From contig JAFUYM010000066.1 in the NCBI GenBank assembly GCA_017470525.1, positions 1 through 46,679 of the forward strand: a stretch of DNA of 46,679 nucleotides, in the 5' to 3' direction. This stretch comes from Bacteroidaceae bacterium. GTDB taxonomy: Bacteria; Bacteroidota; Bacteroidia; Bacteroidales; Bacteroidaceae. Position 1 is the stretch's first letter. The number at the start of each line of letters is the position of its first letter. This document shows, in pieces, positions 1-46,679 of this stretch. The translations under genes were made by a program, and so were the position numbers. The notes below the pieces were generated by a model, which searched no databases, was not told the DNA's origin, and was given only the letters and a program-made list of their open reading frames with translations.

Positions 1-98
1 TAATTCATAATTCATAATTCATAATTGACCATTCGGGGTGTTTTTCAACAAGAAAGGTGCTGGATAGCAAATTATGAATTATGAATTATGAATTAAAA
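1..98. repeat. Inverted pair of heptamer tandem arrays
   Basis: Bases 1-26 are about 3.6 copies of TAATTCA and bases 71-95 are about 3.6 copies of its reverse complement TGAATTA, separated by roughly 45 bp. Together they can form an AT-only stem. The array lies just upstream of a plus-strand TACCTTTG box at 106-113. The same arrangement recurs at 3041-3145 in front of hflX. The left gene lies outside the window. Confidence 0.85.
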
Positions 99-105
99 AA
101 ATCCT

Positions 106-113
106 TACCTTTG
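106..113 (+). promoter_or_regulatory. Possible -7 promoter box without a downstream gene
   Basis: TACCTTTG matches the Bacteroidetes -7 consensus TAnnTTTG, but no good -33 TTTG lies 19-20 bp upstream and no plus-strand gene follows. A transcript starting near 118 would contain the hairpin at 146-173 and then run antisense to the next gene. A small RNA is possible but unsupported otherwise. Confidence 0.3.
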
Positions 114-145
114 CTACCCAATCTCAGCAATAAAACCATAAGAAG

Positions 146-173
146 GGGCTGCTTTTCTCACGAAGAGCAGCCC
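146..173. terminator. Hairpin downstream of the secreted-protein gene
   Basis: GGGCTGCT (146-153) and AGCAGCCC (166-173) form a perfect 8-bp stem with a 12-nt loop. It lies about 80 bp beyond the 3' end of the minus-strand gene at 253-1248. No clear U-run follows on either strand, so termination is plausible rather than certain. Confidence 0.45.
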
Positions 174-252
174 TAACCATTCAAATTGAAGTGTCAAATA
201 TATAGTAGAAAGAGAGTATTCAAATGGATACAATGCTAAAAGAGCGTCTTAT

Positions 253-1248
253 TTACCTGCGTCCACCGCCGCGATTCGTCGTTGCACCACCACCACGGTT
301 TATCGTTGCACCGCCGCTACGATTCATGGTTGCTCCTGCGCTGCTGCGAGTGTTCATCGTTGCACCTGCGCTGGTGCGGGTATTCATCGAAGCGTTGCTG
401 AAAGAAGGAGCGCTCGTAGTGCGAGTGGGCTGACGAGAAGAACTGTTCATGTTGCTCCCGCTGCGCATGTTGTTGCCCATGCCAGGAGTTGCATTGCGGT
501 TGTTGTTGTCGCTGCGCACGTTGCCGTTCATGTTGCCCCCACGATTCATGTTTGGAGTGGTGTTCATGTTGCGGTTTGCGTTGGCGTTGCGATTCACATT
601 ATTATTATAACTGCCATTGTAGCCACCCCGATTGTTCATGTCTGGAGCAGGTGCGCCACCGCGCATGTTGGGTGCAGGAACACCGCCGCGAGGAACTGCT
701 ACCGGAGCAGGAGCACCACCACGGGGAACCATGCCTGGAGCAGGAGCCACCATTCTGCCGCCTCTTGGAGCCATGCCGTGGAAGAAATGTCCACCTGCAT
801 AACCACGTGCGATAGGACGAGGTGCGCTGAAGAAGAAGTGACGGGCACCATATCGGTCGTAGTCGTAGATGCTGAAGTGCCAGCCGCGATTAGCGAACAC
901 GATAGGACGATAGAAGTAGGAGTAGCCCACCACGCGGTTCCAGATGCTGACACCGAGCAAGTTGCGGAGGGCGGCATCACGAGCGGCGCATACTGCCATG
1001 TAGTCATCGTAGTAGTAGCCGAGAGCCACATCGTCCAGATACTCATTCACACCCCAGATGTAGTCGTAGTTGATGCGATAAATCTCATCAATGAGGAAAG
1101 GGTCGTTGATGCCCAACGTATATGCCATGCGGTCGGTCAAGAACCTCGCGTTGCTCTGCATTGCCACGATGCTCATGCGCTGAGCGTTCATCGTCATTGC
1201 TCCGCCGAGGAGAACGACTGCTGTGAGTAAAGTTCTTAAAGCCTTCAT
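253..1248 (-). CDS. Secreted protein with Asn/Gly/Arg-rich low-complexity C-terminus
   Basis: A 331-residue protein starting MKALRTLLTAVV, chosen because it opens a clear signal peptide ending near MNAQ; the reading frame is open 21 codons further upstream but that stretch is not signal-like. Residues of about 25-150 form a folded region rich in Tyr and Asp (motifs LINDPFLIDEIYRINYDYIW-like, YLDDVALGYYYDDYM) that I have seen in conserved hypothetical proteins of Bacteroidales, of unknown function. From about residue 150 the sequence is almost entirely repeats of Arg-Gly-Gly, Ala-Pro, Asn-Met-Asn and Thr-Arg, likely disordered. It is exported, probably to the periplasm or cell surface. A Bacteroidetes promoter lies upstream (1338-1369). 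No catalytic motif is visible. Function unknown. Confidence 0.8.
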   Translation of the reverse strand: MKALRTLLTAVVLLGGAMTMNAQRMSIVAMQSNARFLTDRMAYTLGINDPFLIDEIYRINYDYIWGVNEYLDDVALGYYYDDYMAVCAARDAALRNLLGVSIWNRVVGYSYFYRPIVFANRGWHFSIYDYDRYGARHFFFSAPRPIARGYAGGHFFHGMAPRGGRMVAPAPGMVPRGGAPAPVAVPRGGVPAPNMRGGAPAPDMNNRGGYNGSYNNNVNRNANANRNMNTTPNMNRGGNMNGNVRSDNNNRNATPGMGNNMRSGSNMNSSSRQPTRTTSAPSFSNASMNTRTSAGATMNTRSSAGATMNRSGGATINRGGGATTNRGGGRR

Positions 1249-1337
1249 AGTTGTATCAGTTTTTAGAGTGTTAATATTTTTATGATTGAACTCTGAGACT
1301 CGCCCAGCCATGTGGGCTTGTTTTTATTTCTCTGGTG

Positions 1338-1369
1338 CAAAGTTACGACAAAAAGAAACCCCTTGCAAA
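1338..1369 (-). promoter_or_regulatory. Promoter of the secreted-protein gene
   Basis: Read on the minus strand, TTTG (1366-1369) and TAACTTTG (1338-1345) are separated by 20 bp, matching the Bacteroidetes -33/-7 pattern. The -33 element lies inside the stem of the preceding gene's terminator (1356-1396). Confidence 0.7.
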
Positions 1370-1396
1370 TGGAGTTTTCCTAAATGCAAGGGGTTT
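1356..1396 (-). terminator. Terminator of rnhB
   Basis: AAACCCCTTGCA (1356-1367) and TGCAAGGGGTTT (1385-1396) form a perfect 12-bp stem immediately 3' of the rnhB stop codon. On the minus strand the stem is followed by a TTTCTTTTTG tract. Its distal arm overlaps the promoter of the next gene. Confidence 0.75.
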
Positions 1397-1400
1397 TTCC

Positions 1401-2009
1401 CTATTCTGCGAAGGGGAGTTCGAGTTGAACCGTCCCTAAAAGATTGAAAGACATCCTGTGATAAGGTGTAGTTCCGTGAAATTCAATGCCTTGTCGATGC
1501 TCCTTTGTCGGATAGCCTGCATTGTGGTCCCATCCGTAAAAAGGATACTCTTCATGCAATTTTTTCATGTAATCATCACGGTAGGTCTTTGCCAAGATGG
1601 ATGCAGCCGCGATGGAGAGGTACTTGCCATCACCCTTTACGATGGTGGTGTGGGGTAGGTCTCGGTACTTCATGAACCTGTTGCCATCTATAATCAGATG
1701 TTCAGGTCTCACCTTCAGCCCGTCTATTGCCCGATGCATTGCTGTGATGCTGGCGCGCAGGATGTTCATTTCGTCAATCTCCTGTGCCGTCACGATGCCC
1801 AAAGCCCAAGCCACCGCGTCGCGTTCAATCTCCTCTCGTAGTTTGTACCGTTGCTTCGCCGTGAGTTGCTTCGAGTCATTCAGCAGGTCATTGTGATAGT
1901 CCGTCGGCAAGATGACTGCTGCCGCATACACACTGCCCGCCAAACAACCTCTGCCAGCCTCGTCACAGCCAGCCTCGACGACTCCCTGTTTATAATAAGG
2001 TAACAACAT
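1401..2009 (-). CDS. rnhB: Ribonuclease HII
   Basis: This 202-residue enzyme cleaves the RNA strand of RNA-DNA hybrids, including single ribonucleotides left in DNA, in the cytoplasm. The family signature GCDEAGRGCLAG gives catalytic Asp16 and Glu17; Asp108 in HLIIDGN and the aspartates at 145-146 in AKTYRDDYM complete the acidic site. Length is normal for the family. The start MLLPYYKQG is chosen because it gives the usual short N-terminus before the signature; an in-frame extension upstream is made of the AT-rich repeat at 2026-2080 and is not homologous. The gene follows the SDR gene on the same strand, separated by the palindromic element at 2026-2172. Confidence 0.95.
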   Translation of the reverse strand: MLLPYYKQGVVEAGCDEAGRGCLAGSVYAAAVILPTDYHNDLLNDSKQLTAKQRYKLREEIERDAVAWALGIVTAQEIDEMNILRASITAMHRAIDGLKVRPEHLIIDGNRFMKYRDLPHTTIVKGDGKYLSIAAASILAKTYRDDYMKKLHEEYPFYGWDHNAGYPTKEHRQGIEFHGTTPYHRMSFNLLGTVQLELPFAE

Positions 2010-2025
2010 AACCTCTGGTGTGTGA

Positions 2026-2172
2026 TTACGCTTCGCGCCTTTAGAAAAACAAGAAAAAACAAAAGAAAATAAGAAAAAATACAATGATGCTCTAATGAAG
2101 AGAAAGCACTTTCTTTTAGAATGTCCTATTTTTTCTTATTTTCTTTTGTTTTTCTAAAGGCGCGAAGCGTAA
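2026..2172. repeat. Long palindromic element, family A copy 1
   Basis: The left arm (2026-2080) begins TTACGCTTCGCGCC then TTTAGAAAAA and a purine-rich tract. The right arm (2128-2172) is its reverse complement except for a 10-bp AAGAAAAAAC duplication in the left arm. It fills the gap between the SDR stop and the rnhB start. Related copies lie at 14329-14472 and 35744-35853. RNA from it would form a very long hairpin with A- and U-runs, so it may also act as a terminator or processing site. Confidence 0.85.
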
Positions 2173-2175
2173 AAA

Positions 2176-2985
2176 TTATTTAGGCTGCTTACCGATGTAA
2201 GCCAAAATGCCGCCATCGACATAAAGCACATGTCCGTTCACTGCATCCGAAGCATGAGAAGCCAAGAACACAGCAGGACCGCCCAGTTCTGACGGGTCGA
2301 GCCAACGACCAGCAGGAGTCTTCGCACAGATGAACGAGTCGAATGGATGGCGGCTGCCATCAGGCTGACGCTCACGCAGCGGAGCCGTCTGAGGAGTGGC
2401 GATGTAGCCAGGACCAATGCCATTGCACTGGATGTTGTATTCGCCATACTCAGAGCAGATGTTTCTGGTCAGCATCTTCAAGCCGCCTTTGGCTGCAGCG
2501 TATGCAGAAACCGTCTCACGGCCGAGTTCACTCATCATCGAGCAGATGTTGATAATCTTGCCCTCCTTGCGCTCCATCATTTCGGGCAGCACGGCACTGG
2601 CACAGATGAACGGAGCCACGAGGTCGATGTCAATCACTTGCTGGAACTCCTGACGAGCCATCTCGTGCATTGGGATGCGCTTGATGATGCCAGCATTGTT
2701 CACGAGAATGTCAATCTGACCCACCTCCTTGTGAATCGTATCCACCAGAGCCTTCACGCCCTTCTCGTCGGTCACATCACACACATAGCCCTTCACGTTC
2801 GTGATGCCAGCCTCCTTGTAGTTAGCCAAGCCACGCTCCAGAGCAGCCTCGTTGATGTCGTTGAACACAATCATGTTTGCCCCTGCCTTCACAAAAGCCT
2901 TGGCAATGTTGAAACCAATACCGTAAGATGCGCCTGTAATCCACGCATTCTTACCTTCCAATGAGAAATTAGATAAATCTGCCAT
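2176..2985 (-). CDS. SDR oxidoreductase, gluconate 5-dehydrogenase-like
   Basis: A 269-residue classical short-chain dehydrogenase/reductase. Visible features are the dinucleotide motif TGASYGIG (18-25), NNAG (96-99), catalytic Ser149, and Tyr162-x-x-x-Lys166 in SAYAAAKGG. It closes with the usual VDGG near the C-terminus. Overall sequence resembles the Bacteroidales proteins annotated as gluconate 5-dehydrogenase or 2-deoxy-D-gluconate 3-dehydrogenase (KduD type), which act in hexuronate or ketogluconate breakdown using NAD(P)H. The substrate cannot be decided here because no kduI or sugar kinase lies next to it. Its own -7 box is at 3026-3033, divergent from hflX. Confidence 0.85.
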   Translation of the reverse strand: MADLSNFSLEGKNAWITGASYGIGFNIAKAFVKAGANMIVFNDINEAALERGLANYKEAGITNVKGYVCDVTDEKGVKALVDTIHKEVGQIDILVNNAGIIKRIPMHEMARQEFQQVIDIDLVAPFICASAVLPEMMERKEGKIINICSMMSELGRETVSAYAAAKGGLKMLTRNICSEYGEYNIQCNGIGPGYIATPQTAPLRERQPDGSRHPFDSFICAKTPAGRWLDPSELGGPAVFLASHASDAVNGHVLYVDGGILAYIGKQPK

Positions 2986-3025
2986 AGTGTTTTAATATAG
3001 ATTAGTTATTAATCAGTTCGGATTG

Positions 3026-3033
3026 CAAAGATA
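3026..3033 (-). promoter_or_regulatory. -7 box of the SDR gene
   Basis: Minus-strand TATCTTTG, 41 bp upstream of the start codon. The region where a -33 element should lie is occupied by the heptamer array at 3041-3145. Confidence 0.5.
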
Positions 3034-3040
3034 TGAAAAT

Positions 3041-3145
3041 TAAATGAAGAATGAAGAATGAAGAATGAAGAATTTGTCACTCTTGCCCCTCTTATTCTTT
3101 ATTCATTCTTCATTTTTCATTTTTCATTCTTCATTCTTCATTTAA
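3041..3145. repeat. Inverted pair of heptamer arrays between divergent promoters
   Basis: About four copies of GAAGAAT (3046-3072) are followed, after about 32 bp, by imperfect copies of the reverse complement ATTCTTC (3102-3143). The array fills the space between the divergent -7 boxes of the SDR gene (3026-3033) and hflX (3152-3159), so it replaces both -33 regions. Confidence 0.85.
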
Positions 3146-3151
3146 AATCCG

Positions 3152-3159
3152 TACCTTTG
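3152..3159 (+). promoter_or_regulatory. -7 box of hflX
   Basis: TACCTTTG, 20 bp before the ATG of hflX. No canonical TTTG is found at the -33 distance; the heptamer array is there instead. Confidence 0.55.
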
Positions 3160-3179
3160 CCGCCAAATCAAAAAACAGC

Positions 3180-4640
3180 ATGAAAGAACAGACGAACGAG
3201 AGAGAGCAGAACAGAACTTGTTTAGGCTCTGCCGAGCGAGGAGGAAGAACGCGAAGCGAACAGACGAACGAACGAGAGCAGAACCAAGCGGGCTTGGAGT
3301 CTGCCGAACGAGCAGGACGCCGTCGCCACCTTATCATTACGGAAGCCAAGGTGGAGACCGCCGTGCTCGTGGGTCTCATCACGCCTCAGCAGAACGAACG
3401 GAAAACGGAAGAATATCTGAACGAACTGGAGTTTCTGGCAGAAACGGCAGGGGCAAAGGTGGTGCGACGTTACACGCAGAAAGTGAACGGTCCCAGCAGC
3501 ATCACCTACATCGGCAGCGGAAAGTTGGAAGAAATCGCCGCATATATCCGTCAGAAGCAGGATGAAGCCGATGCCTATTGGGAAGACCCCATGGCGACGA
3601 GAGAATTGGCTCCGCAACCTGTCAGTATGGTCATCTTCGACGATGAACTCTCCGCCAAGCAAATCCACAACATCGAGAAAGTTTTGCAAGTGAAGATTCT
3701 CGACCGCACGAGCCTCATCCTCGACATCTTCGCCATGCGCGCACAAACGGCTGCTGCCAAAACTCAAGTGGAACTGGCACAATATCGCTACATGCTGCCA
3801 CGATTGACCCGACTGTGGACCCACCTCGAACGTCAGCGAGGTGGTAGCGTAGGGCTTCGTGGACCAGGTGAGACCCAGTTGGAGATGGACCAACGCATCA
3901 TCCGTCACCGCATCTCCCTCCTGAAGCAACGCCTTGTGGAGATTGACCAGCAGAAGACCACCCAGCGCAAGAACCGAGGACGGCTCATCCGTGTGGCTTT
4001 GGTCGGCTACACTAACGTGGGCAAATCCACCTTGATGAACCTGCTTTCCAAGAGCGACATCTTTGCCGAAAACAAACTCTTCGCCACCCTCGACACCACC
4101 GTTCGCAAGGTCATCATCGGCAACCTCCCCTTCCTCCTGTCCGACACGGTCGGTTTCATCCGCAAACTGCCCACCGACCTTGTGGAGTCCTTCAAGAGCA
4201 CCCTCGACGAAGTGCGCGAAGCCGACCTCCTGTTGCACATTGTCGATATCAGCCATCCCGACTTCGAAGAGCAAATCCAAGTGGTGGAAAAAACCCTCGG
4301 CGACCTTGGCTGTGCCGACAAGCCCCAGATGATTGTCTTCAACAAAATCGATGCCTACACGTGGGTAGAGAAAGAGGCAGACGACCTCACTCCACGCACC
4401 AAAGAGAACATCCCTCTGGACGAACTCATGCACACCTGGATGGCGAAACTTACCCCCACAGGCAACCACACCCCCGAGGACAACCGCCTCGGCTGTTTCT
4501 TCATCTCTGCCGCCCAACGTACCAACATCGACGAGTTTCGCGAACTCCTCTACAAGCGAGTCCGCGAAATGCACGTCCAGAAGTACCCCTACAATGACTT
4601 CCTTTACACCAACTACGACGAGAACGGAGAAGTCAGATAA
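3180..4640 (+). CDS. hflX: GTPase HflX with repeat-derived N-terminal extension
   Basis: A ribosome-associated GTPase that splits or rescues stalled 70S ribosomes, often under stress. The HflX N-domain runs from about residue 51 to 265, including the family motif GGSVGLRGPGETQLE (221-235). The G domain follows with G1 GYTNVGKS (276-283), G3 DTVG (322-325) and G4 NKID (388-391). The protein has 486 residues, about 45-50 more than typical. The excess is residues 3-50, a tandem 24-residue duplication (EQTNEREQN... twice) between the initial MKE and the normal HLIITEAKVETAVLVGL. The start is the ATG 20 bp after the -7 box. It converges with the efflux operon, with 7 bp between stop codons. Confidence 0.95.
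   Translation: MKEQTNEREQNRTCLGSAERGGRTRSEQTNEREQNQAGLESAERAGRRRHLIITEAKVETAVLVGLITPQQNERKTEEYLNELEFLAETAGAKVVRRYTQKVNGPSSITYIGSGKLEEIAAYIRQKQDEADAYWEDPMATRELAPQPVSMVIFDDELSAKQIHNIEKVLQVKILDRTSLILDIFAMRAQTAAAKTQVELAQYRYMLPRLTRLWTHLERQRGGSVGLRGPGETQLEMDQRIIRHRISLLKQRLVEIDQQKTTQRKNRGRLIRVALVGYTNVGKSTLMNLLSKSDIFAENKLFATLDTTVRKVIIGNLPFLLSDTVGFIRKLPTDLVESFKSTLDEVREADLLLHIVDISHPDFEEQIQVVEKTLGDLGCADKPQMIVFNKIDAYTWVEKEADDLTPRTKENIPLDELMHTWMAKLTPTGNHTPEDNRLGCFFISAAQRTNIDEFRELLYKRVREMHVQKYPYNDFLYTNYDENGEVR
3186..3329 (+). repeat. 72-bp tandem duplication inside hflX
   Basis: Bases 3186-3257 and 3258-3329 are two head-to-tail copies of a 72-bp unit, both opening GAACAGACGAACGA. They encode residues 3-26 and 27-50 of HflX. 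The copies differ at several bases, so the duplication is not recent. The unit is a multiple of three, keeping the frame. Confidence 0.85.
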
Positions 4641-4647
4641 AGAATTC

Positions 4648-5931
4648 CTAATTAACCGCACATGTCTTTCTCTGATACTCCGCCACACGCATCTGGTAGG
4701 TGGCACATGCCGTGACGAGTCGGCTCTCCGCTTGTGTGTAGAGTGTCACCGCATCCAGCAGGTCGGTCAGTGTGGTGGTGCCGACGGCATAAAAGTTACG
4801 TTCCATCCGCAGGTTCTCGTTTGCTGACTCCACGGAGGTGCGGGCGATGTCTATCTGCTTGTAGGCTTCTTCCATGTTATTCCATGCCGATTGGAGATCA
4901 ATAGCCAGTTTCTCTCGGGCATCCAGTCGGTCGTTCTCTGCCTGTAGGTGTTGCAACTTTGCTTTTTTCACCGCGTGGCTGCCACCCCACCAATCGCTGA
5001 TGGGCACCGAGAGGGTGGCGAAGACCAAACCGTTCGTCTGGTCATCGTGGTCGATGCTCTGATAGAAACCGTTCACTCCCACAGCCACAGAGGGCAACAA
5101 CTTTCCACGTTCCATCCTTACGTTGAGCCGCTGTGCCTCTTCATTCTTTTGCGAGAGCACATACTCCTCACGGTTGGCAACAGCCTCTTCCTTGTCTCTC
5201 AGAAAGGTGGTGGGGAGGGAAGGCGACAGGAAGGAAGCAGAAGGGGTAAGTTGATAGTCGCCCTCTTCCATTCCCACCTGTTGAGCCAGGAGCAGTTTCA
5301 GGATGCTAATGCCGTTCTCCAGTTCCAAGCGACTGGAAGCCACTTCTTGCTGTTTCAGTTCCACCCTCAGCAGGTCGTTGCGAGTGGTCACGCCTGCTTT
5401 CACGTAGTTGTCGGTCAATCGATGCACCTCGTCCAGTTGCACCTTCACCGAGTCGAGCGTGGCGATGTTGCTTTGCAGGGAGATGATTTGCCAATAGTAT
5501 TGAGCCACTTGAAGTGCCACATCTTTTTCTGACATCCGCAGTTGGAGTTGGCTCACCTCTTCTTGCAGGGCTGCCAACTTGTTGCCTGTCACAATCTGTC
5601 CGCCTTGGAAGAGGGGCTGCACCGCCATCACACTGCCCACCATGCCTTTCTTCACCATCGCCATGTCCAAGGCTCCCATGCCAGGCACATCCATTGTACT
5701 CTGCACCAAGTCATCGAAGCCATGAAAGCCCACTCCCGTGGCACTCACCTGCGGGAAATAGTTCGTGCGAGCCTTTGCCTTGTCCTCCTTGGCGGCATCG
5801 ATGCCCAAACGGGCATTCTTCAGTGTTCGGTTGTTCTGCACAGCCATTTCCTGCAACTGTGCCAAGGTGTACTCCTGGGCACTGATACCATAGGAGCACA
5901 ACGTCAATATCATCAATAGAATCTTTTTCAT
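4648..5931 (-). CDS. TolC-family outer membrane efflux protein
   Basis: A 427-residue outer membrane channel subunit, third gene of the RND operon. It begins with a signal peptide (MKKILLMILTLCSYGISAQ) and continues YTLAQLQEMAVQNNRTLKNA, the usual start of the OEP/TolC fold, with two internally similar helical repeats. It would form a trimeric tunnel across the outer membrane that docks with the membrane fusion protein. The start lies 6 bp beyond the stop of the RND pump gene, so the two are almost certainly co-transcribed. Substrate is unknown. The C-terminus ends without the extra residues seen in some homologues. Confidence 0.92.
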   Translation of the reverse strand: MKKILLMILTLCSYGISAQEYTLAQLQEMAVQNNRTLKNARLGIDAAKEDKAKARTNYFPQVSATGVGFHGFDDLVQSTMDVPGMGALDMAMVKKGMVGSVMAVQPLFQGGQIVTGNKLAALQEEVSQLQLRMSEKDVALQVAQYYWQIISLQSNIATLDSVKVQLDEVHRLTDNYVKAGVTTRNDLLRVELKQQEVASSRLELENGISILKLLLAQQVGMEEGDYQLTPSASFLSPSLPTTFLRDKEEAVANREEYVLSQKNEEAQRLNVRMERGKLLPSVAVGVNGFYQSIDHDDQTNGLVFATLSVPISDWWGGSHAVKKAKLQHLQAENDRLDAREKLAIDLQSAWNNMEEAYKQIDIARTSVESANENLRMERNFYAVGTTTLTDLLDAVTLYTQAESRLVTACATYQMRVAEYQRKTCAVN

Positions 5932-5937
5932 TTTCTG

Positions 5938-8900
5938 CTATTTCTTTTTATCAAATATCTTCCAATACACAACAGGTAGCACCGTCACCACCATGATGAG
6001 TGAGCCGATGCCTCCCGCAAAGATGGAGACACCCACAGGCATCCAAAGGTTGGTGGCAGCCACAATCATGGGCACGACGCCTACCGCCGTGGTGGCTGTG
6101 GTGAGGAAAATCGGCACCATGCGACGACGACCTGCATCGTAGGCAGCATCACGCACCTTCCAGCCTTGCCGCACCAGTCCGTTGGCGTGTTCGAAGATAA
6201 GGATTTCGTTCCTCATAATCATACCCATCAGCGTGACGAACCCCATCACGGCGGTGATACCGACGGCACGGTTCATCAGCGACAAGCCCAAGATGGCACC
6301 CGGCAGACAGAGGGCAATGGAGAGCACACAGACGAAGGTAATTTTGTAGTTCTTGAAGTTGAACAGGATAAAGAAGAAAATGATGATGATGCCGATGGCA
6401 AGTCCTTCGCCCAGCGGCAAAAGGTTCTCAGCATCGTCTTCCGGCTCTCCACCCACTTCAAACCGCACCCCTTCGGGCAGATGAATCTGCGTGGTTGCCA
6501 CCTGTTGCATCTCTTTGTGGATGGGGGCAGGGAGCACGTTGCGTTTCAGGTCGCAAGAGACGGTAACGCAACGCTCTCCGCTACGGTGTACAATGTTGGT
6601 GGCTGTCCATGCAGGGTGTGCCTCCCCCATCTGGCGGAGCGGCACCGATGCACCCACGGATGAGAGATAGAGACCGTTCACATCGTCGCAGTCGAGGCTT
6701 TCCTTGTGCATGTCTTTCAGCATGATGGGCACCTCATAGTCACCTTCCCACACTTGCCCCACCTTGGTGGTGCCAGTGCTTAATGCCAGTTGCAATTCCG
6801 TCATGGTGCGGTTCATGCCCAACTGGCTGGTTGCCACAGGGTCAAGTTCCACTTCGATGATGGAACGAGGCTCCCGCCAGTCGGTGTGTACGTTCATCAT
6901 GTCGGGGTTCTTCCGCATCACCGCCATCATCTCGTCTGCCACGATGCGGAGACTGTCGGCATCGTCGCCATAGAAGCGGTACTCGAAGGGGTCGTAGTTC
7001 TGGAAGTCCAACTGCTTGAACTTCACGAAAGCATTGGGGAAGTGCTCGGAGTAGAGCGGCTCGTAATAGTCGAGCATTTCGATGGTTGCCTCCTGCGACA
7101 CGGTGTTGACGATGAACTGTGCATAGTTCCGCCCTGCCATCTTCGGTGCGTAGGCCGTGTGGAAACGAGGGGAGGAGCATCCGATGAAACTGGTCACACT
7201 CACCGTCCGCTCGTCTTGGCTCAGCACCTCGTAGATGGAGTCGGCAATGGCTTTCGTTTCGTTCAGTCCTGTGCCTTCGGGCAAGAAAATCTCCACGGCA
7301 AACTGGTCGCGGTCGGCTGTGGGCATCAGACGCACCTTCAGCGTCGATGCCAGCACAAGGCTCAATGCCACCAATGCGACGGCACTCCCGATGGTGAGCC
7401 AAGGATTGCGGAATGTCCAGTCAAGCACTTTCTCATACCCCATCTGCACATAGTCGGTGAGACTCTTCTTCTGTGGTTCCTCCTTGATGTCCTCTTCGGT
7501 CACATCGCCCACACGGCTGGTGGGCTTCGATACTTCCACATGCTTATGCACGGTCTTCTTACGCTTCTTAATCATAAAGTATTCCATGACGGGAATGGCG
7601 ATGACAGCCAGCACCAGTGACACCATCAGGTTTATCAGAATCGTCCAAGGGAACCACTGGAGGAAGTCGCCCTTCATGCCGAACAGGAGGAAGAGAAAGG
7701 GGAAGAAGATGACCGAGATGCAGAGCGTGGCGAGCATCATGGGCATGAAGTAGTGCTGTGCCGACTCTGCCGCTGCGTGCCAACGAGACATCCCTTTGTT
7801 CAGATATTCCAAGTAGCCGTCGAGCACCACAATGGCATTGTCTACCACCATACCCAACACGATGATGAGGGCTGCCAGGGTGACGGTGTTGAGCGGTATG
7901 CCCACCATGTACATCACGCCGATGGAGATGAACGTGCTGAGCGGAACGGTGACACCTGCCACCACAGCGGTACGCCATGGGAAAAGAATGAGCATGACAA
8001 TCACGATGATTGCCATCGACTCCAAGAGATTGAGCATGAAATCATTGACACTCCCTTCCACCACCTTGCACTGGTCGGCAATGCGGCTCACCGTCACGTC
8101 CTTGGGCAGTTCTGTCTCCACATAATCATCCAGCACCTGCTGCACATCCTCGCCGTACTGCACGATGTTGTTGCCCTCCATCATCTCGAGAGAGAGGAGC
8201 ACACAGGGGTGTCCGTTGTATTCGATGTAACTCTCCGTGCGGTCGTACTCACGCTTCACGGTTGCCACATCCTTCACTCTCACCACATGGTTCTGTGCAT
8301 CGGTGTAGATGATTTGATTCTCAATCTCCTGTTTGCTCGACACCGTGGGTGCCACATGGATGGGCACATCCTTCTCCGTGCCGCTGATGCTGCCAGCCAT
8401 CGTGGTCATGCCAGCCGACTGCAAGGCTTGCATCACCGCCATCTTGCCGATGCCGTATGCCGCCAGTCGCTGCTGGTCCACCTCGATGCTGATTTGTTCT
8501 TTCAGGTCGCCATAGAGCACCACGTTGCTGACGGATGGAAGACGACGCAAGCGGTCAGCCAAGTCGTCGCTGTATCTCTTCAGTTCGCGAGGGCTGCGGT
8601 CTTGGCTCTCGATGGCAATGAGGAGTGCCGAGGCACTGCCGAAGTCGTCGTTGACTGCCAAAGCCAACACGCCGCTTGGCAGGCTTTGGCTCTTGAAGGC
8701 GTTCAGCCCATGCTTGATTCTCGACCACACTTCGTCCTTGTTGTTCACATGGTCTTGCAACTCCACCATGCACACGCACATGCCGTTGCTGCTCGTGGTG
8801 GTGGTCTTCTTGCGTTTCACCTCGTCGAAGGTGAAGAGATACCTTTCCAAAGGCTTAGCCACCTGCTCTTCCACTTCTTCGGCTGTGGCTCCCGGATAGA

Positions 8901-9057
8901 CAGCCACCACCACGCCCTGACGTATCACGAAGTCAGGGAACTCTGCCTTTGCCATCTTGTCGAACCCGAAGAGTCCGAAGACGAACAGCAGCACGATTAA
9001 CAGGAAGGTGATGCGGTAGTTGTGCATCAGCCATCCGACCCAATTATTCTTATTCAT
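5938..9057 (-). CDS. RND efflux pump, AcrB/HAE-1-like inner membrane transporter
   Basis: A 1039-residue proton-driven exporter of the resistance-nodulation-division superfamily. The first transmembrane helix is at about 12-29 (ITFLLIVLLFVFGLFGF), followed by a large periplasmic loop, helices 2-6, a second loop and helices 8-12, the normal internal duplication. The TM4 proton-relay motif reads GMVVDNAIVVLDGY near residue 400; the second Asp of the AcrB pair is Asn, as in many Bacteroidetes pumps. Export substrate cannot be told; it lacks the CusA-type metal signature that I would look for, so drug, bile acid or lipid export is more likely. It sits between the fusion protein and channel genes in one operon. 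Confidence 0.93.
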   Translation of the reverse strand: MNKNNWVGWLMHNYRITFLLIVLLFVFGLFGFDKMAKAEFPDFVIRQGVVVAVYPGATAEEVEEQVAKPLERYLFTFDEVKRKKTTTTSSNGMCVCMVELQDHVNNKDEVWSRIKHGLNAFKSQSLPSGVLALAVNDDFGSASALLIAIESQDRSPRELKRYSDDLADRLRRLPSVSNVVLYGDLKEQISIEVDQQRLAAYGIGKMAVMQALQSAGMTTMAGSISGTEKDVPIHVAPTVSSKQEIENQIIYTDAQNHVVRVKDVATVKREYDRTESYIEYNGHPCVLLSLEMMEGNNIVQYGEDVQQVLDDYVETELPKDVTVSRIADQCKVVEGSVNDFMLNLLESMAIIVIVMLILFPWRTAVVAGVTVPLSTFISIGVMYMVGIPLNTVTLAALIIVLGMVVDNAIVVLDGYLEYLNKGMSRWHAAAESAQHYFMPMMLATLCISVIFFPFLFLLFGMKGDFLQWFPWTILINLMVSLVLAVIAIPVMEYFMIKKRKKTVHKHVEVSKPTSRVGDVTEEDIKEEPQKKSLTDYVQMGYEKVLDWTFRNPWLTIGSAVALVALSLVLASTLKVRLMPTADRDQFAVEIFLPEGTGLNETKAIADSIYEVLSQDERTVSVTSFIGCSSPRFHTAYAPKMAGRNYAQFIVNTVSQEATIEMLDYYEPLYSEHFPNAFVKFKQLDFQNYDPFEYRFYGDDADSLRIVADEMMAVMRKNPDMMNVHTDWREPRSIIEVELDPVATSQLGMNRTMTELQLALSTGTTKVGQVWEGDYEVPIMLKDMHKESLDCDDVNGLYLSSVGASVPLRQMGEAHPAWTATNIVHRSGERCVTVSCDLKRNVLPAPIHKEMQQVATTQIHLPEGVRFEVGGEPEDDAENLLPLGEGLAIGIIIIFFFILFNFKNYKITFVCVLSIALCLPGAILGLSLMNRAVGITAVMGFVTLMGMIMRNEILIFEHANGLVRQGWKVRDAAYDAGRRRMVPIFLTTATTAVGVVPMIVAATNLWMPVGVSIFAGGIGSLIMVVTVLPVVYWKIFDKKK

Positions 9058-9062
9058 AAATC

Positions 9063-9150
9063 TTCCATTTTTCTATTCTTCAGTCTTCAATTCCTCAGTT
9101 CTTCAATTCCTTAGTTCTTCAATTCTTCAGTTCTTCAGTTCTTCAGTTCT
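9063..9150. repeat. Octamer tandem array at the 3' end of the fusion-protein gene
   Basis: About ten imperfect copies of an 8-bp unit, CTTCAGTT or CTTCAATT on the plus strand, fill the gap between the fusion protein and pump genes. The array reaches into the end of the fusion-protein gene and supplies its last codons and stop (GluGluLeuLysAsn-stop). Confidence 0.8.
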
Positions 9151-10259
9151 TCCACATCAGTTCCTTCGCTTAGTTTTTGGTATCCTTCCACAATCACTTT
9201 CTCTCCTTTCTTCAAGCCGCTCACCACCTCCATGCGGTTGCCCGAAGCCTCGCCCAGCGTCACCTTCGCCCGATGTGCCTTCCCATCTTCTGCCTTCCAC
9301 ACAAACATGTTGCCATCTGCCGAACGCTGCACCGCCGTAATCGGCACCGAAACGGCGGACCCTCTCTGTCCTTCGGACATCTCCCCCATAATGGGGAGAC
9401 CATCCGGCTTGTTAGCCAATGAAGAACATTCCGCATGGTCTCCCTCCCCATTATGGGGGAGGGTTGGGGAGAGGGTCTTCACCTTCACCTCACACACCAT
9501 TCCTGCCAAAAGCCTTTCTCCCGGATTCTCCACGCGGATTCTGAGGTCATACGTCCTGCTGACGGGGTCTGCCTGCACTCCTTTCTCAATCTTGCCTCCT
9601 GCAAACGTCTCTCCCAATGCCTCCACACGAATCTCCGTCGGCGTCGTGGCTGAGAACTGGGCAATCTCTTTCTCCGGCACACTCACTTTCACCTTCACAT
9701 TATTTATATTAAGGATGGTGCACACGGGCTGGCTGGGCAGCGCTGTTTCCCCTGCGTTCATCATCTTCTTGCCCACCACGCCGCTCACGGGTGCATGCAC
9801 GCGGCAATCAGCCACCGCCTTCTTCGCCATGTCAAGTTGAGCCTGAGCCTGTGCCACTTGGCTCTGTGTCTCCACCCACTTCATGTCTGCCAGCGAGTTC
9901 TGGTCGTGCAGTTGCTTCATTCGAGCCAAGGCGTCATTTGCCTGCCGCATCTGTGCCTCACAGTTAGCAAGGGCATTCCGTGCCTGTGTGGCATCCATCT
10001 CGGCGATGAGTTGTCCCTTGCTCACACGCTGTCCTTCATCCACCAGCACACGCAGCACCGTGCCGCTGCCCGTGAAACTGACCGCCGTGCTCGACTCAGC
10101 CTCCACTTCGCCTACGTAGATTCGACCATTGACGTCGGCAGCCTCGCCGACCACCTCTGTCTTCACTCTCACAGGAGCCACCTTCCGCTCCTGCTTGCCT
10201 CCGCTGCACGATGCCAACAATGTCAGCATCACAGCAGAAAGAAATGCTACTTTTTTCAT
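9135..10259 (-). CDS. RND membrane fusion lipoprotein with in-frame repeat insertion
   Basis: A 374-residue periplasmic adaptor linking the RND pump to the TolC-like channel. MKKVAFLSAVMLTLLASCSGG carries a lipobox, with Cys18 the probable lipidated residue. A barrel-sandwich (biotinyl-lipoyl) domain flanks a helical hairpin at about 90-150, followed by the beta-barrel domain (170-260) and membrane-proximal domain (303-374). Residues 262-300 (TLSPTLPHNGEGD through LPIMGEMSEGQRGS) are foreign to the family and are encoded by a palindromic element at 9360-9476; without it VCEVKVK would join SAVSVPITAV directly, as in normal family members. First gene of the operon; a divergent AraC gene suggests regulation. 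Confidence 0.92.
   Translation of the reverse strand: MKKVAFLSAVMLTLLASCSGGKQERKVAPVRVKTEVVGEAADVNGRIYVGEVEAESSTAVSFTGSGTVLRVLVDEGQRVSKGQLIAEMDATQARNALANCEAQMRQANDALARMKQLHDQNSLADMKWVETQSQVAQAQAQLDMAKKAVADCRVHAPVSGVVGKKMMNAGETALPSQPVCTILNINNVKVKVSVPEKEIAQFSATTPTEIRVEALGETFAGGKIEKGVQADPVSRTYDLRIRVENPGERLLAGMVCEVKVKTLSPTLPHNGEGDHAECSSLANKPDGLPIMGEMSEGQRGSAVSVPITAVQRSADGNMFVWKAEDGKAHRAKVTLGEASGNRMEVVSGLKKGEKVIVEGYQKLSEGTDVEELKN
9360..9476. repeat. Palindromic element in frame inside the fusion-protein gene
   Basis: Arms at 9381-9403 (CTCCCCCATAATGGGGAGAC...) and 9435-9461 pair over about 23 bp with a 2-bp bulge. Outer GGACCCTCTC / GAGAGGGTC sequences extend the symmetry. The insert is 117 bp, exactly 39 codons, so the frame is kept. 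No second copy is seen in this window. Confidence 0.8.
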
Positions 10260-10291
10260 GTTCTATTACTCTTTTATTGCTAATTTTTTTG

Positions 10292-10445
10292 CAAAGTAAC
10301 GGCGAAAAAGAGAAATATGGGACAAATGAAACACTTCTGTTTTGTTCCATTTCTCTTATTTCAAGTGCAAAGGAGATACGTAGAACAAATGAGAAGTGAA
10401 ATGAAACAATGGAAATCGGAAGAAAAGCCGTACTTTTGCACACAA
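10292..10445. promoter_or_regulatory. Divergent control region between efflux operon and araC-type gene
   Basis: A candidate -7 box for the regulator is TACTTTTG at 10431-10438; for the operon the closest match is the minus-strand TTACTTTG at 10292-10299, which is imperfect. The region also has GGGACAAA (10319-10326) facing TTTGTTCC (10341-10348), and a repeated ACAAATGA at 10322 and 10385. These are plausible AraC-type operator half-sites, not demonstrated ones. Confidence 0.35.
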
Positions 10446-10464
10446 AAAGAAAAAATAGAACAAT

Positions 10465-11334
10465 ATGGAAAGAGCGAATTTAGCATCGATAGGGCAAAAG
10501 ATTGTGACTGACTATCGGGACAACACCATCGCCTTGGTCAGCGACATGGGCAAGGTGAAGGAAGAAGTGGAGAAGAAAGTCGTGCTGGTAGAAACATACA
10601 TCGCCATCATCGTGCTCAAGGGATGTGGGAGCATTTGCATGGAAGACAAAGAGTTCACCATACAGGCAGGTGACATCTTCCTTTGCCCTCCCACCCACAT
10701 TCTGGAGAAGTCGATGATGAGCATGGACCTCGAAATCAGAGGGTTCATCCTGTCGAAAGAGATGGCGGAAAGCATGATGAAGGAGGCAAGGCTCAGTTGG
10801 ACGAACCGGACCATCGTTCCCAACTGCGTGATACATGCTGAACAGGAGGAAATCAAGCGTCTGTGCATGTATTACGACCTGCTGAACGGCAAACTGAATG
10901 CCCCCGAATCGACCAGCAAGCATCTGTCGCTGAGCGGTTTGTTCACCGCCCTGATTTATGAGTTCTGCGACATCTTCGAGCACAACAACTTCCTCCTGGA
11001 GAGTGCCAACTACACCTCGGCGGAGCACATCTTCCAGCGGTTCGTCAAACTGCTGGAAGACCCTCACCAGCCTTTTGTCAGCGTGAACGAATATGCCGCC
11101 ATGCTCAACATCACCCCCAAATACTTCTCCACCGTGTGCAAAAAGCAGTCGGGCAAGACCGCCAACGAAATCATCCGGGAAGAAATCATCAAGGAGGCAA
11201 AAATCCTCCTGCACGACAATAGCCTCAGCATCAAGCAGATTGCCGACCGCCTCAACTTCGCCAACCAGTCTCATTTCGGCACCTATTTCCATCGCTACAC
11301 AGGCATGTCGCCCCAACAGTTCAGAATGATGTAA
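10465..11334 (+). CDS. AraC-family transcriptional regulator
   Basis: A 289-residue regulator. Residues of about 20-150 form a cupin-like sensor region (GCGSICMEDKEFTIQAGDIFLCPP is a typical jelly-roll strand pattern). Residues of about 190-289 are the AraC double helix-turn-helix, with VNEYAAMLNITPKYFSTVCKK as the first HTH and SIKQIADRLNFANQSHFGTYFHR...GMSPQQFR as the second, matching the family consensus. It is divergent from the RND efflux operon, 205 bp away, and is probably its regulator. The effector is unknown. Confidence 0.92.
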   Translation: MERANLASIGQKIVTDYRDNTIALVSDMGKVKEEVEKKVVLVETYIAIIVLKGCGSICMEDKEFTIQAGDIFLCPPTHILEKSMMSMDLEIRGFILSKEMAESMMKEARLSWTNRTIVPNCVIHAEQEEIKRLCMYYDLLNGKLNAPESTSKHLSLSGLFTALIYEFCDIFEHNNFLLESANYTSAEHIFQRFVKLLEDPHQPFVSVNEYAAMLNITPKYFSTVCKKQSGKTANEIIREEIIKEAKILLHDNSLSIKQIADRLNFANQSHFGTYFHRYTGMSPQQFRMM

Positions 11335-11364
11335 AGAAAAAATCGATGCACCACAGGCGGCGGA

Positions 11365-11500
11365 TGCTTTCCGCCGCAAGAGAAAAGGCGGGACACACGC
11401 AAGAGAAAAATGCTTTCCTCCACAAGAGGAAAGGCGGGACACACGCAAGAGAAAAATGCTTTCCTCCACAAGAGGAAAGGCGGGACACCCGCAAGAGAAG
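11365..11500. repeat. Three tandem 46-bp repeats
   Basis: Copies at 11365-11410, 11411-11456 and 11457-11500 (last shortened by two bases). Each carries a hairpin; in copies 2 and 3 it is CTTTCCTC-CACAA-GAGGAAAG, and in copy 1 a variant with GGCGGAAAGC-type changes that compensate upstream. They lie directly after the AraC gene stop and could end its transcript. Confidence 0.85.
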
Positions 11501-11510
11501 TCGTTCATTG

Positions 11511-11583
11511 TCATTGAACAATTGTTCATCGTCGTTGAATAATTGTTCATTGACATTGAACAATTGTTCGCTGTCATTGAACG
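11511..11583. repeat. Tandem 21-bp repeats built on TTGAACAATTGTTCA palindromes
   Basis: Copies at 11511-11531, 11532-11552 and 11553-11573 plus a partial copy. Each contains a near-perfect 14-16 bp palindrome, TTGAACAATTGTTCA or a one-base variant. The 21-bp spacing places the palindromes on the same helix face, as in arrays of protein binding sites. They lie about 40-110 bp upstream of the HU-like gene promoter. Confidence 0.8.
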
Positions 11584-11619
11584 AAATGCGGGAAAATGAA
11601 TAAATGATTGGACTTTTTC

Positions 11620-11650
11620 TTGGCAATGTGGCGGGAATGTGCTATCTTTG
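11620..11650 (+). promoter_or_regulatory. Promoter of the HU-like gene
   Basis: TTG at 11620-11622 and TATCTTTG at 11643-11650, spacing 20 bp, fit the Bacteroidetes consensus. The start codon is 24 bp after the -7 box. Confidence 0.7.
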
Positions 11651-11673
11651 CAGGCGAGAAAATGTGACACTGT

Positions 11674-12330
11674 ATGGAATACTCTTTTAGGCAGATAACA
11701 GACCTGAACGGGACGGGCAAGACGCTGATGGTGCCCGAGCCGACCTTTTGCAACCAGATCAGTTACAAGATGTTTCTGCGGGAATGCGCTTCGCCGGGAA
11801 GCGGATTCACGGAGGCGGACATTGACGGCGCCGTGCGCCGCATTGTGAACCGGCTGAACTTCTACTTCAGCATCGGGCACTCGGTGAAGATAGACGGCAT
11901 GGGCACATTCCGTGTGAAGTTGAGCATGAAGAAGGGAGAGCCGGTGCCCGACCTGAAGGAGTTGAAGCACAGGCATCCGACGGAGAAGGTGCAGATTGAC
12001 TCCATCCAGTTCCGAGCCGACAGCGAATGGATCGGCATGCTCAGGCGGCAGTGCGAACTGGAGTTCAGCGGGATGGACAAGCGGCGCTATGCGGTGAAGA
12101 CCACGGCAGCCGAGCGCCTGCAGATGGCGCAGGAGTATCTGGAGACTCACCACGAGATGCGGCTGATGGACTACATGCGGCTGACGGGGCTGGCGAAGAC
12201 GACGGCGAGCATGGAACTGCGGCGCTTCCGCCGCGACCCCCGGACTGGCATCATGGGTGTCGGCGTGCGCAATCAGTTGCGATACGTGAAACGACCGCTC
12301 CCACCGTGTGACGGCATCTCATTCGCCTGA
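11674..12330 (+). CDS. HU-like DNA-binding protein with C-terminal helical domain
   Basis: A 218-residue protein whose N-terminal part (about 20-115) resembles the HU/IHF-like domain of Bacteroidetes (pattern ISYKMFLRECA...FTEADIDGAVRRIVNRLNFYFSIGHSVKIDGMGTFRVKL). HU proteins are about 90 residues, so this belongs to the enlarged HU-like group. Residues of about 130-210 form a second domain (LQMAQEYLETHHEMRLMDYMRLTGLAKTTASMELRRF...) with a helix-turn-helix-like pattern. It is probably a nucleoid-associated or mobile-element-linked DNA binder. It is monocistronic, with its own promoter. Role unknown. Confidence 0.75.
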   Translation: MEYSFRQITDLNGTGKTLMVPEPTFCNQISYKMFLRECASPGSGFTEADIDGAVRRIVNRLNFYFSIGHSVKIDGMGTFRVKLSMKKGEPVPDLKELKHRHPTEKVQIDSIQFRADSEWIGMLRRQCELEFSGMDKRRYAVKTTAAERLQMAQEYLETHHEMRLMDYMRLTGLAKTTASMELRRFRRDPRTGIMGVGVRNQLRYVKRPLPPCDGISFA

Positions 12331-12498
12331 CCGGCACCGATGATGTGACAGATTGAATTGAAGGTGACCCACATTCATCTGACAGATTGAACCTGCGGTG
12401 CCCCGCGCCCGTGACTCATCATGGCAACAAATGTGGGCACAAAATGCTCTCCACGTCATTTTTTCCTGCATCTTCATCTTTGTTTCATTAAAATTCCA

Positions 12499-12506
12499 TA
12501 ACTTTG
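12499..12506 (+). promoter_or_regulatory. -7 box of the DUF4954 gene
   Basis: TAACTTTG 29 bp before the start codon. The nearest TTTG is at 12479-12482, a spacing of only 16 bp, so the -33 assignment is weak. The gap before it (12331-12478) contains two direct copies of GACAGATTGAA at 12346 and 12381. Confidence 0.5.
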
Positions 12507-12534
12507 TAGGCAAAACAAACATATCGACAGAAGT

Positions 12535-14304
12535 ATGAGAGAACTGACCGTGAACGAAATCGCTCAGTTGGAGGAGCGTGGGTGTTGGGCTGAGGACTGG
12601 TCCGACATCCTGGTGGACGAAGGCTTCTCGCCTTCGCGAATGAAGGATGTGCTGCTGTATGGCCATGTGGAGATTGGCAACCTGAACGGCTCGGTGGAGG
12701 TGGAAGAAGGATTCCGCCGCCCCTGCTGCATCAGGAACGCCACCTTGCGCAACGTGGTGATTGGCGACGATTGCCTCATCGAGAATGTGCGTGGCTACAT
12801 CTCGAACGAGCAGATTGGCGACCGCTGCTATGTGGCAAACGTAGGGGTCATCACCAATCAGGAGGACAGCACTTTCGGATGCGGCACGGAGATTTCGGTG
12901 CTGAACGAGGGAGGCAGCGGCAACATCGTGCTTTTCGAGGGGCTGACGGCACAGTTAGCGTGGATGATGGTGAACTTCGAGGGAGTGCGGAAACTGGGCA
13001 GGTCATCCTCTGAGGCAAAAGGCTGTGGCTCGATGGGAGCCGGCGCCCGCATTGTGGGCGCAAAGGAAATCAGCAACGTGAAGATTGGAGAAGGATGCGA
13101 AGTGCAGGGCAGCAGCCGCATCAGCAACTGCACCATCATGAGCACCGACGACGCCGGCACGCTGATTGGCACAGACGTGATTCTGGAGAACAGCATCGTG
13201 GCGGCTGGAGCCAGCGTGACAGACGGAGCGAAGGTGGCGGGCTGCTTTGTGGGCGAGTCGGTGCACATCGGCAAGGGCTTCTCCGCCGAGGGAAGCATCT
13301 TCTTTGCCAACAGTTACATGGACAACGGAGAGTCCTGCGCCGCCTTCTGCGGACCATTCGCCACGAGCCACCACAAGAGCACCCTCCTCATCGGCGGAGC
13401 CTTCTCCTTCTACAACGCAGGGTCGGGCACAAACCAGAGCAACCATGCCTACAAGATGGGGCCCATCCACTGGGGCACACTCGACCGCGGCAGCAAGACC
13501 GCCAGCGGCAGCCACATCCTCTGGCCCGCCCATGTAGGCAGTTTCTCCATGGTGATGGGCAAGGTGCAGAGCCATCCGCAAGTGCAGAAGTTGCCGTTCA
13601 GTTACGTGATTGCCGAAGGCAGAGACACATGGCTGGTGCCTGGCATCAACATCCGCACGGTGGGCACATGGCGCGACATTAACAAGTGGCCCAAGCGCGA
13701 TGCACGTCCGCTCGACTCACGCAATGACCTCATCAACTTCGCCTTCCCCAATCCCTACATCATCCAGTCAGTGCTGGAGGGAAAGTCGGTGCTGGAGAAC
13801 CTGCAGAAGACACATTCCGAAGACACGGAAATATATGAATACGGTGGCTGCAAGATAAAGCAATTGGCACTGGTGAAAGGCATTCAGTATTACGACATGA
13901 TCATCAAACTCTTCCTGCATCATTGCTTCCAGACCAACACGGCTGAAACCGCAGAGGCAGACGGCAGCAGATGGGTCGACATGATGGGAATGCTGGCACC
14001 CAAAAGTGAACTGGACAGCGTGGTGCGCGACATCGAAAACGGCACCATCGGCACGGCAGAAGAACTGAAGGGAGTGCTGCAGCAGATTCACCAGAACTAC
14101 AAGCCATACGAGCAGGCATACGCCAACTTTGTGATGCAGCAGTGTGGCGGCAACATGTTCATCGACCGTGACCACTGGATGCACGAGGCAGAAGAGGCAT
14201 ACGCGCGGTGGCTGAAGATGGTGAAAGACGATGCGGAGAAGGAGTACCAGATGGGCGATGTGGAGGACGAACAACTGAGAGACTTCTTAGAAACTATTAA
14301 ATAA
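12535..14304 (+). CDS. DUF4954 family left-handed beta-helix protein
   Basis: A 589-residue protein. Residues of about 45-300 show repeated hexapeptide patterns ([I/V]G-x4, for example VVIGDDCLIENV, VKIGEGCEVQGSSRISN, VHIGKGFSAEGSIFFA) typical of left-handed parallel beta-helices found in acyltransferases and sugar-nucleotide transferases. The whole protein matches the Bacteroidetes family annotated as DUF4954. The second half (about 300-589) is mostly helical. It is cytoplasmic, without a signal peptide. It may be a nucleotide-sugar or acyl transferase, but no activity is established to my knowledge. Confidence 0.8.
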   Translation: MRELTVNEIAQLEERGCWAEDWSDILVDEGFSPSRMKDVLLYGHVEIGNLNGSVEVEEGFRRPCCIRNATLRNVVIGDDCLIENVRGYISNEQIGDRCYVANVGVITNQEDSTFGCGTEISVLNEGGSGNIVLFEGLTAQLAWMMVNFEGVRKLGRSSSEAKGCGSMGAGARIVGAKEISNVKIGEGCEVQGSSRISNCTIMSTDDAGTLIGTDVILENSIVAAGASVTDGAKVAGCFVGESVHIGKGFSAEGSIFFANSYMDNGESCAAFCGPFATSHHKSTLLIGGAFSFYNAGSGTNQSNHAYKMGPIHWGTLDRGSKTASGSHILWPAHVGSFSMVMGKVQSHPQVQKLPFSYVIAEGRDTWLVPGINIRTVGTWRDINKWPKRDARPLDSRNDLINFAFPNPYIIQSVLEGKSVLENLQKTHSEDTEIYEYGGCKIKQLALVKGIQYYDMIIKLFLHHCFQTNTAETAEADGSRWVDMMGMLAPKSELDSVVRDIENGTIGTAEELKGVLQQIHQNYKPYEQAYANFVMQQCGGNMFIDRDHWMHEAEEAYARWLKMVKDDAEKEYQMGDVEDEQLRDFLETIK

Positions 14305-14328
14305 CGACTCAATTTCCGAAAGTTCTTC

Positions 14329-14472
14329 TTAACGCTTCGCGTCTTTAGAAAAACCATAAAAAACCTCAAAAAACCACTATTCTTTATCATTAAAGAACTT
14401 GATTAACCAGATATTGTTTTTTATGGTTTTTTCTTGTTTTTTTAGGTTTTTCAAAGACCGCTTGCGGTATAA
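14329..14472. repeat. Long palindromic element, family A copy 2
   Basis: The left end reads TTAACGCTTCGCGTCTTTAG then AAAAACCATAAAAAACC; the right end (14415-14472) has TTTTTTATGGTTTTTTCTTG and ends CAAAGACCGCTTGCGGTATAA. Stem regions pair imperfectly. It ends 12 bp before the start of the M16 gene, so it would be in the mRNA leader. Related to 2026-2172 and 35744-35853. Confidence 0.8.
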
Positions 14473-14484
14473 TTACAACCGAAA

Positions 14485-16920
14485 ATGAGAAAACTTCTTT
14501 TGCTTGCCATCTTGGCAATGATGGGTGTCGGCACACAGGCACAGCGGGTGGAGAACTGGGCGAAGATTCAGGGAGACCGCTTCCAGAACATGGTCATCCG
14601 CGGCTTTCACACCGAGTTGGAGGCGGTGTATGAGGAGAAGAACATCTCGCTCAGCAGCGACGACGAGAAGCAGTTTGATGCCCTCATGGCGAAACTCTTC
14701 CCCTCCCACTCTTACGGTACACAGACAACCATCGGCACACAGGAGCACCTGAAGAACCCTTCCATCGTGAACATCCAGAACTACTTCAACCGCTACTACA
14801 AGCCCAATAATGTAGCAATTTGCATGGTGGGTGATCTTGATTATGACAAGACGATGGATGCCATCGAACGCTATTTCGGCGCTTGGCAACCGGGCAAGGA
14901 CATCAGTCCCCGTCAGTTCCCTGCACAGCCCGTCTTCACGACTCCGCAAGACACTTCGGTGGTGGGCATCGAGCAGGGGAGCATTATCCTGGGCTGGCGA
15001 TTCAAAGGAGCCGCCAACCAGCAGAACGACACCCTGCAACTCGTCAGCAACATCCTCAGCAACGGTAAGGCAGGACTCATCGACCTCGACCTGAATCAGA
15101 AGATGCGCATACAGGAAGGTGGCGCACAACTGCTGCCCCTGAAAGACTACAGCGTTCTCGCCCTCGTCGGCTACCCCAACGAGTCCCAAACACTCGACGA
15201 AGTGAAAGCCCTCCTGCTCTCCGAAGTGAAGAAACTGAAGCAAGGCGACTTCGACGACCATCTCATCACCGCCATCGTCAACAACCTGAAACTGCACTAC
15301 AACCGCCAGATTGAGGAGAACCGTGGACGTGTCGGCGTGCTGGTCGATGCCTACATCAACGGAAGCGAGTGGGCAGAAGCCGTCCACCAGATTGACCGCA
15401 TCAGCCATCTGACCAAAGACGACGTGGTTCGTTTTGCCAATCAATACCTCACCGATGGCTATGTCTGCGCCCTCAAACTGCAAGGCGAGGACACCAGCAT
15501 CAAGAAGATTGACAAGCCCGAAATCACCCCGATTCCGACCAATCGCGACCTGCATAGCGCCTTCCTCGACGGCATCAACGAGAGCCACGTTGACCCCATC
15601 CAACCCAAGTTTGCCAACTTCAAGGAGGAACTCACCTTCTGGACGACCAAGAAGAAACTGCCCGTCATCTACAAGCAGAACACCACTAATGACCTCTTCA
15701 CTCTCGCCTTCCACTACGAGTTTGGCAATGAGGCAGACAACCGCTACGATGTTGCCGCCGACTACATCACTCTGCTCGGCACAGACAAACTCACAAACGA
15801 GGACATCCAAAAGAAGTTCTACGAGATGGCTTGCAGTTACAGCGTCAGTGTGGCAGAAGAAGAGATGAACATCACCATCACGGGTCTTGCCGACCGGATG
15901 CAAGATGCCCTCGCCCTCACCGAACAGGTGCTCAGCAGTGCCAAGGCAGACAAAGAAGTGTACAACCAGTACGTGGAGCAGACACTCAAGAGCCGCGAAG
16001 ACCAGAAGAAGGAGCAACGCCCCTGCTTCAACCGCGCATGGGCATACACCCTCTATGGCGACTATAACCCCTACACCAACATCATGAGTGCCGATGCCCT
16101 GAAGAGCACCGACCCACAGACCCTGCTCGACCTGCTGAAGAACCTCTCCGGCATGGAGCACACCGTCATCTACTACGGTCCATGGGAGAAAAGCAAAGTG
16201 GAGCAGACCGTCAACAAACTGCACAAGACACCCAAGAAGTTGCTTCCAGCCTTGGAGAACAAACCCTACGTGTTCCAGCAGACCCCACAGACAGCGGTGT
16301 ACTTGGCTCCCTACGATGCCAAGAACATCTACATGCGCAAGTATCACAACGAAGGCACACAGTGGACACCTGAGAAGGCAGCCGTGGAAGACCTCTTCAA
16401 CGAATACTTTGGTGGTGGCATGAACACCATCGTCTTTCAGGAACTGCGCGAGGCACGTGGATTGGCTTACAATGCCAGTGCCTACTATGCCTCGCCCGAC
16501 AAGAAAGACGAGCCCGAGTATGCTATGGAGCACATCATCAGCCAAAACGACAAAATGATGGACTGCATTCACGTCTTCAACGACATCACCGAGCAGATGC
16601 CACAGAGTGATGCCGCTTTCCAACTCGCCAAACAGTCGCTCACCAAGACCCTCCAGAGCCGCCGCGTCACCAAGTTTGCCCTCATCAACTACTACCTCCA
16701 GATGAAAAAACTCGGACTCGACTATGATCTCTACGAGAGTGTGTACAACACCCTCCCCACTCTCACCCTTCAAGACATCACCCGCTTCGAGCAGCAGCAC
16801 ATGACCCACAAGCCCTGGCACTACATCATCCTCGGTGACGAGAAGGAACTGAACATGGACGAACTCCAGAAGATAGCCCCTGTTAAGCGGCTTACCCTTG
16901 AAGAGATTTTTGGATATTAA
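14485..16920 (+). CDS. M16-family (insulinase-like) protein lacking the HXXEH zinc motif
   Basis: An 811-residue exported protein with signal peptide MRKLLLLAILAMMGVGTQAQ. Directly after it comes RVENWAKIQGDRFQNMVIRGFHTELEAVYEEKN, which in full-length Bacteroidales M16 peptidases (about 950 residues) lies some 170 residues from the N-terminus. The segment in between, carrying HXXEH with both zinc histidines and the catalytic Glu, is absent; only the distal Glu region remains. The second half is intact, including the substrate-binding FQELREARGLAYNASAYY near 652-668. The enzyme should therefore be proteolytically inactive, or a non-catalytic subunit. The frame is fully open. It precedes the GH43 gene by 17 bp. 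Confidence 0.85.
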   Translation: MRKLLLLAILAMMGVGTQAQRVENWAKIQGDRFQNMVIRGFHTELEAVYEEKNISLSSDDEKQFDALMAKLFPSHSYGTQTTIGTQEHLKNPSIVNIQNYFNRYYKPNNVAICMVGDLDYDKTMDAIERYFGAWQPGKDISPRQFPAQPVFTTPQDTSVVGIEQGSIILGWRFKGAANQQNDTLQLVSNILSNGKAGLIDLDLNQKMRIQEGGAQLLPLKDYSVLALVGYPNESQTLDEVKALLLSEVKKLKQGDFDDHLITAIVNNLKLHYNRQIEENRGRVGVLVDAYINGSEWAEAVHQIDRISHLTKDDVVRFANQYLTDGYVCALKLQGEDTSIKKIDKPEITPIPTNRDLHSAFLDGINESHVDPIQPKFANFKEELTFWTTKKKLPVIYKQNTTNDLFTLAFHYEFGNEADNRYDVAADYITLLGTDKLTNEDIQKKFYEMACSYSVSVAEEEMNITITGLADRMQDALALTEQVLSSAKADKEVYNQYVEQTLKSREDQKKEQRPCFNRAWAYTLYGDYNPYTNIMSADALKSTDPQTLLDLLKNLSGMEHTVIYYGPWEKSKVEQTVNKLHKTPKKLLPALENKPYVFQQTPQTAVYLAPYDAKNIYMRKYHNEGTQWTPEKAAVEDLFNEYFGGGMNTIVFQELREARGLAYNASAYYASPDKKDEPEYAMEHIISQNDKMMDCIHVFNDITEQMPQSDAAFQLAKQSLTKTLQSRRVTKFALINYYLQMKKLGLDYDLYESVYNTLPTLTLQDITRFEQQHMTHKPWHYIILGDEKELNMDELQKIAPVKRLTLEEIFGY

Positions 16921-16937
16921 ACATTTTCAAGTCTGTT

Positions 16938-18464
16938 ATGAGAAGAATATTATTCGTATTATCTCTGTTAATGACTTACGGGGCTATGCAGGCACAAAAC
17001 CCTATTGTGTCGCATTGTTATACGGCAGACCCTGCTCCGATGGTGTTTCAGGGGAATGACAGTTTATATGTGTATTGCGACGAAGACATGAATGTGCCAG
17101 GTGTCAATGATTTTTATTACATGGAACGCTGGCGTGTCTATTCTACGGTAGATATGGTAAACTGGACAGACCACGGCATCGCCATGCCGCGCACGGCATT
17201 TTCGTGGGGACGTGAAGGTACTTGTTGGGCAAGCCAGTGTGTGGAGAAGAATGGCACGTATTATTGGTATATATGTCTGTCGAAACCGAATGATTGGCGA
17301 CACTACATCGGTGTGGGAAAGAGTGACAAGCCGTCTGGTCCTTTCAAGGATGCTCGTCGTCAGCCGATTTTCGATACGGGGGAAGGTGGGGACATTGACC
17401 CAACCGTCTTCATTGACGATGACGGGCAGGCATACCTCTATTGGGGCAATAATAAGTTGCGCTATGCAAAGTTGAGAAGCAACATGATTTTGATAGACAC
17501 CAGCATAGGCAATAAGGGAGTGGTGGAAGTGCCACTGACGGCTGAAGCCTTTGGGGGTGTGAAGGTCGATGACAAAGTGACAGGTAGTGATTGTTATGAA
17601 GAGGGACCTTGGCTGGACAAGCGTGGCGATACTTACTACTTGATATATGCAGCAGGAGGTGTGCCTGAACATATTTCTTATAGCACCAGTTCCAGCCCTA
17701 TAGGACCGTGGACTTATCGTGGACAAGTGATGAGACAACAGAACACGGGTTCTTTCACGAATCATAGCGGTATTGTCAACTACCAAGGAAAGGACTACTT
17801 TTTCTATCATATGGGTTGGGCACAAGGAGGTGGAGGTTTTAATCGCAGCATGGCAGTGGAGGAAATGACTTTCAATGCCGATGGAACCATCCGACCCATT
17901 GCCGCCACTCGCACAGGTGTGAAAGCGCTTCGTACGATGAATCCTTACGAGCAGCAACAGGCTGAAACGCTGAATGCAGGATATGGCATTAGTGTGGTAG
18001 GAAATGAATCCACAGGTGTTTATGTGACCGACATCCATTCGGGCGACTCGATGCGTGTGGCAAATGTGGATTTTGGAACTGACGGCGCACATTCCATTAC
18101 TATGCGTGTGGCGTCGGAAAAAGGTGCGGGCTATCTGGTCGTTCGCCTTAATAATGCCAAAGGACGGATATTGGCAAGAATCAAGATAGAATCTACAGGG
18201 GGTGACAATGTGTGGGAAGAGCGTACTTTCAATCTAACCAACATTCCTACAGGCACTCACGATGTGCATTTCAGTTTCACGGGTACAGGAAGTGAGTCCC
18301 TCTTTAATTGGGATTGGTGGCAGTTCAATGAGTTCACTTCCTCTATCGAACACTTCAAAACTCCACAAGAGGATGCCCTCTTTTACACACTTCAAGGCAT
18401 CCCCGTCTCTCATCCTACTCATGGCATCTATATCCACAAAGGAAGGAAATGCGTGATTCGATGA
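16938..18464 (+). CDS. Glycoside hydrolase family 43 protein with CBM6-like domain
   Basis: A 508-residue secreted enzyme acting on arabinose- or xylose-containing plant polysaccharide. Signal peptide MRRILFVLSLLMTYGAMQAQ is followed by a five-bladed propeller with the GH43 acidic triad: Asp31 in TADPAPMV, Asp154 in DIDPTVF, Glu222 in EEGPWL. Residues of about 330-460 form a beta-sandwich like CBM6 (QAETLNAGYGISVV...FNWDWWQFNE). The end, FYTLQGIPVSHPTHGIYIHKG, resembles the C-terminal tails of many Prevotella secreted proteins. No susCD pair is nearby, so it is not in a visible PUL. Codon use is less biased than in the M16 gene next to it, 17 bp upstream. Specificity is undecided. Confidence 0.88.
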   Translation: MRRILFVLSLLMTYGAMQAQNPIVSHCYTADPAPMVFQGNDSLYVYCDEDMNVPGVNDFYYMERWRVYSTVDMVNWTDHGIAMPRTAFSWGREGTCWASQCVEKNGTYYWYICLSKPNDWRHYIGVGKSDKPSGPFKDARRQPIFDTGEGGDIDPTVFIDDDGQAYLYWGNNKLRYAKLRSNMILIDTSIGNKGVVEVPLTAEAFGGVKVDDKVTGSDCYEEGPWLDKRGDTYYLIYAAGGVPEHISYSTSSSPIGPWTYRGQVMRQQNTGSFTNHSGIVNYQGKDYFFYHMGWAQGGGGFNRSMAVEEMTFNADGTIRPIAATRTGVKALRTMNPYEQQQAETLNAGYGISVVGNESTGVYVTDIHSGDSMRVANVDFGTDGAHSITMRVASEKGAGYLVVRLNNAKGRILARIKIESTGGDNVWEERTFNLTNIPTGTHDVHFSFTGTGSESLFNWDWWQFNEFTSSIEHFKTPQEDALFYTLQGIPVSHPTHGIYIHKGRKCVIR

Positions 18465-18514
18465 TACCACCATCGCCTTTTTGAATGGTGCTGCGTGTAA
18501 TTTTTGCAGGAATC

Positions 18515-18559
18515 AAAAAAAGATATCCACCCTTATGATAAGAAGTGGATATCTTTTTT
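18515..18559. terminator. Bidirectional terminator between GH43 and tRNA-Pro
   Basis: AAAAAAGATATCCAC (ending 18530) and GTGGATATCTTTTTT (18544-18558) form a 15-bp perfect stem with A- and T-runs at both ends. It serves the GH43 gene on the plus strand and the tRNA on the minus strand. Confidence 0.88.
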
Positions 18560-18564
18560 GTTGG

Positions 18565-18637
18565 TCGGGATGACGTGACTCGAACACGCGACTCCTACGT
18601 CCCGAACGTAGTGCGCTACCAACTGCGCTACATCCCG
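18565..18637 (-). tRNA. tRNA-Pro (anticodon CGG)
   Basis: The 73-nt minus-strand sequence folds into a full cloverleaf: acceptor CGGGATG/CATCCCG, D-arm GCGC/GCGC with AGTTGGTA loop, anticodon stem CTACG/CGTAG around TTCGGGA, and T-arm with TTCGAGT loop. The anticodon CGG reads the proline codon CCG. CCA is not encoded; the discriminator base is A. It stands alone, without other tRNAs. Confidence 0.95.
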
Positions 18638-18814
18638 CTGCCTTTTTTGTTTTTTGGCGTGCAAAGGTAACTCTTTTATTTTACCCTACCAATTTTTGGC
18701 TCATGTTTTTGAAGGATTGTAAACCAAATGTTGCAACTCATTCCTAAAATTTGCCCATTTTCTGACAAATTGTGATAAATAAATGAAAAAAATCTGAAAT
18801 GGGTGTTGACAGGC

Positions 18815-18845
18815 TTTGTCTAAAAAGGAGAAATGCTTACCTTTG
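18815..18845 (+). promoter_or_regulatory. Promoter of pckA
   Basis: TTTG (18815-18818) and TACCTTTG (18838-18845) with 19-bp spacing, an excellent Bacteroidetes promoter. Transcription from about 18850 gives a leader of roughly 100 nt, in which no riboswitch-like fold is recognisable. Confidence 0.8.
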
Positions 18846-18951
18846 TGCTTGATTTGGTCGATTTCCATGAAGTCAAAGGTCTTGATGGGACTTTCTTCCA
18901 AATGAAAAGGTAAGAAGATATATTATTCACATTATTAATAACACAAGTACT

Positions 18952-20562
18952 ATGGCATTAGATTTGACAAAGTATGGCATCACTGGTTCCACAGTGATTG
19001 CGCACAATCCCTCTTACGAGGAACTTTACAAGGCTGAAATCAACCCTGCTCTCGAAGGCTATGAGAAGGGCAAGGAGACTGAACTCGGTGCAGTGAACGT
19101 GATGACAGGTGTCTTCACGGGTCGTTCTCCTAAAGACAAGTATATCGTTGACAACGACGAGAGCCACAACAACGTATGGTGGACTTCTGACGCCTACAAG
19201 AACGACAACCACCCCATGTCTGAGGAGGTTTGGGCAAAGGTGAAGGACATCGCCATCAAGGAACTCTGCAACAAGCAACTCTACGTGGTTGACGCATTCT
19301 GCGGTGCCAACGAGGCTACCCGTCTGGCTGTACGCTTCATCGTCGAGGTGGCTTGGCAGGCACACTTCATCAAGAACATGTTCATCCAGCCTACCGAAGA
19401 GGAACTGAAGAACTTCGAGCCTAACTTCGTCATCTACAACGCTTCTAAGGCAAAGGTGGAGAACTACAAGGATCTGGGTCTGAACTCAGACACTTGCGTT
19501 GCCTTCAACACCAAGAGCCGTGAGCAGGTCATCATCAACACTTGGTACGGTGGTGAAATGAAGAAGGGTATGTTCTCTATGCAGAACTACTACCTCCCAC
19601 TCAAGGGCATCGCTTCTATGCACTGCTCTGCCAACACTGACATGGAAGGCAAGAACACAGCCATCTTCTTCGGTCTCTCTGGTACAGGTAAGACCACCCT
19701 TTCCACAGATCCAAAGCGTCTCCTCATCGGTGACGACGAGCACGGATGGGACGACGAAGGCGTGTTCAACCTCGAAGGCGGTTGCTACGCTAAGGTCATC
19801 AACCTCTCTAAGGAGAACGAGCCTGACATCTACGGCGCTATCAAGCGCGACGCTCTCCTCGAGAACGTTACTGTGGCTGAGGATGGCAAGATTGACTTCG
19901 CCGACAAGAGCGTAACCGAGAACACTCGCGTTTCTTATCCTATCGAGCACATCACCAACATCGTGAAGAAGGTGAACGGCAAGAGCGCAGGTCCTGCTGC
20001 CAAGAACGTCATCTTCCTCTCTGCCGACGCATTCGGTGTGTTGCCTCCAGTGTCTATCCTCACTCCAGAGCAGACTCAGTACTACTTCCTCTCTGGCTTC
20101 ACTGCAAAACTCGCAGGTACAGAGCGTGGTATCACTGAGCCAACTCCAACTTTCTCTGCTTGCTTCGGTCAGGCATTCCTCGAGTTGCACCCAACCAAGT
20201 ATGCTGAGGAACTCGTGAAGAAGATGCAGAAGAGCGGTGCTAAGGCTTACCTCGTGAACACCGGTTGGAACGGTACTGGCAAGCGCATCTCCATTCCAGA
20301 CACACGTGGTATCATCGACGCCATCCTCGACGGTTCTATCCTCAAGGCTGAGACCAAGAAGATTCCATTCTTCGACTTCGAAGTGCCAACAGCCCTGCCA
20401 AACGTGAACCCAGCCATCCTCGACCCACGCGACACTTACGCTGACGCATCTATCTGGGAAGAGAAGGCAAAGGACCTCGCTGGTCGCTTCATCAAGAACT
20501 TCAACAAGTACACCACCAACGAAGCAGGCAAGGCACTTGTTGCTGCTGGTCCTCAACTCTAA
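18952..20562 (+). CDS. pckA: Phosphoenolpyruvate carboxykinase (ATP)
   Basis: This 536-residue cytoplasmic enzyme interconverts oxaloacetate plus ATP with PEP, CO2 and ADP. In succinate-forming anaerobes it runs mainly towards oxaloacetate, fixing CO2 and conserving energy. Visible motifs are the kinase-1a P-loop GLSGTGKTT (241-249), the metal-binding GDDEHGW (260-266), and GRSPKDKY at 57-64. Length matches the ATP-type family. Codon use is extremely biased, as expected for a highly expressed gene. It has its own strong promoter and a downstream hairpin at 20606-20642. Functionally it feeds oxaloacetate to the fumarate branch, whose fumarase is at 30279-31931. Confidence 0.97.
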
Positions 20563-20605
20563 AGCAAGGGAACAACTAGTAAACTTTTACTCTTGTATAT
20601 ATAAA

Positions 20606-20642
20606 GAGAAGCGGCATCTGATAAGTTCAGGTGTCGCTTCTC
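20606..20642 (+). terminator. Terminator hairpin of pckA
   Basis: GAGAAGCGGCA (20606-20616) pairs with TGTCGCTTCTC (20632-20642) with one wobble or mismatch. The T-run after it is weak (ATGTTTGTGT). Confidence 0.6.
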
Positions 20643-20645
20643 ATG

Positions 20646-20677
20646 TTTGTGTATATCATAAAAAAGTATTACCTTTG
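20646..20677 (+). promoter_or_regulatory. Promoter of the RNase H gene
   Basis: TTTG (20646-20649) and TACCTTTG (20670-20677), spacing 20 bp; the start codon is 25 bp downstream. Confidence 0.75.
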
Positions 20678-20702
20678 CATTCGTAATAAATAAAGGGAGC
20701 AA

Positions 20703-21428
20703 ATGGCAAAACAGAAGTTTTATGTGGTATGGAATGGTGCTGAGGATGGGGTGTACACCTCATGGGAGGCATGCAAGGAGGCTGTAGAGGGCTTCTCGGG
20801 GGCGAAATATAAAGCGTTCAAGACGGAAGCAGAGGCGGAAGAGGCATTTGAGATGGGATATGAGGCTTTTCAGGGGAAATTAGAGGAGTTAAAGAAGTTA
20901 GAGGAAGATAAAGACAAATGTGATGCTGACAGTCAGGCATCATCGCAAACTCCGTTAATATCCATAACTTCTGAACGTAGTGGTAACTCCTCAAAACCTT
21001 TTCCTCCTGTAGCCGTCAACGAAGCCATAGCAGTGGATGCAGCATGTAGCGGCAACCCTGGAAAGATGGAGTATCGTGGGGTGTATCTGAAGACGGGGAA
21101 GGAGATTTTTCATTATGGTCCTGTATGGGGTACAAACAATATCGGGGAATTTTTGGCTATTGTACATGGATTGGCTTTGTTGAAGCAGAAGGGGTTGGAC
21201 ACGATGCCTATATACAGCGACAGCGTGAATGCGCAACTGTGGGTGAAGCGGAAGCAGTGCAAGACTACATTAGAACGAAATGAGAAATCGGAGGCTTTGT
21301 ATCAACTGATTGCTCGTGCTGAGACATGGTTGAGAAATAACACATACAGGAATCCGATTATCAAATGGCCGACGGAGGAATGGGGCGAAATCCCTGCTGA
21401 CTTTGGTCGAAAGAGTGGAAAACACTGA
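20703..21428 (+). CDS. Ribonuclease H1 with N-terminal hybrid-binding domain and repeat-derived linker
   Basis: A 241-residue nuclease that degrades RNA in RNA-DNA hybrids. The N-terminal RNase H1/viroplasmin domain (1-55) shows KFYVVWNGAEDGVYTSW and the usual FxGAKYKAFKT. The catalytic domain starts near 104 with Asp112 (IAVDAACSGNPG), Glu149 (GEFLAI), Asp173 (YSDS) and Asp233 (PADFGRKSG). The linker (about 60-100) is encoded by a palindromic repeat of family C; 23 of 27 bases at 20965-20991 match the intergenic copy at 22268-22294. The linker is acidic then Ser-rich and probably disordered, so activity should survive. The gene complements rnhB in hybrid removal. Confidence 0.92.
   Translation: MAKQKFYVVWNGAEDGVYTSWEACKEAVEGFSGAKYKAFKTEAEAEEAFEMGYEAFQGKLEELKKLEEDKDKCDADSQASSQTPLISITSERSGNSSKPFPPVAVNEAIAVDAACSGNPGKMEYRGVYLKTGKEIFHYGPVWGTNNIGEFLAIVHGLALLKQKGLDTMPIYSDSVNAQLWVKRKQCKTTLERNEKSEALYQLIARAETWLRNNTYRNPIIKWPTEEWGEIPADFGRKSGKH
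20883..20992. repeat. Palindromic element, family C, inside the RNase H gene
   Basis: Nested inverted repeats: GAGGAGTTA (20883-20891) with TAACTCCTC (20984-20992), and AGAAGTTA (20893-20900) with TAACTTCT (20965-20972). The block AAAGACAAATGT at 20910-20921 recurs inverted at 22257-22268, and TAACTTCTGAACGTAGTG at 20965 recurs with small changes at 22268. It stays in frame over the whole length. Confidence 0.8.
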
Positions 21429-21528
21429 ATAGGGTATGCCAGAACTATTCATTTCTGAAAAAAAAGGTGTCGTAGAGGGCTTGTGAATAAACTTTTTTCG
21501 GAGGAACGGAAAAATTTTTGGAAAAAGT

Positions 21529-21559
21529 TTTGGGGGATGCGACCTTTTCTTTATCTTTG
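21529..21559 (+). promoter_or_regulatory. Promoter of the reverse rubrerythrin operon
   Basis: TTTG (21529-21532) and TATCTTTG (21552-21559), spacing 19 bp. The leader of about 90 nt has no recognised regulatory fold. The rest of the 21429-21652 gap holds nothing else that I can name. Confidence 0.75.
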
Positions 21560-21652
21560 CAACTCTTAGGATATGCACGACGCTTATAGGCGGGCTATCC
21601 GATGAAAGGTTTGCGATAAAAATGATTAACTAACCCTAAAACTCTAACATTT

Positions 21653-22216
21653 ATGGCTAAAAAATGGGTATGCCCCGTGTGTGGGTATGTTTATGAGGGC
21701 GAGAACCCTCCAGAGAAGTGTCCACAGTGCAAGGTTCCTGGCTCTAAGTTCAAAGAGAAGGAAGAGACTGAAGGACTGAATTTCGCTTGTGAACATGAAG
21801 TAGGCGTGGCTAAGGCTATTCCAGAAGGTGAGGAAGGTGCATTTGTACTTCAGGGCTTGAAAGACCACTTTAATGGTGAGTGTTGTGAAGTAGGTATGTA
21901 TTTGGCAATGGCTCGTCAGGCAGACCGCGAGGGCTATCCCGAAGTGTCTGAGGCTTTCCGTCGCTATGCTTACGAGGAGGCTGACCACGCTTCTCGTTTT
22001 GCTGAACTGCTTGGCGAGATGGTTTGGGACACGAAGACCAACCTGAAGAAGCGAATGGAAGCGGAAGAAGGTGCTTGTGCTGCCAAACTTGACATCGCTA
22101 AGGTGGCTAAGAAACTGGGTCTTGATGCTATTCACGACACGGTTCACGAGATGGCAAAGGACGAGGCACGTCATGGTGCTGGCTTCCAAGGATTGTATAA
22201 CAGATATTTTAAATAG
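21653..22216 (+). CDS. Reverse rubrerythrin (NADH peroxidase-type)
   Basis: A 187-residue non-heme iron protein that reduces hydrogen peroxide, and probably oxygen, in the cytoplasm of anaerobes. Domain order is reversed relative to classical rubrerythrin: an N-terminal rubredoxin-like FeS4 domain (Cys7-x-x-Cys10, Cys23-x-x-Cys26) precedes a four-helix diiron domain with two ExxH motifs (EEADH near 107-111 and DEARH near 173-177). Electrons enter through rubredoxin, encoded next. Expression from a strong promoter is likely. The gap to the rubredoxin gene holds a family C palindrome. Confidence 0.93.
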
Positions 22217-22308
22217 AAAATTCAGAAGTTAGAGACGATACCAAAACGATAGTATGACATTTGTCTTTAACTTCTGAGCATAGTGATAACTTCTATAACT
22301 TCTAAAAA
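22217..22308. repeat. Palindromic element, family C, intergenic copy
   Basis: TCAGAAGTTA near 22222-22231 faces TAACTTCTGA at 22268-22277, with two further TAACTTCT copies at 22287 and 22297. It shares ACATTTGTCTTT and TAACTTCTGAGCATAGTG with the RNase H linker element at 20883-20992. It separates reverse rubrerythrin from rubredoxin. Confidence 0.8.
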
Positions 22309-22320
22309 ACAACGACAATT

Positions 22321-22479
22321 ATGAAGAAATATGTATGTGATACCTGCGGTTGGGAGTACGATCCAGAGGTAGGTTATCCAGAAGGTGGCATTGAGCCAGG
22401 CACTGCATTTGAAGACCTCCCAGATGATTTCGAATGCCCATTGTGTGGTGTTGGTAAAGACCAGTTCTCGGAGGCATAA
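22321..22479 (+). CDS. Rubredoxin
   Basis: A 52-residue electron carrier, [20 protein letters not shown]..., with the standard FeS4 site: Cys6-x-x-Cys9-Gly and Cys39-x-x-Cys42-Gly (ECPLCGVG). Length and spacing are canonical. It should pass single electrons to the reverse rubrerythrin encoded upstream. The stop codon is 3 bp before the GTG start of the dihydrouridine synthase, implying co-transcription and perhaps translational coupling. Confidence 0.95.
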
Positions 22480-22482
22480 AGC

Positions 22483-23562
22483 GTGAAGATTCGTAATATC
22501 AATCTTGGAGATAAGCCTGTTCTGTTGGCGCCGATGGAAGACGTGACAGATCAGGCTTTTCGACTTCTATGCAAGGAGTTTGGGGCGAGCATGGTTTATT
22601 CCGAGTTCGTCAGTGCCGACGCGCTCATCCGTAATGTGAACCGCTCATTGGAGAAGATTCGGGTAGATGACCGTGAGCGTCCCGTAGCGATTCAGATTTA
22701 TGGTCGCGATGTGGAGAGCATGGTTGAGGCTGCCCAAATTGTGGAAAGCGAAGCACACCCCGACATTCTTGACATCAACTTTGGCTGTCCTGTGAAGAAG
22801 GTGGCAGGAAAAGGGGCGGGTGCAGGTATGTTGCGCACCCCACAACTGATGCTTGACATCACACGGGAAGTGGTCAAGGCAGTCAAGATTCCCGTGACGG
22901 TGAAGACTCGTTTGGGATGGGATGTTCCGTCATTGTATGACATTCCCTCTGAATGGCATCGTGCCACAGACGAAAAGACTCCTTTCATTCTCGAACTGGC
23001 AGAACGATTGCAGGATTGTGGTATCGAAGCACTGACTATTCATGGCAGGACACGTAGCCAGATGTATCAAGGCGAGGCGGATTGGACGCTGATAGGTGAG
23101 GTGAAGGCTCATCCCCATATCACCATTCCTATCATTGGCAATGGCGACATCTGCACAGCCGAACAAGCCTCCGATGCCATCAGTCATTATGGTGTGGATG
23201 CTGTCATGATAGGACGTGCCACCTTCGGTCAACCTTGGCTTTTCAAGGATGTACGCACTTATCTCGACACGGGGCATCATGATGATACCATGACACTCGA
23301 CTGGAAGATGGACGTCTTGAAACGACAGATACAGAAAAGTGTTGAATATTCTCTCCGCGAAGACAATGCCCTTAAAGAACGCAAGCGCACCGAACTCGGT
23401 GGCATTATGCACGTGCGCCGCCACCTCGCCAACAGCCCTCTCTTCAAAGGCATCCCCGACTTTCGCCAAACCCGCATCAAGATTCTCCGTGCTGAAACCC
23501 AAGAAGAACTCTTTGCCCTCCTTGATGAAGCAAAGGCACGTATCTTACAGACTTTGGGCTAA
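22483..23562 (+). CDS. tRNA-dihydrouridine synthase
   Basis: A 359-residue FMN enzyme that reduces uridines in tRNA D-loops. It shows the Dus barrel signature: APMEDVTD (16-23), the catalytic Cys102 in NFGCPVKKVAGKGAGAGML, KTRLGW and HGRTRSQMYQG. It begins with GTG, 3 bp after the rubredoxin stop; this start gives the normal N-terminus MKIRNINLGDKPVLLAPMEDVTD. It is most like the DusB group. Co-transcription with rubredoxin may be fortuitous. The gene converges on the EamA transporter with 22 bp between stops. Confidence 0.95.
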   Translation: MKIRNINLGDKPVLLAPMEDVTDQAFRLLCKEFGASMVYSEFVSADALIRNVNRSLEKIRVDDRERPVAIQIYGRDVESMVEAAQIVESEAHPDILDINFGCPVKKVAGKGAGAGMLRTPQLMLDITREVVKAVKIPVTVKTRLGWDVPSLYDIPSEWHRATDEKTPFILELAERLQDCGIEALTIHGRTRSQMYQGEADWTLIGEVKAHPHITIPIIGNGDICTAEQASDAISHYGVDAVMIGRATFGQPWLFKDVRTYLDTGHHDDTMTLDWKMDVLKRQIQKSVEYSLREDNALKERKRTELGGIMHVRRHLANSPLFKGIPDFRQTRIKILRAETQEELFALLDEAKARILQTLG

Positions 23563-23584
23563 GGAGATGAGAGTATTTATAGTG

Positions 23585-24472
23585 TTAGGTTGCTTTCTTA
23601 TCAGCCAAGTACATGCCCAATAGGATGAGCACTGTGCCGAGAAGAAAGTAGATGGTGATGTGTTCATGCAGCACCATCCAAGCGAAAAGTACAGTGGTCA
23701 CAGGATTGAAATACACATAGTTCGTGGCAATCATCGCTCCCAACTTCTTCATTGCCCAGTTCCATGCCACAAAGCAGACCATTGATGCGATGCATCCCAA
23801 GAAAAGCAGGTTGCCAAGGATGGCAGGTTGCATGATGGCATCCATGGTGGGGAATCCTGGTCTTAGCATAAAATAGGGCACCATCGACAGCAATCCGTAG
23901 AAGAAAACCTTTCGTGTGATGAAGATTGTGTCATAACGTTTTCCTGCCGGAATCATCAACAGTGAATAAACCGCCCAACACAGACAAGCAGCAAATGCCA
24001 AAGCATCGCCCTTGGGTGAGAGGTGCAGCACAAAATGTCCATTGAGCACCACCACCGCCACGCCTACCGCTGCCATCAGTGTGCCCACAATCTGTATGCC
24101 TCGCAACCGTTCGGTTTTGTAAAACAGAGAGATGAGTCCTGCTGCAAATAGGGGGCAAAGGCAGACAATGAGCGATGTGTTCGTCGTGGTCGTATAGTTC
24201 ATCGCACTATTCTCCGTCAGAAAATAAAGCGACCCACCACTGATGCCCAGTGCCGCCATCAGCAACTCGTCCTTCACCGATATCGCCATCAATCTGAACG
24301 GTCGCCTTGTCAGCGAAAAGCCCAACAGCAGCACGTAAGCGATGATGAACCGCAGCACAAAAATCTCTGCTGCCGTCATCCCATTCATCAGCAACAGTTT
24401 GGTGAACACAAACGTCGACCCCCATACTGCCACCACCAGAAATGCCACGATATGGTAAAGGAATCTATTCAT
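23585..24472 (-). CDS. EamA-family (DMT) transporter
   Basis: A 295-residue inner membrane protein with ten predicted helices in two EamA repeats (for example FLVVAVWGSTFVFTKLLL near the N-terminus and WNWAMKKLGAMIATNYVYFNPVTTVLFAW in the second half). Such proteins export metabolites or amino acids, but the substrate cannot be inferred. The start MNRFLYHIVAFLVVAVWGS is chosen because the open frame upstream encodes a polar segment not seen in the family. Confidence 0.9.
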   Translation of the reverse strand: MNRFLYHIVAFLVVAVWGSTFVFTKLLLMNGMTAAEIFVLRFIIAYVLLLGFSLTRRPFRLMAISVKDELLMAALGISGGSLYFLTENSAMNYTTTTNTSLIVCLCPLFAAGLISLFYKTERLRGIQIVGTLMAAVGVAVVVLNGHFVLHLSPKGDALAFAACLCWAVYSLLMIPAGKRYDTIFITRKVFFYGLLSMVPYFMLRPGFPTMDAIMQPAILGNLLFLGCIASMVCFVAWNWAMKKLGAMIATNYVYFNPVTTVLFAWMVLHEHITIYFLLGTVLILLGMYLADKKAT

Positions 24473-24600
24473 GATAATTGAAGGAGCATTATCTTGCCCT
24501 CCTTTTTCATCAGAAAACCATTTCCCTTTTCCTAATTGTTCATCCATTCTCTTTCACGCCATTAGTATAGTGAATGACTTTTTGAATATTCTGTTTGTTA

Positions 24601-24822
24601 TTAATCGTTCAAAACTATAATTTGAGGAAACATGCTAAAAGTTTGAACTTGTCTGTATAGAGATGATTTTATATGTTCATCCTCTATTTCTCCACTTAGT
24701 TCAAACTTAAACTTGTCTGGGAATGTTTGTATTCTGGACATTCTCTTACACTGTTTGTTGTATCGCAAATGAAGTTTCATCCAATGAGCAGACACAATAG
24801 AAAGAGACGTGTTTGGTATCAT
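24601..24822 (-). pseudogene. Short ORF, possible remnant of an ORF6N-domain gene
   Basis: A 73-residue open frame in a 444-bp stretch between the EamA gene and the transposase. The segment NKQCKRMSRIQTFPDKFKFEL weakly resembles the ORF6N pattern (N-x-x-V-K-R-N-x-x-R-F-P-x-x-F-x-F-x-L) found in phage and plasmid proteins. The rest does not continue the domain. It may be a decayed mobile-element gene or chance. The remaining bases 24473-24600 hold nothing that I recognise. Confidence 0.25.
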
Positions 24823-24837
24823 CTATGCCTGAATGGA

Positions 24838-24900
24838 ACGTCAGCATAACTGACGTGAACGGTTGCTTTGTCACTACTGTTCCAAGCGGTTCTGCCGCTT
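24838..24900. repeat. Two small hairpins at the 3' side of the transposase (REP-like)
   Basis: ACGTCAG-CATAA-CTGACGT (24838-24856) is a perfect 7-bp hairpin and AAGCGG-TTCTG-CCGCTT (24884-24900) a perfect 6-bp hairpin. They lie 17-79 bp beyond the stop codon of the Y1 transposase. Pairs of short hairpins next to such genes are typical of REP/BIME sequences, so they may be its cognate elements. Alternatively they could end its transcript. Confidence 0.5.
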
Positions 24901-24916
24901 GAATAGCATATAGTCT

Positions 24917-25897
24917 CTATCCATCACCGGCAATCCTTTCCGCCATCTCATTTAAGTGAAGGCATTGCGCCCTCGTTATCACCCTTTTCTCTTGATGGAA
25001 ATCCCAGGGGCTTATTTGCAACAGCAATCCCCTGGCACAAGCATCAAAGGCTTCACCAGAGGGTTTATATAACTTCGGGAAACCATTCTCCCTAAGCAGG
25101 ATAATGTTGTGACCTCGGCTCATGGCTTCTCGCAAGACCTCTTTCTCCTTTGGTGAGATGGCAGCACTAACGAGCACACCACCACGTTCTCCACATACCA
25201 GCCATTTCTCTCTCAGCCGAGCGTTCTCCTCGTCTGTATAGCGCCTATGTACGATGACAGCCATCTTGTCGGGGATATTCAGCAAGAATCTATTACCTAC
25301 TACTTGGCATTGCTCACCTGCTACCTCCATACCTGTGAGCACGGTAAATAGACATGGGTTCTGGCGTTTCATCATCAATCGGCGAGGATTGTCATCAAGA
25401 TAGTGCTTCCATTTATCCAATTGTCCCTCGTGCATGAGAATTTTGTCGCAGTAGCCTTTCTCAAACAAACCCTGTCTCGGAGGTTCATTCATGTTGTACA
25501 ACTTCCAATAGGCAATGTTGCATCCCGACTTGAATCCTGCCACAACTTTCCCAAGATGTTGACCTTTTCCCATGTCCTCATTGACCCTTACAATCATGTG
25601 TAAGTGGTCGGGCATTACACATAGTTTCCACACCTCCACATGAGGGTAATAGCGACTAATCTTCTTCTGCTCTTCCATAACAATTGTGCTTCCGAGGGCA
25701 GAATACTCCACATAAGGAGCCGTCTCACCTTCCAAGCACCCCTTTAACGTGCCCAATAATGCCTTACGCTCCTTCACCACAAGGGTCAGCATGTACGTTC
25801 CCTTACGGCTATAGTCGTGCCATGAAGTGCGTCTCTTCATCGAGTGCTGTATCTCATGCACCTCCATGCCTGCTGCTATGGCTTCTTCGCGCGTCAT
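24917..25897 (-). CDS. Y1 HUH transposase, REP-associated (RAYT) type, with C-terminal extension
   Basis: A 326-residue protein. The N-terminal part (about 25-180) is an IS200-like Y1 domain: TYMLTLVV opens the fold, His98-Leu-His100 in VMPDHLHMIV is the HUH metal site, and Tyr166 in KWKHYLDDNPRR is the likely nucleophile. Residues of about 205-326 (RYTDEENARLREKWL...GGVLVSAAISPKEKEVL...GHNIILL) look like a Rossmann-type fold, an extension I associate with Bacteroidales members. Such RAYT proteins cut single-stranded REP hairpins and are usually single-copy, not flanked by inverted repeats. Its ATG overlaps the preceding stop by ATGA, so it is coupled to a nuclease-containing operon. Confidence 0.85.
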   Translation of the reverse strand: MTREEAIAAGMEVHEIQHSMKRRTSWHDYSRKGTYMLTLVVKERKALLGTLKGCLEGETAPYVEYSALGSTIVMEEQKKISRYYPHVEVWKLCVMPDHLHMIVRVNEDMGKGQHLGKVVAGFKSGCNIAYWKLYNMNEPPRQGLFEKGYCDKILMHEGQLDKWKHYLDDNPRRLMMKRQNPCLFTVLTGMEVAGEQCQVVGNRFLLNIPDKMAVIVHRRYTDEENARLREKWLVCGERGGVLVSAAISPKEKEVLREAMSRGHNIILLRENGFPKLYKPSGEAFDACARGLLLQISPWDFHQEKRVITRAQCLHLNEMAERIAGDG

Positions 25898-26079
25898 AAC
25901 TCTTTGTCTATAGCAATAACAATGCCATCTTCTAATTCTCCAATGTCAATATTTCTCTTACCTACGATTTTCTCTATGGACATTCTCCCCCAGACTTCTT
26001 TTGCTTTCTCTTCCGAATCTGCTTGAATCTCAGTAGTTGACCTATAGAGAAACTCTGTTGTAATTTGGTATTTACCCAT
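25894..26079 (-). CDS. Small protein in the nuclease operon (weakly DpnD/PcfM-like)
   Basis: A 61-residue protein, MGKYQITTEFLYRSTTEIQADSEEKAKEVW..., overlapping the previous gene by TAATG and the next by ATGA. The pattern of a short beta strand, a Thr/Glu-rich strand with an alanine-glutamate helix and an acidic end weakly resembles DpnD/PcfM-like small proteins of mobile elements. The tight overlaps and AT-rich composition like its upstream neighbours argue that it is real. Function unknown. Confidence 0.6.
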   Translation of the reverse strand: MGKYQITTEFLYRSTTEIQADSEEKAKEVWGRMSIEKIVGKRNIDIGELEDGIVIAIDKEL

Positions 26080-26585
26080 TAGTATCCAATAAGTAGTATT
26101 CCTTTCAAAGGTAATTGTAAACGATTTGAGATGTACATTGTTTCAAGAAATGTGAAGACGCGTTGGAAATCATCATGTTTCCTGTAAATATTCCTTACAG
26201 CAAGTACAAGGTATTCAACGTCAAACATCATACATGCCTCGAATATGTCTTTCAAGAAGCGATGGTTCTCTGTTGCTTGTCCTGCTTCCACTTCTACCAC
26301 GATTCTACCATCAGCACTTAAAGCATCAGCATAAAACGATTTGTCAATCTGATTATCTTGACCGAACAAAACAGGTACATCAATCTTTTCCTCGTTACTC
26401 TTGCCACATTCCACCTTGTAACCAAGCCTTTCAATATGTGGACGGACGGCTGCAAGCACGTCATTTGAGACAAGATTTTTTGTAAAGGAATCAATCTCAT
26501 CCTCCACAGTTTTGAAACAATCAATGATGTCCTGTATTTCTTTTGTTACTCCTCTTGAACGAGGGAAAAATTGGTATCTTATCAT
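26079..26585 (-). CDS. Putative PD-(D/E)XK nuclease-like protein
   Basis: A 168-residue protein with helix-rich N-terminus (about 10-60) and an alpha/beta core. The core contains Asp87, then GRIVVEVEAGQ with Glu98 and Glu100 at the spacing expected for a restriction-endonuclease-like active site, followed by a long helix and YLVLAVRNIYR. I recognise this as a conserved hypothetical type, resembling BglII-like folds only at motif level. It overlaps the HaeIII-like gene by ATGA and the small gene by TAATG. DNA cleavage is an inference. It may be a partner or specificity factor for the first gene. Confidence 0.6.
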   Translation of the reverse strand: MIRYQFFPRSRGVTKEIQDIIDCFKTVEDEIDSFTKNLVSNDVLAAVRPHIERLGYKVECGKSNEEKIDVPVLFGQDNQIDKSFYADALSADGRIVVEVEAGQATENHRFLKDIFEACMMFDVEYLVLAVRNIYRKHDDFQRVFTFLETMYISNRLQLPLKGILLIGY

Positions 26586-27289
26586 GCTACCTGATTTTTT
26601 AAGAGTTGTAAAAGTTTGTGTTGCGGTAAATATATTTCATTGTCTTGAACAAAATAAAATATAGTATCGTCTATGAATTCTGCTTCTCGAGATGTCGGTA
26701 ATCCGGTTTTTTCATCAAACAATGCTCTGTCAAACGATTCTGTAGCGATATACATGTTCATTCCCTCAAAGAGAGCATGCCGTATTGGATATTTTGTACC
26801 GTTATAATCAATGTGCTCAAATTCAGAATCCAGAATAATGTGGCAAATGTTTCGCTTATTTTTGAGGTCGTATGTGTAATACATTTCGCCAAATGCACCT
26901 CTGTTTTTATCGTTATAGAAAAACGATGAAAACTGCTTGTGCTTGATGCTCAAACCAATCTCCCACGTTATATTTTTACGTTCTATAATAATATCGCGAA
27001 CATCTGCGATTTCTCCATGTTGGTCTGTTTGAAGATGCAATGACAATATATCGGTGCTTGGTTCAACAATATTTGGTTCCATTGCAAAAATGGTGTCAAT
27101 CGTTGATGCCGCACTTAAGGAATAGAGTGCTTGCTCGGCATGGGACAATATATTCCATGCTCTTTCAGCTGCTTCATAACTGCTATTTATTACAATTTGT
27201 GAAGGTCTGATTTTTGTAATAGCATTGTGTAGAGAATGCAAGCATATAAATTCGTATGCCCTTCCTTGGTCATTGCTAGCACTACTCAT
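26582..27289 (-). CDS. HaeIII-like type II restriction endonuclease (N-terminal similarity)
   Basis: A 235-residue protein. Residues 5-118 closely follow the pattern of HaeIII-family endonucleases (GGCC cutters): SNDQGRAYEFICLHSL, INSSYEAAERAW, LSAASTIDTIFAMEP and ADVRDIIIERKNITWEIGLSIKH, where Asp99, Glu110 and Lys116 are plausible catalytic residues. The remainder does not follow HaeIII, and the protein is shorter than the usual 310-330 residues. No cytosine methyltransferase, normally adjacent, is present in the window. First gene of a four-gene overlapping operon that ends in the Y1 transposase. Low GC suggests horizontal acquisition. Confidence 0.65.
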   Translation of the reverse strand: MSSASNDQGRAYEFICLHSLHNAITKIRPSQIVINSSYEAAERAWNILSHAEQALYSLSAASTIDTIFAMEPNIVEPSTDILSLHLQTDQHGEIADVRDIIIERKNITWEIGLSIKHKQFSSFFYNDKNRGAFGEMYYTYDLKNKRNICHIILDSEFEHIDYNGTKYPIRHALFEGMNMYIATESFDRALFDEKTGLPTSREAEFIDDTIFYFVQDNEIYLPQHKLLQLLKNQVA

Positions 27290-27352
27290 GTGATTGTATA
27301 TTAAATAGTTGCTAAAAACAAAGCGTCAGTAACGCCTTTTAATATGTAGTTG

Positions 27353-27390
27353 CCCACCCAGGCACACGTCTCGAGGATAGTATGGGTGGG
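27353..27390. promoter_or_regulatory. Hairpin in the leader of the nuclease operon
   Basis: CCCACCCA (27353-27360) and TGGGTGGG (27383-27390) form a GC-rich 8-bp stem between the promoter and the start codon at 27289. It could attenuate expression of a toxic nuclease, or be a structural leader only. Confidence 0.4.
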
Positions 27391-27401
27391 TGAAGACGTT
27401 G

Positions 27402-27432
27402 CAAAGGTACAAAGTTTTTATGAGATATCAAA
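27402..27432 (-). promoter_or_regulatory. Promoter of the nuclease operon
   Basis: On the minus strand, TTTG (27429-27432) and TACCTTTG (27402-27409) are 19 bp apart. Transcription would start near 27396, giving a leader of about 107 nt. Confidence 0.75.
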
Positions 27433-27502
27433 ACCGGTAGAAGAAATTTTGTAGCAACTGCAACGCAGGGGTAGGAGAGGGATGGTTATGTTCAGGTTAT
27501 GC

Positions 27503-27557
27503 CCAGCATGGTAATTACGATGCTGAGCGTAACGTAATTACTTTGCTTGGTATTACG
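27503..27557. repeat. Interleaved inverted repeats between TPR and nuclease genes
   Basis: GTAATTACG (27511-27519) faces CGTAATTAC (27533-27541), and CAGCAT (27504-27509) faces ATGCTG (27519-27524); another TATTACG follows. The two structures exclude each other. It lies at the upstream edge of the nuclease operon; an old recombination or insertion boundary is possible. Confidence 0.5.
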
Positions 27558-27579
27558 TAGATTCGATGCTGGAATCATT

Positions 27580-28452
27580 TCATCTGCATTGTTTCAGTTC
27601 CTCCTTCAGTTGTCCACGTGGAATGCCGAGTTCGATGGCGCGGAGGAAGTCTTTCTGGGCGAGGTGTTTGTGGTTTTCGTGAAGGTGGAGGTAGGCACGG
27701 GTGAGGAGGAGGTTGGTGTTGTTGGGTTCGAGTTCGATGGCTTTGTCGAGGTCGAGGAGAGCGAGTTCGGGCTGGTGGGCTTCGGCTTCAACTTCGGCAC
27801 GGACGGAGTAAAGTTCGGCTCGGTCGGGGTATTGGTCGATGAGGAGGGAGAGGCGGGTGATGGCTTCTTGAGGTTTGTTGGCATTCTGGAAGAGGATGGC
27901 TACTCCGAGTTGGGCGGCATAGTTGTTGGGGGAGAGGGTGAGCAGACGTTCGTAGTCATGTTGGGCATTTTGATAGTCGCGGCGCTGCTGGTAGAGGTAG
28001 GCGCGGTTGAGGAGGGCAGTGGTGTCGTTGGGGGTGATGTCGAGAATTTTGGTGTACCCGTGCAGGGCTTTGCTTTGGTTGCCCAGGCTCATGTAGAGGT
28101 TGGTTTGCGACTGGAGGATGGGAATGTTTTCGGGGGCAATACCGAGGGCAAGGTCATAACTTTCGAGGGCTTTGAGGGGTTCGCCTTTTGCCTCTTGAAT
28201 GTGGGCGATGTTCGCGTAGATAAGGGCATTGCGGATGTCGTTGGGGGAGAGTTTGAGGGCTTGGCGAAAGAGGGTGATGGCTTCGTCGTAGCGGTGGTCT
28301 TGAGCCGCCGCGAGGCCCTGCTCGATGTGTTGCTCATAGGAGGATATGGACTGGGCTGCTGATGGGGAAACCATCAGCCACCAGACGAGGACGAGGAGGA
28401 AGAGACGGGCGGGGGAACTAATAAGCGGGGCGATATTTGTCTTCTTTTTCAT
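27580..28452 (-). CDS. Tetratricopeptide repeat protein, exported
   Basis: A 290-residue protein beginning MKKKTNIAPLI with a hydrophobic segment (LFLLVLVWWLMVSPSAAQ) that acts as signal peptide or anchor. From about residue 32 to the end are seven consecutive TPR units, such as GLAAAQDHRYDEAITLFRQALKLSP and AELALLDLDKAIELEPNN-type repeats, giving a protein-binding superhelix in the periplasm. The start is chosen at MKKK rather than 25 codons upstream because it opens the signal sequence. It overlaps the end of rsgA by 35 bp, so they are co-transcribed. Partner unknown. Confidence 0.85.
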   Translation of the reverse strand: MKKKTNIAPLISSPARLFLLVLVWWLMVSPSAAQSISSYEQHIEQGLAAAQDHRYDEAITLFRQALKLSPNDIRNALIYANIAHIQEAKGEPLKALESYDLALGIAPENIPILQSQTNLYMSLGNQSKALHGYTKILDITPNDTTALLNRAYLYQQRRDYQNAQHDYERLLTLSPNNYAAQLGVAILFQNANKPQEAITRLSLLIDQYPDRAELYSVRAEVEAEAHQPELALLDLDKAIELEPNNTNLLLTRAYLHLHENHKHLAQKDFLRAIELGIPRGQLKEELKQCR

Positions 28453-29371
28453 CTTCGAGCATGGAGAGATAGGAGTTGTAGCGGCTTTCGGCAATGTCGT
28501 GGCGTTCGACGGCTTCGCGAACGGCACAATGGGGCTCGTGGGTGTGGGTGCAGTTGTTGAAACGGCAGTCGGCGGAGAAGCGGAAAATTTCTTTGAAGTA
28601 GTGGCTGACTTCCTCCCGTTTCATGTCGAAGGTGCCGAAACCTTTGATGCCTGGGGTGTCGATGATGTAGCCACCGTCGCCCACTTCATACATCTCGGAG
28701 AAAGTGGTGGTGTGCTTGCCTGTGTTGTAAGCATCGCTGATTTCGCTGGTGCGGAGGTTGAGATGGGGGAAGAGGGTGTTGATGAGAGTCGATTTGCCCA
28801 CTCCACTGTTGCCGCTTAACAATGTAATCTTGCCTTGCAGTTCGGCACGCAGTTCTTCTACACCTTCACCTGTGAGGGCAGAGATGCGACGGCAAGGATA
28901 GCCGACGGTTTCGTAAAGGTTGATGACACCGTCGAGGTAGTCCTTCCACTCGTCTGCCACCACGTCTATCTTGTTGAAGATGAGGGTGACGGGCACACTG
29001 TATGCCTCGGCAGAAGCAAGGAAGCGGTCAATGAACTGAAGAGGTGTTTCGGGTTGCTGGATAGTGACGATGAGGAAACACATATCGACATTGGCGGCGA
29101 TGATGTGTGACTGCTTGGAGAGGTTGGTCGATTTGCGGATGATGTAGTTCTTGCGGTCGTCCAGTTCCACAATCAGACCTTGCCTTGCTTGTTCGATGTC
29201 GGCATCCACCTCTTGGGGGATGAAGGTCACCTTGTCGCCGATCGCCACGGGGTTGGTCGTGCGAATGCCACGAATGCGGAAGTTGCCTTTGACTTTGCAT
29301 TCAAAGACCTCTCCCGCATCCGATTTAACGGTGTAACTGTAGCCCGTATTTCTGACGACTAATCCGTGCAT
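28418..29371 (-). CDS. rsgA: Ribosome small subunit-dependent GTPase A
   Basis: A 317-residue circularly permuted GTPase that helps late maturation of the 30S subunit and decoding centre. An OB domain (1-75) precedes the permuted GTPase with G4 NKID (133-136), then G1 GNSGVGKS (187-194) and G3 DTPG (238-241). The C-terminal zinc knuckle uses Cys269, Cys274, His276 or His281 and Cys282 (CRFNNCTHTHEPHC). Length is normal. It lies 37 bp after frr in a translation-related operon and overlaps the TPR gene. Confidence 0.96.
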   Translation of the reverse strand: MHGLVVRNTGYSYTVKSDAGEVFECKVKGNFRIRGIRTTNPVAIGDKVTFIPQEVDADIEQARQGLIVELDDRKNYIIRKSTNLSKQSHIIAANVDMCFLIVTIQQPETPLQFIDRFLASAEAYSVPVTLIFNKIDVVADEWKDYLDGVINLYETVGYPCRRISALTGEGVEELRAELQGKITLLSGNSGVGKSTLINTLFPHLNLRTSEISDAYNTGKHTTTFSEMYEVGDGGYIIDTPGIKGFGTFDMKREEVSHYFKEIFRFSADCRFNNCTHTHEPHCAVREAVERHDIAESRYNSYLSMLEDEKEDKYRPAY

Positions 29372-29408
29372 CCTTGAGGGATATTTCTTCGGAGCGTTGC
29401 CCGAAGTA

Positions 29409-29969
29409 TCAGACAGTCATGATTTCTTTGTTCTTAGCCTCGAGCATGCCATCAATCTTCTTGATGTACTTGTCGTGTGCCTTCTGAACCTTGTCTTCGT
29501 AGTCCTTCTCCATGTCTTCAGGAGTGCCAGTCTTGATGGACTTCTTCAGTCTCTCGATGGCATCGCGACGGGCATTGCGAACACTCACCTTGGCAGTTTC
29601 GGCTTCTTTCGAGCACTGCTTGGTCAGGTCTTTACGACGTTCTTCGGTCAAGGCTGGGATGCCAAGACGGATGATTTCGCCGTTATTCTCGGGCATGATG
29701 CCGACGTTGGAGTCGATGATGGCTTTCTCGATGACACGGAGCATCGACTTGTCCCATGGCTTGATGGTGATGCTGCGGGCATCGGGGGTGTTGAGCGACG
29801 ACACGTTGCTGAGCGGCACTTTGCTGCCGTAAGAGTCAACACGTACTTCGTCGAGGATGTGCACATTGGCACGTCCTGCGCGGATGCGGCTGAGTGCTTC
29901 TTCGAGGTGCATGGCTGCAAACTCCATCTTCTCCTCAGCGTCTTCCAGATACTTTTTTACGTCTTCCAT
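29409..29969 (-). CDS. frr: Ribosome recycling factor
   Basis: A 186-residue cytoplasmic factor that, with EF-G, splits post-termination ribosomes. The sequence is colinear with the family: SRIRAGRANVHILDEVRVDSYG early, SITIKPWDKSMLRVIEKAI in the middle, and the C-terminal helix ending KNKEIMTV. Start and length are canonical. Upstream by 17 bp is a small hypothetical gene; downstream is rsgA, forming a ribosome-function cluster. Confidence 0.97.
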   Translation of the reverse strand: MEDVKKYLEDAEEKMEFAAMHLEEALSRIRAGRANVHILDEVRVDSYGSKVPLSNVSSLNTPDARSITIKPWDKSMLRVIEKAIIDSNVGIMPENNGEIIRLGIPALTEERRKDLTKQCSKEAETAKVSVRNARRDAIERLKKSIKTGTPEDMEKDYEDKVQKAHDKYIKKIDGMLEAKNKEIMTV

Positions 29970-29986
29970 ATTGGTTGGGTTTTAAG

Positions 29987-30265
29987 TTAAAATTCTATGC
30001 TCATCTGCGAATCTTCTGCCACTTTGGTGTGGTCGAAATAGAAGTGTCCTCGCTTGCCCGTTACATAGCGGTAGGGCGAATCGGTTTTCTTGCTTTCCCC
30101 TCGGAGGAACTGGTAAATCTCTTTCCATGCCTCGTCGTAAGGGTGTCTCTCACCAAAGAGTTGCGGCTCCATGTTGCAGATGTTACGGACAATGTGACCG
30201 ATGCGCAGGCCTTCTGTACCAGCCTCTCGGAGCAGTTTCTGTAGATTCGGTTCAAACCAGCGCAT
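29987..30265 (-). CDS. Conserved hypothetical protein, 92 residues
   Basis: MRWFEPNLQKLLREAGTEGLRIGHIVRNICNMEP... is a compact soluble protein with helical first half and beta-rich second half (PYRYVTGKRGHFYFDH). It lies 13 bp from the fumarase gene and 17 bp from frr on the same strand, with normal codon use, so it is very probably real. I do not recognise a function. It may be co-expressed with fumarase or frr. Confidence 0.7.
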   Translation of the reverse strand: MRWFEPNLQKLLREAGTEGLRIGHIVRNICNMEPQLFGERHPYDEAWKEIYQFLRGESKKTDSPYRYVTGKRGHFYFDHTKVAEDSQMSIEF

Positions 30266-30278
30266 AAGCCATTTGTCA

Positions 30279-31931
30279 TTAGAGAATGGTGCATCCCGTG
30301 CAAGGCTTCAACTGCTTGAAGAAGTCGTTGCCCTTGTCGTCCACGAGGATGAAGGCAGGGAAGTCCTCTACCTCAATCTTCCAGATGGCTTCCATGCCCA
30401 GTTCTGGGTATTCCACACACTCGATGCTCTTGATGCTCGACTGAGAGAGTACGGCAGCCACGCCGCCGATAGTGCCGAGGTAGAAACCGCCATGCTTCTT
30501 GCAGGCTTCGGTCACCACGTCACTGCGGTTGCCCTTGGCAATCATCACGAGGCTGGCACCGTGGTCTTGGAACTCATCCACGTAGGGGTCCATGCGGTTG
30601 GCTGTGGTGGGTCCCATCGAACCACAAGGATAGCCCTCTGGCGTCTTGGCAGGACCTGCATACAGCACAGGATAGTCCTTGAAGTATTGTGGCATGTCCT
30701 CACCTGCATCGAGACGAGCCTTCAGTTTGGCATGAGCAATGTCGCGAGCCACGATGATGGTGCCCTTCAGGTTGACACGGGTAGATACAGGATATTTGGT
30801 CAGTTCGGCACGTACAGCGTCAATGCCCTTGTTCAGGTCAATCTCGATACCCTTGCCGCCTTCGCCCGGACGACGGAGTTCTTCTGGAATCAGTTCAGAT
30901 GGGTTGCTGTCCATCACTTCGAGCCAGATGCCGTCCTTGTTAATCTTTGCCTTGATGTTGCGGTCGGCAGAGCAAGACACGCCCATGCCAATCGGACAAC
31001 TTGCACCGTGGCGTGGCAGACGAATCACGCGGATGTCGTGTGCCAGATACTTGCCGCCAAACTGGGCACCAAGACCGATCTTGTATGCCTCCTTCAGCAG
31101 TTTTTCTTCGAGGTCCACATCGCGGAAGGCACGACCTGTCTCGTCGCCTGTGGTTGGCAGAGAGTCATAGTATTTGATGCTGGCGAGTTTCACCGTCAGG
31201 AGGTTCTTTTCTGCCGATGTGCCACCAATCACGAATGCGATGTGGTAAGGAGGACAAGCCGCTGTACCGAGGCTCTTCATCTTCTCCACCAGGAACGGAA
31301 GCAGCGTGCCCTCGTTCTGGATGGTTGCCTTCGTCATGGGGTAGAAGTAGGTCTTGTTGGCAGAGCCGCCACCCTTTGCCACCATCACGAAACGGTACTC
31401 AGCACCTTCGGTTGCCTCGATGTCAATCTGTGCAGGCAGGTTGCACTTCGTGTTCACTTCGTCGTACATGTTCAGCGGAGCATTCTGCGAGTAGCGGAGG
31501 TTGTCCTGTGTGAAGGTGTTATAGACACCCTTCGACAGTGCCTCTTCGTCCTCGAAACCTGTCCACACCTGCTGGCCTTTCTCGCCGTGGATGATGGCAG
31601 TACCCGTGTCCTGGCAGAAAGGCAGGATGCCTTTGGCAGCCGTCTCGGCATTGCGGAGGAACTGCAGAGCCACATACTTGTCGTTCTCCGTAGCCTCGGG
31701 GTCGCGAAGAATCTTAGCCACCTGCAGGTTGTGTTCGCGGCGCAGCATGAACTCCACGTCGTGGAAAGCCTGCTGAGCCAACAGCGTGAGTGCCTCTGGA
31801 GAGACCTTCACAATTTCCTTACCCTCGAATTCGCCGACACTGATGCCGTCTTTCGTCAGCAGTCGGTATTCCGTTGTGTCCTGTCCCATCTGGAACATCG
31901 GTGCATACTTAAATTCTGGTGCTTGAGCCAT
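30279..31931 (-). CDS. Fumarate hydratase, class I (iron-sulfur)
   Basis: A 550-residue oxygen-sensitive enzyme that interconverts malate and fumarate through a 4Fe-4S cluster, in the succinate-producing branch fed by PEP carboxykinase. Cluster ligands by family position are Cys106 (LPFCQDTG), Cys226 (GTAACPP) and Cys320 (GMGVSCSAD) or Cys312; [18 protein letters not shown] and [12 protein letters not shown] are family motifs. The start [11 protein letters not shown] gives the normal length; the longer open frame runs into the palindrome at 32070-32144. A promoter lies at 31974-32003. Confidence 0.95.
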
Positions 31932-31973
31932 AATAATGTTAGATTTTATTTGTTTGTTAGTGAGTATTTGGGG

Positions 31974-32003
31974 CAAAGGTACATTAAATAAATGAAAAAC
32001 AAA
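31974..32003 (-). promoter_or_regulatory. Promoter of fumarase
   Basis: Minus-strand TTTG (32000-32003) and TACCTTTG (31974-31981) with 18-bp spacing, about 43 bp upstream of the start codon. Confidence 0.65.
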
Positions 32004-32069
32004 AAGGTTTTCGTGTTGTTTTTTGTGAAAAAGAGGTTTTTTTATGAGACAATCATTCAAAAGGTTGCG

Positions 32070-32144
32070 TTTTGCCGTACCCCTCGGGTACACTGTGCCG
32101 CACCCGAGGGGTACGAAGTGGTGTACCCGAGGGGTACGGCAAAA
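32070..32144. repeat. GC-rich palindrome built from GTACCCCTCGGGTAC-like units
   Basis: A perfect 24-bp inverted repeat (32070-32093 against 32121-32144) with core CCGTACCCCTCGGGTACAC. The 27-bp spacer contains a third related copy, CACCCGAGGGGTACG (32101-32115). It lies between the stop of the AraC gene and the fumarase promoter and may terminate AraC transcription, though no long T-run follows. Confidence 0.85.
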
Positions 32145-32171
32145 GCAGAATAGGGGGGCTTGTTTCTTCAT

Positions 32172-33077
32172 CTACATTTTTTCAACGCCTGAAGGTGAGG
32201 TGTCCTTCCGTCTGAACGAACTGGGCGATTTACCTCTCATCCGCATGAAGAACTTGTCGAACGAGGCGGAAGTGGCGAAGTGGAGGCGTTCGGCAATCTG
32301 TGCCACACTCAGGCTTGATGAGGTGAGCAGCCATGTGGCTTCCATCGCCAGCATCTGATTGATATATTCCACCACGGTTCGACCCGTCACCTGCTTCACG
32401 ATGCGGGAGAGGTAGGTGGTGGTGATGTGCAGTTGGTCGGCATAGAAGCCAATGTCATGATGGGCGGCAAAATGCTGTTGCAACAGCGTGTAGAATGAGA
32501 TAAACACATCCTCCGTTCGCCGAGAGACGTGGTTGGGGCTGAGCGAATGCCCTTGAATGTCGATGAGGTCAAAGATGAAGACGGAGTAGAGCATTTCCAG
32601 CGTCTCGTCGTTGAACTGAGTGGGGCGGAAGATGTGGTCTTGGATGGCTTGCATGGCGGCATCCAGCCGCCCGGCATCTTCGGAGGTGAGGGTGAGTTTG
32701 GGTTGACCGTACTGAACGAGCGGATAGTAAGATGCGCGAATCAGGTTGCGGAAGGCGGCTGTCTCATAGGTGGTTTGTTCATCGACCAGCAGCACGATGG
32801 ATGCGTAATCGTCTGATACGGAGCAAATCTTCACAGGGTAACCGGGCAGATAGATGTACAGGTCGTTTTCTTTGAGTGATAGAACCTGCCCGTTGGTCTC
32901 CATCGTTAAGTGCCCCTTCCGTATAAGGGTGAACGTGTAGCAAGCCAAGGTGTCCCTCAGTTCGTTGGTCAGCATCGTTCGGTAGGGATTGCTGTTGGTA
33001 CAAGCAAAACGCCCGTTCCAGACCTCATGTTCTAACGATGGTCCCACCGTTTTATAGGCTTCTGTCAGATTGTACAT
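32172..33077 (-). CDS. AraC-family transcriptional regulator
   Basis: A 301-residue regulator with an N-terminal cupin-like sensor (about 20-160; GHLTMETNGQVLSLKENDLYIYLPGYPV) and C-terminal double HTH (about 190-290; IGFYADQLHITTTYLSRIVKQVTGRTVVEYI and SVAQIAERLHFATSASFDKFFMRMRGKSPSSFR). It is divergent from the ferritin-like gene that opens the redox cluster, making that cluster a candidate target. The effector is not known. Its -7 box is at 33103-33110. Confidence 0.9.
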   Translation of the reverse strand: MYNLTEAYKTVGPSLEHEVWNGRFACTNSNPYRTMLTNELRDTLACYTFTLIRKGHLTMETNGQVLSLKENDLYIYLPGYPVKICSVSDDYASIVLLVDEQTTYETAAFRNLIRASYYPLVQYGQPKLTLTSEDAGRLDAAMQAIQDHIFRPTQFNDETLEMLYSVFIFDLIDIQGHSLSPNHVSRRTEDVFISFYTLLQQHFAAHHDIGFYADQLHITTTYLSRIVKQVTGRTVVEYINQMLAMEATWLLTSSSLSVAQIAERLHFATSASFDKFFMRMRGKSPSSFRRKDTSPSGVEKM

Positions 33078-33102
33078 ATACTGATTCTTGTTGATTTGTC
33101 TG

Positions 33103-33110
33103 CAAAGTTA
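33103..33110 (-). promoter_or_regulatory. -7 box of the second AraC gene
   Basis: Minus-strand TAACTTTG 26 bp upstream of the start codon. No clear -33 element, as in an activator-dependent promoter. Confidence 0.5.
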
Positions 33111-33162
33111 AACATTTTTAAGCGATTTGTTTCGTTTCGGATAATTTTTTGTTGGGATTAAA

Positions 33163-33194
33163 TTTGTTTGTTTGCATTTTTTGCCCTAATTTTG
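33163..33194 (+). promoter_or_regulatory. Promoter of the ferritin-like gene
   Basis: TTTG (33163-33166) and TAATTTTG (33187-33194), spacing 20 bp. It lies in the divergent region shared with the AraC gene. Confidence 0.7.
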
Positions 33195-33236
33195 CACCCA
33201 CATTCATATATTTATTAACCTAAAAAGAAAAGAATT

Positions 33237-33707
33237 ATGACTAAAGAAGAAGCATTGAAGCAGTTTGCCGAACTTGGTGCTGCTTGGTTTGGAAACAGTA
33301 AACAACATTTTGCCTTCTCGGCATACTGCCGTCTGCAGGGCTGGAATAAACTCGCTGACAAGTGGAAGGAAGAGGCTGAAGAAGAGTGGGAAGAGGCTGA
33401 AGAAGTGTTGCAGCGTCTGGTAGAACTCGGCTGCAAGCCTGCAGACCTTCAGGTAGCGATGAAGACACAGGAGTTCCCCTTCTATGACGACCCGAAACAG
33501 CAGATTGAGTCTGACTACTCGCCAGAGGCCCAAGGAGCCATCAAGATGATGAGTGAGATGGCTGTTGCCTTCTCTGATGATTATCCCACGCAGAAACTGA
33601 TTTATAAGTGGATTGAAGGCGAGCAGGAGCACATCGCTTGGATGGCTCAGTACCTCAACTACATTGACAAGTTGGGTTACGAGAACTTCCTCACCGCAAT
33701 GATGTAA
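33237..33707 (+). CDS. Ferritin-like domain protein
   Basis: A 156-residue, all-helical protein. Metal-ligand candidates are the Glu cluster EEAEEEWEEAEE (46-56) and the ExxH motif in WIEGEQEHIAWM (Glu129/Glu131-His132), as in bacterioferritin, Dps-like or rubrerythrin-like four-helix bundles. It may store iron or act on peroxide. Sequence divergence from classical FtnA and Dps is considerable, so the subfamily is uncertain. It is first in the plus-strand redox cluster, 24 bp before the PNPOx-like gene. Confidence 0.75.
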   Translation: MTKEEALKQFAELGAAWFGNSKQHFAFSAYCRLQGWNKLADKWKEEAEEEWEEAEEVLQRLVELGCKPADLQVAMKTQEFPFYDDPKQQIESDYSPEAQGAIKMMSEMAVAFSDDYPTQKLIYKWIEGEQEHIAWMAQYLNYIDKLGYENFLTAMM

Positions 33708-33731
33708 TAACTATATAAATAATGTAGCACT

Positions 33732-34130
33732 ATGGCAGACGCAAAAAAAGTGTATGACTTCTTGGAGGAAGCCAAGACGTTCTATCTCGCCACCGTAGAA
33801 GGCGACCAACCACGTGTACGTCCTTACGGAGCCATGCTCTACTTCGAGGACAAAATCTACATCATGGCATTCGGGAAGACCAATGCCACTCGTCAGATTG
33901 CCGCAAACCAGAAGGCTGAAATCTGTGCCTTCAAGGGCAGAACGCTCCGCATCGAGTGCAAACTCGTGGAGGACAACCGTCCAGAGGTGGGCAAGGCTCT
34001 CGTTGACAAGATGCCAGTGTTGAAGCCTGCACTTGGCGAGAATGGCGAGAACGGTGTGATGTACTATCTGAAGGATGCCACCGCCAACTTCTTCAAGATG
34101 ATGGAGTTGGACGAGACCATCAAGTTCTAA
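33732..34130 (+). CDS. Pyridoxamine 5'-phosphate oxidase-like flavin-binding protein
   Basis: A 132-residue split-barrel protein of the PNPOx-like superfamily, with TFYLATVEGDQPRVRPYGAMLYFEDKIYIMAFGKTNATRQIAANQKAEICAF matching the family's FMN-binding strands. Small members bind FMN or F420 and reduce various substrates; a true pyridoxine biosynthetic role is unlikely at this size. It follows the ferritin-like gene by 24 bp and is probably co-transcribed. Confidence 0.85.
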   Translation: MADAKKVYDFLEEAKTFYLATVEGDQPRVRPYGAMLYFEDKIYIMAFGKTNATRQIAANQKAEICAFKGRTLRIECKLVEDNRPEVGKALVDKMPVLKPALGENGENGVMYYLKDATANFFKMMELDETIKF

Positions 34131-34160
34131 TTTCTAAAATAACTCAACTTTTGCGAGTTC

Positions 34161-34357
34161 TTAGAACAACGAATTTTACGAATGAAACGAATCTTTTTTT
34201 ATGTCGCAGGGCGACGACGAATAAAAACGAAAGAGAGCCTTGGGCGGCTCTGCCATGCGGTAGCCCCGTCGCTTGCGACGATGTTCGTTTTCATTCGTTG
34301 CCGCTTGCGGCATTGCAAGAAAAATATTAGTCATATTCGTAAAATTCGTTGTTCTAA
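34161..34357. repeat. MITE-like element with perfect 23-bp terminal inverted repeats, family B copy 1
   Basis: Termini 34161-34183 and 34335-34357 are exact reverse complements over 23 bp, starting TTAGAACAACGAATTTTACG. Inside are further hairpins, including GCCGCTTGCGGC at 34300-34311. A 33-bp stretch (34283-34315) is identical to 44280-44312 in copy 2. No coding capacity is seen. It lies between the PNPOx-like gene and the small winged-helix gene and was possibly mobilised in trans. Confidence 0.88.
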
Positions 34358-34390
34358 AAAAACTTGCGAAATTCCAATAATAATTGACGT

Positions 34391-34564
34391 ATGAAAGAAC
34401 AAGTATTACAAGCCATGCGTGAAGCAGGCAAGCCTGTTTCGGCTGGCGACGTGACCAAGGCACTCGGTGCCGACCGCAAAGAGGTCGATAAGGCTTTTGC
34501 CGAACTGAAAAAAGAAGGTGCTATTGTGTCGCCCGTGCGCTGTAAGTGGGCTCCTGCTCAGTAA
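34391..34564 (+). CDS. Small winged-helix DNA-binding protein
   Basis: A 57-residue protein, MKEQVLQAMREAGKPVSAGD followed by VTKALGADRKEVDKAFAELK and ending CKWAPAQ. The pattern of three helices and a short wing (EGAIVSPVRCKW) matches a minimal winged helix-turn-helix, a type that I recognise as a conserved small protein in Bacteroidales. It probably binds DNA, perhaps regulating the neighbouring redox genes. Its leader is occupied by the family B element. Codon use is normal. Confidence 0.8.
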   Translation: MKEQVLQAMREAGKPVSAGDVTKALGADRKEVDKAFAELKKEGAIVSPVRCKWAPAQ

Positions 34565-34626
34565 GAGTCCCCTGCGTCGTGACGGTGCAGATGACACCGT
34601 ATGAACGATAAACCCATTTTTTGCCG

Positions 34627-34687
34627 AGGGGTGACAGGTACGAGTGACTTAGCGACATCGCAGAAGACACCAGACCGTGTCACCCCT
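34627..34687. repeat. Inverted repeat at the start of the ZIP gene
   Basis: AGGGGTGACA (34627-34636) and TGTCACCCCT (34678-34687) are perfect reverse complements around 41 bp. Just upstream is a smaller CGGTG/CACCG hairpin near 34583. It could be a metal-responsive operator, an mRNA structure, or another repeat. It ends 10 bp before the ATG used here. Confidence 0.55.
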
Positions 34688-34697
34688 TTCTCTATTT

Positions 34698-35477
34698 ATG
34701 CTGACAATCGCGATTGGTTTGCTCATTCCCCTCTTAGGTACCATGCTTGGGGCTGCATTCGTCTTCTTCATGAAAGACGATATGCCGCCCTATGTGCAGA
34801 AGTCGCTGCTCGGCTTTGCGTCGGGCGTGATGGTTGCCGCCTCCGTCTGGTCGCTGCTCATTCCTGCCATGGAGATGGAGGAGGGGAAGGGTGCGTGGTC
34901 GGTGGTTCCTGCCGCCGTGGGTTTCCTGCTCGGCATCGGCTTCCTGCTGCTGCTCGACGAGGTGACCCCTCACTTACATTTGGGCAACAGCCAACCCGAG
35001 GGTCCTCGTTCCAAACTCTCTCGCACAGCCATGTTGTCACTTGCCGTCACCATCCACAACCTGCCCGAAGGCATGGCGGTGGGTGTGGTCTTTGCCGGAG
35101 CGGAACAGGGAGTGGCGAACATTTCCATTGCCTCCGCGGTGGCGGTGTCGTTGGGTATCGCCATTCAGAACATCCCCGAAGGTGCCATCATCTCCATGCC
35201 CATGCGAGCCGAAGGCAATTCCCGTTGGCGCTCGTTCCTGCTGGGCAGTTTGAGCGGAGCCGTCGAACCGATTGGCGGATTGGCGGTCGTGCTGCTTGCC
35301 TCGCTGCTCACTCCTGTTCTTCCTTATATGCTCGCCTTTGCGGCAGGTGCCATGTTCTACGTGGTGGTGGAGGAACTCATTCCAGAAGCCTCCGAAGGCA
35401 AGCACACCAACTTCAGCACCATCGGCTTTGCCATTGGCTTCGTCTTGATGATGGTGCTCGACGTGGTGTTGGGATGA
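34698..35477 (+). CDS. ZIP-family metal transporter
   Basis: A 259-residue inner membrane protein with about eight helices, importing zinc, iron or other divalent metal. Metal-site motifs are HNLPEGMAVG in helix 4, AIQNIPEGA in helix 5 and VVVEELIPEA near the end, as in GufA/ZupT-type members. The variable loop is short, containing HLHLG. An in-frame GTG 7 codons upstream is possible, but it falls inside the inverted repeat at 34627-34687, so the ATG is preferred. Placed among iron-protein genes, iron uptake is a reasonable guess. Confidence 0.9.
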   Translation: MLTIAIGLLIPLLGTMLGAAFVFFMKDDMPPYVQKSLLGFASGVMVAASVWSLLIPAMEMEEGKGAWSVVPAAVGFLLGIGFLLLLDEVTPHLHLGNSQPEGPRSKLSRTAMLSLAVTIHNLPEGMAVGVVFAGAEQGVANISIASAVAVSLGIAIQNIPEGAIISMPMRAEGNSRWRSFLLGSLSGAVEPIGGLAVVLLASLLTPVLPYMLAFAAGAMFYVVVEELIPEASEGKHTNFSTIGFAIGFVLMMVLDVVLG

Positions 35478-35520
35478 TAATCCCGAAATCTTTTATTAAC
35501 TTTCTAAAAACCTCAAGACG

Positions 35521-35682
35521 ATGACAAAGTTTGTTTGCCCTTGTAAGTACACCTATGACCCCGAAAAGGGTGACCCCAAGCAGAACATCCCTGCTGGCAC
35601 TAAGTTTGAAGACCTACCCGACACATGGCGTTGCCCACGTTGCAAGCGGAAAAAGGAAAAGTTTGTGGCTGTAGAAGAATAA
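35521..35682 (+). CDS. Rubredoxin-like protein with atypical CPC motif
   Basis: A 53-residue protein, [20 protein letters not shown]... and C-terminal [11 protein letters not shown]. Overall it aligns with rubredoxin ([16 protein letters not shown]), but the first knuckle is Cys6-Pro-Cys8 instead of Cys-x-x-Cys-Gly, and the glycine after each knuckle is replaced by Lys. Four cysteines remain (6, 8, 39, 42), so metal binding is possible with altered geometry and potential. It lies 43 bp after the ZIP gene. It may donate electrons to neighbours or be a metal sensor. Confidence 0.8.
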
Positions 35683-35743
35683 CTTTGATAGCATTGAGAA
35701 CATGCTATCAGAGCAATAAAACTAAATGAACTTTCGGGTGTTT

Positions 35744-35853
35744 TTTACGCTTCGCGCCTTTAGAAAAATAAAAAAAGACAAAAAAATATAAGAAAAAATA
35801 TTTTATTTTGTTTTTTCTTGTTTTTCTAAAGGCCGCTTGCGGTAAGATAAACG
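35744..35853. repeat. Long palindromic element, family A copy 3
   Basis: The left end TTTTACGCTTCGCGCCTTTAG leads into A-rich sequence, and the right end (35800-35853) has TTTTTCTTGTTTTTCTAAAG and then GCCGCTTGCGGTAAG. It ends 32 bp before the start of the metallo-beta-lactamase fusion. Same family as 2026-2172 and 14329-14472. Confidence 0.8.
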
Positions 35854-35884
35854 TTGGAAGTTGATTGAACTAAAAAAGAGTAAT

Positions 35885-36826
35885 ATGGAAATCAAAGCAG
35901 TAAAGTTTAGAAAAGATGGCTTCTATACCCAGCCTTTCGTCTTTGGCGGCGAAGAGGGAGTGGAGAAGTTTGACAAAAATATCCGCTATCGCGGCAGTTT
36001 GCAGAACTACCTGATTGACACGGGCACCGAAGTGATTCTCGTGGATACGGGCATTCCTGCAGGAACCCCAGAAGAGCATCCAGATGAGAACTCGCTTGCC
36101 TTTACGGGTAAGGACATCTGCACCTACATGGAGGCCTTTGCCGCTCTTGGCTATAAGCCCGAGCAAGTGACCAAGATTCTGCTCACCCACAAACATGCTG
36201 ACCATTCTGGCGAACTCCGTTCTTTTCCCAATGCGAAAATCTACGTGAACAAAGAAGAACTGAGCGCCGCCGAACTGCAAGGCATCGAGAACCTTGTGCC
36301 TGTGTCGTTCACCGATGGAGCCTACTACAATTTCCCTGAGACTCAGAAGATTCAGGACGACATCTACTTCATCAAGGCAAAGGGACACACCAACGGCAAC
36401 AGCATCGTCGTTGTGGAGATGGATGGTCTCTTCTACATGCTTCATGGCGACATCACCTATATGGACGAAGCCCTCTATGAGAACAAACTCTCCGTTGTCT
36501 TCGACGACCTCCCTGCCGCCCGCGAGACCTTAGACCGTGTGCGTGAGTTTGTCCGCAACCATCCCACCGTCTATTGCGGCACCCACACCCCACAGGGCTA
36601 CGAGAACTTGGAGGCAAAGCGTGTGATGGACTTGGACAACCCCGTTCCGACCGTTCTGGCAGAGGTGAACTTTGAGCAGCAGGAGGCATCGGGCAAGTAT
36701 GTCTGCTCCATCTGCGGCTATGTCTATGACCCAGCCGAACACGACGGCGTGGCATTCGAAGACCTGCCCGACGACTGGAAATGTCCTCGTTGCAAACAAG
36801 GTAAAGAGAAGTTCAACAAAGCATAG
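35885..36826 (+). CDS. Metallo-beta-lactamase-fold hydrolase fused to C-terminal rubredoxin
   Basis: A 313-residue two-domain protein. Residues 1-265 are a metallo-beta-lactamase fold: His102-x-His104-x-Asp106-His107 (THKHADHSG), His168 (KGHTNGNS), Asp189 (HGDIT) and His234. Residues 272-313 are a full rubredoxin with Cys274-x-x-Cys277-Gly and Cys300-x-x-Cys303. The binding motif is the classical zinc type, not the HxExDH of flavodiiron oxygen reductases, and no flavodoxin domain is fused. The start MEIKAVKF is taken because it lies after the repeat; a longer frame begins 8 codons earlier. Radical SAM and flavodoxin genes follow, suggesting a redox role. Substrate unknown. Confidence 0.88.
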
Positions 36827-36838
36827 CATCAGGACGGA

Positions 36839-37942
36839 ATGACAGAAAACACGACAATTGACTTAGGTGCCTACATGAGCAACAGCATCCGCAACATCAT
36901 GGCAAAGGCATACAAGAACGTGCTCTCGAACCCTCGTGAGGCGAAGTTTGCCTATCGAATGCAGACGCTCTTCCAGAAGTCGGAAAGCCGGCGGAAGAAG
37001 GTGCAAGAGAAGGAAGGTCTGGAGGTGCCGCCATTTCTTATCAGCAGCATCTCCACCACCTGCAACCTGCATTGCAAGGGGTGCTATGCACGCAGCAACG
37101 GTATCGCAGAAGATAAGGAGGCAGAACGTAAGGACACCTTGATGGGGGAGCAGTGGAAACGCATCTTCGCCGAGGCTGCCGACATGGGCATCAATTTCTC
37201 CCTCATCGCAGGTGGCGAACCCCTGATGCGGAAAGACATCTTGGAGGGCATCGCTGAGGTGAAGGACATGATTTTCCCCATCTTCACTAACGGCACCCTC
37301 ATTGGCCCCTCCTACATGGAGTTTTTCCGTAAGCACCTTAACATGGTGCCCATCATCAGCATTGAAGGCACGGCAATGGGCACCGACGAACGCCGTGGCA
37401 AGGGAGTGTTCAAGCGTGCCATGCAGTCGATGGAGATGCTGAAGGAGGATGACCTTTTCTTTGGCACCAGCATCACCGTGACCACCGAGAACTACCGCTA
37501 TGTCACCTCGCCAGAGTTCATCGACACCCTCCGCTCCTACGGCTGCAAAATCGTCTTCTATGTGGAGTATGTGCCGACGGAACCAGGCACAGAGCATCTG
37601 GCGTTCGCCGACGAGCATGTGGCAGAGATGGAAGCCCTCTTGGTGGAGCGTCGCCAAGCCTATGCCGACATCATCTTCCTCTCTTTCCCTGGCGACGAGA
37701 AAGCCCTGGGCGGCTGTCTGGCATCTGGTCGTGGATTCTTCCATATCGGTCCCGATGGCTCGGCAGAACCCTGTCCATTCTCACCCTTCAGCGACAGCAA
37801 CGTAGCCGAGATGGGGGTGCGGAAAGCCCTCCAGTCGCCCCTCTTCCGCAAGATTCGTGCCGCCAAAGCCCTCGGATGGGAGCATACAGGTGGCTGCACC
37901 CTATTTGAGCATCGGGAGGAAATAGAGAAAATGGTCGTATAA
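36839..37942 (+). CDS. Radical SAM protein with SPASM-like C-terminus
   Basis: A 367-residue enzyme. The 4Fe-4S site is Cys75-x3-Cys79-x2-Cys82 (CNLHCKGCYA), and GGEP (125-128) is the SAM-binding motif. Further cysteines in GGCLASGRG, EPCPF and GGCTLFEH suggest an auxiliary cluster near the C-terminus, as in SPASM or twitch domains. Such enzymes modify peptides, sulfatases or small molecules. The gene starts 12 bp after the hydrolase-rubredoxin gene and precedes flavodoxin, a usual electron donor for radical SAM enzymes. No precursor peptide gene is evident. The target is unknown. Confidence 0.88.
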   Translation: MTENTTIDLGAYMSNSIRNIMAKAYKNVLSNPREAKFAYRMQTLFQKSESRRKKVQEKEGLEVPPFLISSISTTCNLHCKGCYARSNGIAEDKEAERKDTLMGEQWKRIFAEAADMGINFSLIAGGEPLMRKDILEGIAEVKDMIFPIFTNGTLIGPSYMEFFRKHLNMVPIISIEGTAMGTDERRGKGVFKRAMQSMEMLKEDDLFFGTSITVTTENYRYVTSPEFIDTLRSYGCKIVFYVEYVPTEPGTEHLAFADEHVAEMEALLVERRQAYADIIFLSFPGDEKALGGCLASGRGFFHIGPDGSAEPCPFSPFSDSNVAEMGVRKALQSPLFRKIRAAKALGWEHTGGCTLFEHREEIEKMVV

Positions 37943-37964
37943 TCACATAAAAACAAAATAAAAG

Positions 37965-38372
37965 ATGAGCATCGCAATTCGTTATTTCAGCAAGTTCGGC
38001 CACACAGAGAAGATGGTCGGCATCATTACAGAACTCACAGGCGTGAAAGCCGAAACCGTTGCAGTTCCACTTACTGAGCCTGTTGACACCCTTTATTTGG
38101 GTTCGGGCGTTCTGTTGGGCAAAGTGAATGGTGCAGTCGTTGATTTCATCAAGACCTTGAAGCCTGAGCAGGTGAAGATGGTGATTTGTTTCGGCTCCTG
38201 TGCCATCATCAAGTCACCCGTTCCTCAAATGCGGCAACTGCTCGAAGCACAAGGTATCACCGTTTCCACACAGGAGTTCACTTGTAAGGGTTCGATGGGG
38301 CCACTTCATGCAGGACACCCCAATGCAAAAGACATGGAAGACTTCAAGAAATTTGTACAATCTACCCTTTGA
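37965..38372 (+). CDS. Short-chain flavodoxin-like protein
   Basis: A 135-residue FMN-binding electron carrier. RYFSKFGHTEKM near the N-terminus is the phosphate-binding loop of the flavodoxin fold, and LYLGSGVLLGKVN and ICFGSCAIIK cover the isoalloxazine loops. It is shorter than typical long-chain flavodoxins. It starts 22 bp after the radical SAM gene and is the likely electron donor to it. Ends at a bidirectional terminator. Confidence 0.85.
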   Translation: MSIAIRYFSKFGHTEKMVGIITELTGVKAETVAVPLTEPVDTLYLGSGVLLGKVNGAVVDFIKTLKPEQVKMVICFGSCAIIKSPVPQMRQLLEAQGITVSTQEFTCKGSMGPLHAGHPNAKDMEDFKKFVQSTL

Positions 38373-38383
38373 AAAGATGAGAG

Positions 38384-38421
38384 AAAGAGCCGTGAAGTAG
38401 TATCACGGCTCTTTATTTTTT
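38384..38421. terminator. Bidirectional terminator whose stem contains the flippase stop codon
   Basis: AAAGAGCCGTGA (38384-38395) and TCACGGCTCTTT (38403-38414) form a perfect 12-bp stem followed by ATTTTTTTT. On the minus strand, the right arm encodes the last residues and the TGA stop of the flippase, so the coding sequence ends inside the terminator. Confidence 0.9.
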
Positions 38422-40004
38422 TTGAAAAGATAACTCATGCACTCACGGAGAATTTTGGCACCAAAGAGCCATAACGCTCCGAGATAGATGGCAGCGGCAA
38501 GGAGGATGCGTGTGATGAGCAACAGGAGCAGGTCTGCCCACGCATTGGGCATTTTTACCCATTCGGTCAGGGGACCAGCCCACGCGCTGGGCGTTTCTCT
38601 CCATTCGGTCAGGGGAAGGGTGACGAAATAGGTGATGAGCATGGTGGTTGCCGCGATGAGCAGGAAGGGAAGGATGTCTTTCAGGGCTGAAAGGAACGGA
38701 TAACGGATTTCCTGATAGAGAAAACGGTGCCAGATGCCGACCCAAAGAATGACAATAGCGACGTAGGCAAGAACCATGAGGTCAAGGTTCTGAAGTGAAA
38801 AGTGAAAAGTGAAAAGTGACAAATCCAAGCTTCTGATGCCTGAAGCATACACCATGAGGATGGAGCCGAGAATGGCACAGCCTTGTGCGATGATGTTCCA
38901 CATATAGACATCGGACTTGCCACGGGCAATGATGAGGTTGTAGTAGAGTGTGGCGATGGGCAGGAAGGCACCACCAATGCAGAGCAACTGCATCAGATGG
39001 GCGGAGGAAAGCCACTTTTCACCGATAAGTACTACGATAAATTCGGGTGCCACCAGTGAAAGCCCGAACATGACAGGGAAGGAAACGAAACAGGTGAAAC
39101 GGAGCATCTTGGAGAAGGCTCGACGGAGGCGTTCGAGGTCGTCGCCTACTTCTACAAAGGTGGGTTGTGCCACGCCTTGTACCATGCCCGTGATGGTGGA
39201 GGATCCCATGGTGTTCCACTTGTTGGCTTGGTTGTAGGTGCCCACTTCGTGCTTGGTGTAGAGTTTGCCGAGCACAACGGAGAAGATGTTGTTGTTCACA
39301 CCAATGAAGATGTTGGTGATGAGCATTTTAGACGAAAAGGCGAACATCTCTCGGATGGGGCCAGCCCATGCGCTGGGCGATTTTCTCCATTCGGATAGGG
39401 GGAAAGTGGGTTTCCAACCCGATATGACCCAACTGAGGATGCTGACCATGAGGTTGAAGACGATGGTTTGGGTGGCGAGTCCCCAGTATGCCATACCGTT
39501 GTATGCCATAGCGATGCCGACAATGCCTGATATGAGCAATGCCGTCAAGCCCATGATGGCAAGTTCTTTCTGCTTGATTTGTCGGAACAGAATGGCTCGT
39601 GGCACAATGCTGAACGAGGCGATGAAGAAGCCGAAGAAATAATAGCGGGAAAGATTGGTCAGAATGGGCTCATCGAAGAACCATGCGATGAGAGGGGCGC
39701 AGAAGAAGAAGAGAATGTAGAGGCACAGGCTCACCCCGATGTTGAACCAAAAGACGGAGTTGTAGTCGCTGTGGGTGGCATTTTTCTTATTGGTCAGTGC
39801 TGTCACAAAGCCGCTGTCTTGCAGGGAGTTGGCGATGAGCGTGAAGATGGTGAGCATGCCGATGAGACCATAATCCTCTTGTGAAAGCCGACGTGCCAAC
39901 AGGATGCCGAACACTGCATTCAGCACCTGCATGGCTCCGTTGTTTAAGGCTCCCCACAGGAAACCGTGAGCCGTCTTGTCTTTCAGGGAGGTGGATGGTT
40001 TCAA
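38403..40004 (-). CDS. Polysaccharide flippase (Wzx/MATE-like) with in-frame repeat insertions
   Basis: A 533-residue inner membrane protein with about 12-14 helices, resembling lipopolysaccharide or O-antigen exporters (polysaccharide_synt family): KTAHGFLWGALNNGAMQVLNAVFGILLARRLSQEDYG is a family opening. It would flip undecaprenyl-linked glycans to the periplasm. Three family-foreign segments interrupt loops: PLSEWRKSPSAWAG (202-215), PLTEWRETPSAWAG followed by PLTEWVKMPNAWAD (465-491), and SLFTFHFS (396-403), encoded by heptamer repeats. No glycosyltransferases lie adjacent, unusual for a flippase. A degenerate heptamer stretch (about 40005-40030) sits just before its start. Confidence 0.9.
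   Translation of the reverse strand: MKPSTSLKDKTAHGFLWGALNNGAMQVLNAVFGILLARRLSQEDYGLIGMLTIFTLIANSLQDSGFVTALTNKKNATHSDYNSVFWFNIGVSLCLYILFFFCAPLIAWFFDEPILTNLSRYYFFGFFIASFSIVPRAILFRQIKQKELAIMGLTALLISGIVGIAMAYNGMAYWGLATQTIVFNLMVSILSWVISGWKPTFPLSEWRKSPSAWAGPIREMFAFSSKMLITNIFIGVNNNIFSVVLGKLYTKHEVGTYNQANKWNTMGSSTITGMVQGVAQPTFVEVGDDLERLRRAFSKMLRFTCFVSFPVMFGLSLVAPEFIVVLIGEKWLSSAHLMQLLCIGGAFLPIATLYYNLIIARGKSDVYMWNIIAQGCAILGSILMVYASGIRSLDLSLFTFHFSLQNLDLMVLAYVAIVILWVGIWHRFLYQEIRYPFLSALKDILPFLLIAATTMLITYFVTLPLTEWRETPSAWAGPLTEWVKMPNAWADLLLLLITRILLAAAIYLGALWLFGAKILRECMSYLFKKNKEP
38532..38612. repeat. Two tandem copies of a 42-bp coding repeat in the flippase
   Basis: Two adjacent copies of a unit that reads CCATTCGGTCAGGGGA at one end and CCAGCCCACGCGCTGGG at the other, encoding residues 465-491. 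A related single copy is at 39360-39401. Each unit has a small GCCCA/TGGGC hairpin. Confidence 0.85.
38795..38819. repeat. Heptamer array inside the flippase gene
   Basis: 3.6 copies of GTGAAAA on the plus strand, encoding residues around 395-403. Three heptamers are 21 bp, so the frame is preserved. The unit type is like the intergenic heptamers elsewhere in the window. Confidence 0.85.
39360..39401. repeat. Single copy of the 42-bp coding repeat in the flippase
   Basis: Encodes residues 202-215, between SGWKPTF and PIREMFAFSSK, which are adjacent in typical family members. It shares CCAGCCCA[CT]GCGCTGGGCG and TCTCCATTCGG with 38532-38612. Confidence 0.85.
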
Positions 40005-40064
40005 TGAACAATTAGTAATTAATAATTAACAATTGCCGTGCGGCTTGTTCCTCAATGCTTTTCC

Positions 40065-40598
40065 TTAGTTATAGGCATTGACAGTGCTTCCGTCGTAATT
40101 GATGCGGTAGCGGTAAAGTCCGCGTTTGGTAACAGGTGGATTCTCTTCGTCTATTTGGTAGATGACCCCCTTGCTGTTCATGTCGAAAGTGGTGCCGCAC
40201 TTGGCGCAGTGGGCATAACCGTTGTTAGAAAGTGTGAGCCGTCGGTCAGCACGGTCGCAGATGGGGCAAGAGAGGTCGTAGCAGAGGGTTTCGTTGAAGT
40301 TGCTGGTGCCGACGATAAGCCCTCCAAGTCCGAAACCGAAGTTCTTGCTCAGAGCATCAAGGTTGTAGTCAGTCGAACTGCCAGCACTTTCCATCGTTAC
40401 CTTCGTCACGCCGTTCACCACATGCTTTCTGATGCTGGCGAATTGTCCTGGATTTCCCATCACATTGAATAGTTCCACATATTGCAGGACATCGAAACGG
40501 CAGAACACATGTTCGCGATTGGAGAAAGTAGATGTAGCATCATCACTGCATCCGCACAAAAGAAGGATGGGAAAAAGGAGAAAGGCAAGTTTTTTCAT
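40065..40598 (-). CDS. Lipoprotein with Cys-rich zinc-ribbon-like segment
   Basis: A 177-residue protein with lipoprotein signal MKKLAFLLFPILLLCGCSDD (lipidated Cys17 probable). The C-terminal part has CysProIleCys (SCPICDRAD) and CysAlaLysCys (AHCAKCGTTFD), spaced about 20 residues apart, resembling a zinc ribbon or rubredoxin-like knuckle and a Rieske-type iron-sulfur context cannot be excluded. It starts 2 bp after the aldo/keto reductase stop, so they form an operon. Exported iron or zinc-binding proteins of this kind are unusual; I do not recognise a function. Confidence 0.75.
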   Translation of the reverse strand: MKKLAFLLFPILLLCGCSDDATSTFSNREHVFCRFDVLQYVELFNVMGNPGQFASIRKHVVNGVTKVTMESAGSSTDYNLDALSKNFGFGLGGLIVGTSNFNETLCYDLSCPICDRADRRLTLSNNGYAHCAKCGTTFDMNSKGVIYQIDEENPPVTKRGLYRYRINYDGSTVNAYN

Positions 40599-40600
40599 CG

Positions 40601-41572
40601 TTAGAACCACAATTCTTTGTTGTTGATAATGGTGTTGATGTGCCACAACTCCTCCTCGCTGAAGGTGAGGTTGTTGAGCGTGTCGAGGTTGTTCTCCAAT
40701 TGTGCAACCGATGAAGTGCCGATGATGCAACTGGTCACACGTTCGTCTGCCAACACCCATGCGAGTGCCATCTGAGCAATGCTCTGTCCACGCATCTTGG
40801 CAATGCGAGCCAGTTTCTTCACTGCCTCCACACGCTCCGGGGTCACTTGGCTCTGTTGCAGGAAGCCAGTGCTGCGAGCAGCACGACTGCCTTCGGGTAT
40901 GCCATCATTATATTTGCCAGTCAACAGCCCTTGTGCAAGAGGGGAGAAGCAGATGATGCCGCTGCCATTGTCGGCTGCAATCTGGAAATTGTTGTTTTTG
41001 GCTTTTGGGTCGAGCATCGAGCAACGGTATTGGGAGAGTAAGCACGGCACATTTGCTTCCTTCAGGATGTCATAACACTTTTGCTGCAACTCTGGTGGAT
41101 ATTTTGAGATGCCCACATAAAGTGCTTTGCCCTGACGCACCAAGTCGATGAGTGCCTGCATCGTCTCTTCAATGGGGGTCACTCCATCGTAACGGTGGCT
41201 GTAGAAAATGTCGAAATATTCCACCCCCGTCCGCTTGAGGCTCTGGTCACACGAGGCGAAGAGGTTCTTGCGGCTGCTGTTGCCGCCATACACTCCCGGC
41301 CACATATCGTGCCCAGCCTTCGACGAGATAAACATCTCGTCGCGATGGCTTGCCAGATTGTTCTTCAAGATTCTACCGAAATTCGTCTCTGCCGACCCCG
41401 GCACAGGCCCATAATTGTTCGCCAAATCAAAATGGCAAATGCCCGCATCGAATGCCTTCACCACCATCTGCGTGGCTACCGAGAAGTCATCGACAGAACC
41501 GAAATTGTGCCACAAGCCGAGGCTCAGCACAGGGAGTTGCACTCCCGAATGTCCGCAGTATTTGTAAATCAT
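40601..41572 (-). CDS. Aldo/keto reductase, YghZ-like
   Basis: A 323-residue NADPH-dependent reductase with the (beta/alpha)8 fold. The catalytic tetrad is Asp49 and Tyr54 (HFDLANNYGP), Lys85 (SSKAG) and His126 (YSHRYDG). GISKYPPE and IGTSSVAQLENN are typical coenzyme-site regions. Sequence is closest to YghZ, reported to reduce L-glyceraldehyde 3-phosphate and methylglyoxal. It is followed by the Cys-rich lipoprotein with no gap and preceded by the TraB-family gene 7 bp away. Confidence 0.92.
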   Translation of the reverse strand: MIYKYCGHSGVQLPVLSLGLWHNFGSVDDFSVATQMVVKAFDAGICHFDLANNYGPVPGSAETNFGRILKNNLASHRDEMFISSKAGHDMWPGVYGGNSSRKNLFASCDQSLKRTGVEYFDIFYSHRYDGVTPIEETMQALIDLVRQGKALYVGISKYPPELQQKCYDILKEANVPCLLSQYRCSMLDPKAKNNNFQIAADNGSGIICFSPLAQGLLTGKYNDGIPEGSRAARSTGFLQQSQVTPERVEAVKKLARIAKMRGQSIAQMALAWVLADERVTSCIIGTSSVAQLENNLDTLNNLTFSEEELWHINTIINNKELWF

Positions 41573-41579
41573 ACGTCTT

Positions 41580-42503
41580 CTATTTGTTTCTTTTCACTTG
41601 TTTCACCTTATATCCAGCATCTTTGAGCATCGCAATGATGCCGTCCTCTCCAAGCAAATGGGCTGCACCGAAGACGAACATCGTCGGGGATTGCTTCATG
41701 GCGGCTTGCATCTTGGGAATCCACTTCTTATTGCGTCCTCGCACGTCTACAGGATTTGAACTTATGAGCCAAATTCCCCTGCTGGCAAAACTGTCGTAGT
41801 CGCCTTTCATCCAGCAGTCTGTTATTTCAGCCAAGATTTTCCATACGTCAAGCATTTTCTGCTTATACTCATCATAGTTGTTAAGGATACTTACAAGCGA
41901 ATCCACAGAAGCATCCAACTCCATCGTTAAGCCCATCGTATTTGGAATACTGTCCATTCTTGCAAGGTCGTCAAGATGTCCCACCGTCATTCCTCGCTGA
42001 ATGGCTCTTTCAATGCTGGTTGCGTCGATGCGTGTGGAGTCTATAGTACCGCTGCTGCTAAACTCGGGGTACATCTTCATCGCCTCTGCTTCAATGGCAT
42101 GGTTAAACATCAGCATGAAAGCGCTGGGCTTCAAGTTGACTTTAGGTTTTATGTCTTTGTTGAATACCTCCCTTACCTTTCCGCGCAGCATGTTGAACTG
42201 CTCCGTAGTCAGCAAGTCCCCGATAGTCATACTGTCGGGAAGAAAGATATCCTTTGTGGTGGTCTTCACCTGGCTGATGACTTGCTGGTCGCTCAAGTTT
42301 TGCTCCGCATATAACTGACGACATTGTGCCTCCGCCTCAATGTATTCGGGGATGCTGTCGAGTAGCGAGCCAGACAGCGTATGAATCGTGCCAAGCATAT
42401 ACGACGGCTCCTTCAGCCCCTTGCCGCTGATGCGGAAAAGGAACTGGGCGTTTGTAGTGGCTGCTACCAAACAGAACAGCGTTGCAATGATTGCTTTCTT
42501 CAT
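41580..42503 (-). CDS. TraB/GumN family protein, exported
   Basis: A 307-residue protein with signal peptide MKKAIIATLFCLVAATTNAQ. It shows the family's two conserved segments: MLGTIHTLSGSLLD (GxxH) near the N-terminus and MFVFGAAHLLGEDGIIAMLKDAGY near the C-terminus. The TIKI/TraB fold includes metalloproteases; the GxxH motifs and a Glu in between would bind metal. The activity of bacterial members is largely uncharacterised. It probably acts in the periplasm. Confidence 0.9.
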   Translation of the reverse strand: MKKAIIATLFCLVAATTNAQFLFRISGKGLKEPSYMLGTIHTLSGSLLDSIPEYIEAEAQCRQLYAEQNLSDQQVISQVKTTTKDIFLPDSMTIGDLLTTEQFNMLRGKVREVFNKDIKPKVNLKPSAFMLMFNHAIEAEAMKMYPEFSSSGTIDSTRIDATSIERAIQRGMTVGHLDDLARMDSIPNTMGLTMELDASVDSLVSILNNYDEYKQKMLDVWKILAEITDCWMKGDYDSFASRGIWLISSNPVDVRGRNKKWIPKMQAAMKQSPTMFVFGAAHLLGEDGIIAMLKDAGYKVKQVKRNK

Positions 42504-42546
42504 CTTTTGTTTGTCCAGTTGTTTTATTTACGGATGAAACTTCACT

Positions 42547-42823
42547 TCATTTGTTAGCATCCTCATACCACCATTTCGTAGTCTCTGAGTGTTGGCGAAG
42601 TCGTGCTATCTGTGCCAGTTTCTGCTCCCGCGAGCAGGGATGCAATGACATTTGTTGCACCTCCCGTTGTGCAGCCATGCTGTTCGTGCGGTGAAAAGCG
42701 TTGATATACCAACCGTCCACTGATGAAATCTTCTGCATACTCTTCCAGTTTGTGCAGACCTTCGGGTGTGAAACCCTCGGCAATAATGGTGCGGATGGAT
42801 GCCCAAAAATCTGCGTTGTTCAT
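42547..42823 (-). pseudogene. Truncated and frameshifted remnant (polyvalent-type mobile-element protein?)
   Basis: Frame 1 gives MNNADFWASIRTIIAEGFTP...EEYAEDFISGRLVYQRFSPHEQHGCTTGGATNVIASLLAGAE and then diverges to a stop at 42563. The other frame continues EQKLAQIARLRQHSETTKWWYEDANK to a stop at 42547, in the style of the same family. I recall similar openings (RFSxxEQHGxxxGGxxNVIASLLAGAE) in long proteins of phages and conjugative elements. The full protein is absent. This is therefore probably a decayed 5' fragment, with a frameshift near 42630. Alternatively an 86-residue intact gene of unknown function. It starts 10 bp before argH's stop. Confidence 0.55.
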
Positions 42824-42833
42824 GATGATTCTT

Positions 42834-44171
42834 TTAATTTAGCAATTTCTTCACCGCCGTTTCCATCTTCTCAAACTTGAAGCCAGTCATCACATCGTTC
42901 ATGAGGGTTTGGATTTTGTCGTTGCAGAGGTTACCGATGGAGCCTTCGTGGGTGTGGTGGATGTCCTTGTTAGGGGTGAAGTTGCCTGCCTCGATGTCGA
43001 GACCCACTTTCTTGTAGGCATCGCGGAAAGGCATTCCCTCACGGGCAAGGCGGTTCACCTCTTCGACGGAGAACATCGGGTCGTAGATGGGGGTGTCGAG
43101 GATGTGCTCGTTCACCTCCATCTTATTAATAATGTATGCCGCCATCTGGAGGCAGTCCTTCAGTTCGTCAAAGGCAGGAAGGAAGACCTCCTTGATGATT
43201 TGCAGGTCGCGGAAGTAGCCGACGGGCAGGTTGTTCATAATCATCGTGACCGTGACAGGTAGTGACTGGAGTTTGTTGCACTTGGCACGGGTCAACTCAA
43301 ACACGTCGGGGTTCTTCTTGTGGGGCATGATGCTGGAGCCTGTGGTGCAATCGGCTGGGAGTTTCACGAAGCCGAAGTTCTGCGAATTGAACATACACGC
43401 ATCGAAAGCCAGTTTTGCCAATGTGCCGGCAATGCTTGCCATCGAGAATGCCACGTTCCTTTCTGTCTTGCCACGCCCCATCTGGGCATACACCACATTG
43501 TAATCCATCGAGTCGAAGCCTAACAGGTCGGTGGTCATCTGACGGTTCAATGGGAACGAACTGCCGTAGCCGGCAGCCGAACCGAGTGGGTTGCGGTTGG
43601 TAATCTTCCATGCCGCTTGCAGATACTGCATATCGTCAACGAGCCCTTCTGCGTATGCCCCGAACCACAAGCCGAAACTGCTGGGCATCGCCACTTGAAG
43701 GTGTGTATAACCTGGCATCAGCACGTTCTTGTAACGCTCCGACTGCACGATGAGTTCGTCGAAAAGGTTCTTCACCAACCCTGCCAACTCCTTGATTTGG
43801 TCGCGGATGAACAACTTCAAATCCACCAACACTTGGTCGTTGCGGCTTCTGCCCGAGTGAATCTTCTTGCCGATGTCGCCGAGTTTGCGGGTCAGCATCA
43901 TCTCCACCTGCGAGTGTACATCCTCCACGCCTTCCTCAATCACAAACTCGCCCTTCTCCGCCTGCCGATAGATGGCTTTCAACTCCTTTAGCAGCACCTG
44001 CAACTCATCCGCTGTCAGCAGGTCAATCGACTGCAACATGGTGATGTGCGCCATCGAGCCAAGCACGTCGTATTTCGCCAGATACAAGTCCATCTCGCGG
44101 TCTCTGCCCACGGTGAACTTCTCGATTTCTTCCGTCATGGAGACGTTTTTCGTCCACAACTTATCTGCCAT
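42834..44171 (-). CDS. argH: Argininosuccinate lyase
   Basis: A 445-residue cytoplasmic enzyme, last step of arginine biosynthesis, splitting argininosuccinate into arginine and fumarate. It carries HSGRSRNDQ (105-113) and the fumarase/aspartase superfamily signature GSSIMPHKKNPD (278-289). The start MADKLWTKN gives the normal N-terminus; another Met lies two codons upstream. The longer frame beyond runs through the family B repeat at 44179-44360 and is not coding. No other arg genes are nearby. Confidence 0.95.
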   Translation of the reverse strand: MADKLWTKNVSMTEEIEKFTVGRDREMDLYLAKYDVLGSMAHITMLQSIDLLTADELQVLLKELKAIYRQAEKGEFVIEEGVEDVHSQVEMMLTRKLGDIGKKIHSGRSRNDQVLVDLKLFIRDQIKELAGLVKNLFDELIVQSERYKNVLMPGYTHLQVAMPSSFGLWFGAYAEGLVDDMQYLQAAWKITNRNPLGSAAGYGSSFPLNRQMTTDLLGFDSMDYNVVYAQMGRGKTERNVAFSMASIAGTLAKLAFDACMFNSQNFGFVKLPADCTTGSSIMPHKKNPDVFELTRAKCNKLQSLPVTVTMIMNNLPVGYFRDLQIIKEVFLPAFDELKDCLQMAAYIINKMEVNEHILDTPIYDPMFSVEEVNRLAREGMPFRDAYKKVGLDIEAGNFTPNKDIHHTHEGSIGNLCNDKIQTLMNDVMTGFKFEKMETAVKKLLN

Positions 44172-44178
44172 AGTCATG

Positions 44179-44360
44179 TTTTTTTGAACAACGAATTTGA
44201 CTAATTTGACGAATCTCTGGAGAAATGCCGCAAGCGGCGACGAATCTTGGCGAATGACATTGGCTACGCCGAGCTGAAGGTTCGTTTTCATTCGTTGCCG
44301 CTTGCGGCATTGTCCATCTATCCTTCATTAGAAAAATTCGTTCTATTCGTTGTTGAAAAA
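44179..44360. repeat. MITE-like palindromic element, family B copy 2
   Basis: Outer arms TTTTTTGAACAACGAAT (44180-44196) and ATTCGTTGTTGAAAAA (44345-44360) pair with one mismatch. Inner arms AATGCCGCAAGCGGC (44224-44238) and GCCGCTTGCGGCATT (44297-44311) extend to 22 bp each. 33 bp (44280-44312) are identical to copy 1. It fills the gap between SRPBCC and argH. Confidence 0.88.
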
Positions 44361-44365
44361 TAAAC

Positions 44366-44827
44366 TCATTCGTAGGGTATCATTGCCAGCATGTCGGCAA
44401 ACTTGTCCACACCTTTCTCCAAGTGGCTGCCCAGCATCTGCTTCATGAAGAAGTTGAGGTCGGCATCAATCGTCACCTTGATTTTGCTGGTCGTGTCGCT
44501 TGTCGGCAACATCTGAATCCATAGTTTGAAACTCACAGGCGAGTTGGTCGAAGCGAACTTCACACACTTCTCGGGTTCACGCTCCACAATCTTCACGGCA
44601 ATGTTGCCAATCGGACCAACAGGACCGCTCACCGTGTCAGTCGTGAACTCCATCTGCTCAATCCCCTTGCGCACCTCCTCTATCTTGTCAGCAGGGATTT
44701 GCGCCTGCACGTTCGGATCGTTAAAGCGTTCCTTGATGACTGTCAGGTTCGTCAAGTCCGACACCTTGGCATACACCGCACTCTGCGAGTACGGCACTTG
44801 CTTGATTTGACTTTCGTATTTTGCCAT
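44366..44827 (-). CDS. SRPBCC-fold protein (polyketide cyclase/START-like)
   Basis: A 153-residue protein starting MAKYESQIKQVPYSQSAVYAKVSDLTNL, typical of the SRPBCC ligand-binding fold (START/Bet v1), with a curved beta sheet and a long C-terminal helix (LGSHLEKGVDKFADMLAMIPYE). It probably binds a hydrophobic ligand in the cytoplasm; no enzyme activity can be inferred. It is flanked on both sides by family B repeat elements and lies between pyrE and argH. Confidence 0.85.
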   Translation of the reverse strand: MAKYESQIKQVPYSQSAVYAKVSDLTNLTVIKERFNDPNVQAQIPADKIEEVRKGIEQMEFTTDTVSGPVGPIGNIAVKIVEREPEKCVKFASTNSPVSFKLWIQMLPTSDTTSKIKVTIDADLNFFMKQMLGSHLEKGVDKFADMLAMIPYE

Positions 44828-44835
44828 ACATCTAA

Positions 44836-45003
44836 TTTTTGAACAACGAATTTATCGAATAGGGCGAATAATTGTTTAAGAATGCCGCAAGCGGCAACGA
44901 AGACAAACGAATGTCATTTGACCCAATTCACTCAGTCGAGCAGAAGGTCGTTATTACTTTCCGCATTTTCACCCATTCGGATTATTCGTCATATTCGTTG
45001 TTT
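44836..45003. repeat. MITE-like palindromic element, family B copy 3
   Basis: Left end TTTTTGAACAACGAATTTAT and AATGCCGCAAGCGGCAACGA (44881-44900), right end GATTATTCGTCATATTCGTT near 44980-45001. The right half is more degenerate than in copies 1 and 2. It reaches into the end of pyrE and supplies its final codons and stop. Confidence 0.8.
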
Positions 45004-45627
45004 CCACTCGCTTGGGTTAGCCCTCCATTCGTTCAACACAGGAATCTGATTCTCCGTGATGTAGCCAGTCTTCAATGCCACATCCAGCACAGCCTCGTAG
45101 TTGGTCAGCGTGATGAGTTTCACCTTGGCATCGTCGAAGGATTTCTTTGCCACATCGAAGCCATACGTGTAACTTGCCACCATGCCAATCACGTCGCATC
45201 CGTTGTTGCGGATGGCTTCGACAGCCTTCAGCGAAGAGCCGCCAGTGGAGATGAGGTCTTCAATCACCACCACCTTCATGCCCGGTTTCAGTTCGCCTTC
45301 GATGAGGTTTTCCAGCCCGTGGTCTTTTGGTTTGCTGCGCACATACACAAAAGGCTTGTGCAGAGCATCAGCCACCAATGCTCCCTGTGGGATGGCACCC
45401 GTAGCCACACCTGCAATCGCATCCACCTCCTGAAAGTTCTCCTCGATGATGCGGCAAATCTCCAACTTCACGAAGTTGCGCAAATCGGGATAACTCAATG
45501 TCTTCCGGTTATCGCAATAGAACGGTGACTTCCAGCCGCTTGCCCAAGTGAACGGGTTCTCCGGCTGCAACTTAATCGCCTTAATATTCAGCAGTTTTCC
45601 TGCAAAAATCTTCTCCAATGTTTTCAT
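44989..45627 (-). CDS. pyrE: Orotate phosphoribosyltransferase
   Basis: A 212-residue enzyme of de novo pyrimidine synthesis, making OMP from orotate and PRPP. The PRPP-binding signature VVVIEDLISTGGSS spans 119-132; WKSPFYCDNRKTLSYPD near 32-48 is typical of the family. Start MKTLEKIFAGKLL chosen for normal length. The C-terminus (WKQRI) is encoded by the edge of the family B element, replacing the usual short WKGK-like end. It is divergent from pyrH, from a shared 88-bp region. Confidence 0.95.
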   Translation of the reverse strand: MKTLEKIFAGKLLNIKAIKLQPENPFTWASGWKSPFYCDNRKTLSYPDLRNFVKLEICRIIEENFQEVDAIAGVATGAIPQGALVADALHKPFVYVRSKPKDHGLENLIEGELKPGMKVVVIEDLISTGGSSLKAVEAIRNNGCDVIGMVASYTYGFDVAKKSFDDAKVKLITLTNYEAVLDVALKTGYITENQIPVLNEWRANPSEWKQRI

Positions 45628-45655
45628 AATTCTTTGCAATTTAATTGTTGGTTTG

Positions 45656-45687
45656 TTGCAAAGGTACGAATTTATTTTGTACCTTTG
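45656..45687. promoter_or_regulatory. Divergent promoters of pyrE and pyrH
   Basis: TACCTTTG on the plus strand at 45680-45687 with TTG at 45656-45658 (spacing 21) serves pyrH. TACCTTTG on the minus strand at 45659-45666 serves pyrE; its -33 element is unclear. The two -7 boxes face outward with a 13-bp gap, so the promoters overlap and are probably mutually exclusive. Confidence 0.7.
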
Positions 45688-45715
45688 CACACATATTCTC
45701 TAAAATGTTATTTTC

Positions 45716-46426
45716 ATGGCAAAATTCAAGCGTATTCTGCTCAAACTTTCGGGTGAGAGTTTGGCAGGGGAACAGAAGCAGGGCATCAATGTGGAGCGAT
45801 TGAACCAGTATGCCCAGCAGATTAAGGAGATTGCAGAGATGGGGGTGCAGATTGGCATCGTCATCGGTGGTGGTAACATCTTCCGCGGATTGAGCGGAGC
45901 AGGCAAGGGCTTCGACCGCGTGAAGGGCGACCAGATGGGCATGTGTGCCACGGTCATCAATTCGCTGGCATTGTCGAGCGCACTCGGCGCCATCGGTCAG
46001 AAGAACCGTGTGCTCACCGCGATTCACATGGAGCCGATTGGCGAGTTTTACAACAAGTGGAAAGCCATTGAGGCATTGGAGGCGGGCGAAGTGGTCATCA
46101 TGGGCGCTGGCACAGGTTCTCCTTATTTCACTACCGATACGGGCTCCTCTTTGCGAGGCATTGAAATTGAGGCAGATGTGATGCTGAAAGGTACCCGTGT
46201 GGACGGTGTCTATACGGCTGACCCCGAGAAAGACCCGACTGCCACGAAGTATCACGATATCACCTACGCAGATGTGATTGCGCAGGGCTTGAAAGTGATG
46301 GACATCTCTGCCACCGCCATGTGCATGGAGAACAACCTCCCCATCTATGTCTTCAACATGGACGTCCTCGGTAACCTGAAAAAGGTGATGGAGGGTGAGG
46401 ACATCGGAACGCTCGTACATAACTAA
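45716..46426 (+). CDS. pyrH: Uridylate kinase
   Basis: A 236-residue cytoplasmic kinase of the amino-acid kinase fold, phosphorylating UMP to UDP. Motifs are RILLKLSGESL near the start, IGIVIGGGNIFRG (about 45-57) and the ATP-binding GTGSPYFTTDTGSSLR. Standard length. The gene is divergent from pyrE, another pyrimidine gene, which suggests shared regulation. It is followed by two hairpins and a terminator. Confidence 0.97.
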   Translation: MAKFKRILLKLSGESLAGEQKQGINVERLNQYAQQIKEIAEMGVQIGIVIGGGNIFRGLSGAGKGFDRVKGDQMGMCATVINSLALSSALGAIGQKNRVLTAIHMEPIGEFYNKWKAIEALEAGEVVIMGAGTGSPYFTTDTGSSLRGIEIEADVMLKGTRVDGVYTADPEKDPTATKYHDITYADVIAQGLKVMDISATAMCMENNLPIYVFNMDVLGNLKKVMEGEDIGTLVHN

Positions 46427-46432
46427 TCAATC

Positions 46433-46470
46433 GCACTGCTCCAGTCCGATGAAGCGGACTGGAGCAGTGC
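46433..46470. repeat. Perfect 16-bp inverted repeat after pyrH
   Basis: GCACTGCTCCAGTCCG (46433-46448) and CGGACTGGAGCAGTGC (46455-46470) pair perfectly around a 6-nt loop. A further direct copy, CGGACTGGAGCAGTCCG, follows at 46478-46494. Confidence 0.85.
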
Positions 46471-46496
46471 GGCACGTCGGACTGGAGCAGTCCGAA

Positions 46497-46524
46497 AAAG
46501 AGGTTGTGGAAGACCTCTTTTTTT
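46497..46524 (+). terminator. Terminator of pyrH
   Basis: AAAGAGGT (46497-46504) and ACCTCTTT (46513-46520) form an 8-bp stem followed by TTTTTTT. The remaining bases to the window end (46525-46679) hold nothing that I can identify. Confidence 0.8.
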
Positions 46525-46679
46525 GTTGCTTATTTCCCAATCCTAAAATCCGCAACTATCATCCAATACACGATTAAGGGTAGATTTATGAGTCGTTAGT
46601 AGCAGCTTTCAGTAAAAAGCAACAGCACAACATCAATATGTAGCCACCATCCCCTTACCCCACGATGCGACTTGAGGTA

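Follow-up and report, generated by a model that had tools for sequence, protein, structure and literature searches.

A hairpin-forming repeat family amplified within one genus of Bacteroidaceae, with copies in open reading frames and operon gaps

A palindromic family, here called F, of which one copy lies in a membrane-fusion protein gene of the 46,679-nucleotide stretch of Bacteroidaceae DNA analysed (the window; Table 1), is a hairpin-forming repeat amplified within one genus of that family. The copies examined are found mainly in two settings, open reading frames and the gaps of operons, immediately following a stop codon. In the reading favoured here, to which a probability of about 0.8 is given, F copies would arrive by some replicative process and insertions breaking a gene would be lost; the survivors would be those in which the element, taken together with any native bases lost, keeps the frame, brings in no stop codon and places its peptide in a loop; these in-gene copies would be translated.

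In-gene copies of F are about 123 nt long, with the ends AGACCCTCTC/GAGAGGGTCT and GC hairpins, and changes on both sides at 7 of the 28 predicted pairs indicate pairing with covariation. A search of the window and four further loci against Rfam at the gathering score returned a tRNA only, with no known structured RNA at F. The window's own genome holds 56 matches to the F model at E≤0.01, counted as 33 places (E close to 0.008 for the weakest), and 38 pieces by BLAST. Across the genus, all genomes being drafts and scoring being capped at 38 candidates in each, matches were obtained in 36 of 45 genomes and none in the other nine, at 0 to 35 per genome (a rough figure, both strands being counted), and the F model found nothing in four genomes of sister genera. 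The genus is one of gut bacteria, and its named relatives are mostly of ruminant stomach origin. The earlier note on this DNA had proposed an amplification process in the lineage, and for F these counts bear it out, together with a leucyl-tRNA synthetase (LeuRS) loop that is filled in one sister genome and empty in the other; the genome-wide count that it had set as a test, in case only these few copies existed, shows a pattern far exceeding four genes.

Convergence of locally generated sequence is a very improbable explanation of this likeness. It would take the loops as ordinary fast-evolving linkers in which palindromes form by slippage or template switching, as the occupation of one loop by different palindromes and the resemblance of 7-nt tandem arms to slippage products might suggest, but a single 123-position model scores 80-144 bits for numerous copies in unrelated genes and species, and BLAST pieces from different loci of one genome are 90% identical over 79 nt and 95% identical over 55 nt. 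These scores and identities refute convergence for F; the heptamer arms lie outside that refutation.

An open coding frame holds 73 of the 115 F copies examined (18 of 26 from the window's genome and 55 of 89 from relatives), as called by a codon-usage script, the relatives' copies being the highest-scoring ones, so that weak or decayed ones are under-sampled. The 73 copies fall into 49 host clusters, including LeuRS, UvrA and MurF-Alr; a Pfam family was assigned to 15 of the 18 hosts in the window's genome and to all three scanned from named relatives, and the hosts have no evident shared function. Many copies are shared by descent, and copy counts and p values are therefore not those of independent events. 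That the inserts are artefacts of assembly or binning is extremely unlikely: the genomes concerned are all drafts and repeats do break assemblies, but several genomes have the identical insert at the identical site (seven loci in the case of a 159-aa protein), and the same peptide occurs in named MAGs from different projects.

The reading frames point to the keeping of in-frame copies. Frame +2, the commonest coding frame, is open in 57 of 62 in-gene copies vs 12 of 37 gap copies (p 6e-10), a contrast explained in part by the greater length of the gap copies; it is the frame used by 45 of the 62, or by 27 of 39 when one copy per host is counted. Frame +1 is open in only 5 of 62 and is used by none, whether all copies (0/62) or one per host (0/39) are considered. 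The frames used are all open, which would speak against removal of the insert at the RNA level (as an intron or by bypass) were it not that the class of copies inside genes itself requires an open frame; a copy in a disrupted gene would count among the gap copies. The earlier note had also proposed a test for enrichment of lengths divisible by three; only 32 of 62 in-gene copies of F have such a length. Since a site can lose native bases, divisibility was rejected as a measure of selection: the frame is kept by the net change, element minus lost native bases, and not by the length of F itself.

Comparison with orthologs showed that at four sites, in LeuRS, UvrA, MurF-Alr and the fusion protein, F stands where relatives have a short native loop, and that the net length change at each is a multiple of three. 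The LeuRS loop is filled in 5 and empty in 20 of the 25 loci read among 30, the sisters G017 and G026 differing in state; the UvrA loop carries a palindrome in 4 of the 26 loci compared among 30, and the MurF-Alr loop was read in 20 of 30. In each of these three genes one loop is occupied by different palindromes in different species, and the events are therefore recurrent; on a tree of four proteins each gene requires a minimum of four state changes, the UvrA count excluding G044 and G012, whose loops are of middle length. All 10 named ortholog loci examined lack the full F element in the fusion protein, and so do 9 of 11 further orthologs from the genus, the remaining two giving no readout. 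In three loci (L108, L111 and G013) the fusion-protein loop holds a short GC palindrome resembling half an F arm. An AlphaFold model of the fusion protein, with a pTM of only 0.45, places the insert in a loop stretch between two strands, with pLDDT under 50 at residues 263-300.

Against solved homologs, inserts fall at alignment gaps, as the keeping of in-frame copies proposed in the earlier note would have it: between residues 705 and 715 of 1h3n for LeuRS, 259 and 267 of 9gxk for UvrA, 96 and 97 of 3fbt for AroE, and 145 and 147 of 4dgt for the PLP lyase. The alignment of topoisomerase III with its best match crosses the insert with no clean gap and was not counted as a mapped turn, and that of MurF-Alr covers the racemase half only and is uninformative on the insert. 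Relative to these distant homologs, no loss of a loop is seen in AroE or the PLP lyase; with hflX, which carries a different repeat (H), these two look like plain insertions, so that replacement is not general. The least sure part of the favoured reading is the manner of arrival, for which replacement at short matching sequences, rather than cut-and-paste by a transposase, may tentatively be put forward at less than even odds; short matches between the right end of F and the closest empty allele occur at two of the four sites (the fusion protein and MurF-Alr) and were not used as proof. A broader proposal is more doubtful still, namely that a recurrent process overwrites short linkers, in protein loops and operon gaps alike, with DNA from several unrelated families of hairpins and repeatedly at the same linkers, the loops of essential enzymes being swapped wholesale between species faster than the surrounding folds change. 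The plain-insertion look of AroE and the PLP lyase lowered its odds.

Of the 42 gap copies, 41 lie between co-directional genes, and 33 of these 41 start 0-11 nt after a stop codon (binomial p 4e-4 by gaps and 2e-7 by bases, assuming independent copies, which some are not). This placement is what might be expected if F were a working RNA hairpin tuning expression and put in place by selection, and not a selfish repeat. Such a role is rather improbable, since sister genomes differ in the presence of F within the same gene, nine of the 45 genomes have no match and the hosts lack an evident common function. Amplification followed by loss of gene-breaking copies is preferred.

Table 1. Repeats, their host genes and a transposase gene in the window.
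Feature	Position	Strand	Evidence or reading
A palindrome (TTACGCTTCGCG arms), intergenic	2026..2175	.	repeat search, genome samples
C palindrome (7-nt AATGAAG arms), intergenic	3025..3160	.	repeat search, genome sample
HflX GTPase, host gene	3180..4640	+	Pfam GTP-bdg_N, GTP-bdg_M, MMR_HSR1
H repeat, two copies at 72-nt spacing	3186..3329	+	in frame after third codon of hflX (right after MKE)
HlyD/CusB-type membrane-fusion protein, host gene	9135..10259	-	Pfam HlyD_D23 6e-23
F element in membrane-fusion protein gene	9357..9478	-	model match 137.9 bits; open frame; read as KTLSPTLPHNGEGDHAECSSLANKPDGLPIMGEMSEGQRGS
A palindrome, intergenic	14329..14470	.	repeat search, genome samples
RNase H1 gene, hybrid-binding domain and RNase H	20703..21428	+	Pfam Cauli_VI, RNase_H
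RNase H1 linker, claimed repeat unsupported	20895..21010	+	no match beyond itself in 1.01 Mb
Y1 (IS200-like, RAYT-type) transposase gene	24917..25897	-	Pfam Y1_Tnp 2.6e-5; no other found in this genome
B palindrome (AACAACGAATTT arms), intergenic	34150..34365	.	repeat search, genome sample
A palindrome, intergenic	35742..35845	.	repeat search, genome samples
Polysaccharide flippase, host gene	38403..40004	-	Pfam Polysacc_synt_3 1e-75
P unit (GCCCACGCGCTGGGC hairpin), tandem pair, flippase gene	38536..38616	-	repeat family D5 and genome search
AGTGAAA 7-nt array, in frame in flippase gene	38790..38830	-	12 places in 1.01 Mb
P unit, third, same flippase gene	39364..39402	-	repeat search and genome search
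B palindrome, 5' edge of predicted gene	44179..44330	.	repeat search, genome sample
B half-element, intergenic	44830..44920	.	repeat search, genome sample

Inverted repeats as a whole are in excess over chance, an ungapped scan returning 144 with a score of at least 15 vs none in one dinucleotide shuffle. That scan found one F inside a gene; it misses in-gene copies because their arms carry indels, and windows were folded instead. Among 20,209 coding windows five had z below -6, all of them F, and among other windows 40 of 4,714. The palindromes A, B and C, said in the earlier note to fill gaps, do lie almost wholly outside called genes (1.01 Mb, E≤0.001): A at 35 of 35 places, B at 21 of 24 with two partly and one wholly inside, and C at 13 of 17 with four partly inside.

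The same note had listed four genes with in-frame repeats, which holds for the fusion protein (F) and hflX (H). In hflX a 60-nt stretch occurs twice (3186-3245 and 3258-3317, 78% identical), with one further match in the genome at E 3e-6 and two places in L018; the N-terminus of HflX in four relatives, among 29 relatives' loci, reads MKEFVITEAKV or near, and none of the alignments to 41 matched relatives begins before query residue 46. The flippase repeats are real in the window gene, where a 39-nt hairpin unit starts at 38536, 38578 and 39364; a genome search with it gave nine rows at E≤0.05, two being the flippase itself, and the AGTGAAA array type lies outside genes at eight of its places in 1.01 Mb, partly inside at three and inside at one, the flippase. 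The RNase H1 linker drops out: it gave two weak outside places in a 386-kb sample (E 0.002 and 6e-4) and no other place in the 1.01-Mb sample at E≤0.001.

REPs are mobilised by RAYT, a Y1 HUH transposase, in enterobacteria and pseudomonads. A gene of this type lies in the window (Table 1), F, like a REP dimer, consists of two hairpins in inverted orientation, and coding REPs figure in the part of PMC3733652 consulted. That F is a REP moved by such an enzyme is nevertheless disfavoured and decidedly improbable. The genome has one Y1-type gene, and the only F match on that contig is 15 kb off; PF01797 exceeds its cut-off in 4 of 14 F-rich vs 10 of 31 other genomes (7 of 14 vs 13 of 31 with weak matches added), its presence does not follow the number of F matches over the 45 draft genomes (Mann-Whitney p 0.49), and GTAG or CGTC lies within 6 nt of an end in 0 of 89 copies. 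A search with the window's Y1 protein as query and the PF01797 survey of 45 genomes thus leave RAYT unsupported as the mover of F.

F might, though this is unlikely, be a MITE belonging to an ordinary insertion sequence whose ends are AGACCCTCTC. It is dispersed and of fitting size, and 58 of 89 copies have an exact terminal inverted repeat of at least 10 nt, one of the features expected of a MITE. Target duplication, however, is not above chance (2 nt in 3 of 89 copies, against an expectation of about 4.6 of 89 for 2 nt or longer), native bases are missing at the four compared sites, and no trace of mobile carriers was met: blastn of the window's F element gave no match in plasmid and phage collections, and one exact F pattern had none in viral contigs.

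Many ordinary enzymes would then apparently include a segment made from the repeat. The genus, in which dozens of species have been sequenced, offers coding palindromes in large numbers and, for one and the same housekeeping gene, both filled and empty alleles, which makes testable the arrival of an element, its effect on an enzyme and the entry of new loops into old folds. It is also a caution to annotators and modellers, in that one repeat-made peptide may recur in dozens of unrelated proteins.

Protein-coding palindromes are already known from Rickettsia and scattered other genomes; among open-access titles and abstract starts no earlier description of such a family in Bacteroidota was found, and one may still be in print. 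As described in PMC2229807, Rickettsia palindromic elements (RPEs) are hairpins of 105-146 bp with inverted ends and no established target duplication, sitting between genes and in frame in conserved protein genes. F resembles them in all these respects: it is a dispersed hairpin in gap copies and, in frame, in many unrelated protein genes (73 of 115 copies, 49 clusters), with orthologs that lack the element. It differs from them, as there outlined, in its phylum, the likeness drawn here being one of description, in the native loop missing at four compared sites, and in the different palindromes found at one loop in sister species. Intragenic GTAG/CGTC REPs, as far as the excerpt of PMC3733652 goes, are dimeric hairpins with gap copies near stop codons and hosts including uvrA and tRNA synthetase genes, features that F shares; unlike them F has no GTAG/CGTC tag near its ends and no link to a Y1 transposase, and its examined copies lie mostly in genes, whereas REPs are there placed mostly between genes. 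The coding palindromes of nematomorph mitochondrial genes (PMC6649704, in part) are likewise long inverted repeats within protein genes, but of animal mitochondria. Correia/NEMIS and other MITE-like repeats with reading frames are, in the excerpt of PMC2229807, small hairpins fused in frame to genes, as F is, F differing from them in a target duplication not above chance and in having no known transposase. By analogy with these partial accounts, F appears to work like the Rickettsia palindromic elements and gene-internal REPs, minus the REP tags, the target duplications and the link to RAYT.

The genome-wide amplification put forward in an earlier note, with inserts that keep the reading frame in linkers and loops, holds for one palindromic hairpin element, F, found within the membrane-fusion protein gene. 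The window is the complete contig C72 of a draft genome (3.24 Mb, 83 contigs, 83.5% complete), and the named relatives of the fusion protein are MAGs of Bacteroidaceae/Prevotellaceae originating, where the source is titled, from ruminant stomach. BLAST with positions 9400-9500 of the window as query returned 38 pieces in this genome, and 18 of its copies, 12 of them genic and 6 from gaps, aligned into a single element with termini AGACCCTCTC and GAGAGGGTCT and an interior of GC-rich hairpins flanking a small core, CCATGCGG..CCGGATGG. The median length was 123 nt in genes versus 152 nt in gaps, and 7 of the 28 pairs in the consensus fold showed at least one two-sided change. A covariance model gave 56 matches in this genome (both strands, E≤0.01), which we counted as 33 places. 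Among the 81 genomes searched, matches occurred in 36 of 45 from the genus, own genome included, reaching 35 per genome (both strands counted, at most 38 candidates scored per genome), in none of four from the family's other genera, and weakly in 2 of 32 from the rest of the order (best E 3e-7 and 2e-6).

Gene calls came from a codon-usage script for which 102 long ORFs served as the training set. From the 38 BLAST pieces, 30 loci were taken and 26 counted, after dropping two that duplicated a place (L046, L047) and two at contig ends (L039, L040); the relatives' sample (n=89) combined the best locus of 29 genomes with 60 places topping the listed matches. An open frame contained 18/26 own copies (at least 20 codons on either side) and 55/89 relatives' copies, giving 73/115 in genes and 49 host clusters, although copies are often shared by descent and these counts are not all independent. 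In an unbiased fold scan of 130-nt windows across 1.01 Mb, z fell below -6 in 5 of 20,209 coding windows, every one F, and in 40 of 4,714 other windows. Own hosts, by Pfam or solved-structure match, include LeuRS, UvrA, a RecD-like helicase, topoisomerase III, a MutS2-type protein, an NtrC-type regulator, HI0933, MurF fused to alanine racemase (MurF-Alr), CbiJ/CbiD and GH43, among others; a Pfam family was matched by 15 of the 18 own hosts and all three relatives' hosts scanned. LeuRS and MurF are essential, and two further hosts in relatives are presumably CTP synthase and RsgA.

The reading of F was followed in the 62 gene copies of assignable orientation, short own copies being excluded. 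Frame +2 (TLSPTLPHNGEG..) was used by 45, frame -1 by nine, +0 by five, -0 by two and -2 by one; frame +1, open in five, was used by none. Frame +2 was open in 57/62 gene copies versus 12/37 gap copies (p 6e-10), a difference due in part to the greater length of gap copies, which therefore meet stops more often; with one copy per host it was open in 34/39 (p 1e-6). The length of F was divisible by three in 32 of the 62.

Copies in gaps were flanked by co-directional genes in 41/42 cases, against a sample baseline of 78% by number of gaps and 64% by gap bases (p 4e-4 and 2e-7, respectively, assuming independence, which some copies lack). In 33 of these 41, F starts 0-11 nt past the stop codon; it starts at -2 in L140, reaches back 58-87 nt into the upstream gene in L141, L151, L177 and L191, and lies 16, 150 and 161 nt from the stop codon in L142, L143 and L138. 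As to how F moves, 58 of the 89 relatives' copies had exact inverted ends of at least 10 nt; in the same sample none had GTAG or CGTC within 6 nt of an end, and target duplications were at chance level. The presence of Y1 transposase does not track the number of F matches among genus genomes, F was not matched in plasmids or phages, and one core pattern had no exact match in viral contigs.

Filled sites, whose loop holds a palindrome, were compared with empty ones retaining the native linker. LeuRS, a single match in the own genome and found in 40/45 genomes, kept the linker (often NEDGTINATDGAAS) in 20 of 25 sites printed and was filled in five: by F in G000 and G037, by an other-armed F in G007, and in G017 and G003 by a palindrome distinct from F. 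Set against the 117-nt stretch present at 18 of the 20 empty LeuRS sites, the filled ones showed a net gain of 81 to 99 nt and lacked some 30-40 nt of native linker. Among 26 UvrA sites printed, G000 carried F, the palindrome in G003 resembled it at the ends and had other arms, and G023 (L289) and G016 (L290) held a palindrome with arms of the 7-nt AGTTGAC; the remaining 22 were shorter. MurF-Alr held F in G000, G014 and G005 (L156), other-armed palindromes in G026, G039, G017 and G037, and the native loop in 15 sites printed. On a four-protein FastTree, several branches of which are weak, each of these three proteins requires at least four changes of state, and LeuRS was filled in G017 and empty in its sister G026. 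Repeated filling would account for this, and allele exchange between species may be an alternative. In the fusion protein, full F was found in 0/10 named ortholog loci and 0/9 other genus orthologs printed; in L108, L111 and G013 (L248) the loop holds a short GC palindrome resembling half an F arm.

By sequence alignment, the inserts lie between residues 705 and 715 of Thermus thermophilus LeuRS, 259 and 267 of a solved UvrA, 96 and 97 of shikimate dehydrogenase and 145 and 147 of a PLP lyase, and within a 12-residue gap of a SpoU methylase, positions that are probably surface turns. Alignment to solved homologs gave no sign of a lost native loop at the shikimate dehydrogenase or PLP lyase sites. 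AlphaFold modelling of the fusion protein in the window (pTM 0.45) gave a single long internal stretch with pLDDT below 50, residues 263-300, which is flanked by strands 255-260 and 303-306.

The earlier note also attributed in-frame repeats to four genes. Repeats are indeed present in hflX, the fusion protein and the flippase, whereas the larger sample lends no support to RNase H1. The N-terminus of hflX reads MKEFVITEAKV in relatives versus MKE plus 47 net residues in the window; copies of its unit elsewhere are few: a single genome match and two in L018, of which one occupies a gap and the other the 3' end of a predicted gene. The flippase carries a 39-nt hairpin unit three times and a 7-nt array; this unit directly follows stop codons in gap copies L057, L059 and L060 (around 1501) and lies within called genes, differently read there, in L056, L058 and L062. 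Another gap copy, L061, does not directly follow a stop codon. The gap location claimed for palindromes A, B and C was borne out (35/35, 21/24 and 13/17 places outside genes, respectively), and the general statement on repeats inside genes fails for them. Other gap elements, built on a palindrome of about 17 nt, form clusters of 13, 9, 6, 3 and 3 segments; the palindromes differ wholly per copy (GTACCCCTCGGGTACG, CGGACTGGAGCAGTCCG, CCGACGTCGTCGATGTCGG, GGTGAGAGTCTCACC) and the layout looks alike. Palindromes armed with 7-nt tandems (AATTCAT, AATGAAG, AGTGAAA, AGTTGAC) sometimes lie in genes, including UvrA of G023 and G016.

Repeats and other features with their coordinates (window unless stated)
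Position	Feature
9357-9478 (-)	F in membrane-fusion protein gene
1-95	Palindrome with 7-nt tandem arms
3025-3160	Palindrome with 7-nt tandem arms
38790-38830	Palindrome with 7-nt tandem arms
11364-11585	46-nt unit x3 and 21-nt tandem units, between two genes
24917-27289	Y1 transposase and two adjacent ORFs, low codon-usage scores; perhaps a recent acquisition
32074-32143	Gap element, a single ~17-nt palindrome in about three copies
46431-46495	Gap element, a single ~17-nt palindrome in about three copies
46542-46679	138 nt recurring at the termini of two further contigs (L020, L076); assembly-breaking repeat
L018 18116-18244	Relative of hflX repeat adjoining promoter-like TACCTTTGC motif; short leader frame possible

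Within the literature searched, and as far as those searches reach, the host group, the scale, the absence of the native loop at four sites and the way a single loop has been filled repeatedly, by palindromes that differ between sister species, appear to be novel. F itself is of a kind already known from the Rickettsia elements and gene-internal REPs.
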